DNA from: an uncultured Spartobacteria bacterium
GTDB taxonomy: Bacteria > Verrucomicrobiota > Verrucomicrobiia > Chthoniobacterales > Chthoniobacteraceae
Assembly: GCA_903919125.1 (NCBI GenBank)
Contig: CAIXGS010000030.1
Span: 1 to 64,000 of the forward strand
DNA: 64,000 nucleotides
Direction: 5' to 3'
The notes below the pieces were generated by a model. It ran no database searches, was not told the origin of the DNA, and was given only the letters and a program-made list of their open reading frames with translations. Below, in pieces: positions 1-64,000 of this stretch; the stretch's first letter is position 1; each line of letters starts with the position of its first letter. Made by a program: the position numbers and the translations under genes.

Positions 1-3000
1 CCGCTGGTCGAAAGACGGTCATTCCCACCCGAGAGCAGCAACGAGCCGCTGTTCACCGTCGTCCCACCCGTGTAGCTGTTCACCCCGCTCAGCGTCAGCG
101 CCCCGGATCCGTCCTTCACCAAGCTCTGCGTCCCAGCGAGGATCGCGCTCACCGTTCCAGACTGTGCCGCGAACGCCGTCCCTGTCGCCGTGAGCGTCCC
201 GTTTTGAACCACGCCGCCAGCAAACGTGACCGTCCCCAAAGTCGTTTGGCCATTGCCACCCAGGTCCAGCACGCCTCCCGTCGTCGTGATGGAGCCGCTG
301 GTTGAAAGACGGTCACTCCCAACGGAGAGCAGCAACGAGCCATCGTTCACCGTGGTTCCCCCAATGTACGAGTTCACTCCACTCAAAGTCAGCGCCCCAG
401 TCCCGCTCTTCACCAAACCCTGCGTACCAGCCAGAATCGCGCTCACCGTCCCTGACTGCGCCACATACGCCGTCCCTGTCGAGATAAAGGTCCCGTTTTG
501 AACCAACCCGCCCGCAAACGTAATCGTCCCGAGCGTCGTCTGGCTATTGCCTCCCAAATCCAACACGCCCCCAGTAGTCGTAATTGCTCCACTCGCGGAA
601 AGACGGTCATCGCCGCCAATAAGCTCAAGCGTCCCGTCGCTCACCGTCGTACCGCCTAAGTACGTGTTCACTCCGCTCAAGCTCAGCGCCCCAGTCCCGC
701 TCTTCACCAAACCCTGCGCACCCGCAAGCACCGCGCTCACCGTCCCGGACTGCGCAGCGAAAGCCGTCCCAGTCGCCGTGAGCGTCCCGTTCTGAACCAC
801 GCCGCCGGCAAACGTGATCGTTCCAGAGCTGCTCTGACCGCTTCCACCTAAATCCAGCACCCCGCCCGTCGTCGTAATCGCACCGCTCAAAGAGAGACGA
901 TCGTCCCCTCCAGCCAGAATTAGTGAACCTGCGCTCACCGTTGTTCCACCAGTATAACTGCTCACCCCGCTCAATGTCAGCGCCCCAGTGCCGCTCTTCA
1001 CCAAAGCCTGTGTCCCAGCGAGAACCGCGCTCACCGTACCGCTTTGCGCCACAAACGCGGTCCCAGTCGCCGTCAGGATCCCGTTCTGAACCACGCCGCC
1101 CGAAAACGTGATCGTTCCCAATGTCGTTTGACCATTACCGCCGAGGTCCAATACGCCGCCACTTGTCGTGATGGAGCCACTGGTTGAAAGGCGATTATTC
1201 CCACCCGCGAGCAGCAACGAACCGGCATTCACCGTTGTCCCACCCGTGTAGCTGTTTACACCGCTCAGAGTTAGCGCCCCTGTTCCGTCCTTCACCAAGC
1301 TCTGCGTCCCAGCCAAGATCGCGCTCACCGTCCCGCTTTGCGCCACGTACGCCGTCCCCGTGGCCGTCAGCGTGCCGTTCTGAACTACGCCGCCCGCAAA
1401 GGTGACCGTTCCCAGCGTCGTTTGGTTATTGCCTCCGAGATCCAGTACGCCGCCTGTCGTCGTGATGGAGCCGCTGGTCGAAAGTCGGTCATTCCCGCCG
1501 GAGAGCAACAACGAGCCGTCGTTCACCGTCGTCCCACCCGTGTACGAATTCACCCCGCTCAGGGTCAGCGCCCCAGTCCCGCTCTTCACCAAGCTCTGCG
1601 TGCCAGCGAGGACCGCGCTCACCGCCCCGCTTTGCGCCACATACGCCGTCCCCGTGGCCGTCAGCGTGCCGTTCTGAACGACGCCGCCCGCAAAGGTGAC
1701 CGTCCCTAGCGTCGTTTGGCCATTGCCGCCAAGGTCCAGCACGCCGCCCGTCGTCGTGATGGAGCCGCTAGTCGAAAGACGGTCATTCCCACCGGAGAGC
1801 AGCAACGAGCCGTCGTTCACCGTCGTCCCACCCGTGTAGCTGTTCACTCTGCTCAAAGTCAGCGCCTCGGCTCCGTCCTTCACGAGGCCCTGCGTCCCAG
1901 CGAGGATCGCGCTCACAGTACCAGACTGCGCCACGTACGCCGTTCCTGTCGCCGTCAACGTACCATTCTGAACTACGCCGCCCGCAAACGTAATTGTCCC
2001 GAGCGTCGTTTGGCTATTACCGCCAAGGTCCAATACGCCGCCTGTCGTCGTGATGGAGCCGCTGGTCGAAAGGCGGTTATCGCCACCGGAGAGCAGCAAC
2101 GAGCCGCTGTTCACCGTCGTCCCACCGTCATACGAGTTCAACCCGCTCAGCGTCAGCGCCCCAGATCCGTCCTTCACCAAGCTCTGCGTCCCAGCGAGGA
2201 TCGCGCTCACCGTCCCAGACTGTGCCGCGAACGTCGTCCCTGTCGCCGTGAGCGTTCCGTTTTGAACCACGCCGCCCGCAAACGTGATCGTTCCCAACGT
2301 CGTTTGGCTATTGCCGCTCAGGTCCAATACGCCTCCCGTCGTCGTGATCGCGCCGCTTGTTGAAAGGCGGTCACTCCCGCCGGTAAGTAGCAAGGAGCCG
2401 TCGTTCACCGTCGTCCCACCCGTGTAGCTGTTCACCCCGCTCAGCGTCAGCGCCCCAGTCCCGCTCTTCACTAAACCCTGCGTGCCAGCCAGCACCGCGC
2501 TCACCGTCCCAGACTGCGCCGCGAACGCCGTCCCAGTGGCCGTCAGCGTCCCGTTTTGAACCACACCGCCAACGAACGTGATTGTCCCCGACGTACTCTG
2601 GCTATTGCCGCCAAGCTCCAGTACGCCTCCCGCGGTCGTGATCGCGCCGCTGAGCGACAGTCGATTATTCCCGCCGCTCAGCACAAGGGAGCCTTCATCG
2701 ACACGAGTTCCTCCCGTATACGTGCTCACTCCGCTCAAAGTGAGTGCACCCGTCCCGCTCTTGACCAACCCCTGCCCGCCCGCAAGCACCGCGCTCACCG
2801 TTCCACTTTGCGCCACAAACGCCGTTCCAGTCGCGGTCAGGATCCCGTTCTCCACAACACCACCGGCAAACGTAAGCGTTCCCGAGCTGCTCTGGCCATT
2901 ACTGCCTAGATCCAGCACCCCACCACTACTGATCGTGATGGAGCCCGTAATCGATAGACGATTATCCCCGCCACTGAGCAGCAGCGAACCCGCGCTCACG

Positions 3001-3610
3001 TTAGTTCCATTACTGTAAGTGTTCACTCCACTTAAAGTCAGCAGGCCAGAGGTTGTTTTATTCAACGCCACACTCCCCGCCAGAACCGCGGAAACCACTC
3101 CTGATTCCACGCTGAAATCGTTGCCAATTGCTTCAAGAATCCCATTTTCAACGGTCCCGCCGGAAAGCAAAATAAGGCCAGAAGTACTCTGACTGTGCCC
3201 CCCGATATCCAAAACTCCCCCAAGAAGAGTCAGGGAACCGCTCGTGGATAGACGATTTCCCGCACCAGAAAGGGCGAGTGTGCCCTCAGTCACTGTCGTG
3301 CCGCCGGTGTAGGTGTTGGCACCACTCAAAGTCAGAGTGGCGCTCGATGTCTTGTTCAAAGCTACCGCCCCCGCCAAAACTCCGGAGACCTCCCCAGATC
3401 GCCCATCAAAAGCACTTCCCGTCGCCGTGAGCGTTCCGTCCTGCAAGGTGCCACCCAGAAGCAGCACATTCCCTGAAGTGCTCTGCGAATATCCGCCTAA
3501 ATCCAACACGCCCGCAGACAAAGTAATCGTGCCGCTAGTAGAAAGCCGATTATCCCCACCGGCGAGCGTGAGTTGCCCACCACCCAGAGTCGTCCCGCCC
3601 GTGTAGGTGT
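1..3610 (-). repeat. Tandem 294-bp (98-residue) repeats within the giant gene
   Basis: The landmark ccgctggtcgaaagacggtc and its variants recurs at 1, 295, 589, 883, 1177, 1471, 1765, 2059, 2353, 2647, 2944, 3238 and 3532. The period is 294 bp, with one 297-bp step. In protein each unit reads roughly GSLLLSGGNDRLSTSGSITT, then a glycine-rich stretch, then LVKDGSGALTLSGVNSYTGG. The array starts before base 1, so the copy number is a minimum. Confidence 0.93.
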
Positions 3611-6600
3611 TTACAGCGGCGAGCGTCAAAACTCCGTTTAGAACCGACAACGAACCACTGCCACTGATTACCATTGCCATGGAACCGCCGTAAGTGTCGG
3701 TCTGGTTAAAAACAAGGGACGCATTGTTCGTGATTGAAGAAGTCGTGGTGAGAGCTCCGCCCGAGCCACCCGAACCAATCCGCAACGTCCCACTATTGAC
3801 GATCGTCTCTCCAGAATACGTATTCGCCCCCGATAACGTGAGCAACCCGGTGCCGGACTTCGTCAACGATCCGTCTCCGGAAATCACTCCCTGCAAAGCC
3901 ATATTTCCGCTTCCAGCAACACTGAGCACAAAAGCGGAGGTACCGGTGTCCACTGCCCCACCCATGGTCATCTCATGGAGACTGCTATTGGCCCAAGTCT
4001 GCGAGGCCACAAGCGAAATAGCAGGCCCCAAAGTCACCGTACCAGCCGACGCCACGACAGTGATCCCGCTACTACCGATAACCAGCGTACTACTGCTAAT
4101 GTCCGTGAGAGTCACCGGATTGGTGGCCGTCACCGTCAAGCCCTTAAGCGCCATGTCCGCATCGGAATTCATGGAAAGCGACCCAGCCGAGGCAAGGTCG
4201 GTCAGATACACCTCAGTGGAAGCACCCGGAATGAGTGTCGTAAAGGTGCCTCCCGAAGCATCCGTGGTCCAATTAGAGAAGCCGCTAATAATGTTAAAGC
4301 TGCTATCCGTGGTAAAGTTACTGGAAGTCCATGTGAGAGGGTCATCAGAAACGATGCCTCCCACCCAATACGCAGACGACAAGCCATTAGTAAGAGTGGG
4401 CCTGATGACCAAGGAGGTCGCAGACCTGGTCACCGTGTAGGAATAATCCGAGACGCCTGTCAGAACGAAAGTGCCTGAACTTAAACCAGACGGAGCGGTC
4501 AAAACGGTGTAATCCAGATTGCTACTGTAGGCTCCCGTCATGTTAAGACGGGTAGTGCCCGTGAAAGTTGGCGCACTGGCGATCGCAATAGTTTTGCCCC
4601 ATTTTACCCCCAGGGTGCTGTTAGAACTCATGGATAGAGAGCCGACGCTCAGAGTTCCAGCAGACAGGGATGAGGTACTCGGTGAATAATCAAAACGAGC
4701 ACCGGATTCAATCGAGAGGCCTGCACTGTTGGCGATACTGGACGAACCCGCCAATTTCAGCAGCCCCGCGGACACCGTCGTAGATCCCGTGTAAGTGCTG
4801 GCCCCAGTCAAGATTTGGGCGCCCGCCCCAGCTTTGACCAATGCCAGACTCCCGCTGATGGCTCCAGAATACGTCTGCGAGACACCCAACGCTGGACTCA
4901 AGGTCAACTTGGTCACTGCAGCGCCCGGCGCAAATCCTCCCGAACCAGTCAGGCCACCGAGTACCGGCTCCGTTACCGCCGAACCTAGCGCCAGTGTTCC
5001 CGCGCTGTTGGTATTGAAAGCGCTATTTTGCAACGCGCGATTGGTAGTGAGTAAGAGCGTACCTGCATTCACCGACGTTTTTCCGCTGAAAGTGTTAGCG
5101 CCGTCTAATTCCAAAGTGCCCGAGCCCGCTTTGGTGAGCGTGTAGGAGCCCGTGATCGTGCCACCCACCGCTAAGGTTCCTCCATTCACCGTGACCATTC
5201 GGTTGGCACTCAACGCGACAGCACCCGTGCCTAGGTTGAGGTTATTGCTTCCGATGAAGGTGAAATCAGCGGCCCAACTCTGTGCGTTATCCGAACTCAG
5301 CACAATCGCACTGCCGCTGGTGTTATCGAGCGAACCGCCGGAGATCGTGAAAAGACCAGTTCCAAGCGCGCCCGCGTCATTCACGTTCAACCGGCCGGCA
5401 GAAAGCGTCGTGCCACCTGTGTACGTATTGAGGCCGCTCAAGACTAAGGTTCCAGAGCCTATTTGGTGCACCTCACCAGTCCCGTCAATTGTCGCAGCGA
5501 AGTCTGTCCCTTGAGTCAGGGTGTTGGAGCGTTTGAACGCTAAGACTGCGTTGTCTGTGACCGCGCTACTAGTTGAGAGCGCCCCAGTCAATCCGCCGTT
5601 ACCTAGTTGCAGAACTCCGGATTCAATCACCGTTGCACCGGTGTAGGTGTTGGCCCCGCTTAAAACCAACGTCCCAGTCCCCACTTTCTGAAGCTTACCG
5701 GACCCACCGATGCTCGAAGCAAAATCCACTCCCTGCACAACCGTATTCGAGCGGTTGAACACGAGAGTCGCATTGTTCGTCAACACGCTGCTTGCAGAAA
5801 GCGACCCTGAATCGCCGCCCTCGCCAATTTGCAACGTCCCCGCGCTCACAAGGGTCGCACCAGTGTAGGTGTTCGCGCCGGAGAGAACCAGCGTCCCAGC
5901 GCCTAACTGTAGCAACGAACCTGTGCCGGAGATTATGGAGGCAAAATCTGTCCCCTGCGTGAGTGTGCTTGAAAGATTGAAAATGAGCGTCGCATTATTA
6001 GTCAGCGCACCAAGACTGGAAAGAGAGCCACTACTGCCTCCGTCACCGATTTCGAGCGTCCCAGCGCTGATGGTTGTCGCCCCCGTGTAAGTGTTATCCC
6101 CAGTGAGCGTGAGTCTCCCCGCACCCGATTTGGTGAGTGCGAAACCACCGCTGATGGCGCCGCCCTCCGTCAAGGTGCCCGCACTTACCGTAACCGTGCG
6201 GTTTGCGCTCAAGGCCACCGCACCGGTTCCCATGTTGAGCGAATCGCTACCCTTAAACACGAAATCTCCGCTCCACGTCTGCGTGTGATTGTTACTTAGG
6301 GTGAGCGCGGCACCGCTGGTGTTGTCAATCGAACCGCCTGCGATGGTGAACAATGAAGTCGCGCCCAGCGCCGTAGCATTACCGATGTTTAGCGTCCCAG
6401 CGGAGAGAGTTGTCCCGCCGCTGTAGGTGTTTGCTCCACTGAGAGTGAGGGCTCCGGCACCGGACTTCGTTAGGGAATAAGCGCCGCTGACAATTCCACC
6501 CTCAACGAGCGATCCTGCGCTTACCGTTAGGGTCAGATTTGCTCCAAGTGCCACGGCACCCGTTCCCATGTTGAGCGAGTTACTGCCCTTGAAAACAAAA

Positions 6601-9600
6601 TCACCGCTCCATGCTTGCGTGTTATTGTTGCCAAGGGTGAGCGCTACGCCACTGGTGTTGTCAATCGATCCACCCGCAATGGTGAACAACGAAGTCGCGC
6701 CGAGCGCGGTGGCATTATTGATGTTCAACGTCCCCGCCGAAACCGTCAGACCACCGCTAAACGTGTTCGCTCCAGACAAAGTCAGTGCACCGCTCCCCGA
6801 CTTCGTCAGCGAATAGGCGCCGCTAATCACGCCGCCCACACTCAAAGTTCCCGCGCTAACAGTCACCGTCCGGTTCGCCCCCAAAGTGACTGCGCCCGTT
6901 CCCAGGTTGAGCGAGTTGCCACCCTTGAAAACGAAATCGCCGCTCCATGCCTGCGTGTTATTGTTGCTCAGGGTGAGCGCTCCGCCACTGGTGTTGTCGA
7001 TCGATCCGCCCGCGATGGTGAACAGCGAAGTCGCTCCAAGCGCCGTTGCATTATTGATGTTCAACGTCCCCGCCGAAAGCGTCAGACCACCGCTAAACGT
7101 GTTCGCTCCAGACAAAGTCAGTGCACCGCTCCCCGCCTTCGTCAGCGAATAGGCACCGCTAATGGCGCCACCCTCCGTCAACGTGCCCGCGATCACCGTC
7201 ACCGTCCGGTTCGCTCCCAAGGTGACCGCGCCCGTTCCCAAATTCAAATCGTTGGTGCCCTTGAAAACGAAGTCCCCGCTCCAAGCTTGCGTGTTGTTGT
7301 TGCTCAGAGTCAGCGCGGCACCGCTCGTGTTGTCTATCGATCCGCCGGAGATGGTGAACAATGAAGTCGCCCCGAGCGCCGTGGCGTTATTGATGTTTAG
7401 CGTCCCCGCAGAAAGCGTCATTCCACCGCTAAACGTGTTCGCTCCAGACAACGTCAAGGCACCACTGCCCGCCTTCGTCAGCGAATACGCGCCGCTAATG
7501 ACCCCGCCCTCAGTCAACGTGCCAGCACTGACCGTCACAATGCGGTTCGCTCCCAAAGTCACCGCGCCTGTTCCCAGATTCAAATCGTTGGTTCCTCTGA
7601 ACGTGAAATCCCCGCTCCAAACCTGTGCATTGTTATTGGAAAGCGTCAGCGCTCCCCCGGAAAGATTGTCCACCACCGTGGCCCCAGCGATGCTCAGGCT
7701 GCCGGAACCAACAGCTGTCGTGCTGTTCAAGTTCAACGTCCCCGCAGAGAGCGTAAGCCCGCCACTAAATGTGTTCGCTCCAGACAACGTCAGCACACCG
7801 CTACCCACCTTCGTCAGCGAATAAGCGCCGCTAATCACCCCGCCCTCAGTCAACGTCCCCGCACTCACAGTCACGATACGGTTCGCTCCCAAAGTCACCG
7901 CGCCTGTACCCAAATTCAAATCGTTGGTGCCTTTGAAAGTAAAATCCCCGCTCCAAACCTGAGCGTTACTATTGGAAAGCGTCAGCGCTCCCCCAGAAAG
8001 ATTGTCCAGCACCGTGGCCCCAGAGATGATCAGACTGCCAGAGCCAACAGCCGTCGCACTGTTAAGGTTCAACGTCCCAGCCGAGAGCGTCAGCCCACCG
8101 CTAAACGTGTTCGCCCCAGACAGCGTCAACGCGCCGCTCCCCGACTTCGTGAGCGAATAGCTACCACCAATCAAGCCGCCTTCCGTCAACGTGCCCCCAC
8201 TCACAGTCACTGTGCGATTCGCGCTCAAAGTGACCGCGCCGATTCCCAAGTTCAGATCGTTGGTGCCTTTGAAAACGAAGTCTCCACCCCAAGTTTGCGC
8301 GTTATTGTTACTCAACGTCAGCGCCGACCCGCTCGTGTTATCAATCGAGCCGCCAGAAATCGTGAACACCGAAGCCGCCGCTCCCAACGCCGTCGCGCTA
8401 TTGATGTTCAACGTCCCAGCCGAAAGCGTCATTCCACCGCTAAACGTGTTCGCTCCAGAAAGCGTCAGCGCACCACTGCCCGCCTTCGTCAGCGAATACG
8501 CGCCGCTAATGACGCCCCCCTCAGTCAACGTGCCAGCACTCACAGTCACCGTACGGTTCGCACTCAAGGTGACCGCGCCCGTACCCAAATTCAAATGGTT
8601 GGTGCCTTTGAACGTGAAATCCCCATTCCACGTTTGCGCGTTGTTGTTGCTCAACGTCAGCGCCGTCCCGCTCGTGTTATCAATCGACCCGCCAGAGATT
8701 GTGAACACTGAAGCCGCTGCTCCCAACGCCGTCGCGCTATTCACGTTCAACGTCCCAGCGGAAAGCGTCATTCCACCGCTAAACGTGTTCGCTCCAGAAA
8801 GCGTCAGCGCGCCGCTCCCCGCCTTCGTCAGCGAATAAGCGCCGCTAATCACGCCGCCTTCCGCCAACGTGCCAGCACTCACCGTCACCGTACGGTTCGC
8901 ACCCAAAGTCACCGCACCCGTTCCCAGATTCAAATCGTTGGTTCCTTTGAATGTGAAATCTCCGCTCCACACTTGTGCGTTGTTATTCGAAAGAGTCAGC
9001 GCTCCCCCAGAAAGGTTATCCAGCACCGTGGACCCAGAGATGGTCAGGCTGCCAGTGCCAACAGCCGTCGCGCTATTCACGTTCAACGTCCCTGCCGAAA
9101 GCGTCAGTCCACCGCTAAACGTGTTCGCTCCAGAAAGTGTCATCACGCCGCTACCCGCCTTTGTGAGCGAATAGGCGCCGCTAACCACACCACCCTCCGT
9201 CAACGTGCCAGCACTCACCGTCACCGTACGGTTCGCTCCCAAAGTCACCGCGCCCGTTCCGAGATTCAAATCGTTGGTCCCCTTGAACGTGAAATCCCCG
9301 CTCCAAACCTGAGCGTTGTTATTGGAAAGCGTCAACGCTCCCCCAGAAAGATTATCCAGCACCGTGGACCCAGAGATGGTCAAGCTGCCAGCGCCAACAG
9401 CCGTAGCGCTATTCACGTTCAACGTCCCCGCCGAAAGCGTCAGTCCTCCGCTAAACGTGTTTGCTCCAGAAAGGGTCAATGTGCCACTCCCAGCCTTCGT
9501 CAACGAGTAGGCTCCGCTAATGACGCCGCCCTCCGTCAACGTGCCCGCGCTCACCGTCAACGTACGGTTCGCACTCAAAGTGACCGCGCCCGTTCCCAGA

Positions 9601-12600
9601 TTTAAATCGTTGGTGCCTTTGAACACGAAGTCCCCGCTCCAAGCTTGCGTGTTGTTGTTGCTCAGGGTCAGCGCGGCGCCGCTCGTGTTGTCAATCGATC
9701 CGCCGGAGATGGTGAACAATGAAGTCGCCCCGAGCGCCGTGGCGTTATTGATGTTTAGCGTCCCCGCGGAAAGCGTCATTCCACCGCTAAACGTGTTCGC
9801 TCCAGACAACGTCAAGACACCACTGCCCGCCTTCGTCAGCGAATAAGCGCCGCTAATGACGCCGCCCTCAGTCAACGTACCAGCGCTCACCGTCACCGCG
9901 CGGTTCCCTCCCAAAGTGACCGCGCCCGTTCCTAGATTCAAATCGTTAGAGCCTTTGAAAACGAAGTCCCCGCTCCAGGTTTGCGCGTTGTTGTTGCTCA
10001 ACGTCAGCGCCGCCCCACTCGTGTTATCAATCGAGCCGCCAGAAATCGTGAACCCGGAAGCCGCTGCTCCCAACGCCGTCGCGCTATTCACGTTCAACGT
10101 CCCAGCTGAAAGCGTCAGCCCACCGCTAAACGTATTGGCTCCGGAAAGCGTCAACGCGCCGCTACCCGCCTTTGTCAGCGAATAGGAACCGCTAATCACG
10201 CCGCCTTCCGTCAACGTGCCAGCGCTGACTGTCACTGTGCGGTTCGCACCCAAAGTGACCGCGCCCGTACCCAGATTGAGAGAGTTGGTGCCTTTAAAAA
10301 CGAAGTCTGCGCCCCACGTTTGCGCGTTATTGTTGCTCAACGTCAGCGCCGACCCGCTCGTGTTATCAATCGAGCCGCCAGAGATCGTGAACCCGGAAGC
10401 CGCTGCTCCCAAAGCCGTCGTGCTATTGATATTCAACGTCCCCGCCGAAAGCGTCAGACCGCCACTAAACGTGTTCCCTCCAGACAGCGTCAACGCGCCG
10501 CTACCCGCCTTCATGAGCGAGTAGGTGCCGCTAATCACGCCGCCCTCCGTCAACGTGCCCGCACTCACCGTCACCGTGCGGTTCGCTCCCAAAGTCACTG
10601 CGCCCGTTCCCAGATTCAAATCGTTGCTCCCTTTGAACACGAAGTCCCCGCTCCACGTTTGCGCGTTGTTGTTGCTTAACGTCAGCGCCGACCCGCTCGT
10701 GTTATCAATCGATCCGCCAGAAATCGTAACCACTGAAGCCGCTGCCCCCAACGCCGTCGCGTTATTAATATTCAGCGTCCCCGCAGAAAGCGTCATTCCA
10801 CCGCTAAACGTGTTCGCACCAGACAATGTCAGCACGCCGCTCCCAGCTTTCGTCAGCGAGTAGGTGCCGCTTATCACGCCGCCCACCGTCAACGTGCCCG
10901 CACTCACGGTCACCGTACGGCTCGCACTCAAAGTGACCGCGCCAGTTCCCAGATTCAAATCGTTGCTTCCTTTGAAAACGAAGTCTCCACCCCAAGTTTG
11001 CGAATTGTTGTTGCTCAACGTCAGCGCCGTCCCACTCGTGTTATCAATCGAGCCACCTGAAATCGTGAGCGCAGAAGCTGCCGCTCCCAACGCCTTCGAG
11101 TTGTTGATATTCAACGTACCTGAGGAAAGCGTCAGTCCGCCGCTAAACGTGTTCGCACCAGAAAGCGTCAGCGCACCGCTCCCCGACTTCGTCAGCGAAT
11201 AAGCGCCGCCAATCACCCCACCCTCCGTCAACGTACCCGCGCTCACCGTCACCGTGCGGTTTGCTCCCAAAGTCACCGCACCCGTTCCCAGATTCAAATC
11301 ATTGGTCCCCTTGAACGTAAAATCCCCGCTCCACACCTGAGCGTTATTGTTGGAAAGCGTCAGCGCTCCTCCGGACAGGTTATCCAAAACCGTAGCCCCA
11401 GAGATGGTCAGACTACCGGTGCCAACAGCAGTCGCGTTATTAATATTCAACGTACCGGCCGAAAGCGTCAGTCCACCGCTAAACGTGTTCGCTCCAGAAA
11501 GCGTCAACGTACCGCTTCCGGCCTTCGTCAGTGAATAAGCGCCGCTAATGACGCCACCTTCGCTCAACGTGCCCGCGATCACCGTCACCGTACGGTTCCC
11601 GCCCAAAGTCACGGCGCCCGTTCCCAAGTTCAGATCGTTGGTTCCTTTGAATGTGAAATCCCCGCTCCACACCTGAGCATTATTGTTCGAAAGCGTCAGC
11701 GCTCCCCCGGAAAGGTTGTCCAGCACCGTGGACCCAGAGATGGCCAGACTGCCGGAACCCACAGCCGTCGCGCTATTAACGTTCAACGTTCCCGCCGAAA
11801 GCGTCAGTCCACCGCTAAACGTGTTTGCTCCAGAAAGGGTCAACGTGCCGCTACCCGACTTCGTCAACGAGTAGGCTCCGCTAATCACGCCGCCCTCCGT
11901 CAACGTGCCCACACTCACAGTCACCGTGCGGTTGCCGCCCAAAGTCACCGCGCCCGTTCCCAAGTTTAGATCGTTGGTTCCTTTGAAAACGAAGTCTCCG
12001 CTCCACGTCTGCGCGTTGTTGTTGCTCAGGGTCAAAGCCGCTCCGCTCGTGTTATCGATGGATCCACCCGAGATCGTGAACCCTGAGGCCGCTGCGCCCA
12101 ACGCCGTCGCGTTATTGATATTCAACGTCCCCGCCGAAAGCGTCATTCCACCGCTAAACGTGTTCGCTCCAGAAAGCGTCAACACACCACTACCAGCCTT
12201 CGTCAGCGAGTAGGTGCCGCTTATCACGCCGCCCTCAGTCAATGTGCCCGCGCTCACCGTAACCGTGCGGTTCGCTCCCAAAGTCACTGCGCCCGTTCCC
12301 AGATTCAAATCGTTGCTCCCTTTAAAAACGAAGTCTCCGCCCCAAGTCTGCGCGTTATTATTGCTCAGCGTCAGCGCCGACCCACTCGAGTTATCAATCG
12401 ATCCGCCAGAAATCGTGAACACTGAAGCCGCTGCGCCCAACGCCGTCGCGTTATTGATATTCAACGTTCCCGCGGAAAGCGTCAGCCCACCGCTAAACGT
12501 GTTCGCCCCAGAAAGCGTTAACGCGCCGCTACCCGCCTTCGTTAGCGAGTAGGTGCCACTGATCACGCCACCTTCAGTCAACGTCCCCGCACTCACCGTC

Positions 12601-15600
12601 ACCGTGCGGTTCCCTCCCAAAGTGACCGCGCCCGTTCCTAGATTGAGAGAACTTGTGCCCTTGAACGTGAAATCACCGCTCCAAGTCTGCGCGATGTTGT
12701 TGGCGAGTGTGAACGCCGCCCCGGAAAGATTGTCCAGCACTGCGGCCCCAGCGATAGTCAGGCTACCAGTGCCCAAAGCCTTTGAGTTGTTGATATTCAA
12801 CGTCCCAGCGGAAAGTGTCAGCCCTCCGCTGTACGTGTTCGCTCCAGACAACGTCAGCGCGCCGCTCCCAGCCTTCGTCAACGAGTAGCCGCCGCTAATC
12901 ACGCCGCCCACCGTCAACGTGCCCGCACTCACCGTCACCGAACGGTTCGCTCCCAAAGTCACTGCGCCCGTTCCCAGATTCAAATCGTTGCTCCCTTTGA
13001 ACACGAAGTCCCCGCTCCACGTTTGCGCGTTGTTGTTGCTCAACGTCACCGCCGCACCGCTTGTGTTATCGATCGATCCGCCAGAAATCGTGAACACCGA
13101 AGCCGCCGCACCCAACGCCGTCGCGTTATTAACATTGAGCGTCCCTGCCGAAAGCGTCAGTCCGCCGCTAAACGTGTTAGCCCCAGAAAGCGTCATCACC
13201 CCGTCACCCGCCTTAGTGAACGAGTAAGCACCGCTAATCACACCGCCTTCGGTCAACGTGCCAGCACTCACAGTCACTGTGCGGTTCGCTCCCAAAGTCA
13301 CCGCACCCGTTCCCAAATTCAAATCGTTGGTGCCTTTGAAAACGAAGTCTGCGCCCCAACTTTGCGCGTTGTTGTTGCTCAACGTCACCGCCGCCCCGCT
13401 CGTGTTATCGATCGATCCAGCAGAAATCGTGAACACCGAAGCTGCCGCACCCAACGCCTTAGAGTTGTTAATATTCAACGTCCCAGCCGAAAGTGTCAGT
13501 CCACCGCTAAACGTGTTCGCTCCGGAAAGGGTCAACGCGCCGCTCCCCGACTTCGTCAGCGAATAAGCGCCGCTAATCACGCCGCCTTCCGTCAAAGTGC
13601 CAGCACTCACCGTCACCGTACGGTTCGCACCCAAAGTCACCCCACCTGTTCCCAGGTTCAAATCACTGCTGCCCTTAAACGTGAAATCCCCGCTCCAAAC
13701 CTGTGCATTGTTGTTGCTCAAAGTCAGCGCTCCCCCAGAAAGGTTATCCAACACCGTAGACCCAGAGATGGTCAGGCTGCCGGTGCCAACGGCCGTCGCG
13801 TGATTCACGTTCAACGTCCCTGCCGAAAGCGTTAGTCCGCCGCTAAAACTGTTCGCCCCAGAAAGCGTCAACGTACCACTGCCCGCCTTCGTGAGCGAAT
13901 AAGCGCCGCTAATCACGCCGCCCTCCGTCAGCGTGCCAGCGCTCACTGTCACCGTACGGTTTGCGCTCAAGGTGACTGCGCCCGTTCCCAAGTTCAGATC
14001 GTTCGTCCCTTTGAAGGTGAAATTCCCGCTCCATACCTGTGCGTTGTTATTGGAAAGCGTCAGCGCCCCCCCGGAAAGATTATCCAGCACCGAGGCCCCA
14101 GAGATGGTCAGGCTACCGGAACCAACCGCTGTCGCGCTGGACAGGTTCAACGTCCCTGCGGAAAGCGTCAGTCCACCGCTAAACGTGTTCGCTCCGGAAA
14201 GGGTCAACGCGCCGCTCCCCGACTTCGTCAGCGAATAAGCGCCGCTAATCACGCCGCCTTCCGTCAACGTGCCCGCGCTCACCGTCACCGTACGGTTCGC
14301 ACCCAACGTCACCGCGCCCGTTCCCAGGTTCAGATCGTTGGTGCCCTTGAAAACGAAGTCTCCACTCCACGTTTGCGTGTTGTTGTTGCTCAACGTCAAA
14401 GCCGACCCGCTCGTGTTGTCGATCGAACCGCCAGAAATCGTAAACGCTGAAGCCGCCGATCCCAATGCCGTCGCGTTATTGATATTCAACGTCCCCGCCG
14501 AAAGCGTCAGCCCACCACTAAACGTGTTCGCTCCAGAAAGCGTCAACGCACCACTGCCCGACTTCGTTAGCGAATAAGCGCCACTAATCACGCCGCCCTC
14601 AGTCAACGTGCCCGCACTCACCGTCAGCGTGCGGTTCGCTCCCAAAGTGACCGCGCCCGTTCCCAGATTCAAATCGTTGCTTCCTTTGAAAATGAAATCT
14701 CCGCTCCAGGTCTGAGCGTTGTTGTTGCTCAAAGTCAGCGCCGTCCCGCTCGTGTTATCAATAGATCCGCCAGAAATCGTGAACCCTGAAGCCGCTGCAC
14801 CCAACGCCGTCGCGCTATTGATATTTAACGTTCCCGCGGAAAGCGTCATGCCACCGCTAAACGTGTTCGCTCCAGACAACGTCAACGCGCCGCTACCCGC
14901 CTTCGTCAGCGAATAGCTGCCACTCATCACACCGCCTTCCGTCAACGTGCCCGCGCTCACCGTCACGGTCCGATTCGCACTCAAAGTCACCGCGCCCGTT
15001 CCCAGATTCAAATCGTTGGTTCCTTTGAACACGAAGTCTGCGCTCCACGTTTGCGCGTTGTTATTGCTCAACGTCAACGCCGACCCGCTCGTATTGTCGA
15101 TCGATCCGCCAGAAAGCGTGAAAGACGAGGCCGCGGCTCCCAACGCCGTAGTGCTATTGATATTCAACGTCCCCGCCGAAAGCGTGAGTCCGCCGCTAAA
15201 CGTGTTCGCTCCAGAAAGCGTCAACACCCCGCCACCGTCCTTGGTTAAAGAGTATGCGCCGCCAATCACGCCGCCCTCCGTCAACGTGCCCGCGCTCACC
15301 GTCACCGTACGGTTCGCACCCAACGTCACCGCGCCCGTTCCCAGATTTAAATCGTTGGTTCCTTTGAAAACGAAATCGCCGCTCCACGTCTGCGCGTTGT
15401 TGTTACTCAATGTCAGCGCCGCACCGCTCGTGTTATCAATCGAGCCAGCAGAAATCGTGAATACTGAAGCTGCCGCACCCAAAGCCTTCGAGTTGTTGAT
15501 ATTCAGCGTTCCCGCCGAAAGCGTCAGCCCGCCACTAAAAGTGTTCGCTCCAGACAATGTCAACACGCCGCTCCCGGCCTTCGTCAGCGAGTAAGCGCCA

Positions 15601-18600
15601 CTAATCACACCACCCTCCGTAAGAGTCCCCGTACTCACAGTGACCATCGGACTCGCCGTCAATGTCACCGCACCCGTTCCGAAGTTCAGGTCGCTGCCTC
15701 CTGCAAAAGTGAAACTCCCAGCCCACACTTGCGCATTGTTGTTCGCTAGCGTGAAAGATGAACCGGACATGTTCGCAACCGTTGTCGACGCTGCGATGGT
15801 CAAACTCCCCGTGCCCAGCGCGTACGCGGAATTCACAAACAAACTGCCTGAATTTAACGTCGTGCCACCGCTGTAAGTATTCGTCCCTGACAGCACCAGC
15901 GTGCCACCTCCAAGCTGCAGCAAGGCTCCCGCCCCAGAAATCGCCGTCCCAAAATCCGTTCCCTGCGTCACCGTATTCGAGCGGTTAAACGCTAAAACAG
16001 CACCGCTCGCAACACTCAGTGAACCGGTGCTCAAGAGACTGCCGGTTGTAGAGCCCTCACCAAGTTGCAAAGTTCCAGCACTCACTGAAGCTGCTCCAGT
16101 GAAGACATTAGTGGCACTCAAAACTAACCTTCCAGAACCAGCCTTACTCAATCCGAAAGCACCGCTTATCGAACCGCCCTCCGTCAAAGTCCCCGAGCTC
16201 ACCGTAATCACCGGACTCGCAGTCAAGGTTACCGCACCCGTGCCGAGATTTAGATCGTTGCTGCCTGCGAAACCGAAACTTCCCGCCCAGACCTGGGAAA
16301 TATTATTCGCCAGGGTCAACGCTGAGCCAGATGTGTTCCCCAGCGTCGTCGACGCCGAAATCGTCAAGCTCCCCGTGCCCAACGCGTACGCCGAATTCAC
16401 GAACAAGCTGCCCGCTTTCAAGCTTGTGCCGCCGCTGTAAGTATTCGAACCGGAGAGAATCAGCGTTCCACTTCCAATCTGCATAACGGTTCCGGCACCC
16501 AAAATCACCCCAAAGTCCGATCCCTGCGTAGCCGCGTTCGAGCGATTAAACGTCAAAACCGCTCCACTCGCAACACTCACCGACCCCGTACTCAAACGAC
16601 CCGAGATCGAGCCCGCGCCGACCTGCAACGATCCCGCAGTCACAGTAGTCATGCCCGAATAAATATTCATCCCGCTCAAAACTAGGAGCCCCGCGCCCGC
16701 CGTGGTTAGCCCAAATGAACCGCTGATCGTACCACCCACCGTGAAGGTTCCAGTGCTTACCGTCACAATGGGACTCGCCGTCAACGTCACCGCTCCCGTG
16801 CCGAGATTCAAATCACTGCCGCCTGCAAAAGCAAAATTCCCTGCCCAGACCTGCGCATTATTGTTCGCCAAAGTAACAGAAGAACCCGATGTGTTCCCAA
16901 GTGTAGTCGAGGCCGAGATCGTCAGACTTCCCGTTCCCAGCGCGTATGCGGAGTTCACAAACAAACTCCCTGCGTTCAACTTCGTGCCGCCGCTGTACGT
17001 ATTCACCCCAGACAGCACCAACGTACCACTTCCTATCTGCATCACGGTTCCCGACCCAGAGATCAACGTCGAAAAATCCGTTCCCTGAGTCGCACTATTC
17101 GAGCGATTGAACAACAGCACCGCGCCGCTTCCGACACTCAGAGCACTCGCACTGGAAAGACTGCCTACCGTTCCCCCGATCCCGAGCTGAAGGGTACCTG
17201 CACTAACGGTCGTCGCACCCACATAAGTATTTGCCCCGCTGAACGTCACCGAGCCTGTAGTCGTCTTGTTCAACGCCTGCGTCCCCGCAAGAACCGCGCT
17301 TACACTCCCGCTTTGCATGTCAAACGCGTTGGCAGTGGCTGCCAAAGTCCCGTTTTGAAACATCCCGCCCGTCAACGAGATCACCCCAGCACTCAACTGG
17401 CTGTACCCGCCCAAATCCAACACCCCACCGGCTCCGCTGATTGAACCACCGGTCGCCAACCGATTATTACCACCGCTCAACAACAACGAGCCCGCGCTCA
17501 CCGTAGTGCCCCCGGTGTAAGTATTCACCCCGCTCAACATCACTGAGCCCGCAGTCGTCTTGTTCAACGCCTGCGTACCCGCAAGAACCGCGCTCACACT
17601 CCCACTTTGCATATCAAACGCGTTGGCTGTGGCGGTCAAAGTCCCGTTTTGAAACGTCCCGCCCGTCAGCGAGATCACGCCAGAACTCGACTGATTATAC
17701 CCGCCCAAATCTAACACTCCACCAACTCCACTGATCGAACCACTGATCGCCAAACGGTTGCTGCCGCCACTCAAGAGCAACGAGCCCGCGCTCACTGTCG
17801 TCCCTCCCGTGTAGGAATTCGAATTGGTCAACGTCACCGAACCCGTAGTCGTCTTGTTCAGACCCTGCGCCCCCGAAAGCGTCGCGGTCACGCTCCCGCT
17901 CTGCATGTCAAACACGCTGCCTGTCGCCGTCAAAGTCCCGTTTTGAAACGTCCCGCCCTTCAACGCAATGACACCAGAACTCGATTGGCTGTACCCGCCC
18001 AAATCCAACACGCCACCGGCTCCGGTTATAGCGCCGCTAATTGACAACCGATTACTTCCTCCACTCAACAACAACGAACCCGCGCTCACTGTGGTCCCTC
18101 CGGTATAGGAGCTTGATGCCGTCAGAAGCAACCGACCGGACCCTGCTTTCGTCAGACCAAACGCCCCCGATATTACGCCACCAACTGTCAAGGTTCCCGC
18201 GCTGACCGTAACTGTGGGACTCGCGCCCAAGGTCACCGCCCCAGTTCCCAAGTTCAGGCCGCTGCTCCCTATGAAAGTAAAGCTGCTATTCCAGTTTTGC
18301 GCGTTGTTGGTCAACATCGTCACCTCGGAACCCACGCCATTGTCTAGCGAACCTCCGTTGATCACCAGACGAGACGTCCCGAAGGAAGAGTTACTCGACG
18401 TAGTCGTGTCGCCTCCGACATAAACAAGCGTCAGTGTCTTAACAAACCCAGAGCAAGGATCTGTAAAGTTGGCGTTTGAGGCAGAAAATGTCGTCGTACC
18501 CGAGGCGATGAAACCTGACACGATCGCGGTAACATCAATGGTTCCTTGAGACGCGTTGCCGTATATGGCGCTGACAATTCTTGCGCCGGAAGTCAGATTC

Positions 18601-21569
18601 ACGGATCCATTTTCACTCACCACTGTCGAGGTGTTCGCTCCAATTACGCTCACATTACCTGAGGCTAAAATGAGCGACCCTGAAAAAGTGTTTCCAGACT
18701 GAAGTTCCAGCGTGCCGCTGCCCATCTGAATGACCGAACCGCTTCCGCTAATCACCGAAGCAAAAGCCTTTCCCTGTGTCGCAGTGTCGGACCGATTAAA
18801 ACCCAGCGTCCCATAGTCAACCAAAGTACTGCTTGGAGAGAGTGAACCCGAACTGCCCCCTAAGCCGAGAATCAGAGAGCCAGCATAAATAGTGGTCGCT
18901 CCCGTGTAGGTGTTCGCTCCGCTCAAATAACCAATCCCGCTAGTTGTCTTATTGAGTCCCTGAGCCCCTGCAAGCACAGCGCTCACCGTTCCGCTTTGCA
19001 GATCGAACGCTCCAGAAGATGCCGTCAAAGCCCCGTTTTGTATTCTCCCGCCCGTGATCGATATCGACCCAGACGTGGATTGGCTATACCCGCCCAAATC
19101 CAGCACGCCGCCCGCAGCAAATATGGAACCGCTGGTTGAAAGTAGATTATTACCGCCAACCAACATCAACGAGCCAGCGCTCACCGTAGTCCCGCCCGTG
19201 TAACTATTGGCGGCGTTAAACACAAGTGTGCCGCTCCCGAGTTGCATCAAAGAGCCGCTACCGGAAATCGTTGGATAAAAATCAGTTCCCTCAGTGATCG
19301 TATTCGAGCGGTTAAATGCCAGTACTGCACCGCTAAACACCGAAATCGCGCTCAAACTGCTGAGCGAACCAGTGGTTCCGGCATTACCAATTTGCAGTGT
19401 TCCGGCACTCACCTTGGTGGCACCTGTGTAAGTGTTTGATCCGCTTAACGTCTGAGTTCCAGTACCATATTTAGTCAGAGATCCTGCCCCACTCAATGCA
19501 CCAGAGAAAACATTCGAGTAATTTATCGAGTTTCCCACAGAGAACTTCACCGCCGTGGACGCCGCATTGTTCAGGACCAGTCCGCCGCTACCAGCCAATG
19601 CACCAGCTTGGTACGCAGTATTTGAACCAAAATTTAAACTGCCTCCACTTAGTGTCAGCACCCCAGAGGTAGCCGCAGGCCCCAGTTCTGTTCCCGATCC
19701 CGCAAGGAATAAGGTGCCAGCCGATACGGTCGTTCCGCCCAAATAAGTGTTACTGTCTTTCAGTATCAGGCTCCCGCTACCCAACTGGGAGACACCCCCA
19801 CTGCCCGAAATCGCCAACGCGAAATCTGTTCCCTGAGTAATGGTGTCTGTCTGATAGAACGCTAAGGTCGCTCCACTGGAAACAGAAATGGTGCTGGATG
19901 AGCTCAACGAACCTGTGGTGCCCCCGCTCCCCAATTGCAAAATGCCCCCTGTGATTGAAGTAGAACCAGTATACGTGTTGGTCCCTGACAGCACCTGCGT
20001 TCCAGATCCGGATTTCGTCAATACAAGTGCCGTCAGGCCCCCATTTTTAATCACGCCACTAAACACCCCAGAGCCGCCCGCCACGCCCAACGTCGCATTG
20101 TGAAATCCTCCACTATAAGCGTTCTGCAGAATGCCCGCTCCATTCAACGCATCCATCTGCCCATTTTCTGCAAAAAAATCCAGCGTCGCACCGGATGCAA
20201 TATTCACACTACCTTGGTTACTCCCGAAACTAGTGCCGTTCCAATTCGCCTGAATCATTCCTCCCTGAATGTCAATCAACCCACCCGAGCTCAAACTGAA
20301 GTTTACATGTAAAGAATGATCCCCCAGACCCCATGTGCCAGCACCGCTCTTCACCACCGTGCCGGCTCCTGAGATTGTAAAAGAATAAGACGGCGAAACA
20401 GAATTAGTCAGATAAACCTCTAACTGGGCTCCCGAATTAACCACAACGTCATTGCTGATTCCCTGGAGAACAGTATACGAGTTTATCTTCAAACTCCCCG
20501 CACTCACTGTCGTCACTCCCGTGTAAGTGTTTGCCACAGACAACGTCAGTGTGCCAGTCCCACGTTTGGTCAAACCACCCCCAGTCGAACTAGGATTGGA
20601 CCGCAAAGCACTGTCAATCCTGACATCCATTCCATTCGTATCCACTGTCGCGCCTCCAGAACCCACATAAATCATTTGTATGTTGTCTGTTAAAAACGTG
20701 TCCGGCAATGAAGTCCCTGCCCGTAATGTACCGCCGTCAAAATAGATCGTATTCGCCGTGTACTTAGCTGCCCCCCGATCGTAAAAATCGTTGTTGCTGG
20801 AGATCATCCGAGAGGTGGTCAATATCCCCCCGTTCGATAAGAAAAGGGTGCCTGTACCAGATTGCGAGGGGCCCGCAAAATTGAAGTAATTGTACGAAGA
20901 AGACCCGGGCGCCCCCACAGTCACCTGACCGCCAGACACATTAAGAACCCCATTTCCATAATAACCGAGATAGGTCACGGCGCCTCCGTTGCCTATGTTC
21001 AAGGTTCCCCCAGTTCCAACAGTCACTGACCCAGTCGTGGCCCCTGTAGAATCTCCCGACACAAACTTATACGTGGACGCACTTCCCTGGGTCACTGTGG
21101 CATTTGAGATGGAGAGTGTATAACCACCCGACCCAATGATATTTCCATTGACGATAACGGAAATGGAGCTCGTTCCGCCACTGATCGAGATGTCCTGTGT
21201 GGAAAAATCCAGACTACTCAAAGTGGTTCCGGAGGAAATAGTCGTAGCTGCCTGTAGCCTCAAAGGTGCGGCGAAAAAAACCAGCAGCACGCCAAATACG
21301 GAAGCGCTCGCGTGAAATAATCGCGGGAAAGAAGACGCTTTCAGGCCACTCCTAACTTCCCCAAAAACACGACTCCCCCCCCTCCTCACTCGGGTGGACG
21401 CACATTTTCTAAAAAAAGCCAGAAATGCAGCAAGAAACATGATTTTCCCCAAAAATCCACTCAAAACATTGAACCCAAACCCCAGTTCGAGAGGACGTCC
21501 CCATCTCGCGCTAGAGGACTCCAGAAAGCGAACCGAGCTATGCAGTAAACCGCCGCGATTAAAGACCAT
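1..21569 (-). CDS. Giant autotransporter-associated beta-strand repeat (PATR) protein, 3' end outside window
   Basis: An exported, probably surface-attached or secreted adhesin/passenger-type protein. I checked that the frame from the ATG at 21569 is kept at 20021, 14534, 3866 and 119, and found no stop in the stretches read, so at least 7,189 codons lie in the window and the C-terminus lies beyond base 1. Typical repeat cores read LTKAGSGALTLSGANTFSGG, the signature of the autotransporter-associated beta-strand repeat family, which forms right-handed beta-helices. The N-terminus has two hydrophobic stretches (FLAAFLAFF and SVFGVLLVFFAA) and a cleavage-like site LQA|A. An in-frame stop lies just before the ATG at 21569. 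A second ATG at 21440 would give a 64-residue presequence and is equally plausible. Neither has a convincing ribosome binding site. The C-terminal anchor (autotransporter barrel, PEP-CTERM or other) cannot be seen. No enzyme domain was recognised in the parts read. Confidence 0.9.
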   Translation of the reverse strand, partial: MVFNRGGLLHSSVRFLESSSARWGRPLELGFGFNVLSGFLGKIMFLAAFLAFFRKCASTRVRRGGSRVFGEVRSGLKASSFPRLFHASASVFGVLLVFFAAPLRLQAATTISSGTTLSSLDFSTQDISISGGTSSISVIVNGNIIGSGGYTLSISNATVTQGSASTYKFVSGDSTGATTGSVTVGTGGTLNIGNGGAVTYLGYYGNGVLNVSGGQVTVGAPGSSSYNYFNFAGPSQSGTGTLFLSNGGILTTSRMISSNNDFYDRGAAKYTANTIYFDGGTLRAGTSLPDTFLTDNIQMIYVGSGGATVDTNGMDVRIDSALRSNPSSTGGGLTKRGTGTLTLSVANTYTGVTTVSAGSLKINSYTVLQGISNDVVVNSGAQLEVYLTNSVSPSYSFTISGAGTVVKSGAGTWGLGDHSLHVNFSLSSGGLIDIQGGMIQANWNGTSFGSNQGSVNIASGATLDFFAENGQMDALNGAGILQNAYSGGFHNATLGVAGGSGVFSGVIKNGGLTALVLTKSGSGTQVLSGTNTYTGSTSITGGILQLGSGGTTGSLSSSSTISVSSGATLAFYQTDTITQGTDFALAISGSGGVSQLGSGSLILKDSNTYLGGTTVSAGTLFLAGSGTELGPAATSGVLTLSGGSLNFGSNTAYQAGALAGSGGLVLNNAASTAVKFSVGNSINYSNVFSGALSGAGSLTKYGTGTQTLSGSNTYTGATKVSAGTLQIGNAGTTGSLSSLSAISVFSGAVLAFNRSNTITEGTDFYPTISGSGSLMQLGSGTLVFNAANSYTGGTTVSAGSLMLVGGNNLLSTSGSIFAAGGVLDLGGYSQSTSGSISITGGRIQNGALTASSGAFDLQSGTVSAVLAGAQGLNKTTSGIGYLSGANTYTGATTIYAGSLILGLGGSSGSLSPSSTLVDYGTLGFNRSDTATQGKAFASVISGSGSVIQMGSGTLELQSGNTFSGSLILASGNVSVIGANTSTVVSENGSVNLTSGARIVSAIYGNASQGTIDVTAIVSGFIASGTTTFSASNANFTDPCSGFVKTLTLVYVGGDTTTSSNSSFGTSRLVINGGSLDNGVGSEVTMLTNNAQNWNSSFTFIGSSGLNLGTGAVTLGASPTVTVSAGTLTVGGVISGAFGLTKAGSGRLLLTASSSYTGGTTVSAGSLLLSGGSNRLSISGAITGAGGVLDLGGYSQSSSGVIALKGGTFQNGTLTATGSVFDMQSGSVTATLSGAQGLNKTTTGSVTLTNSNSYTGGTTVSAGSLLLSGGSNRLAISGSISGVGGVLDLGGYNQSSSGVISLTGGTFQNGTLTATANAFDMQSGSVSAVLAGTQALNKTTAGSVMLSGVNTYTGGTTVSAGSLLLSGGNNRLATGGSISGAGGVLDLGGYSQLSAGVISLTGGMFQNGTLAATANAFDMQSGSVSAVLAGTQALNKTTTGSVTFSGANTYVGATTVSAGTLQLGIGGTVGSLSSASALSVGSGAVLLFNRSNSATQGTDFSTLISGSGTVMQIGSGTLVLSGVNTYSGGTKLNAGSLFVNSAYALGTGSLTISASTTLGNTSGSSVTLANNNAQVWAGNFAFAGGSDLNLGTGAVTLTASPIVTVSTGTFTVGGTISGSFGLTTAGAGLLVLSGMNIYSGMTTVTAGSLQVGAGSISGRLSTGSVSVASGAVLTFNRSNAATQGSDFGVILGAGTVMQIGSGTLILSGSNTYSGGTSLKAGSLFVNSAYALGTGSLTISASTTLGNTSGSALTLANNISQVWAGSFGFAGSNDLNLGTGAVTLTASPVITVSSGTLTEGGSISGAFGLSKAGSGRLVLSATNVFTGAASVSAGTLQLGEGSTTGSLLSTGSLSVASGAVLAFNRSNTVTQGTDFGTAISGAGALLQLGGGTLVLSGTNTYSGGTTLNSGSLFVNSAYALGTGSLTIAASTTVANMSGSSFTLANNNAQVWAGSFTFAGGSDLNFGTGAVTLTASPMVTVSTGTLTEGGVISGAYSLTKAGSGVLTLSGANTFSGGLTLSAGTLNINNSKALGAAASVFTISAGSIDNTSGAALTLSNNNAQTWSGDFVFKGTNDLNLGTGAVTLGANRTVTVSAGTLTEGGVIGGAYSLTKDGGGVLTLSGANTFSGGLTLSAGTLNINSTTALGAAASSFTLSGGSIDNTSGSALTLSNNNAQTWSADFVFKGTNDLNLGTGAVTLSANRTVTVSAGTLTEGGVMSGSYSLTKAGSGALTLSGANTFSGGMTLSAGTLNINSATALGAAASGFTISGGSIDNTSGTALTLSNNNAQTWSGDFIFKGSNDLNLGTGAVTLGANRTLTVSAGTLTEGGVISGAYSLTKSGSGALTLSGANTFSGGLTLSAGTLNINNATALGSAASAFTISGGSIDNTSGSALTLSNNNTQTWSGDFVFKGTNDLNLGTGAVTLGANRTVTVSAGTLTEGGVISGAYSLTKSGSGALTLSGANTFSGGLTLSAGTLNLSSATAVGSGSLTISGASVLDNLSGGALTLSNNNAQVWSGNFTFKGTNDLNLGTGAVTLSANRTVTVSAGTLTEGGVISGAYSLTKAGSGTLTLSGANSFSGGLTLSAGTLNVNHATAVGTGSLTISGSTVLDNLSGGALTLSNNNAQVWSGDFTFKGSSDLNLGTGGVTLGANRTVTVSAGTLTEGGVISGAYSLTKSGSGALTLSGANTFSGGLTLSAGTLNINNSKALGAAASVFTISAGSIDNTSGAAVTLSNNNAQSWGADFVFKGTNDLNLGTGAVTLGANRTVTVSAGTLTEGGVISGAYSFTKAGDGVMTLSGANTFSGGLTLSAGTLNVNNATALGAAASVFTISGGSIDNTSGAAVTLSNNNAQTWSGDFVFKGSNDLNLGTGAVTLGANRSVTVSAGTLTVGGVISGGYSLTKAGSGALTLSGANTYSGGLTLSAGTLNINNSKALGTGSLTIAGAAVLDNLSGAAFTLANNIAQTWSGDFTFKGTSSLNLGTGAVTLGGNRTVTVSAGTLTEGGVISGTYSLTKAGSGALTLSGANTFSGGLTLSAGTLNINNATALGAAASVFTISGGSIDNSSGSALTLSNNNAQTWGGDFVFKGSNDLNLGTGAVTLGANRTVTVSAGTLTEGGVISGTYSLTKAGSGVLTLSGANTFSGGMTLSAGTLNINNATALGAAASGFTISGGSIDNTSGAALTLSNNNAQTWSGDFVFKGTNDLNLGTGAVTLGGNRTVTVSVGTLTEGGVISGAYSLTKSGSGTLTLSGANTFSGGLTLSAGTLNVNSATAVGSGSLAISGSTVLDNLSGGALTLSNNNAQVWSGDFTFKGTNDLNLGTGAVTLGGNRTVTVIAGTLSEGGVISGAYSLTKAGSGTLTLSGANTFSGGLTLSAGTLNINNATAVGTGSLTISGATVLDNLSGGALTLSNNNAQVWSGDFTFKGTNDLNLGTGAVTLGANRTVTVSAGTLTEGGVIGGAYSLTKSGSGALTLSGANTFSGGLTLSSGTLNINNSKALGAAASALTISGGSIDNTSGTALTLSNNNSQTWGGDFVFKGSNDLNLGTGAVTLSASRTVTVSAGTLTVGGVISGTYSLTKAGSGVLTLSGANTFSGGMTLSAGTLNINNATALGAAASVVTISGGSIDNTSGSALTLSNNNAQTWSGDFVFKGSNDLNLGTGAVTLGANRTVTVSAGTLTEGGVISGTYSLMKAGSGALTLSGGNTFSGGLTLSAGTLNINSTTALGAAASGFTISGGSIDNTSGSALTLSNNNAQTWGADFVFKGTNSLNLGTGAVTLGANRTVTVSAGTLTEGGVISGSYSLTKAGSGALTLSGANTFSGGLTLSAGTLNVNSATALGAAASGFTISGGSIDNTSGAALTLSNNNAQTWSGDFVFKGSNDLNLGTGAVTLGGNRAVTVSAGTLTEGGVISGAYSLTKAGSGVLTLSGANTFSGGMTLSAGTLNINNATALGATSLFTISGGSIDNTSGAALTLSNNNTQAWSGDFVFKGTNDLNLGTGAVTLSANRTLTVSAGTLTEGGVISGAYSLTKAGSGTLTLSGANTFSGGLTLSAGTLNVNSATAVGAGSLTISGSTVLDNLSGGALTLSNNNAQVWSGDFTFKGTNDLNLGTGAVTLGANRTVTVSAGTLTEGGVVSGAYSLTKAGSGVMTLSGANTFSGGLTLSAGTLNVNSATAVGTGSLTISGSTVLDNLSGGALTLSNNNAQVWSGDFTFKGTNDLNLGTGAVTLGANRTVTVSAGTLAEGGVISGAYSLTKAGSGALTLSGANTFSGGMTLSAGTLNVNSATALGAAASVFTISGGSIDNTSGTALTLSNNNAQTWNGDFTFKGTNHLNLGTGAVTLSANRTVTVSAGTLTEGGVISGAYSLTKAGSGALTLSGANTFSGGMTLSAGTLNINSATALGAAASVFTISGGSIDNTSGSALTLSNNNAQTWGGDFVFKGTNDLNLGIGAVTLSANRTVTVSGGTLTEGGLIGGSYSLTKSGSGALTLSGANTFSGGLTLSAGTLNLNSATAVGSGSLIISGATVLDNLSGGALTLSNSNAQVWSGDFTFKGTNDLNLGTGAVTLGANRIVTVSAGTLTEGGVISGAYSLTKVGSGVLTLSGANTFSGGLTLSAGTLNLNSTTAVGSGSLSIAGATVVDNLSGGALTLSNNNAQVWSGDFTFRGTNDLNLGTGAVTLGANRIVTVSAGTLTEGGVISGAYSLTKAGSGALTLSGANTFSGGMTLSAGTLNINNATALGATSLFTISGGSIDNTSGAALTLSNNNTQAWSGDFVFKGTNDLNLGTGAVTLGANRTVTVIAGTLTEGGAISGAYSLTKAGSGALTLSGANTFSGGLTLSAGTLNINNATALGATSLFTIAGGSIDNTSGGALTLSNNNTQAWSGDFVFKGGNSLNLGTGAVTLGANRTVTVSAGTLSVGGVISGAYSLTKSGSGALTLSGANTFSGGLTVSAGTLNINNATALGATSLFTIAGGSIDNTSGVALTLGNNNTQAWSGDFVFKGSNSLNMGTGAVALGANLTLTVSAGSLVEGGIVSGAYSLTKSGAGALTLSGANTYSGGTTLSAGTLNIGNATALGATSLFTIAGGSIDNTSGAALTLSNNHTQTWSGDFVFKGSDSLNMGTGAVALSANRTVTVSAGTLTEGGAISGGFALTKSGAGRLTLTGDNTYTGATTISAGTLEIGDGGSSGSLSSLGALTNNATLIFNLSSTLTQGTDFASIISGTGSLLQLGAGTLVLSGANTYTGATLVSAGTLQIGEGGDSGSLSASSVLTNNATLVFNRSNTVVQGVDFASSIGGSGKLQKVGTGTLVLSGANTYTGATVIESGVLQLGNGGLTGALSTSSAVTDNAVLAFKRSNTLTQGTDFAATIDGTGEVHQIGSGTLVLSGLNTYTGGTTLSAGRLNVNDAGALGTGLFTISGGSLDNTSGSAIVLSSDNAQSWAADFTFIGSNNLNLGTGAVALSANRMVTVNGGTLAVGGTITGSYTLTKAGSGTLELDGANTFSGKTSVNAGTLLLTTNRALQNSAFNTNSAGTLALGSAVTEPVLGGLTGSGGFAPGAAVTKLTLSPALGVSQTYSGAISGSLALVKAGAGAQILTGASTYTGSTTVSAGLLKLAGSSSIANSAGLSIESGARFDYSPSTSSLSAGTLSVGSLSMSSNSTLGVKWGKTIAIASAPTFTGTTRLNMTGAYSSNLDYTVLTAPSGLSSGTFVLTGVSDYSYTVTRSATSLVIRPTLTNGLSSAYWVGGIVSDDPLTWTSSNFTTDSSFNIISGFSNWTTDASGGTFTTLIPGASTEVYLTDLASAGSLSMNSDADMALKGLTVTATNPVTLTDISSSTLVIGSSGITVVASAGTVTLGPAISLVASQTWANSSLHEMTMGGAVDTGTSAFVLSVAGSGNMALQGVISGDGSLTKSGTGLLTLSGANTYSGETIVNSGTLRIGSGGSGGALTTTSSITNNASLVFNQTDTYGGSMAMVISGSGSLSVLNGVLTLAAVNTYTGGTTLGGGQLTLAGGDNRLSTSGTITLSAGVLDLGGYSQSTSGNVLLLGGTLQDGTLTATGSAFDGRSGEVSGVLAGAVALNKTSSATLTLSGANTYTGGTTVTEGTLALSGAGNRLSTSGSLTLLGGVLDIGGHSQSTSGLILLSGGTVENGILEAIGNDFSVESGVVSAVLAGSVALNKTTSGLLTLSGVNTYSNGTNVSAGSLLLSGGDNRLSITGSITISSGGVLDLGSNGQSSSGTLTFAGGVVENGILTATGTAFVAQSGTVSAVLAGGQGLVKSGTGALTLSGVSTYTGGTRVDEGSLVLSGGNNRLSLSGAITTAGGVLELGGNSQSTSGTITFVGGVVQNGTLTATGTAFAAQSGTVSAVLAGTQGLVKSGTGALTLSGVNSYTGGTTVNDGSLLLTGGSDRLSTSGAITTTGGVLDLSGNSQTTLGTITFAGGVVQNGTLTATGTTFAAQSGTVSAILAGTQSLVKDGSGALTLSGLNSYDGGTTVNSGSLLLSGGDNRLSTSGSITTTGGVLDLGGNSQTTLGTITFAGGVVQNGTLTATGTAYVAQSGTVSAILAGTQGLVKDGAEALTLSRVNSYTGGTTVNDGSLLLSGGNDRLSTSGSITTTGGVLDLGGNGQTTLGTVTFAGGVVQNGTLTATGTAYVAQSGAVSAVLAGTQSLVKSGTGALTLSGVNSYTGGTTVNDGSLLLSGGNDRLSTSGSITTTGGVLDLGGNNQTTLGTVTFAGGVVQNGTLTATGTAYVAQSGTVSAILAGTQSLVKDGTGALTLSGVNSYTGGTTVNAGSLLLAGGNNRLSTSGSITTSGGVLDLGGNGQTTLGTITFSGGVVQNGILTATGTAFVAQSGTVSAVLAGTQALVKSGTGALTLSGVSSYTGGTTVSAGSLILAGGDDRLSLSGAITTTGGVLDLGGSGQSSSGTITFAGGVVQNGTLTATGTAFAAQSGTVSAVLAGAQGLVKSGTGALSLSGVNTYLGGTTVSDGTLELIGGDDRLSASGAITTTGGVLDLGGNSQTTLGTITFAGGLVQNGTFISTGTAYVAQSGTVSAILAGTQGLVKSGTGALTLSGVNSYIGGTTVNDGSLLLSVGSDRLSTSGSITTTGGVLDLGGNGQTTLGTVTFAGGVVQNGTLTATGTAFAAQSGTVSAILAGTQSLVKDGSGALTLSGVNSYTGGTTVNSGSLLLSGGNDRLSTS
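6480..15594 (-). repeat. 27 tandem 336/339-bp (112/113-residue) repeats within the giant gene
   Basis: Repeat boundaries taken at the conserved SLTKAGSGALTLSGANTFSGG segment fall at 15594, 15255, 14916, 14577, 14238, 13902, 13566, 13227, 12888, 12552, 12213, 11874, 11538, 11202, 10863, 10524, 10185, 9846, 9510, 9174, 8838, 8499, 8160, 7824, 7488, 7152 and 6816. Each unit is 339 bp (class with DNTSGSALTLSNNN and an Ala-Ala insertion) or 336 bp (classes with DNLSGGALTLSNNN, or with GATSLFTIAGG). Neighbouring units are nearly identical over long stretches of DNA. Between 3.6 and 6.5 kb the repeats are related but more diverged. Confidence 0.92.
15610..17100 (-). repeat. Three longer repeat units of about 560 bp within the giant gene
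   Basis: Three copies of a composite unit have equivalent points near 15873, 16437 and 16995 (steps of 564 and 558 bp). Each joins a beta-strand module related to the 112-residue repeat to a second module with its own GSGTLILSG-type strand. They lie N-terminal to the 27-copy array in the protein. Confidence 0.75.
17210..18110 (-). repeat. Second block of 294-bp repeats within the giant gene
   Basis: The landmark tgcatgtcaaac and its variants occurs at 17314, 17608 and 17902, again exactly 294 bp apart. The units resemble the 98-residue class at the other end of the window part of the gene, about 14 kb away, but are more diverged from it than from each other. Confidence 0.8.
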
Positions 21570-21804
21570 TTTACGTCTTTAAAACAACCAAAATACCCTT
21601 GAAATCCGATTCAACCGCCCACAAACCAATTTTTTGTGCTACCCAAGCACAGAACAAACTCGTCGTAAGGGGCTCATTTCACGGAGATCAATTGATTGTT
21701 TTTAACAATCATTCCTTAACCTCAAAAAAACTACCTTGCCGCACCAATGCTCATTTTCCTCCGGTGACTGGACAAAGTTTAAAAAGCCTTATCTAACTGC
21801 TTCC
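21570..21804. other. Divergent intergenic region with inverted repeat
   Basis: This 235-bp AT-rich spacer separates the giant gene from the esterase gene and must hold promoters for both. A perfect inverted repeat TGATTGT-ttttta-like loop-ACAATCA lies at 21693-21711, and GTGCT/AGCAC arms lie at 21636-21650. Neither is followed by a T-run in a useful direction, so they look like possible operators rather than terminators. No convincing -35/-10 pair was found. Confidence 0.4.
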
Positions 21805-22734
21805 ATGCGCAAACTCCTCACCCCTCTTTTCGCCTTACTTTCCACCTTTGCCGCACAAGCCCAAGAACCCGAGCGCATCGGCGATGTCATTTATACCAAA
21901 CACGACGGCGTAGCCCTTACCATGGACGTGTTCAAACCCACGAATCCCAACGGGGCCGCCGTGGTGAAGATCATTAGTGGAGGCTGGAACTCTAACCACA
22001 AGGGCATCGGCGACGGCGGTTGGCCAAAATACGGCTACACCACATTTGTAGTGGTTCACGGAACACAGCCGAGGTTCCACATCGACGAAATTGTCGGGGA
22101 CGTAAAACGCGCGGTGCGTTTCGTGCGGGCGAACGCCGCGAAGTACGGAATCGATCCGAACAAAATCGGCGTCACCGGCAGCAGTGCCGGCGGCCACCTG
22201 AGCTTGATGCTCGCCACGCGCGCCGACGACGGCGACCCAAAGGCGCAAGACCCCGTCGATCATCTCAGCAGTGCGGTCAACGCGGTGGCGTGCTTTTATC
22301 CGCCCACGGATTTCCTCAACTGGGGCAAAGACGGGGACAGTCGCGAGGGCGTTGGTCCACTCACGAACCGCGCGCCGGCCTTCGGTACAATAGTCGCCAC
22401 ACCAGAAGGCCGCGAAAAGGCGGGGCACGACCTCTCGCCCATTTACTGGATCAGCGCAAAACAGCCACCCATTTACATCGTGCAGGGGGACGCTGATTCA
22501 GTGGTTCCAGATAGCCAGTCGCTGCGCTTCCAGAAAAAATCCACCGAAGCCGGAGCAAAGTGCGAGGTCCTCATCCGGCAGGGAGCAGGCCACGGAGGTT
22601 GGGTAGAGATGAGCGAAGACACCGCTCGAATGGCGCAATGGTTTGACCTACAACTTCTTGGAAAACAACCCGCGCACCCTTTTTCCTACGGCGTCTCGGC
22701 ACTACCGAGCACGCCGGCGCCCAAAAAGCCGTAG
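21805..22734 (+). CDS. Secreted alpha/beta-hydrolase (esterase/lipase-like)
   Basis: A predicted exported serine hydrolase of 309 residues. The start at 21805 gives a clean signal peptide (MRKLLTPLFALLSTFAAQAQ), whereas an upstream in-frame ATG at 21736 would bury it. The nucleophile is Ser127 in GSSAG (125-129), preceded by a Rossmann-like IDPNKIGVTG strand. An acidic residue follows in GDADSVVP (Asp229 or Asp231), and the histidine is His263 in GHGGW. The GG of ISGGW near residue 60 fits an oxyanion loop as in BD-FAE and HSL-type esterases. The substrate is unknown; polysaccharide acetyl or aryl esters would suit a verrucomicrobial degrader, but that is inference. It diverges from the giant repeat gene and converges with the oxidoreductase gene at 22803. 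No Shine-Dalgarno sequence is visible. Confidence 0.87.
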   Translation: MRKLLTPLFALLSTFAAQAQEPERIGDVIYTKHDGVALTMDVFKPTNPNGAAVVKIISGGWNSNHKGIGDGGWPKYGYTTFVVVHGTQPRFHIDEIVGDVKRAVRFVRANAAKYGIDPNKIGVTGSSAGGHLSLMLATRADDGDPKAQDPVDHLSSAVNAVACFYPPTDFLNWGKDGDSREGVGPLTNRAPAFGTIVATPEGREKAGHDLSPIYWISAKQPPIYIVQGDADSVVPDSQSLRFQKKSTEAGAKCEVLIRQGAGHGGWVEMSEDTARMAQWFDLQLLGKQPAHPFSYGVSALPSTPAPKKP

Positions 22735-22802
22735 AAGCTGTCCAGATTTATTGAAAATCTCACTCAACGACGTTATCAGCTTTCTCCGCAAGTGAAGAGA
22801 AC

Positions 22803-24323
22803 TCAAGCCAACTGAGGCACGGTGAAGGGAGCCCTATCCTGACGCCGCTCCAGCACCGTCGCCGCGGCGTTTCCAACAATCACTTCCTTCACTCGGTCAA
22901 TCTTGAGAGTCGCGCCCAGCACCGCTCTTTCCGGCAGCGCCTCGTTCAACTTGAGATGCTCCAGCATGCGCCCCCATGTCTCACTGGCGTAAGCGTCAGA
23001 CTTCATTTGTTCGCGAGCCGCTTCCGGAGCCAACTGCGAACCGAGCCGGTGCGAGATTCCCGCGAACGAGCAAAGCGCCGAGGACAACTCCCCTTCCCGA
23101 CCGTTGCAATTGAGGCGCGCGGCGTCGCGACTGCGCACCGCATCGATAAAGTTGGAGTGATGCGTGGGACTTTTTGACGCACTAGCTCCATCCACTTTCG
23201 GCTCCACAACGGGAGCTTCACCAGGAAGCTGGTGCCGTCCAAACCGCTTCAGGACCTCCCCTTTCTCGTCAAAGGCAATTGCTGCCGTATAACTTGGAAT
23301 CAAAATGTGCCCTCGCTCGTACTGTAAAACCACACCGATGCCAGCACCACGGAAGACGTCCATTGTCTTATCCCCGGCCTTTGACGGCAGACCGCGCACT
23401 TCAAAATACAGCGGTGCTTTTTCATAAGGAAACGCCACCAGTTGCGTGTTAGGCGTCTGGCCGTCGTCCACGTAACCAAAACGCCCACCGACACTCATGA
23501 CAGCCGGTGGCAAACCGTGTTCGTCCATAAACCAGCGTGCGATGTCAGCCTGATGCACCCCTTGATTGCCCAAATCGCCGTTGCCCGTTTCCCACATCCA
23601 GTGCCAGTCGTAATGAAATTGTTTGCGCATCACCGGCGACATCTGCGCCGGGCCGCTCCACAGATTGTAATCTACACTTGAGGGAACCGCTTGAGCCTCG
23701 CTGACTTTGCCGATACTCGGACGCCTTTTGAAACACGTCCCATGAGCGCGCACCAACTTGCCAAGGTTCCCAGCCTTAGCCCATACATGAGCCTCGCGCA
23801 GCGCAGGAGACGAACGACTCTGAGTGCCCGTTTGCAAAATTGCACCTGTGCTCCGAACGGCGGCGACCAACTGCTTTCCCTCCCAAAGTGTATGGGCAAG
23901 AGGCTTTTCCACGTATACATCCTTACCCGCCTGCATCGCCCAAATCGCGGCCAGACAATGCCAGTGGTTCGGCGTGGCGATCATCACTGCGTCCACTTCC
24001 TTGCTATCTAAAAGACGACGTAAATCGCTGTAAACCTCAACCTGCTGCCCAGCCTTTTCCATCGCCTCCTTGCCCTTGGAAAGCACCGTTGAATCCACAT
24101 CGCACATTGCCGTCACGCGCACTCCGGGCACCTCAAGCAGTCCCTTGATGTTGCCCATTCCTCGTCCATTAAACCCGATCGCACCGATACGGATCGCGTC
24201 ATTGGATCCGCGAGCATTAGCGAACACGCGCGCGGAGACGGAAACCGACGCCGCGCCGGCAAAAAGCGACTGTAAGAACACACGCCGGGACGAGTCGAGA
24301 AGAGGAGCATTTGGGGAGAGCAT
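22803..24323 (-). CDS. Gfo/Idh/MocA family oxidoreductase with Tat-type leader
   Basis: An NAD(P)-dependent sugar or cyclitol oxidoreductase-like protein of 506 residues from the chosen start. That start places SSRRVFLQSLFAGAASV at residues 11-27, a Tat-like leader with paired arginines; a longer in-frame version begins at 24407. The Rossmann motif is RIGAIGFNGRGMGNI (45-59), with VTAMCDVD ending the second strand. The EKP signature is present (139-141, VYVEKPLAHT), and WHWMWETGNGDLGNQGVHQ in the C-terminal domain is typical of planctomycete and verrucomicrobial members. These exported paralogues are very numerous in the PVC group and their substrates are mostly unknown. The promoter side faces the small exported-protein gene at 24467, so the two genes are divergent. 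Confidence 0.88.
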   Translation of the reverse strand: MLSPNAPLLDSSRRVFLQSLFAGAASVSVSARVFANARGSNDAIRIGAIGFNGRGMGNIKGLLEVPGVRVTAMCDVDSTVLSKGKEAMEKAGQQVEVYSDLRRLLDSKEVDAVMIATPNHWHCLAAIWAMQAGKDVYVEKPLAHTLWEGKQLVAAVRSTGAILQTGTQSRSSPALREAHVWAKAGNLGKLVRAHGTCFKRRPSIGKVSEAQAVPSSVDYNLWSGPAQMSPVMRKQFHYDWHWMWETGNGDLGNQGVHQADIARWFMDEHGLPPAVMSVGGRFGYVDDGQTPNTQLVAFPYEKAPLYFEVRGLPSKAGDKTMDVFRGAGIGVVLQYERGHILIPSYTAAIAFDEKGEVLKRFGRHQLPGEAPVVEPKVDGASASKSPTHHSNFIDAVRSRDAARLNCNGREGELSSALCSFAGISHRLGSQLAPEAAREQMKSDAYASETWGRMLEHLKLNEALPERAVLGATLKIDRVKEVIVGNAAATVLERRQDRAPFTVPQLA

Positions 24324-24466
24324 CCCCGTATAAAAGCAAAAGTTTTCACTTGGGAAAGAACGAACGCACGAGCCACTCAAATCGTTCACACTTTGTTTCT
24401 GGAACATCTCCCACCCTCACACAGCGTCGGCTTGCTACAATCCTCCTCGAAAGTTACTGTAGAAGG

Positions 24467-25063
24467 ATGCGAGCACCTCCCCTGCTTATCGCTGGACTCA
24501 TTTTTCTTTGCTTCTCCCAGCAAAGCGCCACCGCGCAATCCGCCCAGCCTCAAACCGAAGGCGAGCGTCGTTTGCTTGAATGGGACCTCAATAAATCCTT
24601 TACCCCTAAGAAAAACTCCTTCTCCAGGGACTCCACATTTGGATCCAAAACCATAACGGCCCCAACAATATCCACCAAACTATTTGGATCAAAAAGCGCG
24701 CTTGAATCCGCCTCGTTTTACACCCCTGAATTCCTCACACCCCCAGGCAAAACCCAGATTTCCAACAGCGCCGCCATTCAACGCTTCTCCAACACTGGAG
24801 CGACTACAGCAGAAAGCACTCTGGGAAACAAGACCTTCACTCCAGGAAAGGACACAGTCGTTCCAAACTCCGCTAACCTCTCCAAGGCAAATGCAGCCAA
24901 TTCCTCAAAGGAATTTTACGGCAAAAACAGAATTTACGCGGGCGCTGAAGCCGAAAGGATGAAACGGCCCTACACCCCCGACAACGGTCCCAAGGGCGGA
25001 GTGAGCATGGGTCGCCAGCTCACCGTCGACGATGTGCGCGAAATTCTCAACAAAAGCAAATAG
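24467..25063 (+). CDS. Small exported protein of unknown function
   Basis: A 198-residue protein I do not recognise. It starts with a signal peptide (MRAPPLLIAGLIFLCFSQQS, then ATAQ). The mature part is low in hydrophobics, rich in Ser, Thr, Lys and Asn, and holds loosely repeated FGSK/FTPGK-like motifs (TFGSKTITA, LFGSKSAL, KTFTPGKDT), which suggests an extended or repeat-based secreted protein. The C-terminus VDDVREILNKSK looks like a short folded helix. The in-frame ATG at 24311 would overlap the divergent gene and hide the signal peptide, so I chose 24467. A purine-rich AGAAGG directly abuts this ATG, too close to act as a normal binding site. The MoxR operon follows after 86 bp; whether they are co-transcribed is unclear. 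Confidence 0.68.
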   Translation: MRAPPLLIAGLIFLCFSQQSATAQSAQPQTEGERRLLEWDLNKSFTPKKNSFSRDSTFGSKTITAPTISTKLFGSKSALESASFYTPEFLTPPGKTQISNSAAIQRFSNTGATTAESTLGNKTFTPGKDTVVPNSANLSKANAANSSKEFYGKNRIYAGAEAERMKRPYTPDNGPKGGVSMGRQLTVDDVREILNKSK

Positions 25064-25072
25064 CGCTTTGAG

Positions 25073-25103
25073 TTGACCTCAAAAACTTTGTCCCACCTAT
25101 CTT
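25073..25103 (+). promoter_or_regulatory. Possible promoter of the six-gene MoxR operon
   Basis: TTGACC (25073-25078) and TATCTT (25098-25103) are separated by 19 bp and lie about 47 bp before the GTG of the MoxR fusion gene. The spacing is two bases longer than ideal and the match is modest, so this is only a candidate. Confidence 0.25.
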
Positions 25104-25149
25104 TTATTTTACTCCCTAAAACAATCAGCCTCGTCTGATAATCTTACGC

Positions 25150-27012
25150 GTGCTGGAACTAAAGGATATTTCTCTCCCCCCAACCGCTGTTGCTGGTTCG
25201 TCCTCGCATCTTGAAGACGTCAGTTTTCACTTAGACAGCACCTCGAGCTTAGTCGCTGTACTCGGCAGCGCCGCCACAGGAACCTCGCTTTTCCGCACCC
25301 TCGCGGGCCTGACCCCGCACTGTTCCGGTCTCATCAAGTACAACTCAGCCCCCCTCGAAGCACTGCGGCTCACCGACCCACTCTGCGTTGCCCTACTCAC
25401 TAACGACGAGGAACCCGCTCAGGATACGCCCCTTGGCATCTGGCTCTCAAACCGGTTGAGATATTCCAACTTATCTCCCGAACTCGGCGAAGAAAGATTG
25501 CGAGAAGCCCTAGATGCCACAGCTTTAACCCAGCTGCAAAGCACTCCCTTTAAGGATCTTTCTACTTCACAAAAAATCGCCGCACGTCTTGCCTCGGGCT
25601 TGCTTCAAGCCCCAAAATTACTGCTCCTAGACCGACTTGAGTGCGAGTTGAGCGAATCGGAGCGCTCAGAACTGCTCCTGCGACTCCGGACAGTCACTCA
25701 ACGTGGTTGCACGGTTTTCTATACAACGGAAGCCCTCGAAAACATCACACTCCCCGACTCCGTTCTGGTGCTAAACGAGGGACGTCTTGTTTTCCATGGC
25801 ACCCCCTTCCACGTCCTGCACTATTTTGACATCACTTCGAGTGCCACCCTACCCGAGTGCCTCGCAAAGCGCTCCGCAGAAGATTGGACCCGCTCGTGGC
25901 GCAAGCATCGGCCCACTTATTACAAACTGCTCTTTGGGGATGAAACCAACGAACGAAGCGACGTTAAGGATCATCCGCCCATCGCTGCGATTGTCGCTCC
26001 GCTTCCCTCAGACGATGAACAGCGTGCTGAATTCATTGTCGAAATGCACGGAAAGCTCCGCACTGAAATAGGAAAGCTTATCGTCGGACAGGAAGAGGTT
26101 ATTGACCAACTCCTTATCGCGGTGCTTGCCGGCGGCCACTGCCTGCTCGAAGGCGTTCCGGGCCTCGCCAAAACCGCCGTAATTCGCTCCCTCGCCCTCA
26201 CCATGCAACTGGGCTTCCGACGCATTCAATTCACCCCGGACCTCATGCCAGCCGACATCACCGGCACCGACATTCTGCAAGAGGACCCAGTCACTGGCCG
26301 CAGAAATCTTGTGTTCCAGAAAGGCCCCATCTTTACCCAGATGCTTCTCGCGGACGAAATCAACCGCACCCCAGCCAAAACGCAGGCCGCGTTGTTGGAG
26401 GCAATGCAGGAACACTCCGTGACAGCAGGCGGTCACACGATAAAGCTGGAACAACCCTTCTTCGTATTAGCGACTCAAAATCCGATCGAACAGGAAGGCA
26501 CTTATCCACTTCCAGAGGCGCAAAAAGACCGCTTTCTCTTCCACGTACGTGTCGGCTATCCCGACAGGGAATCAGAACGGCAAGTCATCGAACGCACCAC
26601 CAGCGAGTACAAAGCTGACATCCAACCCGTCATCGACGGCCCGCAAATCCTGGAATGTCAGCAAACCGCTCGTCGGGTTCCTGTTCCGGCGCATGTCATG
26701 GACTTTGTGCTGGATCTGGTACGAAGCACTCGCCCGGAGGAAAAAGATGCGCCGCCATTTGTGCGCGAGCTTCTGGCTTGGGGCGCAGGGCCGCGCGCGT
26801 GCCAGTGCCTAATCAGTGCAGGAAAAGTCAGGGCGCTGCTCAAGGGCAGGGTTCACGTGAGCATTGAAGATATTGAAGCCTTGGCTCTTCCTGTGCTTCG
26901 GCATCGAATCGTCCCCACTTTCAGTGCTGAATCCGAGGGCATGGATTCCGATAAAATCATCGCGAAGCTCCTCTCCTCCGTGCCCCGCCCCAACGCGAAA
27001 GGGTTGCTCTAA
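25150..27012 (+). CDS. Fusion of a degenerate ABC-type ATPase domain with a MoxR-family AAA+ ATPase
   Basis: A 620-residue cytoplasmic protein with a GTG start. Residues 295-620 are a canonical MoxR AAA+ ATPase: Walker A GVPGLAKT (335-342), Walker B LLADEINR (399-406), sensor ATQN (441-444), and the PEAQKDRF segment with the arginine. MoxR proteins remodel or activate VWA-domain partners, which follow directly downstream. Residues 1-230 have the layout of an ABC transporter nucleotide-binding domain of the ABCG/drug-export type, ending in [16 protein letters not shown]. Every catalytic motif is changed: the Walker A position is GSAATGTS (39-46) without lysine, the signature is LSTSQ (137-141), Walker B is LLLLDR (157-162) without glutamate, and the H-loop position is FYTTE. 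It is therefore probably a non-hydrolysing regulatory or scaffold domain. The stop lies 11 bp before the next gene. Confidence 0.9.
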
Positions 27013-27023
27013 CCAACCTAACC

Positions 27024-27950
27024 GTGAAACCGCTGCCACCCCCAAGCGGAGAGCAGTCGCCTAAGCCAGGCACCAGCGGCCTCTTTCGCCGACTCTCTGC
27101 ACTGCAGTTGCTGGCGAAAAAGCTACTCGACGGCCTCTCCTCTGGCATCCACAAATCGCCTCGAAAAGGCGCCAGCGTGATCTTTAAACAGCATCGCCCC
27201 TACATCCCAGGCGATGAAGTGCGGCATCTGGATTGGCGCGTATTTGCCCGCAGCGACCGCTTTTACATTCGTGAATACGAGCAGGAAACCAATATCAGGG
27301 TGACACTTTTAGTCGACCTGAGTGGCTCCATGAACTATTCAGGAACCCACGCTCCATGCTCCAAAGCAGACTACTCCAAGCAATTAGCATCTGGCCTTGG
27401 TGCCGTCTTCATCCAACAGCAGGACTCTGTCGGCTTGCTCACCTTCGATTCGCGCATTCGAACCTTTCTTCCTCCACGGGCGCGCCCCAGCCACTTGCAG
27501 GCCCTAAGCACCGCCCTAGCGCGTGAATTGCCAGGAGGAGAAACCTCCATCCACAAGGTGCTGAAGGAGGCCGCGCCCCGGTTTGGAAAAAGAGGATTGC
27601 TGATACTGATTTCCGATTGTCTGGACCAACCCGCCGAACTCATCCGGGCACTCTCTCTACTGCGTCAGCAACACCACGAAGTTCTCGTATTCCAAATCCT
27701 CGATCGCGACGAACTCTCTTTTCCTTTCACAGGCTGGACTCGCTTTGAATGTCTTGAGGCTGATGGCCTTTACTTAGATGCGGACGCCGCCGCACTGCGC
27801 CGGACCTATATGGAAAACTTCGAGCGATTCCAACAAGAACTCACAGCGGGCTGCCGTCGTAATCAAATCGAATTATATCGCGTAGTCACCGACGAATCTC
27901 TGGAAGCCACATTGAGCGCCCACCTCAGCCGTCGCTTAAAGCGGCGTTGA
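27024..27950 (+). CDS. DUF58 domain protein with VWA-like fold
   Basis: A 308-residue soluble protein of the DUF58 family, the usual genetic partner of MoxR ATPases. The family signature is clear at 57-76 (HRPYIPGDEVRHLDWRVFAR). A MIDAS-type metal site DLSGS follows at 98-102, with a second acidic loop ISDCLD. The length is normal for DUF58 proteins, and I see no transmembrane helix, unlike some longer relatives. It starts at a GTG 11 bp after the MoxR stop and is followed after 16 bp by the BatA-like gene, so it is clearly part of the operon. Family knowledge suggests it is a client or adaptor of the MoxR ATPase in assembling or monitoring an envelope complex. The actual ligand is not known. 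Confidence 0.9.
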   Translation: MKPLPPPSGEQSPKPGTSGLFRRLSALQLLAKKLLDGLSSGIHKSPRKGASVIFKQHRPYIPGDEVRHLDWRVFARSDRFYIREYEQETNIRVTLLVDLSGSMNYSGTHAPCSKADYSKQLASGLGAVFIQQQDSVGLLTFDSRIRTFLPPRARPSHLQALSTALARELPGGETSIHKVLKEAAPRFGKRGLLILISDCLDQPAELIRALSLLRQQHHEVLVFQILDRDELSFPFTGWTRFECLEADGLYLDADAAALRRTYMENFERFQQELTAGCRRNQIELYRVVTDESLEATLSAHLSRRLKRR

Positions 27951-27966
27951 AAAAAGCAAGGCACCG

Positions 27967-30138
27967 ATGACTTTTCTCAACGCCACACTCCTCACTGGCA
28001 CCGCGGCTGGCAGCATCCCCCTGCTGATTCACCTCCTGCAAAAAAACAAACGCAAGCCTCTTCAGTGGAGCGCTATGCAGTTTCTGTTCGCACAAAATAT
28101 CAAGCAAAGACGTAGGCTCCGCCTCGAGCAACTTCTCTTACTTTTGCTCCGCGTCTCCATCCCCGTGCTACTCGCCCTTTGCATGGCGCGCCCGCTCCTT
28201 TCGAGCCTACGTGCGCCTTCACGGAGGCTCCCCACCTCGCTCGTGATTCTTCTAGATGACAGCGCTTCAATGGACTCTCCCGCCGGTCCATCGTCCGCAT
28301 TTGCGCGCGCAAAGTCGGTAACGGAAAAGCTCCTGCACAGTTTGCCCAGAGGATCTGAGGTCGCCCTTCTTGGAATGAGTGACCCACAGCTGCCGTGGAG
28401 CGAATTTACAGTCAGCACAGAACGCGCGCTCGCACTGCTTGCTGAGAGGAATCCGCTGCCGGCGGCGGCGCTTGTGAAAGATAGTCTGGACGCCGCAACC
28501 GAGCAGTTTTCAAAAGCCCATCTGCCCACGCGGAGACTGGTAATCATCAGTGACTTTCAGAAGTCCAATTGGTCAACCCAAGATGCAGTCCCGCGAGAAA
28601 ATGCGATCGAACGATTACGAGCGCTCTCGCTTCCTCCAGAGATCACACTTTGCGACATAAGCTCCGCCCCCATCGAAAACGTAGCGGTTGAATCCATACA
28701 CTTCTCCAACCTTCCTGTCGGCATCGGGCAGCGGATGCGCTTTCGTACCACCCTTCATAATTACGGAAAGAAGCCCCGCTCAAACCTCTTGGTTTCATGG
28801 ATTTTTGACGGCGCGAGCGAAACTCCAGTAAGTTGTTCAATCGCAGCGAACGAAAGTGCACAGCTACTTTTCGAGAAGGTCTTCTCAGAGCGCGGCGTAC
28901 ACACCGTGCAGGTTTCTGTTGAACACGATCAACTTCCCGCTGACGACACCGCTTGGGCGAACCTCACCGTGTGTGAACCACTGCCAATACTTCTCGTCAA
29001 CGGCAGTCCCTCCAAGGAGCCCTTGGAAGGTGAAACAGATTTCCTGCAGCTCGCACTGCAACCCACCGCAACCCAAAAGACCCAAGCGGAAAGTTTATTT
29101 CTAACAGAAGTGGTCGATCCCAACACGTGGAGCGAGAAAGCCATTCTGGGCGCCAAAGTTGTCGTCTTGGCCAACGTCACCTCACTCAGCAACCAACGTC
29201 TCTCAAGGCTAGAGGCCTTTGTTCAAAAGGGCGGCGGCCTCGTCGTATTCACGGGCCCACAAATCGACGCAGACTGGTACAACAAAAATCTCCACCGCGC
29301 GGGTCGCGGAGTTCTTCCAGCGCGCATTGATGCCCTCCAAAATCTCCGAGGCGATGCGGCACAACATCCCCCGAGCCTTATCATTCAGACTGCCGGTCAT
29401 CCCATTCTGGAACCGTTCTCAAGTTCAGATACACCTTTTCAGGATCTGCGTATCCAGTCGTGGTTTACCCTCCGCGCGCCTGCCACCGCGGACTCCACGC
29501 CTCAGCCAACTACAGTCCTCGCACTCGAGGACGGCTCTCCCGTTCTCGTAGAGCGCAGATACGGCGATGGTATCGTCCTCCAATGCGCCATTCCCTGCAG
29601 CCCCACTTGGAGTAACCTGCCAACGCGTCCCACGTTTGTCCCCTTGATGCAGAAGCTCATTGCCTACGCAGCGAACGCGAATTCCAGCCCCCAGAGCCTT
29701 TTCACAGGCGACTCAATCACCGCTTATCTGCCAACAAAAGTTGGCGCTGCTTCCGCTAGAATCATCACGCCGACTGGAAAGAGCGTCCCGCTCCCCATTC
29801 AAAAGAAAGACGACTCCGCTTTTGTGGAATACGCTGACACGCGTCTTCCGGGAATCTATTCGGTTGCCACCGAGGGCCAACCCAACCAACTCTTTGCGCT
29901 CAACCTTCCCCAATCGGAATCAAATCCCGAAAAACTTTCAGCCGAAGCACTCCAAACTTTTGCGCGCCAATCTGGGGCCACATTGCTCCAGACAGAGGAT
30001 TCCCTCGAGCTCCCTCCTCCGCAAGGCGGCTTTGGCAGGGAAATTTGGACACCGTTGCTTTGGCTGGTCCTTGCACTGCTCTTTGCAGAATCCCTTCTTT
30101 TGCAACGCTTCCACCTTAGGAAGGAGCCCACTCCGTGA
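27967..30138 (+). CDS. BatA-like membrane protein with VWA domain
   Basis: A 723-residue inner-membrane protein. The first 80 residues match the BatA aerotolerance N-terminal region: a short helix with IPLLIHLLQKNKRKPLQWSA, a basic stretch QNIKQRRRLRLEQ, and a second membrane helix. A VWA domain follows with metal-site residues D97, S99 and S101 in LDDSAS. The long middle part looks beta-rich and extracytoplasmic, and includes a region like a glutamine-amidotransferase fold (VVVLANVTSLSNQ, GGGLVVFTGPQ). A final helix (WLVLALLFAESLLL) near the C-terminus re-enters the membrane. This layout (BatA head, VWA, GATase-like, C-terminal helix) is common in the PVC phyla. The stop overlaps the next gene by four bases, which suggests translational coupling. 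Confidence 0.85.
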   Translation: MTFLNATLLTGTAAGSIPLLIHLLQKNKRKPLQWSAMQFLFAQNIKQRRRLRLEQLLLLLLRVSIPVLLALCMARPLLSSLRAPSRRLPTSLVILLDDSASMDSPAGPSSAFARAKSVTEKLLHSLPRGSEVALLGMSDPQLPWSEFTVSTERALALLAERNPLPAAALVKDSLDAATEQFSKAHLPTRRLVIISDFQKSNWSTQDAVPRENAIERLRALSLPPEITLCDISSAPIENVAVESIHFSNLPVGIGQRMRFRTTLHNYGKKPRSNLLVSWIFDGASETPVSCSIAANESAQLLFEKVFSERGVHTVQVSVEHDQLPADDTAWANLTVCEPLPILLVNGSPSKEPLEGETDFLQLALQPTATQKTQAESLFLTEVVDPNTWSEKAILGAKVVVLANVTSLSNQRLSRLEAFVQKGGGLVVFTGPQIDADWYNKNLHRAGRGVLPARIDALQNLRGDAAQHPPSLIIQTAGHPILEPFSSSDTPFQDLRIQSWFTLRAPATADSTPQPTTVLALEDGSPVLVERRYGDGIVLQCAIPCSPTWSNLPTRPTFVPLMQKLIAYAANANSSPQSLFTGDSITAYLPTKVGAASARIITPTGKSVPLPIQKKDDSAFVEYADTRLPGIYSVATEGQPNQLFALNLPQSESNPEKLSAEALQTFARQSGATLLQTEDSLELPPPQGGFGREIWTPLLWLVLALLFAESLLLQRFHLRKEPTP

Positions 30139-32570
30139 CCGCGCTGCGTTTTACAGGCGACTTGCTACCGCTCTACGGCGGACTCGCTGCATTACTTCTT
30201 GGCGCAGCAGCCTTCACTCTTTGCCACCGTGAAACCAAACACGCTGGATCCAAACTCGCCCGCTCACTCCCATGGTTACGGGCCGCAGCAGTTGCCCTTA
30301 TTACACTAATTCTCACTGAGCCGACTCTTTTTCACCGGTACACTTTGGGAACCCAAACCAAGCTATTACTCCTCGTGGATTGCTCGCAGAGCATGAGTGT
30401 GTCGGATCCAGAAATGGCCCCGACAAGGAAAATGGCTATCGCCCAAACCCTCCATCTGCTTCCGCCGGAAGCAAAAACCGATCAGCCCGGGAATGACACT
30501 AATGACCGGAAGACCCGCGCAGCCCTCGAAAAGTTAGACGCAATGCCGCGTGCAGAACGTTTGCGAGCCGCCCTGTTAGACGGAGGCGCAAGCAGTTTGT
30601 TAGCGGGCCTTGCACAGCGATTCGAAATCGAGCTCGCTGCATTAAACGATTCCCGTACCCAACTGCTCTGGACCTCTTCCGACGGCGTGGAAAAAAGCCC
30701 GACGTCATTACCCGCAGCTAGCGCAATGACCACTGATTTGCGCTCTCCACTCCTGGAGCGAATCAGCACGCGCACCAACCGTGACGCCTCCGCGCAGCCT
30801 AGTGCTTCAACGGAACCCCACACTGCGGTGGTTTTGTTTTCCGACGGCCAACACAACGTCAACGGCTCTCCAGTGGACGTTGCAAAGCAATTGAACGACA
30901 GAAATATACCGATCATCACCGTGGGCTTTGGAAACGAGGCTCCCCCACCGGACCTCGCTGTCGCAGGCATCGATGCTCCCGAAATTGCCTTCGTCGAAGA
31001 TCGTGTCCACGGTTCATTTAACCTCTACGACGATCTCCCCAGCGGCCAAGCATTCCAAATCTCAATCCGCTGCGGAGACACAGTGGTTTGGGAAAAGGAA
31101 ATGCTCAGCGCGAAAAGGCATCTGGTGAAAGTGCCGTTCGATTTTGCGCTAAAGCCGCTACTGAATTTAACCTCCGCCACCGCTGCTCCAACGCAGGCGG
31201 AGCGCCTCGACTTCAAAGCCGTCATCAGCCCCGCGCCGCAAGAGCGCGAGCTTCGCAATAACCAAGCGGACTTCTCCATCCTCACCACGGCCGGAAAAAG
31301 ACGTCTGCTCCTGCTGGACGGACGCCCCCGGTGGGAGACGCGTTACCTCAGAAACTTATTCGAGCGGGATCCTCAATGGCAAATCAATGCCCTAATCGCC
31401 GACTCCTCAGACTCTGCCTCTGGCTGGCCGAGAGGTACCGTCACCGGTTCCTTCCCCGCCACCGAAAATGCACTCAAGGAGTACGATCTTATCATTCTGG
31501 GAGATGTCCCGCGTGCACTATTGAGTGATACGGAACTACAATGGCTTGAGCGTTTTGTATCAAAATCAGGAGGGGGCATTCTCTTTCTGGATGGCATGCG
31601 TCACTCGCTAGAAGGCTACTCCGAGGGCCCTCTCGCAGCAGTGCTTCCCGTCAGCTTTCCCAGGACTCGTGACACCTCTCCAGTTCGCCTACTCGAACGT
31701 CTAGAGCCCACCGCGCGCGGCCTAAAATCAGCAGCGCTCGCACTCGAGCAATCGGAAGACGGAACCTCTGAAGCGTGGCGTTCACTAGCCCCACCCAAAA
31801 ACTTTGGGCGATGCGAGATATTGCCCGGAAGCGAAACACTTCTCGAGGGAGTGTACGATGGAGGCAGAGCTCCCGCACTGGTTCTGCGGCGTTACGGCGC
31901 AGGCCGAGTTTTGTACCAAGCATTCGACGAATCGTGGCGCTGGCGAAACGAGATCGCGGGAAAATATCAGGAGCGTTACTGGAGTCAGTTGGTCCAGTAT
32001 TTATCTCAAACTCCATTTCCAAACGATGCTGCCAAGTTTGTGATCTCAACGGATGCCATCACCTACAATCCTGGAGGCAAAGCAGAGGTTCGCGTGCGTC
32101 TTCGAGATGGCGGGAAAGAAGCCTCCGCCAAAGAGGATGTTCGAGCCGTACTTTGGCGCGGGGACAAGCGCGTAGCATCCTTCCCAATCGTTGCGGAGTC
32201 AGGAGAAACTGCAATTTTATCCGGACATACTGGCGCGTTAGAGTCTGGCGGATACGAGGTAAGCATCGAAAACTTGGCCGCCTCGGGATCGGAAGTAAGG
32301 GCCCGTTTTGAAGTACGACAACCTGCAAACTCTGAACTCAGCAATCTGACGCTGAACGAGGAAATGCTGCAACTCATGGCGGCAAATTCCCACGGAACGT
32401 ATTTTCGGGAAGAAAATATCGGCCAACTACTCTCGACTCTCAATCCTTTGCAGAGCGGACGGATCATCGAATCCGAGACGCCGATCTGGCAAAGTGGCTG
32501 GTGGTTTTCCGTTGTGATGCTACTTCTCACCTTTGAATGGGCGCTTCGCAAACGCATTGGCTTGCTGTAA
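30135..32570 (+). CDS. VWA-domain membrane protein with glutamine-amidotransferase-like region
   Basis: An 811-residue membrane protein. Two N-terminal helices (about 11-30 and 46-62) are followed by a VWA region with D82, S84 and S86 in VDCSQS and by VLFSDGQHN near residue 235. The middle holds a class I glutamine-amidotransferase-like segment (YDLIILGDVPRALL, then GGGILFLDGMRHS) without a catalytic Cys in the usual nucleophile turn. Near the C-terminus a helix (WWFSVVMLLLTFEWAL) closes the protein. The GTG start overlaps the preceding TGA as GTGA, and AAGGAG at 30121-30126 lies 8 bases upstream, one of the few good ribosome binding sites in the window. It is a paralogue-like partner of the preceding BatA/VWA protein, so the operon offers two membrane VWA proteins plus DUF58 for one MoxR ATPase. 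Confidence 0.85.
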   Translation: MTALRFTGDLLPLYGGLAALLLGAAAFTLCHRETKHAGSKLARSLPWLRAAAVALITLILTEPTLFHRYTLGTQTKLLLLVDCSQSMSVSDPEMAPTRKMAIAQTLHLLPPEAKTDQPGNDTNDRKTRAALEKLDAMPRAERLRAALLDGGASSLLAGLAQRFEIELAALNDSRTQLLWTSSDGVEKSPTSLPAASAMTTDLRSPLLERISTRTNRDASAQPSASTEPHTAVVLFSDGQHNVNGSPVDVAKQLNDRNIPIITVGFGNEAPPPDLAVAGIDAPEIAFVEDRVHGSFNLYDDLPSGQAFQISIRCGDTVVWEKEMLSAKRHLVKVPFDFALKPLLNLTSATAAPTQAERLDFKAVISPAPQERELRNNQADFSILTTAGKRRLLLLDGRPRWETRYLRNLFERDPQWQINALIADSSDSASGWPRGTVTGSFPATENALKEYDLIILGDVPRALLSDTELQWLERFVSKSGGGILFLDGMRHSLEGYSEGPLAAVLPVSFPRTRDTSPVRLLERLEPTARGLKSAALALEQSEDGTSEAWRSLAPPKNFGRCEILPGSETLLEGVYDGGRAPALVLRRYGAGRVLYQAFDESWRWRNEIAGKYQERYWSQLVQYLSQTPFPNDAAKFVISTDAITYNPGGKAEVRVRLRDGGKEASAKEDVRAVLWRGDKRVASFPIVAESGETAILSGHTGALESGGYEVSIENLAASGSEVRARFEVRQPANSELSNLTLNEEMLQLMAANSHGTYFREENIGQLLSTLNPLQSGRIIESETPIWQSGWWFSVVMLLLTFEWALRKRIGLL

Positions 32571-32586
32571 CATAAGATTGCTGCGC

Positions 32587-35500
32587 ATGAAACTAAACGC
32601 CGAAGTCCAATGCCTACTCTCTTCGTTTGCCCAGCGGCGGCGGACGCTCCTTTTTGTGAGAGGAGCCCTCCTCAGCGCGACCACATTAGTCTGCGGGATC
32701 GTTCTTGCCGCAGTGTTGGATGGGACGCTTATTCTGGAGGATCAACCCCGCAGAATCACCTCGTTTCTTTTACTTCTGGCAATACTCGCTGTCGCTTGGA
32801 TTCGCGCCGGCAAAAGCCTCACACAAGCTTCCTCAAGCCGTCTACTTGCCACACTTTTAGAAAAAGCCAGCCCACCCTTATCCGGTTCGCTTCTCTCCGC
32901 AGTCGAACTTGGGAGCGCCCCAGACACGGGACTGGACTCCCCAGAATTCCGACGAGTGTTGCAGGATCAAACAGGAAAGGTAGCCAGCACCCTAACTGCG
33001 TCCTCTTTGCTTCCGTGGAGCGTGTTGAAACGTGATGCCCAACTGGCGGGCGTGTCCATCGGGATATTGCTGCTTTGTTTCGCCCTGGATGGAGCGCGTT
33101 TCGGAGTCCGCTGCGCAAGAATCCTTTTTCCCTTTGCGGATTTCCAACGCCCATCAGACACCACGATCACGCTGATATCCCCCGACGCGCCCAACGCAAT
33201 CGTAGCCGCTGAGGATGATCTCAACGTCCTCGCCCAAATCACCGGACCGACTCGCTCCGCACCTTTCATCGAATACGTTACCCACGCAAACGAGGTACAG
33301 CGCCTCCCGATGCACCAAAATGAAACTGACCTTTTTGGCGCGAAGCTCAACATAGGTTCGGAGCCTGTTTGGTTTAGAATTCACGCAGGAAGCGCGCTTA
33401 CTCGCAAAGTCCGCGTCACTCCCAAGCCCCGCCCGAAAGTGGTGTGGTTCACCCAGACTTACCATCCCCCAGCCTACAGCGAATTGCCGGAGCGCACGGT
33501 CGCGTCCTCCGAAGGCGGCATCGCCGGCTTGGAGGGCACTTGGGTGGACCTCACAATTCAATCTGATCAACCGCTCTCCGGCGGGTCGCTGCAGTTATCC
33601 GGTGGCCTCGGGCGCGGCCTGCCCGCTATCCTGCCGTTGACTGGTGGAGGAACTTCCACTTCAACACGCATCCAACTCAAAGAAAACGGCTCTTACTCAG
33701 TGTACCTTATGGACGCCGTAACTGGGTTCCTCTCAGCACCGGGAAGTTCATACGAAATCCGTTCAGAACCAGACAACCCACCAAGTGTTGTTCTGGATAC
33801 GCCTGCAAGCGACATGGCGGTGCCTCTGGGAAATAAAGTATCCCTCATCGGACGCGCAGAGGACGACCTGGGACTCGCCGCAGTTTTTCAAGAAGTCCAA
33901 CTAAACAAAGGCCCATGGAAATCATTACGGGCTATCGAGCGACCTGGAAAACAATGTGATTTTCAACAGCTCTGGGATCCAATCTCATCGAATCCAAAAT
34001 CCGGAGACCTGCTCACCTTCCGCTTAGTGGCCGTCGATACCAAAGGCCAAAGAGTTGAGTCCCGAGCGGTACAAATCGCGCTTGTGACGCCTGAGTTTTT
34101 ACCCATTCAGCCCGCCTCGCTTGCCGCTCAACGCAAGGTCAGCCGCGAACTTGATCGGGCTTTAAAACAGACGCAACTGGCGGCTAAAGCGCTATCCGAA
34201 GCCAAAACCGAGAGTGAGGCGCGCGCACAAAATCCGATTAAAGGAGATCAGGCGCTCACGCGGGGCAAACAAGCGCTGGAGGCTGCTTTGGATTACACGG
34301 AGGCAGCACGAACCACCGCTCTGGATCGTCTGAGGAACTCTCGTTCCACCGCCGAGGAATCCGAAATCGCGCTTCAAATTAGAGCGCTGGACCAACTCGA
34401 ATTTGGACAGCTTAATCCCGCACTCAAGGCCTTGAACGCCACCGAGTCAATTCCCCGCGCTGAGCAACGGACCCCGTCTGATACCGAACCGTTGCGCAAC
34501 GCAACCGAATTGGTAGCGAGAGCCGCCTCGCTCCTACAAACGGTTCAGGTGGCAGCCTCCACTCAATTGGATCGAAGTGAGGCCATTGCGCTCACTCCGG
34601 CCCTTAACGCTTTGGCCGCGGAATTCTCCTCTCCATCAGCCAGTCCACCCGAGGCCAATTCCACTCCTATGGAAAAGGAGGAGCTGACAGCTCTAACCCA
34701 GGAAGCGCTGCGAAAACAGCAAGTAAACCAGACCGCCTCGGCCGCACTTCAATCTGACTTACAGGCGCTTACAGAACGTTCTCCCACTGCAACATCAGCC
34801 CTTAAACCTGCAAATACAGCCCTAAAAGCAGCTCAAAGTGCCGCCCAGACGGCGCTCGCACAGGCCCAGCTATCCCCCGTTGGTTCTAACGTGATTGAAA
34901 CGACTTCTGCCGCAGAAGATGCCGCGCGGAAACTCGGAAGTGTTCTGGAAAAAACAGGCAATGCGTTGGAGGCTGCTCAACCCGCTCTCCGCGTTGCCGC
35001 CGCTCAAGCGCAACGCAAACTGCAAAACGAAGTGCAGTCGAGCGCAGCGACCATAGCGCAAACGGCGCGCGAACTGGACTCCCTCACAAACCGAAAGCAG
35101 CTCTCCGCTGAAACTCGCAACTCAGAAGCGGCTCAAAAGTTACAGGCTGCCGCCGCTGTTCTGCGGGCGGACGCCGATCTCGAGTCAGCCAGACCCTCGG
35201 CTACGCCTCAACTGGCCCGAGACCTTCATGCAGCGGCCGTCGCCATAGAAACGCAATTAGAACAACCCGCACCGACTGAGGGTGCGACAAAACAGGTCAA
35301 AGCCGCGGCGAAGGCACTCAGCGCACTCGAAGCCATCGCCGCAATTGAGGAAGCAAAGATTCTAGCCGAAGGCGCCGCACGTGAGGACATGGCTCAATCG
35401 CAGTCCGACAAACATTCTGCGCAGGAACTAAGAGACTTAGTCGCTGCTAAAATTGCCACCCTGCCCGAACAATTGCAAAAGGCTGGCCTAGCCGCTGAAG

Positions 35501-36657
35501 TGGTGGCCGCTTCAAACGAGGCCAAGACCGCCACTGCGAATCCAGACACGCAAGCCTCACGGCAGCAGATCGCCGAGGCACTCAACACGGCGGCGAACAC
35601 TGCGGCGCCCGATGCAAAACAAGCCAGAGAACAGCTTGAGTCGCTTGCCCCATCACTTTCATCTCGCTTGCAAACACTTGCTGATAAGTCTGATGCGGCA
35701 TCAAAATCCACTACCCAACTAGCTCAGTCGAACCCATCAAAAGCTCCTCCCGTTCCAAAAGAAGCACTCAAAGCAGAGGCCTCTTTTGCAGAAAAAGCAG
35801 AACAACTCCGCAAGGAATTGCAAGCCGTCGCCAGCACTCAGGACACGCTCCGCGCTGAAGGGCGGGAGAACGCAAGAGACGCTGACGATGCCGCCGCGTT
35901 GCTTAAAGATTCCAACGGCGCGCTAAAATCACTTCAACAGGCTAACGCCTCCAAAGCAGACGCAGAGCAGTTTTTGAAGAAAGCCGCGGATCAACAAGCC
36001 CAGAACGCAGCGCGGTTGCGCCAACTGGCGGAACATTTTAACAACGCACAATCTGGAAATAATGAAGCGCTTTCACAGTCCAGAAAGGCTCTCCGTGACA
36101 GCGAACACCAAACTGGAAGCCGAGACGTCTTGGCCGCTCGACAGGCCCAATCCGAAAAACTCGCAGCAATGGCCTCTGCACCCCAAGAGCCAGGAAACGC
36201 TCCAGCAGATGCACCTCAGCAACCTGCACCAGCACCTAGCCAGCCACAACAGGCAAGCGATCCAAACTCCTCACAGCACTGGATCCAGCGTGCGCAACAA
36301 GCTGCCAAAGATGGTGATAGCGCTAAGAGTGCTGCTGCCATCAAGTCCGCCGCACAAGCCCAGCAATCCGAAAACCGTTTGGCCCGAAGCGCTGAAGACG
36401 CCAAAAAAAACCGCGCTCAACGCTCAGCGGATGCCATCTCAGACGACGGCTCCCCAATGGCAGAGAATTCCAATAGCAACGATCTTCCCGCCGGCGCATC
36501 CCGCAGTGGAAAGGCGTGGGGCGCCCTGCCCCAAAAGCTTGCACATGATTTAACGGAAGGACGCAGGGAAAGTTCCCCAAGCGAATACCGCTCTGCCATC
36601 GACGCCTATTTCCAAGCCGTCGCGGAAAGGGCGCGCTCAGGAAAATCAAAACCATGA
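32587..36657 (+). CDS. Very large membrane protein with DUF4175-like N-terminal half and long Ala/Gln-rich helical region
   Basis: A 1,356-residue protein from the ATG at 32587; an in-frame ATG at 32533 lies inside the previous gene. The first 180 residues contain three hydrophobic helices (LSATTLVCGIVLAAVLDG, a second around FLLLLAILAVAWI, and VSIGILLLCFAL). A beta-rich part with Ig-like features follows (PPAYSELPERTVASSEGG, NPPSVVLDTP, AEDDLGLAAV), a pattern I associate with DUF4175/TIGR02302-type proteins of MoxR operons. From about residue 510 to 1300 the protein is almost only Ala, Gln, Glu, Lys, Thr and Ser, and reads as a very long helical or coiled-coil region. The tail is hydrophilic. 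It overlaps the next gene by ATGA. It could be the structural stalk or substrate of the MoxR-VWA machine, which is inference. Confidence 0.8.
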   Translation: MKLNAEVQCLLSSFAQRRRTLLFVRGALLSATTLVCGIVLAAVLDGTLILEDQPRRITSFLLLLAILAVAWIRAGKSLTQASSSRLLATLLEKASPPLSGSLLSAVELGSAPDTGLDSPEFRRVLQDQTGKVASTLTASSLLPWSVLKRDAQLAGVSIGILLLCFALDGARFGVRCARILFPFADFQRPSDTTITLISPDAPNAIVAAEDDLNVLAQITGPTRSAPFIEYVTHANEVQRLPMHQNETDLFGAKLNIGSEPVWFRIHAGSALTRKVRVTPKPRPKVVWFTQTYHPPAYSELPERTVASSEGGIAGLEGTWVDLTIQSDQPLSGGSLQLSGGLGRGLPAILPLTGGGTSTSTRIQLKENGSYSVYLMDAVTGFLSAPGSSYEIRSEPDNPPSVVLDTPASDMAVPLGNKVSLIGRAEDDLGLAAVFQEVQLNKGPWKSLRAIERPGKQCDFQQLWDPISSNPKSGDLLTFRLVAVDTKGQRVESRAVQIALVTPEFLPIQPASLAAQRKVSRELDRALKQTQLAAKALSEAKTESEARAQNPIKGDQALTRGKQALEAALDYTEAARTTALDRLRNSRSTAEESEIALQIRALDQLEFGQLNPALKALNATESIPRAEQRTPSDTEPLRNATELVARAASLLQTVQVAASTQLDRSEAIALTPALNALAAEFSSPSASPPEANSTPMEKEELTALTQEALRKQQVNQTASAALQSDLQALTERSPTATSALKPANTALKAAQSAAQTALAQAQLSPVGSNVIETTSAAEDAARKLGSVLEKTGNALEAAQPALRVAAAQAQRKLQNEVQSSAATIAQTARELDSLTNRKQLSAETRNSEAAQKLQAAAAVLRADADLESARPSATPQLARDLHAAAVAIETQLEQPAPTEGATKQVKAAAKALSALEAIAAIEEAKILAEGAAREDMAQSQSDKHSAQELRDLVAAKIATLPEQLQKAGLAAEVVAASNEAKTATANPDTQASRQQIAEALNTAANTAAPDAKQAREQLESLAPSLSSRLQTLADKSDAASKSTTQLAQSNPSKAPPVPKEALKAEASFAEKAEQLRKELQAVASTQDTLRAEGRENARDADDAAALLKDSNGALKSLQQANASKADAEQFLKKAADQQAQNAARLRQLAEHFNNAQSGNNEALSQSRKALRDSEHQTGSRDVLAARQAQSEKLAAMASAPQEPGNAPADAPQQPAPAPSQPQQASDPNSSQHWIQRAQQAAKDGDSAKSAAAIKSAAQAQQSENRLARSAEDAKKNRAQRSADAISDDGSPMAENSNSNDLPAGASRSGKAWGALPQKLAHDLTEGRRESSPSEYRSAIDAYFQAVAERARSGKSKP

Positions 36658-37706
36658 CACGTTTTCGAATCACTTTAATAGCGCCTCTCTTTTGCCTTTT
36701 AGCGAGCGCTCCGTGCCTCGCCCGACCCGATCCCATCGACGCAGCGACCGCCAGTGGCGTCGCCTTCCTCGTCTCAAAACAAGACAGGCGCGGAGCTATT
36801 CGTGAAACCGACAGCAACGAAACCGCCATGACTGCCATCAGCGCAATCGCATTAGCCGCAACGGGTAACCTTCCATCCGACTCCACTCCCGCGGGTGAGG
36901 CAGTGCGCAAGAGCATCGAGTTTATTCTGGGCCCGAATCGACAGGATCGAGAAGGATACTTTGGGGCCAAAGACGGCTCCCGAATGTATGGGCACGGCAT
37001 CACGACTTTGTTTTTGGCTGAGATGCTTGGGATGAGTCCCTCAGCCGAGGAAGACGCCGCAGTCCGACGCGCATGCGAACGCGCGGTGGAGCTCATCTTA
37101 CGCTCGCAACGGGTCAAAAAGCAGCCCGGCCACGAGGGGGGGTGGCGCTACTCACCACAGGCGGCGGACTCGGATCTCTCCGTGACCATCTGGCAGTTGA
37201 TGGCATTGCGCGCCGCGAAAAACGCCGGCGTGGAAGTCCCCAAGGACGCCATCGATGCGGCAGTGGCTTACATTAAACGCTCCTTCCGTGAATCCACGCG
37301 CGCGGGAGGGCCTGTCGGGTTCAGTTACGAGATAAGTAGGGAACCCGTCTGGTCGACTGCAGCGGAGGGACTTCTGGCGTTACAAGTGTGCGGAGAATAC
37401 GAGGCTAAAGAGGTTTTGGCCACCGCGCAGTGGCTGTTAAAGAATCCGCCATTGGCTAACAGGGCGTGGTTTTTCTATGGCACCTATTATTACGCGCAAG
37501 GCATGTACCAGCGCGGAGGCGAGTGCGCTGAGTCCTCCGCTAAAAGCGTGGCAGAGGCCCTGCTTCCACTCCAAAGTGGAGATGGATCTTGGCAAGGCGT
37601 TCCCGGCCAAGAGGGTAGCGGGAATAGCCAGCGCGTGTATCGCACGGCAATGGCGCTACTCAGCCTAAGCGTGAAATTTCACTATCTACCTATTTATCAA
37701 CGCTAA
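36654..37706 (+). CDS. Secreted prenyltransferase/squalene-cyclase-fold repeat protein
   Basis: A 350-residue protein with a signal peptide (MTRFRITLIAPLFCLLASAP, cleaved after CLA). The body consists of alpha-alpha barrel repeats of the terpenoid cyclase/prenyltransferase superfamily: IDAATASGVAFLVSKQDRRG, a YFGAKDGSRMYGHGITT segment, GGWRYSPQAADSDLSVTIWQ, and a final QSGDGSWQG. It lacks an obvious DxDD cyclase motif, so catalysis of squalene chemistry is unlikely; a binding or protease-inhibitor-like role (as in alpha-2-macroglobulin thioester-domain relatives) is possible. Its four-base overlap with the preceding gene makes it the last member of the operon. Similar proteins accompany MoxR clusters in planctomycetes, as far as I recall. 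A weak terminator follows. Confidence 0.82.
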   Translation: MTRFRITLIAPLFCLLASAPCLARPDPIDAATASGVAFLVSKQDRRGAIRETDSNETAMTAISAIALAATGNLPSDSTPAGEAVRKSIEFILGPNRQDREGYFGAKDGSRMYGHGITTLFLAEMLGMSPSAEEDAAVRRACERAVELILRSQRVKKQPGHEGGWRYSPQAADSDLSVTIWQLMALRAAKNAGVEVPKDAIDAAVAYIKRSFRESTRAGGPVGFSYEISREPVWSTAAEGLLALQVCGEYEAKEVLATAQWLLKNPPLANRAWFFYGTYYYAQGMYQRGGECAESSAKSVAEALLPLQSGDGSWQGVPGQEGSGNSQRVYRTAMALLSLSVKFHYLPIYQR

Positions 37707-37738
37707 GAGCGCGCGCCGGCAATCGCTTCGTCAAGCCA

Positions 37739-37759
37739 GCCACAAAATGGTGGTTTTTT
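37739..37759 (+). terminator. Weak Rho-independent terminator after the MoxR operon
   Basis: A short hairpin CCAC-aaaatg-GTGG (37740-37753) is followed directly by six T residues. The stem is only four to five pairs, so efficiency is uncertain, but the position 33 bp after the last operon gene fits. Confidence 0.4.
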
Positions 37760-38051
37760 AACCATATTGGGACTGTCACGATCTCTCAGCGTCGAGGAGA
37801 GCGCATGGACTCGGGAGCTTGATGCAGGAGCCAGAGAAAAATTTATCGCATAAATGAGAATCAAACTCATTAAACTTGAGAAACTTAAGACGTCTGGCGG
37901 TTGCGAGCGGAGTAAATCTTTTCGCATTCCAATTTCGAAACCGCATGAAATTCAAATTCCACAAATAGAAATTCACTATAAACCGAGGAGTTCAACTCGC
38001 AACTCACCAGCTTACATAAGAATCAAGAATAGTTGAGGAGTATCACTTGAA
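37760..38051. other. AT-rich spacer upstream of the HTH gene
   Basis: About 290 bp without a credible gene. It is AT-rich towards its right end, contains several direct aaattc/gaaatt-like words, and ends with GAGGAG at 38035-38040, which is the ribosome binding site for the next gene. The promoter and any autoregulatory operator of the HTH protein should lie here, but no palindrome stands out. Confidence 0.35.
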
Positions 38052-38543
38052 ATGGGCAACTTGCTGGATATGTTTTCGATCATGCACCGTTTCAGAACCT
38101 CACTCTCACAATTATTAGATGAACAAGGCTGGACCCAACAAGGTTTTGCCCACCGGCTCGGAACCGATCCCGCCAACGTTTCTCGTTGGCTCAGTGGGAA
38201 ATCCGCGCCGGATTCCAATACCGTAGGAAAGATCCTTGAAGCACTCCCCGAGGAGTTTCAAAGCGATATGCTCACCGCTTATCTCAAGGACCAGGTACCG
38301 GTGCGCTTCGAGCCCGTCGTTAAAATTGAAGCCATTAGTGGCGGCAAATTGCGCCCCTCCGACGCGGGCCCAGACCTCCCTGAGGCGCTTAGCCCGGAAC
38401 TCAAAAAGCAGATTGTGTATTTTTCTAAACTGGCATTACGCTGGCCCGAAGTCAAAAAACTCATCGAATCCTTCTACGCCGTCGCGCACCGCTCCAAGTC
38501 CGGCAAATGGGACCACCGCAAGGACAGCGTTGAAACGCACTAA
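38052..38543 (+). CDS. XRE-type helix-turn-helix protein
   Basis: A 163-residue predicted DNA-binding protein. Residues 14-65 form an HTH_3 domain (LSQLLDEQGWTQQGFAHRLG, then ANVSRWLSGKSAPDSNTVGK), the Cro/C1 layout with the recognition helix at NVSRWLSG. The C-terminal 90 residues match no known sensor; they include a conserved-looking LSPELKKQIVYFSKLALRWP helix and may mediate dimerisation or bind a partner. The ATG at 38052 is preceded by GAGGAG with an 11-base gap; internal ATGs at 38070 and 38082 are alternatives. It stands alone between a weak and a strong terminator, so it is probably monocistronic. A chromosomal regulator of the antitoxin or phage-repressor type is possible, but no toxin or phage gene is adjacent. 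Confidence 0.8.
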   Translation: MGNLLDMFSIMHRFRTSLSQLLDEQGWTQQGFAHRLGTDPANVSRWLSGKSAPDSNTVGKILEALPEEFQSDMLTAYLKDQVPVRFEPVVKIEAISGGKLRPSDAGPDLPEALSPELKKQIVYFSKLALRWPEVKKLIESFYAVAHRSKSGKWDHRKDSVETH

Positions 38544-38581
38544 AATATTGGTATTCAAACATTAACAGTCCATCCATGAAG

Positions 38582-38621
38582 GGGCGGAAGTCGACTCATT
38601 CGGCGACGCCTCCGCCCTTTT
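38582..38621 (+). terminator. Rho-independent terminator after the HTH gene
   Basis: A GC-rich hairpin has outer arms GGGCGGA (38582-38588) and TCCGCCC (38611-38617) and inner arms GTCG/CGAC with a small bulge. A TTTT run follows directly. It lies 38 bp after the HTH stop codon. Confidence 0.8.
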
Positions 38622-38752
38622 ATGGAATTTTAGGTGATTCTCAAAGATGAGCCACCTTGGGACTCTTCCGTCGAAAAATTTAGACCGCAAACGTCGGCCT
38701 TCATCCCGGTCGACAGCGCTGCACCAAGCCTACATCTGCCCCACTAAACCTG

Positions 38753-39301
38753 ATGCCCTTGAAATTCAGCCTTTTATCGTCCCTCATTGCTTCCCTTCTC
38801 ATGAGTGCTGCATTCGCCGAAACGCCTGCGTTTTTTCCAAAAATTTCCGGTAAAGATCTCAATTACAAACCTTGGACAGCACCTGCCGATTTTCCGGGCG
38901 ATAGAACACTTGTCGTTGTGGCTTTCGCCAGAGAACAGCAGGCCGATGTGGATACTTGGACTGCAGGGCTTGGACTAAACGCGCCGTCTAACACGCTTCC
39001 ATGGATTGAAATGCCGCTGATCAACAACCCAGGATGGTTCATGCGCTGGTTCATCAACACTGGAATGAGAGGCGGCATCCCTAACAAAGAGGTGCGCTCG
39101 CATGTTTGGACCGCTTACACCGACAAAAAGGCATTTATGCAAACTTGCGGGATGCCTTCTGAAAAGGTGATCTACGCTCTAGTGGTGGATCGCGATGGGA
39201 AGATTGTCGCAATCGAACCAGGGGATTATTCCAAAGCGGCGGCGGAGCGACTGGCAAAAGCGGTCCAATCAGGAAAGTCGGATTCAACCCGCAAAAATTG
39301 A
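38753..39301 (+). CDS. Exported protein, possibly thioredoxin-like fold
   Basis: A 182-residue protein with a signal peptide (MPLKFSLLSSLIASLLMSAA, cleaved after FAE or AFA). The mature part reads like a thioredoxin-like or ATP10-like domain without the CxxC pair: a strand DRTLVVVAFAREQQADVDTW, the segment LPWIEMPLINNPGWFMRWFI, and a final beta-alpha unit VIYALVVDRDGKIVAIEPGDY followed by a helix. Only one cysteine (in MQTCGMPSEK) is seen in the mature part, so disulphide exchange is unlikely. The assignment to ATP10-like proteins rests on general resemblance and could be wrong. No Shine-Dalgarno sequence precedes it and no partner gene is close. The flanks are a terminator on the left and an untranslated 287-bp spacer on the right. 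Confidence 0.65.
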   Translation: MPLKFSLLSSLIASLLMSAAFAETPAFFPKISGKDLNYKPWTAPADFPGDRTLVVVAFAREQQADVDTWTAGLGLNAPSNTLPWIEMPLINNPGWFMRWFINTGMRGGIPNKEVRSHVWTAYTDKKAFMQTCGMPSEKVIYALVVDRDGKIVAIEPGDYSKAAAERLAKAVQSGKSDSTRKN

Positions 39302-39588
39302 ACTGAACCTTGTGCCTGCGCCAAGAAGCATCCCGCCGTGGTTCACGTCAAACGTGACGCCGTTAACGGAGCGCTAATTCATCAGCATGAGCGGGGCATA
39401 GGCCATGCCACGAAGTTTGCTGACAGGCACCAAGAGAGGTTCATTTTTCGCAATCGTCGCCAATATCTGACTACGTTCCGGTTGAGAAATGAGGTGCCTC
39501 CAGCGAAACGGGAATCTGCGTCTGGTTTAAAAAATAATTAAGCAGCGTTGAAGCGCGACCGTTGAAGCGCGACCGTTGAAGCGCGACG
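39302..39588. other. Gene-free spacer with a 14-bp tandem repeat
   Basis: No convincing gene was seen here. A 14-bp unit, gttgaagcgcgacc, is repeated in tandem at 39547, 39561 and 39575 (the last copy is 13 bp) and ends two bases before the fabV stop codon at 39589. The unit is not a multiple of three and lies outside the coding frame, so it marks replication slippage in the 3' flank of fabV. Confidence 0.75.
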
Positions 39589-40788
39589 TTACTCGCTAAC
39601 AACAACCGATGGGATGGCGATGCTGGGATCCGTGTCGGCTTCGTAATCAACGCCGTCTAGTCCAAAACCAAACAGACGAAGAAAACTGCTTTGGTAGCCA
39701 GCGAAGTCGCCGAATTCCGCAAGGTTTTCTGTGTTAACCTGCGCCCAACGTTCAGCCACAATCGCTTGCACTTCGGGTTTCATCTCCCAATCATCCAGAC
39801 GAAGGCGCCCGGTTTCATCAGGCTGCGGATTGCCGCTACAAAGGCGCTCCCGGAAAAGGCGGTCCATTTGTTCAATGCAGTCCTCGTGGATATCCATGTC
39901 TTTCATCACTTTATACAAGAGTGAAATATAAAGTGGGACCACTGGAATAGCGGAACTCGCCTGTGTAACAAGGGCTTTGTTGACCGAAACCCAAGCCTTG
40001 CCCTGAATCCCAGCTAGTTTTGCATCAAGCTTTCTTTGAACGTGTTCCAAATCTTCTTTGGCGCGCCCGATCGTACCATTTTTGTAAATGGGCCAAGTGA
40101 CTTCCGGCCCAATGTAAGAGTAGGAAACCGTCTGGACGCCTTTTGCCAAAACGCCGGCGTCTAAAAGTGCGTCTATCCACATTTCCCAGTCCTCGCCCCC
40201 CATGACCGCGACGGTTTGCGCAATGTCATCCCCTTGAACCGCTTCAATGGAGACTTCCGTAACCGCGCCATTGGTCGTATTCAGGTTTTTATTGGTAAAA
40301 ACTTCGCCGATGGGCTTAAGAACGGATTTAAAGACCTCGCCCGTTTTCGGGTGAACGCGACGAGGTGAAGCCAGACTGTAAATCACGCAGTCCACCTGAG
40401 AGAGGTCGGCCTTAATCGCCTCGATGACCTCCGTTTTTACGGCATCGGAAAACGCGTCACCGTTAAAAGAGCGCGCATACAGTCCGGCGGCCTGCGCTTC
40501 TTTTTCGAAAGCGGCGGTGTTGTACCAACCAGCAGTGGCGGTGCGATCGCCCTCACTTGGACGCTCGAAGAAGACGCCGACAGTGGCCGCGTTGCAGCCG
40601 AAAGCAGCGGCGATCCGAGAGGAAAGGCCGTAGCCCGTGGAGGATCCGATCACGAGCACCCTTTTGGGGCCGTTGGCGATGGGGCCTCGGTTTTTAACCA
40701 CGGAAATTTGTTGGGCAACATGTTTGGCACAGCCTTGAGGATGAGCCGTAGTGCAGATGAAACCCCGAATCTTGGGTGCGACTATCAT
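39589..40788 (-). CDS. fabV: Enoyl-[acyl-carrier-protein] reductase FabV / trans-2-enoyl-CoA reductase
   Basis: A 399-residue NAD(P)H-dependent enoyl reductase that carries out the last step of each fatty-acid elongation round. FabV proteins are about 400 residues, so the length is full. The cofactor loop is VLVIGSSTGYGLSSRIAAAF (44-63). The hallmark Y-x8-K pair falls at Tyr235 and Lys244, with the conserved Tyr225 ten residues before, exactly as in characterised FabV proteins. Other family blocks are GWYNT (87-91), VIYSLASPRRVHPKTGEV (135-152) and WPIYKNGTIGRAK (232-244). FabV is intrinsically triclosan-tolerant in other bacteria; whether this species also has FabI cannot be seen. It stands alone, away from plsX-fabH at 53-55 kb. 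No ribosome binding site is visible. Confidence 0.95.
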   Translation of the reverse strand: MIVAPKIRGFICTTAHPQGCAKHVAQQISVVKNRGPIANGPKRVLVIGSSTGYGLSSRIAAAFGCNAATVGVFFERPSEGDRTATAGWYNTAAFEKEAQAAGLYARSFNGDAFSDAVKTEVIEAIKADLSQVDCVIYSLASPRRVHPKTGEVFKSVLKPIGEVFTNKNLNTTNGAVTEVSIEAVQGDDIAQTVAVMGGEDWEMWIDALLDAGVLAKGVQTVSYSYIGPEVTWPIYKNGTIGRAKEDLEHVQRKLDAKLAGIQGKAWVSVNKALVTQASSAIPVVPLYISLLYKVMKDMDIHEDCIEQMDRLFRERLCSGNPQPDETGRLRLDDWEMKPEVQAIVAERWAQVNTENLAEFGDFAGYQSSFLRLFGFGLDGVDYEADTDPSIAIPSVVVSE

Positions 40789-40912
40789 AAGTGGGTTGAG
40801 GGTTAGCGTTCAGACGAACGCTGGCAAATGATTTTTACGTTCACCAATCTTATTGGGTAGAACGATGGGCCCTCTGAGCGGGAGGAATGCTGGCTTACGA
40901 ACAACCGACGAT

Positions 40913-42016
40913 TCATTCCTTTGATTTTGCTTTGGGCGCCTTCCGTTTCCGGTTCGGCTTTTCCCAACTCGCGATGAGGGCGTCCATCTCAGCCAGGACT
41001 TCCAACTGAGCGGCCCTATCCCGTTTCATCTCACGCTCAATTCGGGTCCGCAGCGCTGAGTGCTCCGTCGTAGCACCAAAGTTCCACGCGGGATCCTTCT
41101 TCGCGGAACTGAGGCTACGAAGTACCGATTGAACCGAACGCTTCAACTCCTTAAACGCCGAGCGCAATTGATGCAAACTCGTGCCGGAGCTGATGGTGGC
41201 ATCCGTAAGTTCACTAAGCGCAAACAGCGTTTCCAGACGCTCCAAGTTTCCGGCACTGTAGGCGTCCTGCACTTCATGCCAAAGCGCCGTGGCAGCGGGG
41301 GAAGCATCCGTTCGAACATCCGGATGCAACCGACGTACCAACTGGCGGTAGAGTTCCTTAATGCGGGCCGTTTCAGGTTTTTCAGTGACCGAAGGCTTCG
41401 TTGCGCGCGGCGGCTCTTTTTCGGAATCCTGTGGGGCCTGACCTAGGACTTCCTGCTTAAACTTAGCGAAAAGCCGCGCATAATCCTTCTTGCTCAGCGA
41501 CTCGACGAAGACTCCAAAGTGAGCATCGAGAAATTCCTCGAACAACATCTCCACCTCCTCCTCGTCCGCAGCTTGGTCGCGAAAGTCAAAAAAAGGGTCG
41601 GTACCGTCCGAACCCGCAAACGGTGGCGGTTCGTCGACATCGGGGGCGTTTCGACGCTCAAGGACGAACTTATAAGCGGCCTTTAAGGTGCGAGCCTCGC
41701 CAAAATACACCGCCTCGTGCACTTCCTCAATGAGGCTTCTCCTCTCGTGAATAATGCGATCCCCCTCTCGCAGCTCAGTTAAAAGCGCGCCAAAATTATG
41801 AGCCATCCAACGCTCAAACTGAGGCCGATCCTCTCGTTCAAAGCGAGTCCATTGAGAACGCAGCTTTTCCAAGCGAGCCATTTCGCGAGAGCAGTCCAGC
41901 GCCGCCTTCTTACGCAACGGTTCCTGATCCAGAAGCACGATTTCCAGACTCGTCCACGCACGCGACGTACTCGCGCCGCCAGCACCTCGTTGTGTCTTTT
42001 TACGACCGCCTTTCAC
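40913..42016 (-). CDS. J-domain-like protein
   Basis: A 367-residue, highly charged soluble protein with a GTG start. Residues about 218-265 resemble the DnaJ J-domain: IKELYRQLVRRLHPDVRTD carries the HPD tripeptide (231-233) after the basic helix II, and WHEVQDAYSAGNLERLETL matches helix III. The first J-domain helix (the ILGV-type start) is not evident. The N-terminal 200 residues are helical, with an acidic patch (ADEEEVEMLFEEFLDAHF), and the C-terminus is basic (KPNRKRKAPKAKSKE). An HPD motif suggests stimulation of DnaK, but clients are unknown and no dnaK is near. AAGGAG lies 12 bases before the GTG, which is longer than ideal. It is followed on the same strand, upstream in transcription, by the PVC cytochrome gene after a 169-bp gap. 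Confidence 0.72.
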   Translation of the reverse strand: MKGGRKKTQRGAGGASTSRAWTSLEIVLLDQEPLRKKAALDCSREMARLEKLRSQWTRFEREDRPQFERWMAHNFGALLTELREGDRIIHERRSLIEEVHEAVYFGEARTLKAAYKFVLERRNAPDVDEPPPFAGSDGTDPFFDFRDQAADEEEVEMLFEEFLDAHFGVFVESLSKKDYARLFAKFKQEVLGQAPQDSEKEPPRATKPSVTEKPETARIKELYRQLVRRLHPDVRTDASPAATALWHEVQDAYSAGNLERLETLFALSELTDATISSGTSLHQLRSAFKELKRSVQSVLRSLSSAKKDPAWNFGATTEHSALRTRIEREMKRDRAAQLEVLAEMDALIASWEKPNRKRKAPKAKSKE

Positions 42017-42185
42017 GGGGTCAATTTACTCCTTCACGAAGTGCAATCCAGTTTTATGAAAAGGAATTAGTGAACCCGCAGGGGCTGAAAGGGCCCGTGC
42101 AGGCCGCCGCATTGGGACTTGAAAAGGAAAAGTCCCCGATGCGGATCCGCCGCTTTAGTTGGAAGAGGAACTATCGACCGTCTCG

Positions 42186-44822
42186 CTACTTAGCAGCCTG
42201 CGCCTGAGTAGGAGACGCGTGACCATCAAGCACCTGAAGCTCGTGGATCGACCAGAAGGTGCCCTTAGCTGAATCCGTCTGCGTGATGCGCAAGGCCTTC
42301 GCCTTTACAGGAGCAAACGTGATATTCGTGACCCCACGCTCCCCCTTGCCTTCGGCCAACGTCCGGCTCCAAGTGGTTCCGTCTTCAGACAACTCCACCT
42401 TAAAGGCACGTGGAAAGTCGCCAGCAGAGGCGCCTGCATCCAGAGTAATTCCCGACACAAGTTCCACCTTGGGAAATTCCATCGCAAACCACATCCCAGG
42501 AGCCTGAGCCCCCTTGGTGTCGTAACGAGTCGCAAGATCGCTGTCGACCGCTTTTGAAACGGCGTCGCCGTTGTGACTTGCGCTCAACTTCCATTCCTTG
42601 CGCCCTTGAAGAACCACGGGCCCAAACTCAGACAGTTCGGAAATTGTAAAAGGCGTGGTGCGGCTCTTGAGTTTTTCGCGTAAAGCCGCGACGTCTTTGG
42701 GCGAAATAACATCCGCCTTGTTGCCGAAACTGTTACGCACATAGGACGCCACGGAGGCGATCCACTGGTTGTCGTTGCTTTCCATCGAAACCATTTGCGC
42801 GTCGTAAACCTTTCCTTCCACAGGGCCCGCAAGCCCCCGAAGCAAGACGGCCAAAAACGCGTCCTTCGGACCGGTCACCGTGCGAGAGGACGCAAGAGGC
42901 GGCGCCAAATTCATCCCAGGCTTGCCGTCCACGGGAGTCCCCCGCCCGTCCGCCCCGTGACACGTGAAACAGAGTTCGTTGAAAATATCGTTGCCCTTGG
43001 TGAGCAAAACTTTCTGGTCGTTAGTAAACTCCTTACCCCAGGAGCGTTTCGGAGCAAGCATCTCCATGGCAACGTCTTTGAGGGCAAAGTGTCCAGTGGC
43101 TCCGACGAGACACCCTTGAAGAAGCGGCTTGGCCTCGTTTGGATTTAGCAGACGCGCGCTGCACATTGCCTGAAGCGATACAGAGCCGTCGCTATCCTTC
43201 GCCATGGCGAAAATATCTTGGAAAAGCGACGTATCGCCCGCCTTAAACAGTGTCTCAGCAACACGAATCCCCGCCGCGCGCACATGAGCATCGGCGTCCT
43301 TCATCGCACCCCTGACCATTACGGAATCCACTGCGCCAAGACCCTCCAAGGTCCAAAGGGCATGAATTCGGGCGATTGGATTTTTGGCTTCCGTTGAGAG
43401 CTTCTTCAAAGCAGGAACGACGGACTTGTCCTGACGGAGAACGAGTAGCTTTTGCGCGGTGTCACGCCACCAACCGTTAGGATGTTCCAAAGTCGCGGCC
43501 AATTCGCTGGAAGACGCCTCGTGCAGATGCGGCTGCGGACCGGGTTTGAAGTCGTCGTGGACCAGACGCCAGATACGGCCCATGCTCACCTGTTTATCTA
43601 AATCATACTGGGTGACAACTTTACGCAAGTAGCTTCCTTCCTTCACCCAGTTCCCTTCTTGGATAATCCCACGATACATATCCACCAAGTACAAGGTACC
43701 GTCGGGTGCCGTATTCATATTCACCACGCGGGACAGCGGGTCGGTGGAGCGAATGAACTCGGCGCGGTCGTAAACATTCTTCAAGGTGGTAACGCCGTCA
43801 TTCACCTCCACTTTGCTGCGGCGCACCAAACGGCCAACCGGTTCGGAAAACAGCAAGTCACCGCGCAAGTCCGCTGGCAAACGATCGCCTCGGAAAACTT
43901 CCGTACCGCAAGTCGCAGTGAAGTGATTCAGGGTTTTGTCTTCGGGGCGAAAACGTTTATCGCCACCTTGAACATCAGCAATACCAACGAGTGGCCACAC
44001 TTGCGAATATTCCTCTGAGAATTGGTTCTTCAAATTCACACCCGCATAAAGGATGTGGGTCTGAAAATTCATCGGCCCTTTCTCGCCCCCTGCGTTGACG
44101 ATCCAAGGCTTGCCATAATCGTCCTGAGCAAGCCCCCACTGTCCTCCGTTAGCAGCGATGGGCTCTTTAATTGGCGCACTGCCGGGCTGCCAACGCAGCC
44201 GCCAATTGTTGTAGGTCATGTAAAGCCAGTTATCGATCCCCCAAATCAAGCCACTCTGCTGATGCTCAAGATTTCCCCCACGCGGCCCGCCCTCAAACCA
44301 AAGCGTTTTCTTATCTGCAACTCCGCTCCCTGTAGTGTCTTCATACAGATAAATATCTTGGGTATCAGTCTCATTAACGAGTAACTGCCCAGGCCCCAAA
44401 GGAAGAATCATGCGGGGCAGCAACAAGTTGTCGATAAACACACTGTGCTTATCCATGTGGCCGTCTCCTTTACTAGACCAGTGGAGGGAGACACGGCTGT
44501 TAGCAGCGTGCTCATTGCTACCGTCCACGTCCTGCATGTAGGAACGCATTTCCGCAACAAACATTCGGCCATTCCCATCAAACACGGCAGCGACAGGCTC
44601 ACGAACATCAGGCTCAGCTAACACCAACTCCATGCGATAACCCTTGGGGAGTTCGAAGCTTTTGAGTGTCTCAGCCGGACTCAACCCGACGATAGGACGC
44701 TGCTTGGGAAACTCGTCGACTGCGGCGGTTGGAGCAGGTGCGGGAGCAGGCTGTGCTGCGTTTAGCGGCAAAAGAGCCGATTGTAAAAGGGCGCTTAAAA
44801 CGGTGGCTTTCTGGATGTTCAT
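42186..44822 (-). CDS. PVC-type membrane-bound dehydrogenase with HEAT repeats, cytochrome c and discoidin-like domains
   Basis: An 878-residue exported redox protein. A signal peptide (about 1-23) is followed by an Ala/Pro linker. Residues 45-425 are a beta-propeller of the glucose/sorbosone-dehydrogenase type found in PVC bacteria (PKGYRMELVLAEPDVREPVA, VFDGNGRMFVAEMRSY, and YLVDMYRGIIQEGNWV near 378-393). Residues 435-595 are HEAT-like helical repeats. A class I cytochrome c domain follows with the haem site C618-F-T-C621-H622 and a methionine ligand candidate in GMNLAPPL. The last 150 residues resemble an F5/8 type C carbohydrate-binding domain (ITLDAGASAGDFPRAFKVEL). Electrons from sugar oxidation probably pass to the cytochrome domain in the periplasm. 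The substrate is unknown. No Shine-Dalgarno sequence is visible. Confidence 0.9.
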   Translation of the reverse strand: MNIQKATVLSALLQSALLPLNAAQPAPAPAPTAAVDEFPKQRPIVGLSPAETLKSFELPKGYRMELVLAEPDVREPVAAVFDGNGRMFVAEMRSYMQDVDGSNEHAANSRVSLHWSSKGDGHMDKHSVFIDNLLLPRMILPLGPGQLLVNETDTQDIYLYEDTTGSGVADKKTLWFEGGPRGGNLEHQQSGLIWGIDNWLYMTYNNWRLRWQPGSAPIKEPIAANGGQWGLAQDDYGKPWIVNAGGEKGPMNFQTHILYAGVNLKNQFSEEYSQVWPLVGIADVQGGDKRFRPEDKTLNHFTATCGTEVFRGDRLPADLRGDLLFSEPVGRLVRRSKVEVNDGVTTLKNVYDRAEFIRSTDPLSRVVNMNTAPDGTLYLVDMYRGIIQEGNWVKEGSYLRKVVTQYDLDKQVSMGRIWRLVHDDFKPGPQPHLHEASSSELAATLEHPNGWWRDTAQKLLVLRQDKSVVPALKKLSTEAKNPIARIHALWTLEGLGAVDSVMVRGAMKDADAHVRAAGIRVAETLFKAGDTSLFQDIFAMAKDSDGSVSLQAMCSARLLNPNEAKPLLQGCLVGATGHFALKDVAMEMLAPKRSWGKEFTNDQKVLLTKGNDIFNELCFTCHGADGRGTPVDGKPGMNLAPPLASSRTVTGPKDAFLAVLLRGLAGPVEGKVYDAQMVSMESNDNQWIASVASYVRNSFGNKADVISPKDVAALREKLKSRTTPFTISELSEFGPVVLQGRKEWKLSASHNGDAVSKAVDSDLATRYDTKGAQAPGMWFAMEFPKVELVSGITLDAGASAGDFPRAFKVELSEDGTTWSRTLAEGKGERGVTNITFAPVKAKALRITQTDSAKGTFWSIHELQVLDGHASPTQAQAAK

Positions 44823-45000
44823 GGGGAAATCTGTAAAAAAAGAGGCCTTCTCAGCCTTACGAATGTGGGCAACCTACGGTTAATCCTGAAACAGACGACA
44901 TCTTAGAGGCTATGCGGGACACTGGGGAAAGCTCCATAAACGTGAACCACAGTTCAGAATTGCCCCGAACTGCGCCAACTCTTTCCTGTTAGGCGTCCAT

Positions 45001-48000
45001 CTAATCGTGCGCAATCCAGCGTGCCAGGCTCGCCTCAAGTTCCTCCCCCCACTCGACACGGTATTGTTCGGCTGGGTGAACCCGCACCCGCCGACCGTCT
45101 TCGTGCTCGAATTGCAGGACTACCGGGCGCATTCCGGGACAAGCAGAAAGCACGTCGCGGATATGCAACAAGTCAGCCTCGGTGGTGCCCTCCCATGGGA
45201 TTTTTAGGTAAACAGCCTTGGACGACTCGCTGGAACGCTTCAGCGGCCGAACCTCGCTGGCCGTCACGCGTACCGCTTCGTCTTCACGCAATTCTACGCG
45301 CACCTGCAAGTTCACGAGCTTTCCCGTCTCGATTAACGCGGCCCCAGTGGCGTACGCCTCGCCGAAAATGCCCACCTCGATGGAGTCACTTAAATCCTCC
45401 AGCATCACGATGGCGAACGGCTTGTTCCCCTTCTTGGAAAACTTCTTCGCCACGCTCACCAGAGAGCCAGCCACCTGAACAACCGCGCTCTTTTGCCCCG
45501 GCTCAACCTGTTCCGCCAAGGAGGCAAGTTGAGTGTACTTGCCACTATCAAATAGCGATCTGTAGCGATCCAAAGGATGCCCCGTCACATAGAATCCCAG
45601 CAGCTCCTTTTCCGCGGCCAGCTTTTCTTCAGGACTCCAAGGCGTCACCGATTTCATCGACCGCTTTTTGGCCTTCGGCATCGGCGCACTCACTGAATCA
45701 AACAACGAAACCTGCCCTGCTGCACGATCCCGGCTTGTGCTCGCAGCGGAGGCCAGCGCGCCCTCGATGCTCTCAAATAATTCCGCGCGTTCCACGCCCA
45801 TCCAATCAAAAGCGCCGCATCGCACCAGGCTCTCGACCGACTTGCGATTCACTCGTTTCAAGTCCACGCGCGCACAAAAATCCGCCAACGATTCGAACAC
45901 TCCCCCACGTTCACGCTCCTCCACGGCCGCCTCCATCGCGATCTCGCCCACGTTTTTAATGGCGGCCAAGCCGTAACGAATCCCCAACGTTTCGCCCTCC
46001 GATTCCGGCTCGAAGGAGAGTCCGCTTTTGTTGATGTCCGGCGGCAAAATCTTGATTCCCATGCGTTGGCATTCCGCGACAAAAATCGTGAGCTTTTCCG
46101 TCTTGCCCACTTCATTGGCCATCACCCCGGCCATAAACTCCACTGGGAAATTCGCCTTTAAGTAAGCCGTCTGATAGCTCACCCAAGCGTATGCCGCCGA
46201 ATGGGATCGATTAAATCCATAACCCGCAAACTTTTCGAGCAAATCGAAAATTTCATTGGCCTGCTTCTCCTCAATCTGATTCACCGCCTTACAGCCCTCG
46301 CGGAACTTTTCCCGCTCAATGGCCATCTTGTCCTTGTCCTTTTTCCCCATGGCGCGCCGCAACAAATCCGCCCCGCCAAGCGTATAGCCGGCGAGCACCT
46401 GGGCCGCCTGCATGACCTGCTCCTGATACACAAAAATACCGTAGGTATCGGCCGTGACTTTCTCCAAAAGCGGATGCGCGTACTTGATCTTCGCCTCGCC
46501 CTTTTTGCGCTTAATATAATCGTCAATCAGGTCCATCGGGCCGGGCCGATACAGCGCCAAAATCGCGTTAATATCTTCGATGTCTTTCACGTCAAACCTG
46601 CGGCACGTCTTCACCATCCCACCGGATTCCAACTGGAACACCGCCACAGTTTCGCCTCGATTAAGCAGGTCAAAAGAAGGCTGATCCGTCAGCGGAATAC
46701 GGTCCAAATCGAACTCAGGGAATTTGCGGTGAATTAATTTCAGAGCGTCCTGAATGACAGTCAACGTCTTGAGCCCCAAGAAATCCATCTTGAGCATCCC
46801 GAGATCTCCCAGCGGCGACATCGGATACTGGCTCACAATCGAGCCGTCATTTGCCCGTGTCAGGGGAATGTATTCTGAAAGGTCGCGGTCGCTAATGACC
46901 ACGCCGGCCGCGTGCACACCCACTCCACGAGTCAACCCTTCAAGCGTGCAAGCAAACTCCCACATCTGCTTGGTGGCCGGTTCGTTGTCGACGGCGGCTC
47001 GTAACTCCGGATTTTTGTCGATGGCACCATCGATGTGTTCGAGCTCGCCGCTTTCTTTATTTTTTTTATCGAGTCCCGCCAGCGTGATTCCCAATTCGTT
47101 GGGAATCATTTTTGAAATCCGGTCAGCGTCCCCGTAGCTCCAACCCAAAACGCGCCCCACGTCGCGCACTACGGACTTGGCGCCCATCGTGCCGAAAGTT
47201 GCAATCTGGGCTACAGCACGCTCACCGTACTTAACTCGAACATAATCAATGACCTCTCCACGGCGACGCTGACAGAAGTCAACGTCGATATCCGGCGGAG
47301 ACACGCGCTCCGGGTTCAAAAAGCGTTCAAAGAGCAGCTTGAATTTGATCGGGTCGATATCGGTGATCCCCATCAAATAAGCCACCATCGAGCCAGCCGC
47401 TGAACCACGACCCGGCCCCACGGCGATGCCACGGCTCTTGGCCCAGTTAATGAAATCCCACACAATCAGGAAGTAATTCACAAACCCCTGCTTCTCAAGC
47501 AGTCCCAACTCGCGTTTCAGGCGCTCTTGAATCAGCGCGGATTCCGCCTCTGCGCCATAGCGAGGTCCAAGCCCGTTTTGGCAAATCTGACGCATGTACT
47601 GATTCTGATCCATCCCCGGCGGCGGTTCGTACGCGGGGTACTTCGGGTTTCCGAACTCGATCTTGAGGTTGCAACGGTCGGCGATTTCCAGCGTGTTGCG
47701 CACGGCCTCCGGATATTCACGAAACAGGGCGGACATCTCCTGGGGACTCTTCAGAAATAGCTCAGGCACATAGTGTAGCCGCTTTTCGTCCGCCACGTTG
47801 CACCCCGTTCCGATGCAGATCATTACGTCGTGCGCCTCGTGATGAGAGCGCTCTAAAAAGTGCACGTCATTCGCCCCCACCATTCCCACACCGAGTTCCC
47901 TGGCCATTTTGGGCAAAAGACGATTGCAGCGAATCTGCTGCTCAATCCCGTGGTCGTGCAACTCCATGAAGAAGTTTTCAGCCCCAAAAATGTCGCGATA

Positions 48001-48489
48001 TTGTGCGGCAAGCTCCCAAGCGCGAGGCTCGTTGTCTGCCAAAATTGCCTGATTCACCTCGCCCTTAAGGCACCCGCTTAAACCAATCAAACCTTTGCCG
48101 TATTGAGATAACAAATCTTTGTCGATACGCGGCTTGTAATACATTCCATCGAGATGCGCGATGGAGACAAGCTTCACGAGATTGGCATAACCCACCTCAT
48201 CTTTAGCAAGCAGAGTGAGATGATAAGCGGCGTCTCTTCCGCTACTTGCGTTGCGGTCTTTGTGCGAACCGGGGGCCACATACGCCTCAACTCCGATAAT
48301 CGGTTTGACACCGACCTTCATCGCTTCCTGATAGAAGTCTATTGCGCCAAATAAGTTGCCATGATCCGTCAGAGCTACCGCAGGCATCCCGTACTGCTTC
48401 ACTTTCTTCATCAGCTCGGGAATGCGCACGGCACCATCCAAGAGCGAATATTCGGTGTGAAGATGAAGATGAACGAAGGGATCAGACAT
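45001..48489 (-). CDS. dnaE: DNA polymerase III subunit alpha
   Basis: The replicative polymerase catalytic subunit, 1,162 residues, full length for DnaE1. The N-terminal PHP domain begins with HLHLHTEYSLLDGA (7-20) and TDHGNLFGAIDFY (41-53). The polymerase core carries GPGRGSAAGS (358-367) and the catalytic aspartates in PDIDVDF (399-405). The tandem helix-hairpin-helix and OB-fold regions follow in the last third (AGSLVSVAKKFSKKGNKPFA is the OB start), and the tail fits the tau-binding region. The start MSDPFVHLHLHTEYS is the usual position. The ylbF-like gene lies 78 bp upstream on the same strand and is probably co-transcribed. No Shine-Dalgarno sequence precedes the ATG. Confidence 0.97.
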   Translation of the reverse strand: MSDPFVHLHLHTEYSLLDGAVRIPELMKKVKQYGMPAVALTDHGNLFGAIDFYQEAMKVGVKPIIGVEAYVAPGSHKDRNASSGRDAAYHLTLLAKDEVGYANLVKLVSIAHLDGMYYKPRIDKDLLSQYGKGLIGLSGCLKGEVNQAILADNEPRAWELAAQYRDIFGAENFFMELHDHGIEQQIRCNRLLPKMARELGVGMVGANDVHFLERSHHEAHDVMICIGTGCNVADEKRLHYVPELFLKSPQEMSALFREYPEAVRNTLEIADRCNLKIEFGNPKYPAYEPPPGMDQNQYMRQICQNGLGPRYGAEAESALIQERLKRELGLLEKQGFVNYFLIVWDFINWAKSRGIAVGPGRGSAAGSMVAYLMGITDIDPIKFKLLFERFLNPERVSPPDIDVDFCQRRRGEVIDYVRVKYGERAVAQIATFGTMGAKSVVRDVGRVLGWSYGDADRISKMIPNELGITLAGLDKKNKESGELEHIDGAIDKNPELRAAVDNEPATKQMWEFACTLEGLTRGVGVHAAGVVISDRDLSEYIPLTRANDGSIVSQYPMSPLGDLGMLKMDFLGLKTLTVIQDALKLIHRKFPEFDLDRIPLTDQPSFDLLNRGETVAVFQLESGGMVKTCRRFDVKDIEDINAILALYRPGPMDLIDDYIKRKKGEAKIKYAHPLLEKVTADTYGIFVYQEQVMQAAQVLAGYTLGGADLLRRAMGKKDKDKMAIEREKFREGCKAVNQIEEKQANEIFDLLEKFAGYGFNRSHSAAYAWVSYQTAYLKANFPVEFMAGVMANEVGKTEKLTIFVAECQRMGIKILPPDINKSGLSFEPESEGETLGIRYGLAAIKNVGEIAMEAAVEERERGGVFESLADFCARVDLKRVNRKSVESLVRCGAFDWMGVERAELFESIEGALASAASTSRDRAAGQVSLFDSVSAPMPKAKKRSMKSVTPWSPEEKLAAEKELLGFYVTGHPLDRYRSLFDSGKYTQLASLAEQVEPGQKSAVVQVAGSLVSVAKKFSKKGNKPFAIVMLEDLSDSIEVGIFGEAYATGAALIETGKLVNLQVRVELREDEAVRVTASEVRPLKRSSESSKAVYLKIPWEGTTEADLLHIRDVLSACPGMRPVVLQFEHEDGRRVRVHPAEQYRVEWGEELEASLARWIAHD

Positions 48490-48567
48490 GACAGTCTGTT
48501 GAGATTACACGCGGAATCTCCCGACAGCAAAGCTCACATGCTGTCTCCACGCAGTCTCGATGCAGTA

Positions 48568-48975
48568 TCAGTGCAGGCCGCAGCTCGAGTCGCAATTCTC
48601 GCCCAGAAAATCGTCGGGAACAGGAACCCGACCGAGATCAAATGTTTTGTTAAGCATCGGGTAAATCAGCTTCTGAATGACTTCAAGTTCCGCTTGGGCC
48701 GCAATGAAATCTTTGGCGACATCCTTGCTGAGAGTTGCATCGCGATACGCTTCCAACTCAGAAATTTCCTCAGGTGTCACCGTGATGCCTGCCGCCTGCT
48801 TTTCAGTCAGTAGCTGCACTCGGTTATTGACCATCTGGAACTCAAATTTGATCAATTCATCCTCCAAAAAGGCCTGCATTTTCTGATGCGTCGCACCAAA
48901 ACCCGGCATCTGAACTATCGCCTGGCACAACTCGAGAGTCTTTTGTTCCACCAAAGCTTGAGGAGATAAATTCAT
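48568..48975 (-). CDS. YlbF/YmcA family protein
   Basis: A 135-residue helical protein of the YlbF/YmcA (com_ylbF) family: VEQKTLELCQAIVQMPGF, a long helix with QKMQAFLEDELIKFEFQMV, then ISELEAYRDATLSKDVAKDF and a last helix that ends in the extension DFLGENCDSSCGLH. In Bacillus the relatives YlbF and YmcA join YaaT and influence RNase Y-dependent RNA processing; whether that applies here is unknown. The C-terminal CDSSC pair could bind a metal or iron-sulphur cluster. The gene lies upstream of dnaE on the same strand with a 78-bp gap. No yaaT or rny gene is nearby. Confidence 0.83.
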   Translation of the reverse strand: MNLSPQALVEQKTLELCQAIVQMPGFGATHQKMQAFLEDELIKFEFQMVNNRVQLLTEKQAAGITVTPEEISELEAYRDATLSKDVAKDFIAAQAELEVIQKLIYPMLNKTFDLGRVPVPDDFLGENCDSSCGLH

Positions 48976-49022
48976 AGCAGATTAAGTTCTGGATAACGAA
49001 AGACTGAAAGAAGAAGTTGAGA

Positions 49023-49058
49023 AACAGAAAAGGCCTGCGCATTGAGTTGCGGCAGACC
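49023..49058 (-). terminator. Rho-independent terminator downstream of the small basic protein gene
   Basis: On the minus strand the arms AGGTCTGC and GCAGGCCT (one G-T pair) plus GCA/TGC enclose a six-base loop between 49058 and 49031, and are followed by TTTTCTGTTT. It lies about 80 bp after the stop of the 51-residue gene and just before the ylbF-dnaE unit, separating the two transcripts. Confidence 0.75.
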
Positions 49059-49138
49059 TGTTTCCGGCGTCAAAACTGACGCACACTATACAATTGGAAG
49101 AACGCCATGGCTCCCATGAACGCTCCTGCCCGTAAGCC

Positions 49139-49294
49139 TTACGCTTCGGGCATGGTCTTACGAAGACCAATAACCTTGTCTCCCACCTTGAATTGACCAC
49201 GCTTGGTGAGCAACTCGACGCGCTCGAAGCGCTTGAGAACGTTACGTTTGGCGGAAATTGTACTGGCCCCTTTGAGGCTGCGGTGCTGGGACAT
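49139..49294 (-). CDS. Small basic protein of the Verrucomicrobia/Chlamydiae family
   Basis: A 51-residue, strongly basic protein: MSQHRSLKGASTISAKRNVL, then KRFERVELLTKRG and KVGDKVIGLRKTMPEA. Its length and sequence match the family I know as the Verrucomicrobia/Chlamydiae ribosome-associated small basic protein (TIGR04137-like), a marker of these phyla. It is thought to relate to the ribosome, but the exact role is uncertain. The ATG at 49292-49294 has no Shine-Dalgarno sequence, and the stop is TAA at 49139-49141. The terminator at 49023-49058 follows. It is among the strongest clues to the host phylum in this window. Confidence 0.88.
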   Translation of the reverse strand: MSQHRSLKGASTISAKRNVLKRFERVELLTKRGQFKVGDKVIGLRKTMPEA

Positions 49295-49356
49295 ATAATA
49301 AATTTGTTGAGCCGAGAACTCTACAGAAAGAGAAGCGACTGTGTAAAGCGATTATC

Positions 49357-50394
49357 TTAAACTGATTTTCCATCCGTTTTTACGCCACGCGGCGCCTCTA
49401 AAGAGACCCCCAACGCTTGCATATCCTCGGGCAGTGGACTGATAAACTCCATCCAAACCCCAGTTGCGGGATGGCTAAACCCCAACTGCCATGCGTGCAA
49501 CATCTGCCTCTCCACAAAAAGTTTGCGCCCGTAGACCGAGTCCCCAAGCAATCCGTGCCCCAAATGCGCCATGTGCACACGGATTTGGTGAGTTCGTCCC
49601 GTAAACAAACGGCACTGCACAATGCTCAGAGCCGTCCCCTTCACTTCCAACTCCCCCAAAACTTCCCAATCCGTGCGAGCAGATCGCCCCCTCGCCTCGG
49701 CCACCACCGCCATTTTTTGCCGATGGACGGGATGCCTGCCTATGGCCGCCTGCACCGAGCCCTTGGCCTCCTTGAAACGTCCAAGCGCTATTGCCATGTA
49801 AATTTTAAGCACCTCCCTTCCAGCAAACTGCGCAGAAAGACCGCGGTGCGCCACATCGTTTTTAGCAACCACCAAACAGCCGGAAGTCTCCTTATCCAAA
49901 CGATGCACAATCCCGGGACGCTCCTCGCCCCCCTCTCCTGACAAATCTTCGCAGTGATGCAACAGAGCGTTCACAACCGTGCCACTCCAGTTCCCAACCG
50001 CCGGATGCACCACCATTCCTGCCGCTTTGTTAAGCACCAAAAGGTCGGAGTCCTCGTACAAAACCTCCAGCGGAAGAGCCTCCGCCTGAGCTGCAAGCGG
50101 CTCCTGTGCTGGCTCCTTCACATAGATCAATTCGCCGCCGTGCAGTTTCATTCCAGGTTTGGGAGCGGGTTCACCGTTCACTAAAACGGCTCCAACACGC
50201 ACCCATTCCTGAAGTTGCGAGCGAGAAAATGCTGGCAATAGTCCGCACAAAAACTGATCCAGACGGCCGCCGGCATGCCCAGATGGAACAGAAGCTTGAT
50301 GCACAGTGCCGATGGAAGACATGCTCCCATTGTTTTCCATCTGTGCAGTTTTACAAGCTGAGGCAACTTGATTGAGTTTCACTCGGGATGACAT
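49357..50394 (-). CDS. RluA/RluD-family pseudouridine synthase
   Basis: A 345-residue RNA modification enzyme that isomerises uridine to pseudouridine, most likely in 23S rRNA. An S4 RNA-binding domain (GRLDQFLCGLLPAFSRSQLQ, then VLVNGEPAPKPGMKLHGGE) occupies about 42-95. The catalytic domain carries the RluD signature HRLDKETSG (164-172) with Asp167 as catalytic residue, and RLFTGRTHQIRVHMAHLGH is the second family block. The first 24 residues are unlike typical N-termini, and starts at 50340 or 50322 are as likely as 50394; none has a good ribosome binding site. The gene is divergent from the GYF-domain gene with only a few bases between the longest versions. Which uridines are targeted (RluD versus RluC type) cannot be settled here. 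Confidence 0.9.
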   Translation of the reverse strand: MSSRVKLNQVASACKTAQMENNGSMSSIGTVHQASVPSGHAGGRLDQFLCGLLPAFSRSQLQEWVRVGAVLVNGEPAPKPGMKLHGGELIYVKEPAQEPLAAQAEALPLEVLYEDSDLLVLNKAAGMVVHPAVGNWSGTVVNALLHHCEDLSGEGGEERPGIVHRLDKETSGCLVVAKNDVAHRGLSAQFAGREVLKIYMAIALGRFKEAKGSVQAAIGRHPVHRQKMAVVAEARGRSARTDWEVLGELEVKGTALSIVQCRLFTGRTHQIRVHMAHLGHGLLGDSVYGRKLFVERQMLHAWQLGFSHPATGVWMEFISPLPEDMQALGVSLEAPRGVKTDGKSV

Positions 50395-50417
50395 GTTAAA
50401 TGGCCGGTATCGAAAGT

Positions 50418-51416
50418 ATGAAATGGTTTTATGAATCTAATGGCCAGCCGCACGGTCCCATTCCGGAAGCGGAATTGCGCCGACTGCGGGACGCGGACAA
50501 AATTTCCGCTGAATCGTTAGTCTGGCAAGAAGGCATGCCAGATTGGGCGCCTCTAAACTCCGTGAAGGGATTGGGGCAACCCCTTGTTGTGCACACTCCT
50601 GACCTGCATCCAGCGCCGGAATCGCGACTCCCAACGCTCAGCCCACCTTCTCACGGAAAGGCCGTTTCACTTCCGTTGAAACAGGATTTCCAAGTCCCCA
50701 AGGATCCAGCAGACGCTGAGGAGCAGCCGATCCCAACCAAACCAAACCTGTTTGTTCTGGAATGGGAAAAACTTCCACACACCTCTCCTCTGCAAGCATT
50801 TACATCAAGCATACACTCCACGCTTTTTCACACCCAACGCACCGGAGAGGCGCTGCAGACGCCGGGCGACTGGAAACTTCCGCTCGCCTTCCTGGCACTC
50901 GCGGAGGTTTTGGGCACGCTGCTCATGTTAACAACCGTTGGTCTGCTACCGGTGGCCAACTCTAAGGTGGCGGTATTGATGCGCCAAATGCTTGGCTTAC
51001 AGGGTGGCGTCGGACTGACCACGCTCCTGCTCTCCAGCGTGCTCATGCTGCCGTTGAGCATGCTTGCAAAATCGACGATACTACACTTGTGCCTAAAGGT
51101 GTTCGGACGCTCGCAAGCTTCATTTTTAACTACATTTCGCACACTATGTTATGCGATCGGATCGAGCGCTGTGCTTTGGCTCATTCCGCTGGCCGCAGTA
51201 GCTGCTGCCGGCTTCGCTGGAGAGACTGCCGTGGTGGACTTTGCGATGGCCATCTCGATGGCGGTCGTAGCGGTGTGGTCCATGAGGGTGACCATCGGCG
51301 CCTTGGCCGCCAGCCATGGAATGCCGATTAGCAGGGCCGCTCTCTCTATTCTGCTGCCTCCCTTTTTGGCATTCACTGTGTTTTTCTTCATCGTTGCCGC
51401 CCTCGTCGCCTCGTAG
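50418..51416 (+). CDS. GYF_2 domain membrane protein with Yip1-like region
   Basis: A 332-residue protein. The N-terminal 50 residues are a GYF_2 domain (MKWFYESNGQPHGPIPEAEL, then ISAESLVWQEGMPDWAPL), a peptide-recognition module common in PVC bacteria, usually starting at MKWFY, which is why I chose 50418 rather than the in-frame ATG at 50400. A Pro-rich hydrophilic linker follows, then a Yip1-like membrane domain from about residue 160 with at least five hydrophobic helices (for example LPLAFLALAEVLGTLLMLTT, VLMLPLSMLAKSTILHLCL and LLPPFLAFTVFFFIVAALVA). The function is unknown; a scaffold that recruits cytoplasmic partners to the membrane would fit the layout. coaD follows after 35 bp on the same strand. 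Confidence 0.8.
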   Translation: MKWFYESNGQPHGPIPEAELRRLRDADKISAESLVWQEGMPDWAPLNSVKGLGQPLVVHTPDLHPAPESRLPTLSPPSHGKAVSLPLKQDFQVPKDPADAEEQPIPTKPNLFVLEWEKLPHTSPLQAFTSSIHSTLFHTQRTGEALQTPGDWKLPLAFLALAEVLGTLLMLTTVGLLPVANSKVAVLMRQMLGLQGGVGLTTLLLSSVLMLPLSMLAKSTILHLCLKVFGRSQASFLTTFRTLCYAIGSSAVLWLIPLAAVAAAGFAGETAVVDFAMAISMAVVAVWSMRVTIGALAASHGMPISRAALSILLPPFLAFTVFFFIVAALVAS

Positions 51417-51451
51417 CGACCTTCGGTTCGGACAAACTTTTCTTCCCCTCC

Positions 51452-51943
51452 ATGCTTCGCGCCATTTACCCCGGATCATTCGATCCCATCACCAACGGCC
51501 ACCTCGATGTGCTCTCTAGGGCGGCGAGGCTTTTTGATGAAGTCATCATGGCGGTGGCGATTAATCAGTCCAAGCAAGTGCTTTTCTCCGTTGAAGAACG
51601 CGTAGATTTACTTAAAATCTCCTGTCAACACCTTCCCAATGTTCGGGTTGCAAGCTTTAATGGTTTGCTGGTCGACTTTGCGCGCCAATCAGAAGCCAAG
51701 GCTGTAATTCGAGGATTAAGAGCGGTTTCAGATTTTGAATTTGAATTTCAAATGGCGCTGATGAACCGGAGCCTTGAACCGGAGTTAGAAGCTCTTTTCC
51801 TGATGCCCTCTGAAGAATACAGCTACATTTCCTCACGGATGGTCAAAGAAGTGGCCCGACTGGGTGGAGAAGTAAGTCGTTTTGTGCCAAAGTGCGTAGA
51901 GGCCGCCCTCAAAGCCCGTTTTGCCGCACAACGCGGAGCGTAA
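51452..51943 (+). CDS. coaD: Phosphopantetheine adenylyltransferase
   Basis: The penultimate enzyme of coenzyme A synthesis, which transfers AMP from ATP to 4'-phosphopantetheine. The 163-residue length is typical. The nucleotidyltransferase motif YPGSFDPITNGH (6-17) has the TNGH box with His17, and ISSRMVKEV (126-134) is the second ATP-binding motif. IRGLRAVSDFEFEFQMALMN (86-105) is the family core. It opens the coaD-yceD-rpmF-plsX-fabH-tatD run, although the 101-bp gap to yceD may hold another promoter. The ATG has no Shine-Dalgarno sequence. Confidence 0.97.
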   Translation: MLRAIYPGSFDPITNGHLDVLSRAARLFDEVIMAVAINQSKQVLFSVEERVDLLKISCQHLPNVRVASFNGLLVDFARQSEAKAVIRGLRAVSDFEFEFQMALMNRSLEPELEALFLMPSEEYSYISSRMVKEVARLGGEVSRFVPKCVEAALKARFAAQRGA

Positions 51944-52044
51944 CCTGAACAGCCCCAGCGCGCATGCCAGTCACTACGAGTGACAGCGCCTGAGTCAAGC
52001 CCACTCCTTCCTCCGACACCCCCCTTTCGCATAGAAACTTTTGC

Positions 52045-52497
52045 ATGAAAATACACACCCGCCAAATTCCTCTGGAAGGTAAACACATAGAGGGAGAAGA
52101 TCCTGCATCCGTGTTAGATCTGCACGATCCGACGGCTCAACCCTGCGGTCCCCTGCGTTACAGCTTGGACGTCGGCCTGAGCGAAGGCGGCCTCTTCGCC
52201 ACCGGTCGTCTGGAAGGAGCGTTCCGACTGGATTGCGTAAAATGTCTGGAGCCTTTTGAATACGCAGTGTTAGTTCCAAACTTCGCTTGCCAAGTCGAAT
52301 TAGAGGGCGCCGAAGAGGTAGACTTGACAGAGTCCCTCAGAGAAGACATTGTCCTCGCCCTTCCCGCTCATCCGCACTGCGATTGGAGCGGCTCGAAGCA
52401 CTGTCCCGGACTGCATCTGCCGCCTGAACAACCGCTTCCGGCCGAGACTCCCAGACCCGTGTGGGATGCGCTGGATCATCTAAAGCTCGAACCTTAG
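52045..52497 (+). CDS. yceD: YceD/DUF177 family 23S rRNA accumulation protein
   Basis: A 150-residue member of the DUF177 family, which is linked to 23S rRNA accumulation in E. coli and is almost always next to rpmF, as here (13 bp apart). The core GLFATGRLEGAFRLDCVKCL carries the CxxC pair at C64 and C67. A C-terminal HCDWSGSKHC segment adds two cysteines (C112, C120) that could complete a zinc site. The N-terminal part (MKIHTRQIPLEGKHIEG) is typical. Tight coupling to rpmF points to ribosome assembly as its process. The length is slightly below the 170-180 of enterobacterial forms. Confidence 0.88.
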   Translation: MKIHTRQIPLEGKHIEGEDPASVLDLHDPTAQPCGPLRYSLDVGLSEGGLFATGRLEGAFRLDCVKCLEPFEYAVLVPNFACQVELEGAEEVDLTESLREDIVLALPAHPHCDWSGSKHCPGLHLPPEQPLPAETPRPVWDALDHLKLEP

Positions 52498-52510
52498 CCG
52501 CCTCGTTTTT

Positions 52511-52693
52511 ATGGGAGTCCCGAAAAGAAAAATGTCCAAGATGCGCCTGCGTACACGCAAGGCCGCCAACCGCTGGCACGCACCCCAGCTTAGCCGCTGC
52601 ACAAATTGCGGCGCCGCCGGTCGCTCCCATCGCGCCTGCGCTTCCTGCGGTTATTATCGCGGACGTCAAGTGCTGACCGTCGCCGGTCTCTAA
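52511..52693 (+). CDS. rpmF: 50S ribosomal protein bL32
   Basis: A 60-residue ribosomal protein with the classic MGVPKRKMSKMRLRTRKAAN start. A complete zinc-ribbon (C30, C33, C43 and C46, in CTNCG and CASCGYY) marks it as the C+ zinc-bound form. It follows yceD after 13 bp. The transcript probably ends in the hairpin region at 52746-52822, or continues into plsX by read-through. No Shine-Dalgarno sequence lies in front of the ATG, as often in this window. Confidence 0.96.
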   Translation: MGVPKRKMSKMRLRTRKAANRWHAPQLSRCTNCGAAGRSHRACASCGYYRGRQVLTVAGL

Positions 52694-52745
52694 GCCTCTG
52701 AGGTCGTTGGAAAAAGGGCCGCGATCCTAAGGTCGCTGAACCTGT

Positions 52746-52822
52746 GCCCCTTCTTGGGGCTGAACTCATTCTATTTGCGCCGCCCCTTCGCTTTTAAGGC
52801 GATTTGCGGGCGGCGGTTTATT
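52746..52822 (+). terminator. Hairpins and terminator-like structure after rpmF
   Basis: A perfect small hairpin GCCCC-ttctt-GGGGC lies at 52746-52760. A larger stem has arms CGCCGCCC (52778-52785) and GGGCGGCG (52808-52815), a 22-base loop that can itself fold (TCGC/GCGA), and is followed by the T-rich gtttatttgg. It probably ends or attenuates the coaD-yceD-rpmF transcript before plsX. Confidence 0.55.
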
Positions 52823-52854
52823 TGGTTTGAGCAAACTTTGCTACAAAGCTTTTG

Positions 52855-52875
52855 TCACTGATCATTTATCAGTGA
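52855..52875. promoter_or_regulatory. Perfect hairpin in the rpmF-plsX spacer
   Basis: The arms TCACTGAT (52855-52862) and ATCAGTGA (52868-52875) enclose a five-base loop. It is not followed by a T-run, so an operator or an mRNA structure is more likely than a terminator. Confidence 0.45.
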
Positions 52876-52933
52876 TCATAAAAGTTCTTAGCTAATGTGC
52901 GTATTTTAGTGGCGCAACTCCCTCCAGACACTG

Positions 52934-52951
52934 TCTAACTTTAAAGTTAGA
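52934..52951. promoter_or_regulatory. Perfect 18-bp palindrome upstream of plsX
   Basis: TCTAACTTTAAAGTTAGA is identical to its reverse complement over all 18 bases and is centred about 72 bp before the plsX ATG. Size and symmetry fit a dimeric repressor site, by analogy with fatty-acid regulators such as FapR that act at plsX genes in Firmicutes; the sequence itself is not a FapR box. The regulator is unknown. Confidence 0.5.
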
Positions 52952-53014
52952 GCAGTGCTCCAGCACGGCCTCGGCAAGGAACAAGACTTCGCGCACACAC
53001 CGTTTTAATCTGTC

Positions 53015-54055
53015 ATGAAAATCGCACTCGACGCCATGGGAGGCGATCACGCACCGGCCAACCTCGTGGAGGGGGCGATGCTAGCGCTTCGCGAATACTC
53101 TGAAATTTCTCGTCTTTACCTCGTTGGCGATCCCGATCGAATCAAATCTGAATTGCAGCGCCTCTCCTTCTCAGACGCTCGAATTGAAGTAGTGGCCGCC
53201 ACGCAGGTTGTTGAAATGAGCGAGGGCGCAGCGGATTCAGTGCGCAAAAAGCGCGATTCCTCCATCAGCCGGTGCGTTGATTTAGTGAAGTCGGGGGAGG
53301 CAGAAGCCTTAGTGAGCGCGGGGCACACGGGAGCGGCCGTCGCGGCTGCCCACATCAAGCTGCGCACACTTCCCGGCATCGAGCGCCCGGCCATCGCGGC
53401 GGTCATGCCGACTTCTACGAACTACTTTTTGCTCATCGATGCGGGGGCGAACACAGACCCTTCGCCCAAGCAACTGGTCCAAAATGCGATCATGGGGGCG
53501 GCCTACTCCCGCCACGTACTTGGGTACTCAAATCCCTCCATCGGACTCATGTCGATTGGCACCGAGGACGAGAAAGGAAACGAGTTTACTAAGGAAGTCT
53601 TCGATTTGCTCAAGGCCACCAGCCTGAATTTCCGGGGAAACGTCGAGGGCCACGACATCTTCGAGAACCCAGTGGAGGTGGTAATTTGCGATGGTTTTTT
53701 AGGCAATGTCCTCCTCAAGACCATTGAGGCAACCGCCCTCGCTGTCCTCAGTTGGCTCAAGAAGGAACTCATGAAATCCCCTGTTCGCATGGCCGGTGCC
53801 TGGCTGGCGAGGGACGCCTTTCGAGCCATCAAGAAGAAAGCCAACCCGGACGAATACGGCGGAATGCCATTGCTCGGAGTCAACGGCATCTGCATCATAG
53901 CGCACGGCAGTAGCTCGCCTACCGCCGTAAAACACGCGATTCGACAAAGTACAGAGTCGATTCGCACCCAGGTTAACCCGCACATCATCCGCGAGGTGGC
54001 GCAGTATAACGCCAGCGCCTCGGCAACCCTAATCACCCCGAGTGTCCAATCTTAG
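53015..54055 (+). CDS. plsX: Phosphate acyltransferase PlsX
   Basis: A 346-residue enzyme that makes acyl-phosphate from acyl-ACP for phospholipid synthesis; the acyl-phosphate is normally used by PlsY. The N-terminus MKIALDAMGGDHAPANLVEG is the family signature. GHTGAAVAAAHIKLRTLPGI, NVEGHDIFENPVEVVICDGF and the glycine-rich VNGICIIAHGSS block are also present. The length is normal. The GTG start of fabH lies inside its last codons (14-bp overlap), so the two are translationally coupled. The 18-bp palindrome lies upstream. No Shine-Dalgarno sequence is seen. Confidence 0.97.
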   Translation: MKIALDAMGGDHAPANLVEGAMLALREYSEISRLYLVGDPDRIKSELQRLSFSDARIEVVAATQVVEMSEGAADSVRKKRDSSISRCVDLVKSGEAEALVSAGHTGAAVAAAHIKLRTLPGIERPAIAAVMPTSTNYFLLIDAGANTDPSPKQLVQNAIMGAAYSRHVLGYSNPSIGLMSIGTEDEKGNEFTKEVFDLLKATSLNFRGNVEGHDIFENPVEVVICDGFLGNVLLKTIEATALAVLSWLKKELMKSPVRMAGAWLARDAFRAIKKKANPDEYGGMPLLGVNGICIIAHGSSSPTAVKHAIRQSTESIRTQVNPHIIREVAQYNASASATLITPSVQS

Positions 54056-55028
54056 CGCCTCCATCGTCGGAACAGGCTCGTACGTTCCAGAGACCATCCT
54101 GACCAATGCGGAGCTGGAGCGTCTGGTGGAAACCAGCGACGAGTGGATCATATCGCGTACTGGGATCCGTGAGCGCCGCATCGCCTCCGCGACCCAATCC
54201 ACCAGCGATCTCGCCGCGGAAGCCGCCAAGGCCGCGCTTCAAAACGCCGGAGTCACCCCCGAAGAAGTCGACATGATCATCGTCGCCACCGTGACGCCCG
54301 ATATGTTTTTCCCTTCCACGGCCTGTTTTGTGCAGACGAAAATCGGAGCGAAAAGAGCCGTTTGTTTCGACGTCAGCGCCGCGTGTTCCGGCTTCCTTTA
54401 CGCACTGGAAATCGCCCGTCAATTTATCGCATCCGGCGCCCAAAAGACCATCCTCGTGATTGGCGCAGAGAAACTCTCGACCATCGTAAACTGGACGGAC
54501 CGTAATACTTGCGTGCTCTTTGGAGACGGAGCCGGCGCCGCCCTACTCCAACATCGCCCAGGTTCAAGAGGCATCCGCCACACCCATATGGGAAGCGACG
54601 GAAAGTTCGCTGACATTCTTCAAATTCCCGGAGGCGCCTGCCTAAATCCTGTGACTGCTGAAAACGCGGGAGAGCGGCTCAACACGATCCGCATGAACGG
54701 TAAGGAAACTTACAAACAGGCCGTTACCGCAATGCTCGACGCTGGGAACCGCGTCCTAGAAGCCGCAGGAATGAACGCCAGCGAACTCGCCTGCATCATC
54801 CCCCATCAGGCCAACGTGCGCATCATCGAGGCTATTGCCGAACGCATGAAGCTTCCCATGGACCGCTTTCTTGTGAATCTTGAACGCTTTGGTAACACGA
54901 GCGCCGCCGCTGTCGCAATCGCCTTGGACGAAGCGAATCGCACCGGCAGGATGCATCGCGGGGATCATATTCTGTTAGTAGTTTTCGGGGGCGGCCTTAC
55001 GTGGGCGGGTTCGCTCATCGAGTGGTAG
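54042..55028 (+). CDS. fabH: 3-oxoacyl-[ACP] synthase III (FabH)
   Basis: A 328-residue condensing enzyme that starts fatty-acid synthesis by joining acetyl-CoA to malonyl-ACP. The catalytic triad is Cys115 (SAACSGF, 112-118), His255 (IIPHQAN) and Asn285 (GNTSAAA). The TSDEWIISRTGIRERRI block (31-47) is the family signature. The GTG start lies 14 bases inside plsX, so the start is fixed by the frame and the family N-terminus. The tatD gene begins 29 bp after the stop on the same strand. PlsX and FabH side by side is a common lipid arrangement. Confidence 0.97.
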   Translation: MSNLSASIVGTGSYVPETILTNAELERLVETSDEWIISRTGIRERRIASATQSTSDLAAEAAKAALQNAGVTPEEVDMIIVATVTPDMFFPSTACFVQTKIGAKRAVCFDVSAACSGFLYALEIARQFIASGAQKTILVIGAEKLSTIVNWTDRNTCVLFGDGAGAALLQHRPGSRGIRHTHMGSDGKFADILQIPGGACLNPVTAENAGERLNTIRMNGKETYKQAVTAMLDAGNRVLEAAGMNASELACIIPHQANVRIIEAIAERMKLPMDRFLVNLERFGNTSAAAVAIALDEANRTGRMHRGDHILLVVFGGGLTWAGSLIEW

Positions 55029-55057
55029 AATGCCAGCAGGCTAGCGCCCCAAGCGTC

Positions 55058-55849
55058 ATGCTCACCGACACGCACGCGCACCTCGATTTTCCGGATTATT
55101 CCGCCGACCTGCCGGAAGTTCTAGCCCGCGCCAAAGAGGCAGGTGTTTCGCAGCTCATTACCATCAGTACGTCTATTGAAGGCAGTTCGCGAGCAGTCGC
55201 TTTGGCGGAACTGCATGCCGAAGTTTCCGCCTCAATCGGAGTGCATCCGTGTCACGTGGATGATTCCCCAGAGGATATTTTGACTCCACTGCGCGCACTG
55301 ACAAAACATCCAAGCGTGGTGGCGATCGGAGAAACCGGGTTGGATTATCACCGTGCAGCACAGGATGCTACGACGTCAAGTGGCCGAGCGAACCGCGCCC
55401 GGCAGGCGTTGTTTTTCGAACAACAGCTTGAACTTGCGCTAGAGACTCGACTGAACGTCGTAGTGCACCAGCGGGATTCGTGGGACGACACGCTGTCGAT
55501 TTTGCGCCCGTATAGCGGCAAGTTGCGCGCCGTCTTCCATTGCTTCGGCGGTTCGCTGGAACAGGCCCACTCGCTTTTGGACTTGGGATTCAATGTGTCC
55601 TTCACGGGAATTATCACGTTCAAAAATGCGGCGATTGCGCGCGAAACCGCTTCAAAATTACCCGCAGGCTCTTTCTTTCTGGAAACCGACTGCCCGTTCC
55701 TCGCCCCCGTCCCTCACCGTGGACAGCGTTGCGAACCGGCCCACACGCGAGTCACGGCCGAGGCCCTCGCCACACTGCGCAACGAGTCCCTCGAAACCCT
55801 AGCCGCCCACACCAGCGCGGCAGCCGCCGAGTTCTTTCGCCGCCCGTAG
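55058..55849 (+). CDS. TatD-family metal-dependent hydrolase (DNase)
   Basis: A 263-residue enzyme of the TatD/YcfH amidohydrolase family, a TIM-barrel nuclease or phosphoesterase. The metal and catalytic ligands are in place: THAHLDFPD (His6, His8), GETGLDYHR (Glu92), VVHQRD (His137), HCFGG (His161), and ETDCPFLAP with Asp211. I chose the ATG at 55058 because the upstream ATG at 55001 overlaps fabH and adds a non-family extension. The most likely cellular role is DNA repair or quality control; the substrate is not shown here. The gene converges with the LprI-like gene at 55903. Confidence 0.92.
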   Translation: MLTDTHAHLDFPDYSADLPEVLARAKEAGVSQLITISTSIEGSSRAVALAELHAEVSASIGVHPCHVDDSPEDILTPLRALTKHPSVVAIGETGLDYHRAAQDATTSSGRANRARQALFFEQQLELALETRLNVVVHQRDSWDDTLSILRPYSGKLRAVFHCFGGSLEQAHSLLDLGFNVSFTGIITFKNAAIARETASKLPAGSFFLETDCPFLAPVPHRGQRCEPAHTRVTAEALATLRNESLETLAAHTSAAAAEFFRRP

Positions 55850-55902
55850 TCCTAAGTCACCCCCCGCGCAATCCGCTTGGGAGAAGCGCCGCGGACCAGC
55901 AC

Positions 55903-57078
55903 TCACTTCACTCCGTCCAAAGTCAGAGTCATTCGCGCCACATCTAAGGCAAAGGCGGCCGTCATGCTTTTTTCCCTCTTTAACTCTTCAAACGACACGG
56001 GGATCAAAAGTTTGTCACCACTCCACTTCATATCCTGAATGTCGATGCTGGTAGACATTGAGCTCATCTTTAGTTTCCGCTTTTCAAGCATTTCAAGAAA
56101 CTCAGATTTGTGGATTAACTTTACTCCTTTTCCGTGAATCCACACGGCGATAACGGCTGGCCCTCGTCGAGTGCTAAAGTCCATCACGGCAATCTCCGTG
56201 GACGGATGCCATTTTGCCCCGCCCTGAAACCTGCCCTCCCGAGTATCTCTTCCCTCCCAGCCTAACAACTCTTCGGTCTGACCTTTCACGTCCACCAAAC
56301 AAGGAGTCCCCAAGCGGTCATAAATAATCCAACGCCCATTCGGACTCACTGAAACGGCGTCTGGAAACTCAATATTTTTCCCCACAGCCTGCAAAAGAAG
56401 ATTGATGCTCCGGTGGCACTCCTCCGTCAGATTATCACCCTCTGTTTTCTCCGCCTCTCTCAGACCGGCGATGAAGGTGTTCACTTGGGGCTTGGAAATC
56501 TGCCACCAGCGACTCCCAATCCCGTGAGCCGCAACCCGCCTGATGGTATCCCCTCTGTCCCGAAGCAAACCCAGCATTACCTCTGGAAGTCTAGGATCTA
56601 GAGAGTATTCCAAACTCCGCAGGGCTTCAAGCCGAGCGTCCGGATCTGGCGACTTCAGCTTTGCAAGCTGCGCCCCGACGTTCACATTCTTATCGTCCGC
56701 CTTCTCAACGGGTGCCGCACCTCGCGTCCCCGCTTGAGCCGCCCCACGAAGCTCGCGGATCCGCTCCAGAGTCAAACGCAGCGCCAATTGCGTACGTTTG
56801 CCAGGCTCGGACTGACTCAGCGCATCGTCTTTCATCTTAAGCCACTGACGCTGCTGATCGCGAAGCTGGAGCTGCGCAGCGGCATCCAACCCTTGGCGCA
56901 CCTGCGTATAAACCGAGGAAAGCTCCTTGTCGGCGGCTTTGAATTCAGGATCCTTCAACAGTTGCTGATAGAGCGCCTCTGATTGACTGGAAGAGAGCGC
57001 CCCGTGACTTGCCGTCGGACACATTGAGGCAGACATTGCGGCTACGAAAAGAAAGTGAAACAAACGTTTGGTAGACAT
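55903..57078 (-). CDS. Exported LprI-like and HEAT-like protein
   Basis: A 391-residue protein from the ATG at 57078, which gives a signal peptide (MSTKRLFHFLFVAAMSASMC, then PTASHG); a longer version at 57144 lacks that. Residues about 30-100 resemble the lysozyme-inhibitor LprI-like/DUF1311 domain (DKELSSVYTQVRQGLDAAAQ, then RDQQRQWLKMKDDA). A short helical part with RLEALRSLEYSLDPRLPEVM follows and reads like one or two HEAT/PBS-type repeats. The C-terminal 150 residues are beta-rich and propeller-like (VSPNGRWIIYD and DMKWSGDKLLIPVSF). The role is unknown; binding in the envelope is more likely than catalysis, since no catalytic motif is seen. It is probably monocistronic. Confidence 0.72.
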   Translation of the reverse strand: MSTKRLFHFLFVAAMSASMCPTASHGALSSSQSEALYQQLLKDPEFKAADKELSSVYTQVRQGLDAAAQLQLRDQQRQWLKMKDDALSQSEPGKRTQLALRLTLERIRELRGAAQAGTRGAAPVEKADDKNVNVGAQLAKLKSPDPDARLEALRSLEYSLDPRLPEVMLGLLRDRGDTIRRVAAHGIGSRWWQISKPQVNTFIAGLREAEKTEGDNLTEECHRSINLLLQAVGKNIEFPDAVSVSPNGRWIIYDRLGTPCLVDVKGQTEELLGWEGRDTREGRFQGGAKWHPSTEIAVMDFSTRRGPAVIAVWIHGKGVKLIHKSEFLEMLEKRKLKMSSMSTSIDIQDMKWSGDKLLIPVSFEELKREKSMTAAFALDVARMTLTLDGVK

Positions 57079-57262
57079 GGAGTATTGGAAACCGTTGTTT
57101 AAAAGCCGAACTTCTAAAATGACAGCAACGCATCCAAGCGACACAACTATAGCTTAGGAAGCCAAAACTGACGCATCAGCAAATGGCGTTAACCCATTTT
57201 CAGAATGGGAACAAGAGCCTGTCAGAAGCTTCGCTTGCGGGTCATCTGCGATCATAGTGGGA

Positions 57263-57277
57263 AAAAGTGTCTGTCCC
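57263..57277. repeat. REP-like motif, left copy
   Basis: aaaagtgtctgtccc is the exact reverse complement of gggacagacactttt at 60474-60488. Words of this type (GGGACAGACAC plus a T-run) are typical of REP elements mobilised by IS200-like RAYT transposases. No transposase gene is present in the window. Confidence 0.6.
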
Positions 57278-57326
57278 CCTACACACGCCCCTACCCTCGG
57301 AGGGCGGATGCCGAAACCGCGCAAGC

Positions 57327-58406
57327 TCATCGGGTCGTTACCGAATAAATGTTTTTCTCGGTCGTTAAAGCGCCCACTTTTTGAAGGTCCCCTTTTTCAT
57401 CGATGCGGAAAGCGGAGAGCGTTGCACCGACCCACGCGGTTACCATCAGGTAGCCGCCGTCTGGTGAAAGGCTAAAACCCCAGGGCATTTTATCCACTGA
57501 TGTGTGCCCAAGGAGCGTCAGATCACCCATCTCGCTAACCTGATAGCGGGCGATGGAATCCGGTATCGGAGCAGTACCTCGGATCCCGACAAAAAGGAAT
57601 TTTGAGTCGGGTGTGATAACTATATCGGAAGCTGTCGACTCACCTCCTTGGTCTCTGACTTCGAGGGCGGCACAGCTTTGACGGAGCGAAAGCTGGCCGT
57701 CCTGATGCCAATCGAAGGCGCTCGCGCCCGGATTTTGCTCATTGCTGGAATACAAGATAGGTTTTGTGGGATGCCACACTAGATGGCGCGGGCCTATAAG
57801 ATCGGTAAGATTTACGGATTCAGGAAATAGAGCGGACAAATGGCCCGAATCTGAATCAAAGCGATATTCTCGAATCGTATTTATTTCCCTCACATACGAG
57901 GTGTAAACGAAATGGTTATCCGGGGAGGTTGTGATGCAATGCAGATGCATTTTCCCCTCATTTTTATGACTCACTCGAGTAATCGGAACGCCATCATCGT
58001 TTAGAGAATAAATATCAAGCGAACCGCGATAATCGACAGCAAGCAGGAAATGATTGGAGCGATCTAAGCCGATAAATGCGTAAGGATTTTCAAATATAAT
58101 CGGAACATGTTTTTGATAAGAACCATCTTGATTTAGTGTTACTAAAAATCCCTTTTTATTGCCTGCGAGGTAAAGAAGGGGCTTGGAGGGGTGCTTGAGA
58201 ATCGTCGAAATAGGAGTCAGTAGCTCGATTTCGCTTTCAAGTTTTAGTTCCAATCCATCTACCGACGGGGTCGCGTTGATGATCAGAAGTTTCTTGCTAG
58301 AAGTAGTCGGAGCGTAGATGTGAAACGGTTTTGGGGAAACCGGTTGGGCCATCATTTGGCTCAATGTCAAAAGACAAAGGACAAGGAGGGTTGTAAAAAT
58401 TTTCAT
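57327..58406 (-). CDS. Exported lactonase-type beta-propeller protein
   Basis: A 359-residue protein with a signal peptide (MKIFTTLLVLCLLTLSQMMA, cleaved near AQP). Repeated blades resemble the 6-phosphogluconolactonase-like seven-bladed propeller (Pfam lactonase): TILKHPSKPLLYLAGNKKG, CITTSPDNHFVYTSYVREIN, HLVWHPTKPILYSSNEQNPG, and a final GFSLSPDGGYLMVTAW. The length fits a single propeller. The family includes bacterial lactonases and carboxymuconate cyclase relatives, but export argues for a periplasmic sugar-lactone or structural role, and the substrate is unknown. It lies within the region bounded by the REP-like motifs. No clear terminator was found downstream. Confidence 0.84.
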   Translation of the reverse strand: MKIFTTLLVLCLLTLSQMMAQPVSPKPFHIYAPTTSSKKLLIINATPSVDGLELKLESEIELLTPISTILKHPSKPLLYLAGNKKGFLVTLNQDGSYQKHVPIIFENPYAFIGLDRSNHFLLAVDYRGSLDIYSLNDDGVPITRVSHKNEGKMHLHCITTSPDNHFVYTSYVREINTIREYRFDSDSGHLSALFPESVNLTDLIGPRHLVWHPTKPILYSSNEQNPGASAFDWHQDGQLSLRQSCAALEVRDQGGESTASDIVITPDSKFLFVGIRGTAPIPDSIARYQVSEMGDLTLLGHTSVDKMPWGFSLSPDGGYLMVTAWVGATLSAFRIDEKGDLQKVGALTTEKNIYSVTTR

Positions 58407-58502
58407 AAAGGGAGCGTATCAACTTTGGGAGCGAGGAAAGTGCCTTTCCCCCGAAGGCTTCACCTATCTAATTTTGTTTGGGGATCTTCACCGGCAAACG
58501 GT

Positions 58503-58898
58503 TTATAGGCAGATGCGGCGGCTCAGGAGTGATTTCCCGAAAGAAAAGGCTGCCATTCCTGCGATCATTATGGAGAGTTGCATCCACCATGGCGAAGTGG
58601 AGAAGCACGCGCGCACGGATTCGAAAAGCACCATGAATCCGACGATCTCGGTCATCTCCCAGAACCGGTGCCGCCGAACGCACGGGTCGTTGGTGTGCCT
58701 AGCTTCCAGAAAGTAGACGAGGCTCACTGCCAATATTGAGGCGATGGCCGCCACGGGGATTGTTAAGAACGCCGGCGGTTCAATGATGGCGCCGGATGAC
58801 GTGGTGCGGCAATGGAAGGAAATCACCGCCGCTCGGCTAAGCACCCATGCGATGAAAAATGCCAGCAATTCAGTGCGGTCTTTAATGCGTCGTGTCAT
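58503..58898 (-). CDS. Small integral membrane protein of unknown function
   Basis: A 131-residue protein I do not recognise. It has four clear hydrophobic helices, around LAFFIAWVLSRAAVISFH, LTIPVAAIASILAVSLVYFL, MTEIVGFMVLFESVRACF and LSIMIAGMAAFSFGKSLL. The loops are short and charged (ARHTNDPCVRRHRFWE), which fits a compact inner-membrane protein. It lies between the propeller gene and the second Gfo/Idh/MocA gene on the same strand, with gaps of about 100-150 bp, so co-transcription is possible but not shown. An open frame on the opposite strand overlaps it but lacks such features. Confidence 0.6.
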   Translation of the reverse strand: MTRRIKDRTELLAFFIAWVLSRAAVISFHCRTTSSGAIIEPPAFLTIPVAAIASILAVSLVYFLEARHTNDPCVRRHRFWEMTEIVGFMVLFESVRACFSTSPWWMQLSIMIAGMAAFSFGKSLLSRRICL

Positions 58899-59052
58899 TG
58901 CGATGGACGATGGGTGGGCGCGGTTGAGGAGGCGCGGCGCACCACTGAGTTTAGTGGCGTCGTATCAGAGACGGAAACTAAAAAACGCCGAAGTACAGCG
59001 CCCATTGGCAATTAAAGTTTAACCCAAGTCTCTTTCCCCTGCCGTTCCCCCT

Positions 59053-60372
59053 CTAACCAGCAGGTTGAATCTCCCAACCCTCGCGGTATTTCCGGCGCAA
59101 GAAGCGCTCCGCTTCGGGGTGCCCCGGCAGGCGCATCGCCGCTGCGTCCCACTCTAACGTCACGCCCGGAATGCGCGTCGCCACGTTCCCAAGAAGAACC
59201 GCCTCAGTGAGCGGACCGGCGTAGTCGAAATTGTCGCTGGTTTCCGTTCCGGCGAACACCGCGTCGACCCATGCATGATAATGGTTCCCCGCAGGCTGCT
59301 TCTCGATTTGGAAGCTGCTGAATTTCTCCACAGGAAATAGCTGTGGCATTCCCACATGGGGCTGCATCAAGACTCCCCCTTCGCCGATGAATATCGACCC
59401 CGCCTTCGCCAATTCCTGACCCGCCGGTAACTGTGCCAAAGCCGCATCGGGAAGACGTCCTCCATCGTACCACGTAACGGGTAAAGTCGGCCCCTTTGTA
59501 TAATTCGTGCTGGGAAACACGTACTGCACCGTTTCGGCCGAGGGCCACGTATGCCCGTTGAACCCTTCATTTTCCGCACGCACACTGATTGGGGAGCCAA
59601 GCCCAAGTGCCGTAAAAACAGGGTCAAGAATATGACACCCGAAGTCCCCCATGGTACCGCCACCAAACTCCTGCCAGTCGCGCCACTTGAAGGGGTGATA
59701 CACGTCAGGTGCGTATTCGCGTAAGGGAGCCACGCCGAGCCAAAGATCCCAGTTCAAAGATTCAGGTGCGATTCCAGAGGCTGGTGGAGCGGTGAGTTTG
59801 GTGTACCCGTTGCCTCCATTACGCTGCCACGAATGAACCGCAAGGATCTTTCCAATTACCCCGTCGCGAAGCAGTTTTACGCCAGTGCGGTACTCGCTGG
59901 CAGAATGGATCTGGTTCCCCATCTGGGTCCGCACTCTGGACTTGATCGCCTGCAGCCGCAGTTGGCGCGCCTCCCAAACCGTGTGTGTCAGCGGTTTTTG
60001 GCAGTAAACGTGTTTGCCCATCCGCATTGCAGCCATCGCGATCGCGGCGTGCATGTGGTCCGGGGTTGAAATAACCACGGCATCAAAGGCGGAGCCCAAC
60101 TTAGAAAACATCTCCCTAAAATCCGCGTGATGCGGCACCCCCGGAAACAATTGGTCAATTTTGGAAAACCGAGCCGAATCCACGTCGCAAAAGCCCACGT
60201 ATTTCACATGTTCGTGGGAACCAACTTCCTTCAAATCTGAAAGCCCCTTTCCATCACAACCTACCCCGACAATCTGAAGGTTGGAGTTGGGCTTCTGCGC
60301 TCGAAGAATGGCGGGGAAACCGAGCAGTGCAGTCGTCGACGTTTTTAAAAATGTTCTGCGGGTGGTATTCAT
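59053..60372 (-). CDS. Gfo/Idh/MocA family oxidoreductase with Tat-type leader (second copy)
   Basis: A 439-residue NAD(P)-dependent oxidoreductase-like protein. The ATG at 60372 starts a Tat-type leader (MNTTRRTFLKTSTTALLGFP); an upstream in-frame ATG at 60429 is less likely. The Rossmann part reads LQIVGVGCDGKGLSDL, then VKYVGFCDVD. The usual EKP motif is QKP here (125-127, in VYCQKPLTHTVWEARQL), a known variant in the exported PVC paralogues. HPFKWRDWQEFGGGTMGDFG is the C-terminal family block. It differs from the paralogue at 22803-24323 and is not a recent duplicate. The substrate is probably a sugar or cyclitol derivative, but this cannot be read from the sequence. Confidence 0.88.
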   Translation of the reverse strand: MNTTRRTFLKTSTTALLGFPAILRAQKPNSNLQIVGVGCDGKGLSDLKEVGSHEHVKYVGFCDVDSARFSKIDQLFPGVPHHADFREMFSKLGSAFDAVVISTPDHMHAAIAMAAMRMGKHVYCQKPLTHTVWEARQLRLQAIKSRVRTQMGNQIHSASEYRTGVKLLRDGVIGKILAVHSWQRNGGNGYTKLTAPPASGIAPESLNWDLWLGVAPLREYAPDVYHPFKWRDWQEFGGGTMGDFGCHILDPVFTALGLGSPISVRAENEGFNGHTWPSAETVQYVFPSTNYTKGPTLPVTWYDGGRLPDAALAQLPAGQELAKAGSIFIGEGGVLMQPHVGMPQLFPVEKFSSFQIEKQPAGNHYHAWVDAVFAGTETSDNFDYAGPLTEAVLLGNVATRIPGVTLEWDAAAMRLPGHPEAERFLRRKYREGWEIQPAG

Positions 60373-60473
60373 TTGGGGAGGGTGATGACCTTCAGATTCG
60401 AAGCTACTACTCGACTGAGCCTGTGGCAAATCTGTAACCGGAAGGAAATTCGGCCTCGAAGTCAGAGAACCGA

Positions 60474-60581
60474 GGGACAGACACTTTTAGTCATGCTCGC
60501 TTTTAGTCATGCTAGGTAATGCTCTGAAAATGAGCATCGCCCTTCAAGGAGTTGCATCGGTGGAAAAGAAGCAACTGTCCC
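60474..60581. repeat. REP/REPIN-like pair with internal 14-bp direct repeat
   Basis: gggacagacactttt (60474-60488) and an oppositely facing gcaactgtccc (60571-60581) form an inverted pair about 90 bp apart. Between them cttttagtcatgct is repeated directly at 60484 and 60500. The arrangement resembles a REPIN or the flank of a lost IS200-like RAYT element; no transposase frame remains. Confidence 0.55.
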
Positions 60582-60650
60582 TAATGGCACTCCTTGATCG
60601 ATTCTTTGGCGCTTGCAACAAGGCGGATCAGTCGGCAGTTTGCGCTCCTT

Positions 60651-61985
60651 ATGCGTAAGGTTATCCCTCTACTGATCGCTTTCACCGCGACCGCCTTGGC
60701 TCAACAGCCTCCCTATGACGTTTTTCCCGCTGCTGAGGCGCCCTATTATAGGGTTCGTTATGAGGCATCCACGACTCCGGGGGAGTTGATTTTCCCAGTG
60801 AATTATACGGTGTGGGTTCCTCCGGGAGTTAAGGAGTTGCGCGGGGTAATCGTCCACCAACACGGTTGCGGAGAGGGCTCATGTAAGTCGGGCCTCACTG
60901 GGGCGTTTGATTTACATTGGCAAGCGCTGGCAAAAAAACACGAGTGCGCGTTGCTAGCACCTTCGTATGAGCAACCCGAGAAGGCGGATTGTCAAATGTG
61001 GTGTGATCCGCGTAATGGCTCAGATGCGGCCTTTCAAAAAGGTCTCGCAGATTTGGGAGCAAAGTCTGGGCATCCCGAAATGGCAAAGGTCCCATGGGCT
61101 TTGTGGGGACACAGCGGCGGCGGTCACTGGGCTGGAGGAATGACGCTTTTGCATCCAGAACGTGTTGCCTGTACCTGGTTGCGCAGCGGAGTTCCTTTGC
61201 TCAAAGAGGACCCTAAACGGTCTGGGATTCACCCCCACGTGCTTTCTGACGCAGCGCTCAAAGTTCCAGTGATGTGTAACCCAGGAACCAAAGAGGGCGT
61301 CGCGTTGAAAGAAGGGCGTTTTGCAGGGGTATGGCCAGCGAACGAAGCGTTCTTCGGAACGATGCGTGAAAAGGGAGCGTTGATTGGCGTAGCGGTGGAT
61401 CCGTTGACAGCACACGAGTGTGGCAATCAGCGGTACCTCGCTATTCTTTGGCTGGATGCTTGCCTCTCTGCACGATTGCCAAAAAAAGGTGGAGAGCCAT
61501 TGAAGGCGATATCGAAATCAGAGGGATGGATTGCGCCCCTTTATACTGGAGGAGGCGAAATCGTGGAGCCTGTTCCCGAGGCGCAATTTAAGGGAGCGAG
61601 TGAGAAAGCCATTTGGTTGCCGAGCGATTCGATAGCGAAAGCTTGGGTGCAGTATGTGAGAGACACCTCAGTGCTTGATACGACGCCACCACCCGCACCT
61701 ACCCATGTGCAAGTAAAAGGAAATGAGCTGAGTTGGGAGGCTGAGGCGGATTTAGAAAGCGGATTGGCCGGCTTCATTATTGAGCGGGACGGACAGTTTC
61801 TTGCGAACGTTCCGGAGCAAGCGAAGAATCCTTTCGGGCGACCCATTTTCCAGAATTTGCAGTACAGTGATACGCCTACACAGCCGTTGTTGCCGATGCG
61901 GTTTACAGATGGCAAAGCTGAGGCAGGGAAAACGTATCAATATCGGGTTATCGCAGTGAATACCGCTGGATTAAAATCTCGTTAA
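60651..61985 (+). CDS. Secreted alpha/beta-hydrolase with C-terminal FnIII-like domain
   Basis: A 444-residue exported protein. The ATG at 60651 gives a signal peptide ([19 protein letters not shown]); a longer version at 60594 hides it. The hydrolase domain has the nucleophile elbow GHSGGGH (153-159) with Ser155. The catalytic His is likely in [10 protein letters not shown], and the acidic residue is not certain. [16 protein letters not shown] (67-82) holds a cysteine-rich loop near the oxyanion region. From about residue 345 an FnIII-like domain follows ([20 protein letters not shown] and [16 protein letters not shown]). This domain pair is common in secreted carbohydrate esterases of PVC bacteria. 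The substrate is unknown. REP-like repeats lie directly upstream. Confidence 0.85.
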
Positions 61986-62170
61986 CCGCTGTTTAATTCA
62001 CCACTTTCAAAAGGAATTACAAAAGATACAAAAGGCTGCCCGTACTTTTTACTCCCAATAGCGTTGATCGCGTGGGATCGACTGAAGTTCAAAATACTGG
62101 AAAGGGCGTTTTAGAATGCTCGTCAAGCCAGCCTAAAGATACCGCATGCGATAAGCGCCAAAGCGATCGG

Positions 62171-63127
62171 TCACCTTTCACACATTGTCTCTACGGCTGG
62201 CCAAACTGCGCTTAGCTCGAGATTTCGCCAGTTGCCAAGGGGAGCGCGCACAACCCGCACGCCCAAGTTTTGCGGCGCCCAAACGGCAGGATCGGTGGGA
62301 CCAAAAAGGAGGACACAAGGGACGCCCACAGCCGCCGCAATATGAGACACGCCGCTATCGTGCCCCACAAACCGACCGCAACTGGCCACAACAGCGGCCA
62401 TCGTTGGCAACGGTAGGTTAATCGCGAAGCGGACTCGCTTGCCCTGCCAAGCCTCGCCCAGAACACGCAGCACCTCCGCATCAGCCTCGCCCCCAAGCAC
62501 CACGAGTTCACCTTCAGGAAATCGTTCCCAAAAACGCAACCCAAGCAATTCCCAATGCTCTGCAGTCCAGTTTTTACTCACACTCCCACTCCCCGGATGC
62601 AACGCGAGTCGAGGCCCCGCCCCCTCCCCCAACCACGCCCGCCCCGAGGCTAGATCGTCTGAAGACAAAAAAAGCCTTGCCGCTGGATCCTCTAGAAACA
62701 AAGCCAGCGACTCCAAAGGCTGAGCCCATTCCCTAGCTGCATGAAGGTTTTGAGGCTTCCGGTATGCTGGAAGAAAATTACGGGCGCCCGATTTTCGTAC
62801 GTTGGTTTCAAAAATACCGTCCGGGTCGTAAAGGTAACTCACGATTTGTTGAAACCCCGCGAAATATTCGGATAACGCCAAGTCTAGCGTTCCGTTTCGG
62901 GCAAAAAAACCGGCAAGTGGGCCGTATTCGATAGAACGCACCCGGTTAGCATAAAAACGATTCTCCGCCAAAGACGCGATGTGCGGATAACCGAGAATCT
63001 CCAGAACGGCGTTTGGAAACGCTTCCCGCAACAAATAAAGCGCTGGAAGCGTTAAAACAAAATCACCAATGGCGCCGCCGCGAATTACTAAAATGCGCGG
63101 TTGCGAGCCTTCCGTCAGCACAGGCAA
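62171..63127 (-). CDS. GT9-family glycosyltransferase (heptosyltransferase-like)
   Basis: A 318-residue enzyme of glycosyltransferase family 9, which transfers heptose to the lipopolysaccharide core in Gram-negative bacteria. The N-terminal ILVIRGGAIGDFVLTLPAL (12-30) is the family start. The C-terminal Rossmann half has LALHPGSGSVSKNW and FVGHDSGVSHIAAAVGVPCV with FGPTDP, the nucleotide-sugar binding motifs. It starts either at TTG 63127, directly abutting the preceding stop, or at GTG 63121; both make sense. The gene upstream in transcription is the SMP-30-like gene, with no gap, so the two are co-translated. It suggests a lipopolysaccharide-type outer membrane, in line with the phylum. Confidence 0.88.
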   Translation of the reverse strand: MPVLTEGSQPRILVIRGGAIGDFVLTLPALYLLREAFPNAVLEILGYPHIASLAENRFYANRVRSIEYGPLAGFFARNGTLDLALSEYFAGFQQIVSYLYDPDGIFETNVRKSGARNFLPAYRKPQNLHAAREWAQPLESLALFLEDPAARLFLSSDDLASGRAWLGEGAGPRLALHPGSGSVSKNWTAEHWELLGLRFWERFPEGELVVLGGEADAEVLRVLGEAWQGKRVRFAINLPLPTMAAVVASCGRFVGHDSGVSHIAAAVGVPCVLLFGPTDPAVWAPQNLGVRVVRAPLGNWRNLELSAVWPAVETMCER

Positions 63128-64000
63128 CTAATGTTTAACCGTTTCAATCTGCAATTTACGACTCAGTACTTTATCACCATTTGTGACAAACAAAGTGTCG
63201 TGCTGACTCCCAGCTAGCGTGCAATTGGTAAGCGGTGCGGAGGGCTGCGGTTTATCTAAAACCCCACAAAGACGCCCAGTAGGATCAAAAATCTGCACTC
63301 CAAGCGCTGAGGTCACGTAATAGCGCCCCCGCCAATCCGTACACATACCGTCCCCCTTTGCCGCAGGAAGCGTCGGAGGTGGTTCCGCTGACTTGAACTC
63401 GCCCTTCGGATCCAATGGTAAGCGCAATGTCATGTAAGGAGACTTCGCGCTCAGCGTGCCGTCGGGTTCCAATCGAAACGCCCAGACGTACTGACCTTTG
63501 TATTCCGAAACGGCCAAAGTCCCGCCATCAGGCGACAAGGCAATCCCGTTTGGAGCCATAATCCCGTGATCTGCAGCCCAAACCGCACCTGTATTGCTAT
63601 CAATAAAAGTGATTTGCTGGCTCCCAGTTTCCGTAATGTAAATGAAGCCTTCTTTGGTTATGACCAAATCATTAGGTTGAACCCCAGTGGCAACTTCGCG
63701 CACCGCACCATCGGCCGGATTAATTGCGATCACCCGTTTTTTTGATCCTTGGCAGGCATAAAGCCAACCATCGGGGCCCATTTTCAGGCCGCTTACACCT
63801 TCAGCGGCAAGTTTGAGACGGGATCCGTCGACGCCGACCTTGTAAACGGCAGGAGCCTTCATATCTGAGAAGTAAAAATTCCCATCGGCGTCAGCACAGG
63901 CAGCATCCGCAAAGCCCATGCCCTCGGCGACGACCTTCCAGCCCTCGCCTGGGAGCAGTAAGTTGAGAAGCGTCAGGTCGCCCTTCAAATCGCCTGATGT
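63128..64000 (-). CDS. SMP-30/gluconolactonase-like beta-propeller domain, 5' end probably outside window
   Basis: At least 286 residues of a six-bladed propeller of the SMP-30/gluconolactonase/LRE type: GFADAACADADGNFYFSDMK, GLKMGPDGWLYACQG, NDLVITKEGFIYITETG, GIMAPNGIALSPDG with the metal-binding Asn, and KGDGMCTDWRGRYYVT. The only start codon near the edge is a TTG at 63988, and the frame stays open through the codons before it (ACA TCA GGC GAT), so the real start probably lies past base 64000, perhaps in a larger multidomain protein. Gluconolactonases open sugar lactones; several members bind Ca2+ or Zn2+. Its stop abuts the start of the GT9 gene, an unusual pairing of sugar metabolism and glycan synthesis. 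Confidence 0.83.
   Translation of the reverse strand, partial: TSGDLKGDLTLLNLLLPGEGWKVVAEGMGFADAACADADGNFYFSDMKAPAVYKVGVDGSRLKLAAEGVSGLKMGPDGWLYACQGSKKRVIAINPADGAVREVATGVQPNDLVITKEGFIYITETGSQQITFIDSNTGAVWAADHGIMAPNGIALSPDGGTLAVSEYKGQYVWAFRLEPDGTLSAKSPYMTLRLPLDPKGEFKSAEPPPTLPAAKGDGMCTDWRGRYYVTSALGVQIFDPTGRLCGVLDKPQPSAPLTNCTLAGSQHDTLFVTNGDKVLSRKLQIETVKH

Follow-up and report, generated by a model that had tools for sequence, protein, structure and literature searches.

Type Va autotransporters such as IcsA, Ag43, ShdA, fusolisin and Ssp carry a leader, a β-strand passenger with the PATR motif and a C-terminal β-domain (PF03797) on one polypeptide. In 2012, BigE with its 10,429 amino acids was described as the largest autotransporter known; its passenger domain is replicated eight-fold, and relatives are found in Betaproteobacteria (PMC3419190). 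Periscope proteins include ShdA, which has 4–6 PATR repeats with small copy-number differences (PMC9704523). Within the PVC superphylum, some groups are enriched in giant proteins (PMC11573180), and an Omnitrophota ORF of 39,678 amino acids with 42 predicted transmembrane helices was described, such ORFs having few known domains (PMC10066038). Our literature search found no giant autotransporters of Verrucomicrobiota, which is not proof of their absence.

In this study, we analyzed a stretch of 64,000 nucleotides (positions 1–64,000 of contig C30, hereafter the window) from a Verrucomicrobiota MAG (4.34 Mb, 87 contigs, 95% complete) and compared one of its frames with the remaining contigs of this host genome and with relatives of the genus. 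Translation of the minus strand revealed no stop codon from position 21578 to base 3 (7,192 codons). The ATG at position 21569 is the first in this frame and is followed by 7,189 codons up to the window edge, in agreement with the initial annotation, which had described a frame of at least this length staying in phase. Contig C30 ends at the window edge, so that it is the contig end itself which cuts the frame, and the window contains the N-terminal half of the gene alone. This frame probably represents the N-terminal half of one monomeric (type Va) autotransporter gene encoding about 12,991 amino acids with a passenger of PATR β-helix repeats.

The kind of protein is already known, and its size is extreme. 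The predicted order of signal-like leader, PATR passenger and PF03797 domain on one polypeptide is shared with the IcsA-type autotransporters; differences from these are the predicted length, a passenger made nearly completely of tandem PATR blocks, and the host, which is a Verrucomicrobiota MAG instead of an enterobacterial pathogen. BigE is similar as a very large autotransporter with replicated passenger segments and added internal β-strand repeats, whereas here three unit classes are arranged in blocks including a 7-unit higher-order repeat, and the predicted protein is about 25% longer (20,385 amino acids in a congener). Like periscope proteins, the locus would encode a surface-attached array with changing tandem copy number, but here the change is between species (one assembly each) and by tens of units. 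With the giants of Omnitrophota and other PVC bacteria the protein has in common that it is very long, probably surface-exposed and encoded in a PVC-superphylum host; in contrast to the Omnitrophota ORFs it combines one known repeat with a classical outer-membrane anchor.

PATR (PF12951) was the only Pfam family above the cut-off along the frame, with 152.8–464.4 bits per segment (cut-off 27), and the corresponding NCBIfam model TIGR02601 scored 147–277 bits (cut-off 19.85). Segments of the window also showed sub-threshold NCBIfam similarity to ShdA and fusolisin; the cut-off of the ShdA equivalog NF011847 (2249 bits) was not reached at 59.5–223.8 bits. Apart from PATR, no protease, other enzymatic or separate adhesin domain was recognised in the giant protein by Pfam. 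Unit lengths in the window are about 74, 98 and 112/113 residues, which bears out the three repeat classes noticed before. The second block of 98-residue units contains a 7-unit higher-order repeat (686 amino acids, 2,058 nucleotides), which continues on contig C13, and both contigs together contain about 100 recognisable PATR units. As the longest exact repeat within the frame comprises only 101 bp, the units are individually distinct and a gross collapse of the array in the assembly is unlikely. The features of the window are listed in Table 1.

Table 1. Features of the giant frame in the window, with their positions, strand and the observations on which they are based.
Feature	Position	Strand	Basis or comparison
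Probable giant type Va autotransporter gene, N-terminal 7,189 codons	3..21569	-	Open frame; continues on C13:2-17287 (+ strand) by homology and repeat phase
Long presequence, aa 1–106, ending in a signal-peptide-like hydrophobic segment	21252..21569	-	Hydropathy; candidate starts
G8 homopolymer within the presequence (C8 on +)	21375..21382	-	Sole G/C run of ≥8 in the 64-kb window
N-terminal region, aa 107–522, predicted distal tip	20004..21251	-	50–70% identity to G003:C23
Irregular mixed PATR repeats, aa 523–1145	18135..20003	-	PATR profile matches and unit mapping
First 98-residue block, 3 units	17256..18134	-	At least 17 units in the G003 orthologue
Alternating 74/112-residue units	15906..17255	-	Alternation also in G003:C60
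112/113-residue array, 29 units	6120..15905	-	Matching run of G003:C60 has 4 units
Three 74-residue units and one 112-type unit	5121..6119	-	Unit mapping
Non-tandem landmark segment, aa 5484–5907	3849..5120	-	Colinear with G003:C60 about 2532–2957, 65–71% identity, next-best place 33–47%
Second 98-residue block, about 12.3 units	3..3635	-	Unit identity matrix and end-phase test

The start codon of the giant gene is uncertain and its presequence is unusually long. The hydropathy maximum of the presequence was located at aa 87–103 (LFHASASVFGVLLVFFAAPLRLQA-ATT), and a cleavage-like site follows the hydrophobic segment (aa 85–107). The G8 tract, which was not seen in the orthologous contig G003:C23, lies between the ATG at 21569 and this signal-like segment. 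It is possibly a site of phase variation, or a sequencing or assembly slip that would shift the start.

For identification of the missing half, the frame was searched against its own genome. Its last 1,000 residues matched the start of contig C13 at 92–93% identity, and the 98-residue repeat class was present above about 45% identity on none of the own-genome contigs besides C30 and C13. On C13, the frame begins inside a 98-residue array and extends without interruption from base 2 up to the stop codon at position 17288 (5,762 codons). Its C-terminus is an autotransporter β-domain (PF03797, 93 bits at a cut-off of 26) with the last residues ...VNFLIGF, i.e., a C-terminal phenylalanine as the aromatic residue, where orthologues end in ...LGF, IGF or VGF. 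Thereby, the probable C-terminal anchor, for which a search beyond the edge had been proposed, was located. In a sister species (G003), unique landmarks of the two halves follow each other in matching order within one open frame of 8,665 codons on contig C60. This frame is 65–73% identical to residues 5251–6200 of the C30 frame, with a next-best place near 35% in the non-tandem part, and 72–82% identical to residues 3451–5762 of the C13 frame.

The repeat phase allowed us to estimate the size of the gap. In DNA, units A6861, B318 and B1004 are 93–95% identical and units A6959, B416 and B1102 90–95%, while most other pairs reach 70–89%. Of all units, the one at the cut end of C30 has its best match in unit B612 of C13 (97.1%), and the tail of the same unit B612 is identical (100%) to the 72 bases with which C13 begins. 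At the break, 34 and 24 of the 98 residues of a unit are present, and hence 40 residues, or 40 + n × 686, would be missing. With n = 0, the second 98-residue block would comprise about 32 units, the same number as in G003:C60; this agreement is a counted coincidence and not independent proof. The predicted full protein then has about 12,991 amino acids (7,189 + 40 + 5,762), well above the minimum size that had been given for it and above the 10,429 amino acids of BigE; its suggested place among the largest bacterial proteins is supported. The contigs show no suffix-prefix overlap, and the assembly contains no physical link between them. Synteny was also considered as proof of the join, using the hydrolase on the C30 side and the response-regulator/glycosyltransferase cluster on the C13 side, but was uninformative, because these flanking genes are conserved in the genus yet do not lie beside the giant gene in relatives.

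Comparison of the orthologues revealed a conserved order of blocks with strongly different copy numbers. In the window gene, three 98-residue units are followed by alternating 74/112 units, 29 units of 112, three of 74, the landmark and about 32 units of 98 residues, and the continuation on C13 consists of 112, 98 × 15, 112 and 98, leading finally to the barrel. In G003, the order is 98 × at least 17 (combined from the end of C23 and the start of C60, since a contig break splits this orthologue), 74/112 alternation, 112 × 4, 74 × 3, landmark and 98 × 32, then 112, 98 × 1, 112 and 98, and again finally the barrel. Copy numbers are thus up to seven-fold or more apart (29 versus 4 units for the 112 class). 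The 112-type units of the window genome share a mean amino acid identity of 74% among themselves versus 57% with the units of G003, which is what amplification of the arrays after speciation would produce. The reach of the fibre may change over evolution by unequal exchange within blocks of near-identical sequence.

The passenger consists almost entirely of PATR β-strand repeats, arranged as blocks with unit lengths of about 74, 98 and 112 residues. An AlphaFold2 model of four 98-residue units was all β with modest confidence (pLDDT 62.8, pTM 0.53). Foldseek with this model gave no significant match; many of the top rows, none of them significant, were autotransporter passengers and other β-solenoids. 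Alignment of the same model (pLDDT 62.8) by VIA-align resulted in Z-scores of 13.7 with EspC and 13.3 with EspP, both at an rmsd of about 8, and of 11.1 with IcsA at an rmsd of 3.6 over 190 residues. A profile search weakly matched two passengers of known structure, those of fusolisin and IcsA (E 0.004–0.005). The confidence for the model of the anchor region was low (pLDDT 36), and a PDB sequence search using the C-terminal profile gave no match. A β-helix fold of the passenger is therefore likely, as judged from the PATR repeats, the weak profile matches and the passenger-like model; the first description as a β-helix repeat protein agrees with this, and its assumed use at the cell surface is supported by the repeats together with the β-domain on C13.

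Few cysteines are usual in passengers crossing the periplasm unfolded. Only 2 cysteines are present in the 12,951 residues. In the host genome, two Omp85 proteins were found, both closest to BamA among the NCBIfam models and both scoring below the BamA-type equivalog cut-off on the piece searched. According to the proposed mechanism, the giant protein would be exported by Sec via the signal-like segment, its β-domain would be inserted as a barrel by the BamA/Omp85 machinery of the host, and the passenger would be threaded through this barrel with the C-terminal repeats first. Outside the cell it would fold into a single very long β-helix, corresponding to a fibre of about 0.25–0.3 μm if 20–24 residues and 0.48 nm per coil are assumed, with the barrel as anchor and the faster-evolving N-terminal region at the far tip.

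PF03797 proteins were present in 10 of the 12 genomes of the genus, and the host genome has eight PF03797 matches. On G003:C2:25306-86460, a frame of 20,385 codons, uncut by contig ends, contains PATR repeats and ends in PF03797; its leader resembles that of a frame on contig C27 of the host genome (G000). The latter is a PATR frame of 14,194 codons (G000:C27:3450-46031), which is followed, with some overlap, by a 1,208-codon PATR frame in another phase running off the contig (G000:C27:1-3624), indicating a frameshift that is either real or due to assembly. A further PATR frame of 10,747 codons (G000:C10, from position 3 onward) is truncated where the contig ends; close to this point, it has a YDATTQAPLVGVPTL-type (MBG-like) segment. 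The end of G000:C48 and the start of G000:C45 encode nearly identical PATR-protein sequence (TSGGSATNVILGVSTDATSGQ...) and are both cut there; the N-terminal half truncated on C52 may be the counterpart of C48 or C45. Directly downstream of the giant gene, a single ORF (L023:17356-18885) combines a response-regulator receiver domain with a family 2 glycosyltransferase, and orthologues of this fusion ORF with 59–73% identity occur in several genomes of the genus.

Two objections concern the gene itself. C30 and C13 could be halves of two different PATR genes sharing the 98-residue class, so that the window gene ends elsewhere. Arrays do recombine, further PATR frames of the genome are truncated at contig ends (C10, C52, C48, C45, C27), and the adjacency of C30 and C13 is not confirmed by flank synteny; nevertheless, we consider this very unlikely, because a single frame of the sister species has the landmarks of the two halves in matching order, the high-identity 98-residue class is restricted to these two contigs, and the higher-order repeat stays in phase with one unit as best match for both cut ends. 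The frame could also be a decaying relic, which the initial annotation had named as an option (dead but still open), or an array expanded artefactually during assembly and not produced as a single protein; its extreme size in a draft MAG, the G8 tract near the start and the frameshift in the giant PATR gene on C27 would fit this. However, the 12,951 codons of C30 and C13 contain neither stops nor frameshifts. In a neutral simulation starting from the consensus, about 30 stops on average were expected in 39 units of 98 residues, 0 were observed, and none of 302 runs remained without any stop. These 39 units showed a mean dS of 0.94, a mean dN of 0.11 and a median dN/dS of 0.12, and the median was 0.13 among 112-residue and 0.10 among 113-residue units. 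Between species, where dS is 1.4–2.4, near saturation, so that the ratios are rough, dN/dS was 0.12 over residues 3451–5762 of C13 (4 gap columns in about 2,312 residues), 0.095 in the anchor region, 0.094 in the C30 landmark region and 0.22 in the N-terminal tip (aa 107–522), the least conserved part of the gene. Relatives also repeatedly carry long uninterrupted PATR frames. Because of the low dN/dS of 0.09–0.22 between orthologues and 0.10–0.13 among units and the lack of stops, decay or artefact appears highly improbable, and the giant gene looks functional and is under purifying selection.

Concerning its role, the sequence features would suit an adhesive or spacing stalk, by which the cell may attach to particles, algae or other cells. 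Alternatively, the protein may be a type Va autotransporter whose passenger is released or serves as a coat, sponge or shield, which could for instance keep off grazers or phages. The lack of a recognised adhesin domain beyond PATR and the occurrence of several such genes in each genome are compatible with this; on the other side, a protease or other enzymatic domain was not recognised. We regard release or a coat as the less probable, though realistic, option compared with the attached stalk.

Taking the locus as one giant type Va autotransporter gene, we tentatively suggest, as a possible and still doubtful generalisation, that this genus makes the longest classical autotransporters (about 13,000 to >20,000 amino acids), i.e., single β-helical fibres of a quarter micrometre or longer secreted via one barrel, whose length is reset between species by block amplification and contraction and whose synthesis might be switched on and off by the G8 tract. 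The predicted protein itself would push the size of classical autotransporters beyond the published 10,429 amino acids. It raises the question of how, with no ATP available outside the cell, one barrel and the periplasm can transport some 12,500 residues. The orthologues of the genus, with conserved anchors and very different array lengths, would offer a natural experiment on the purpose of passenger length.
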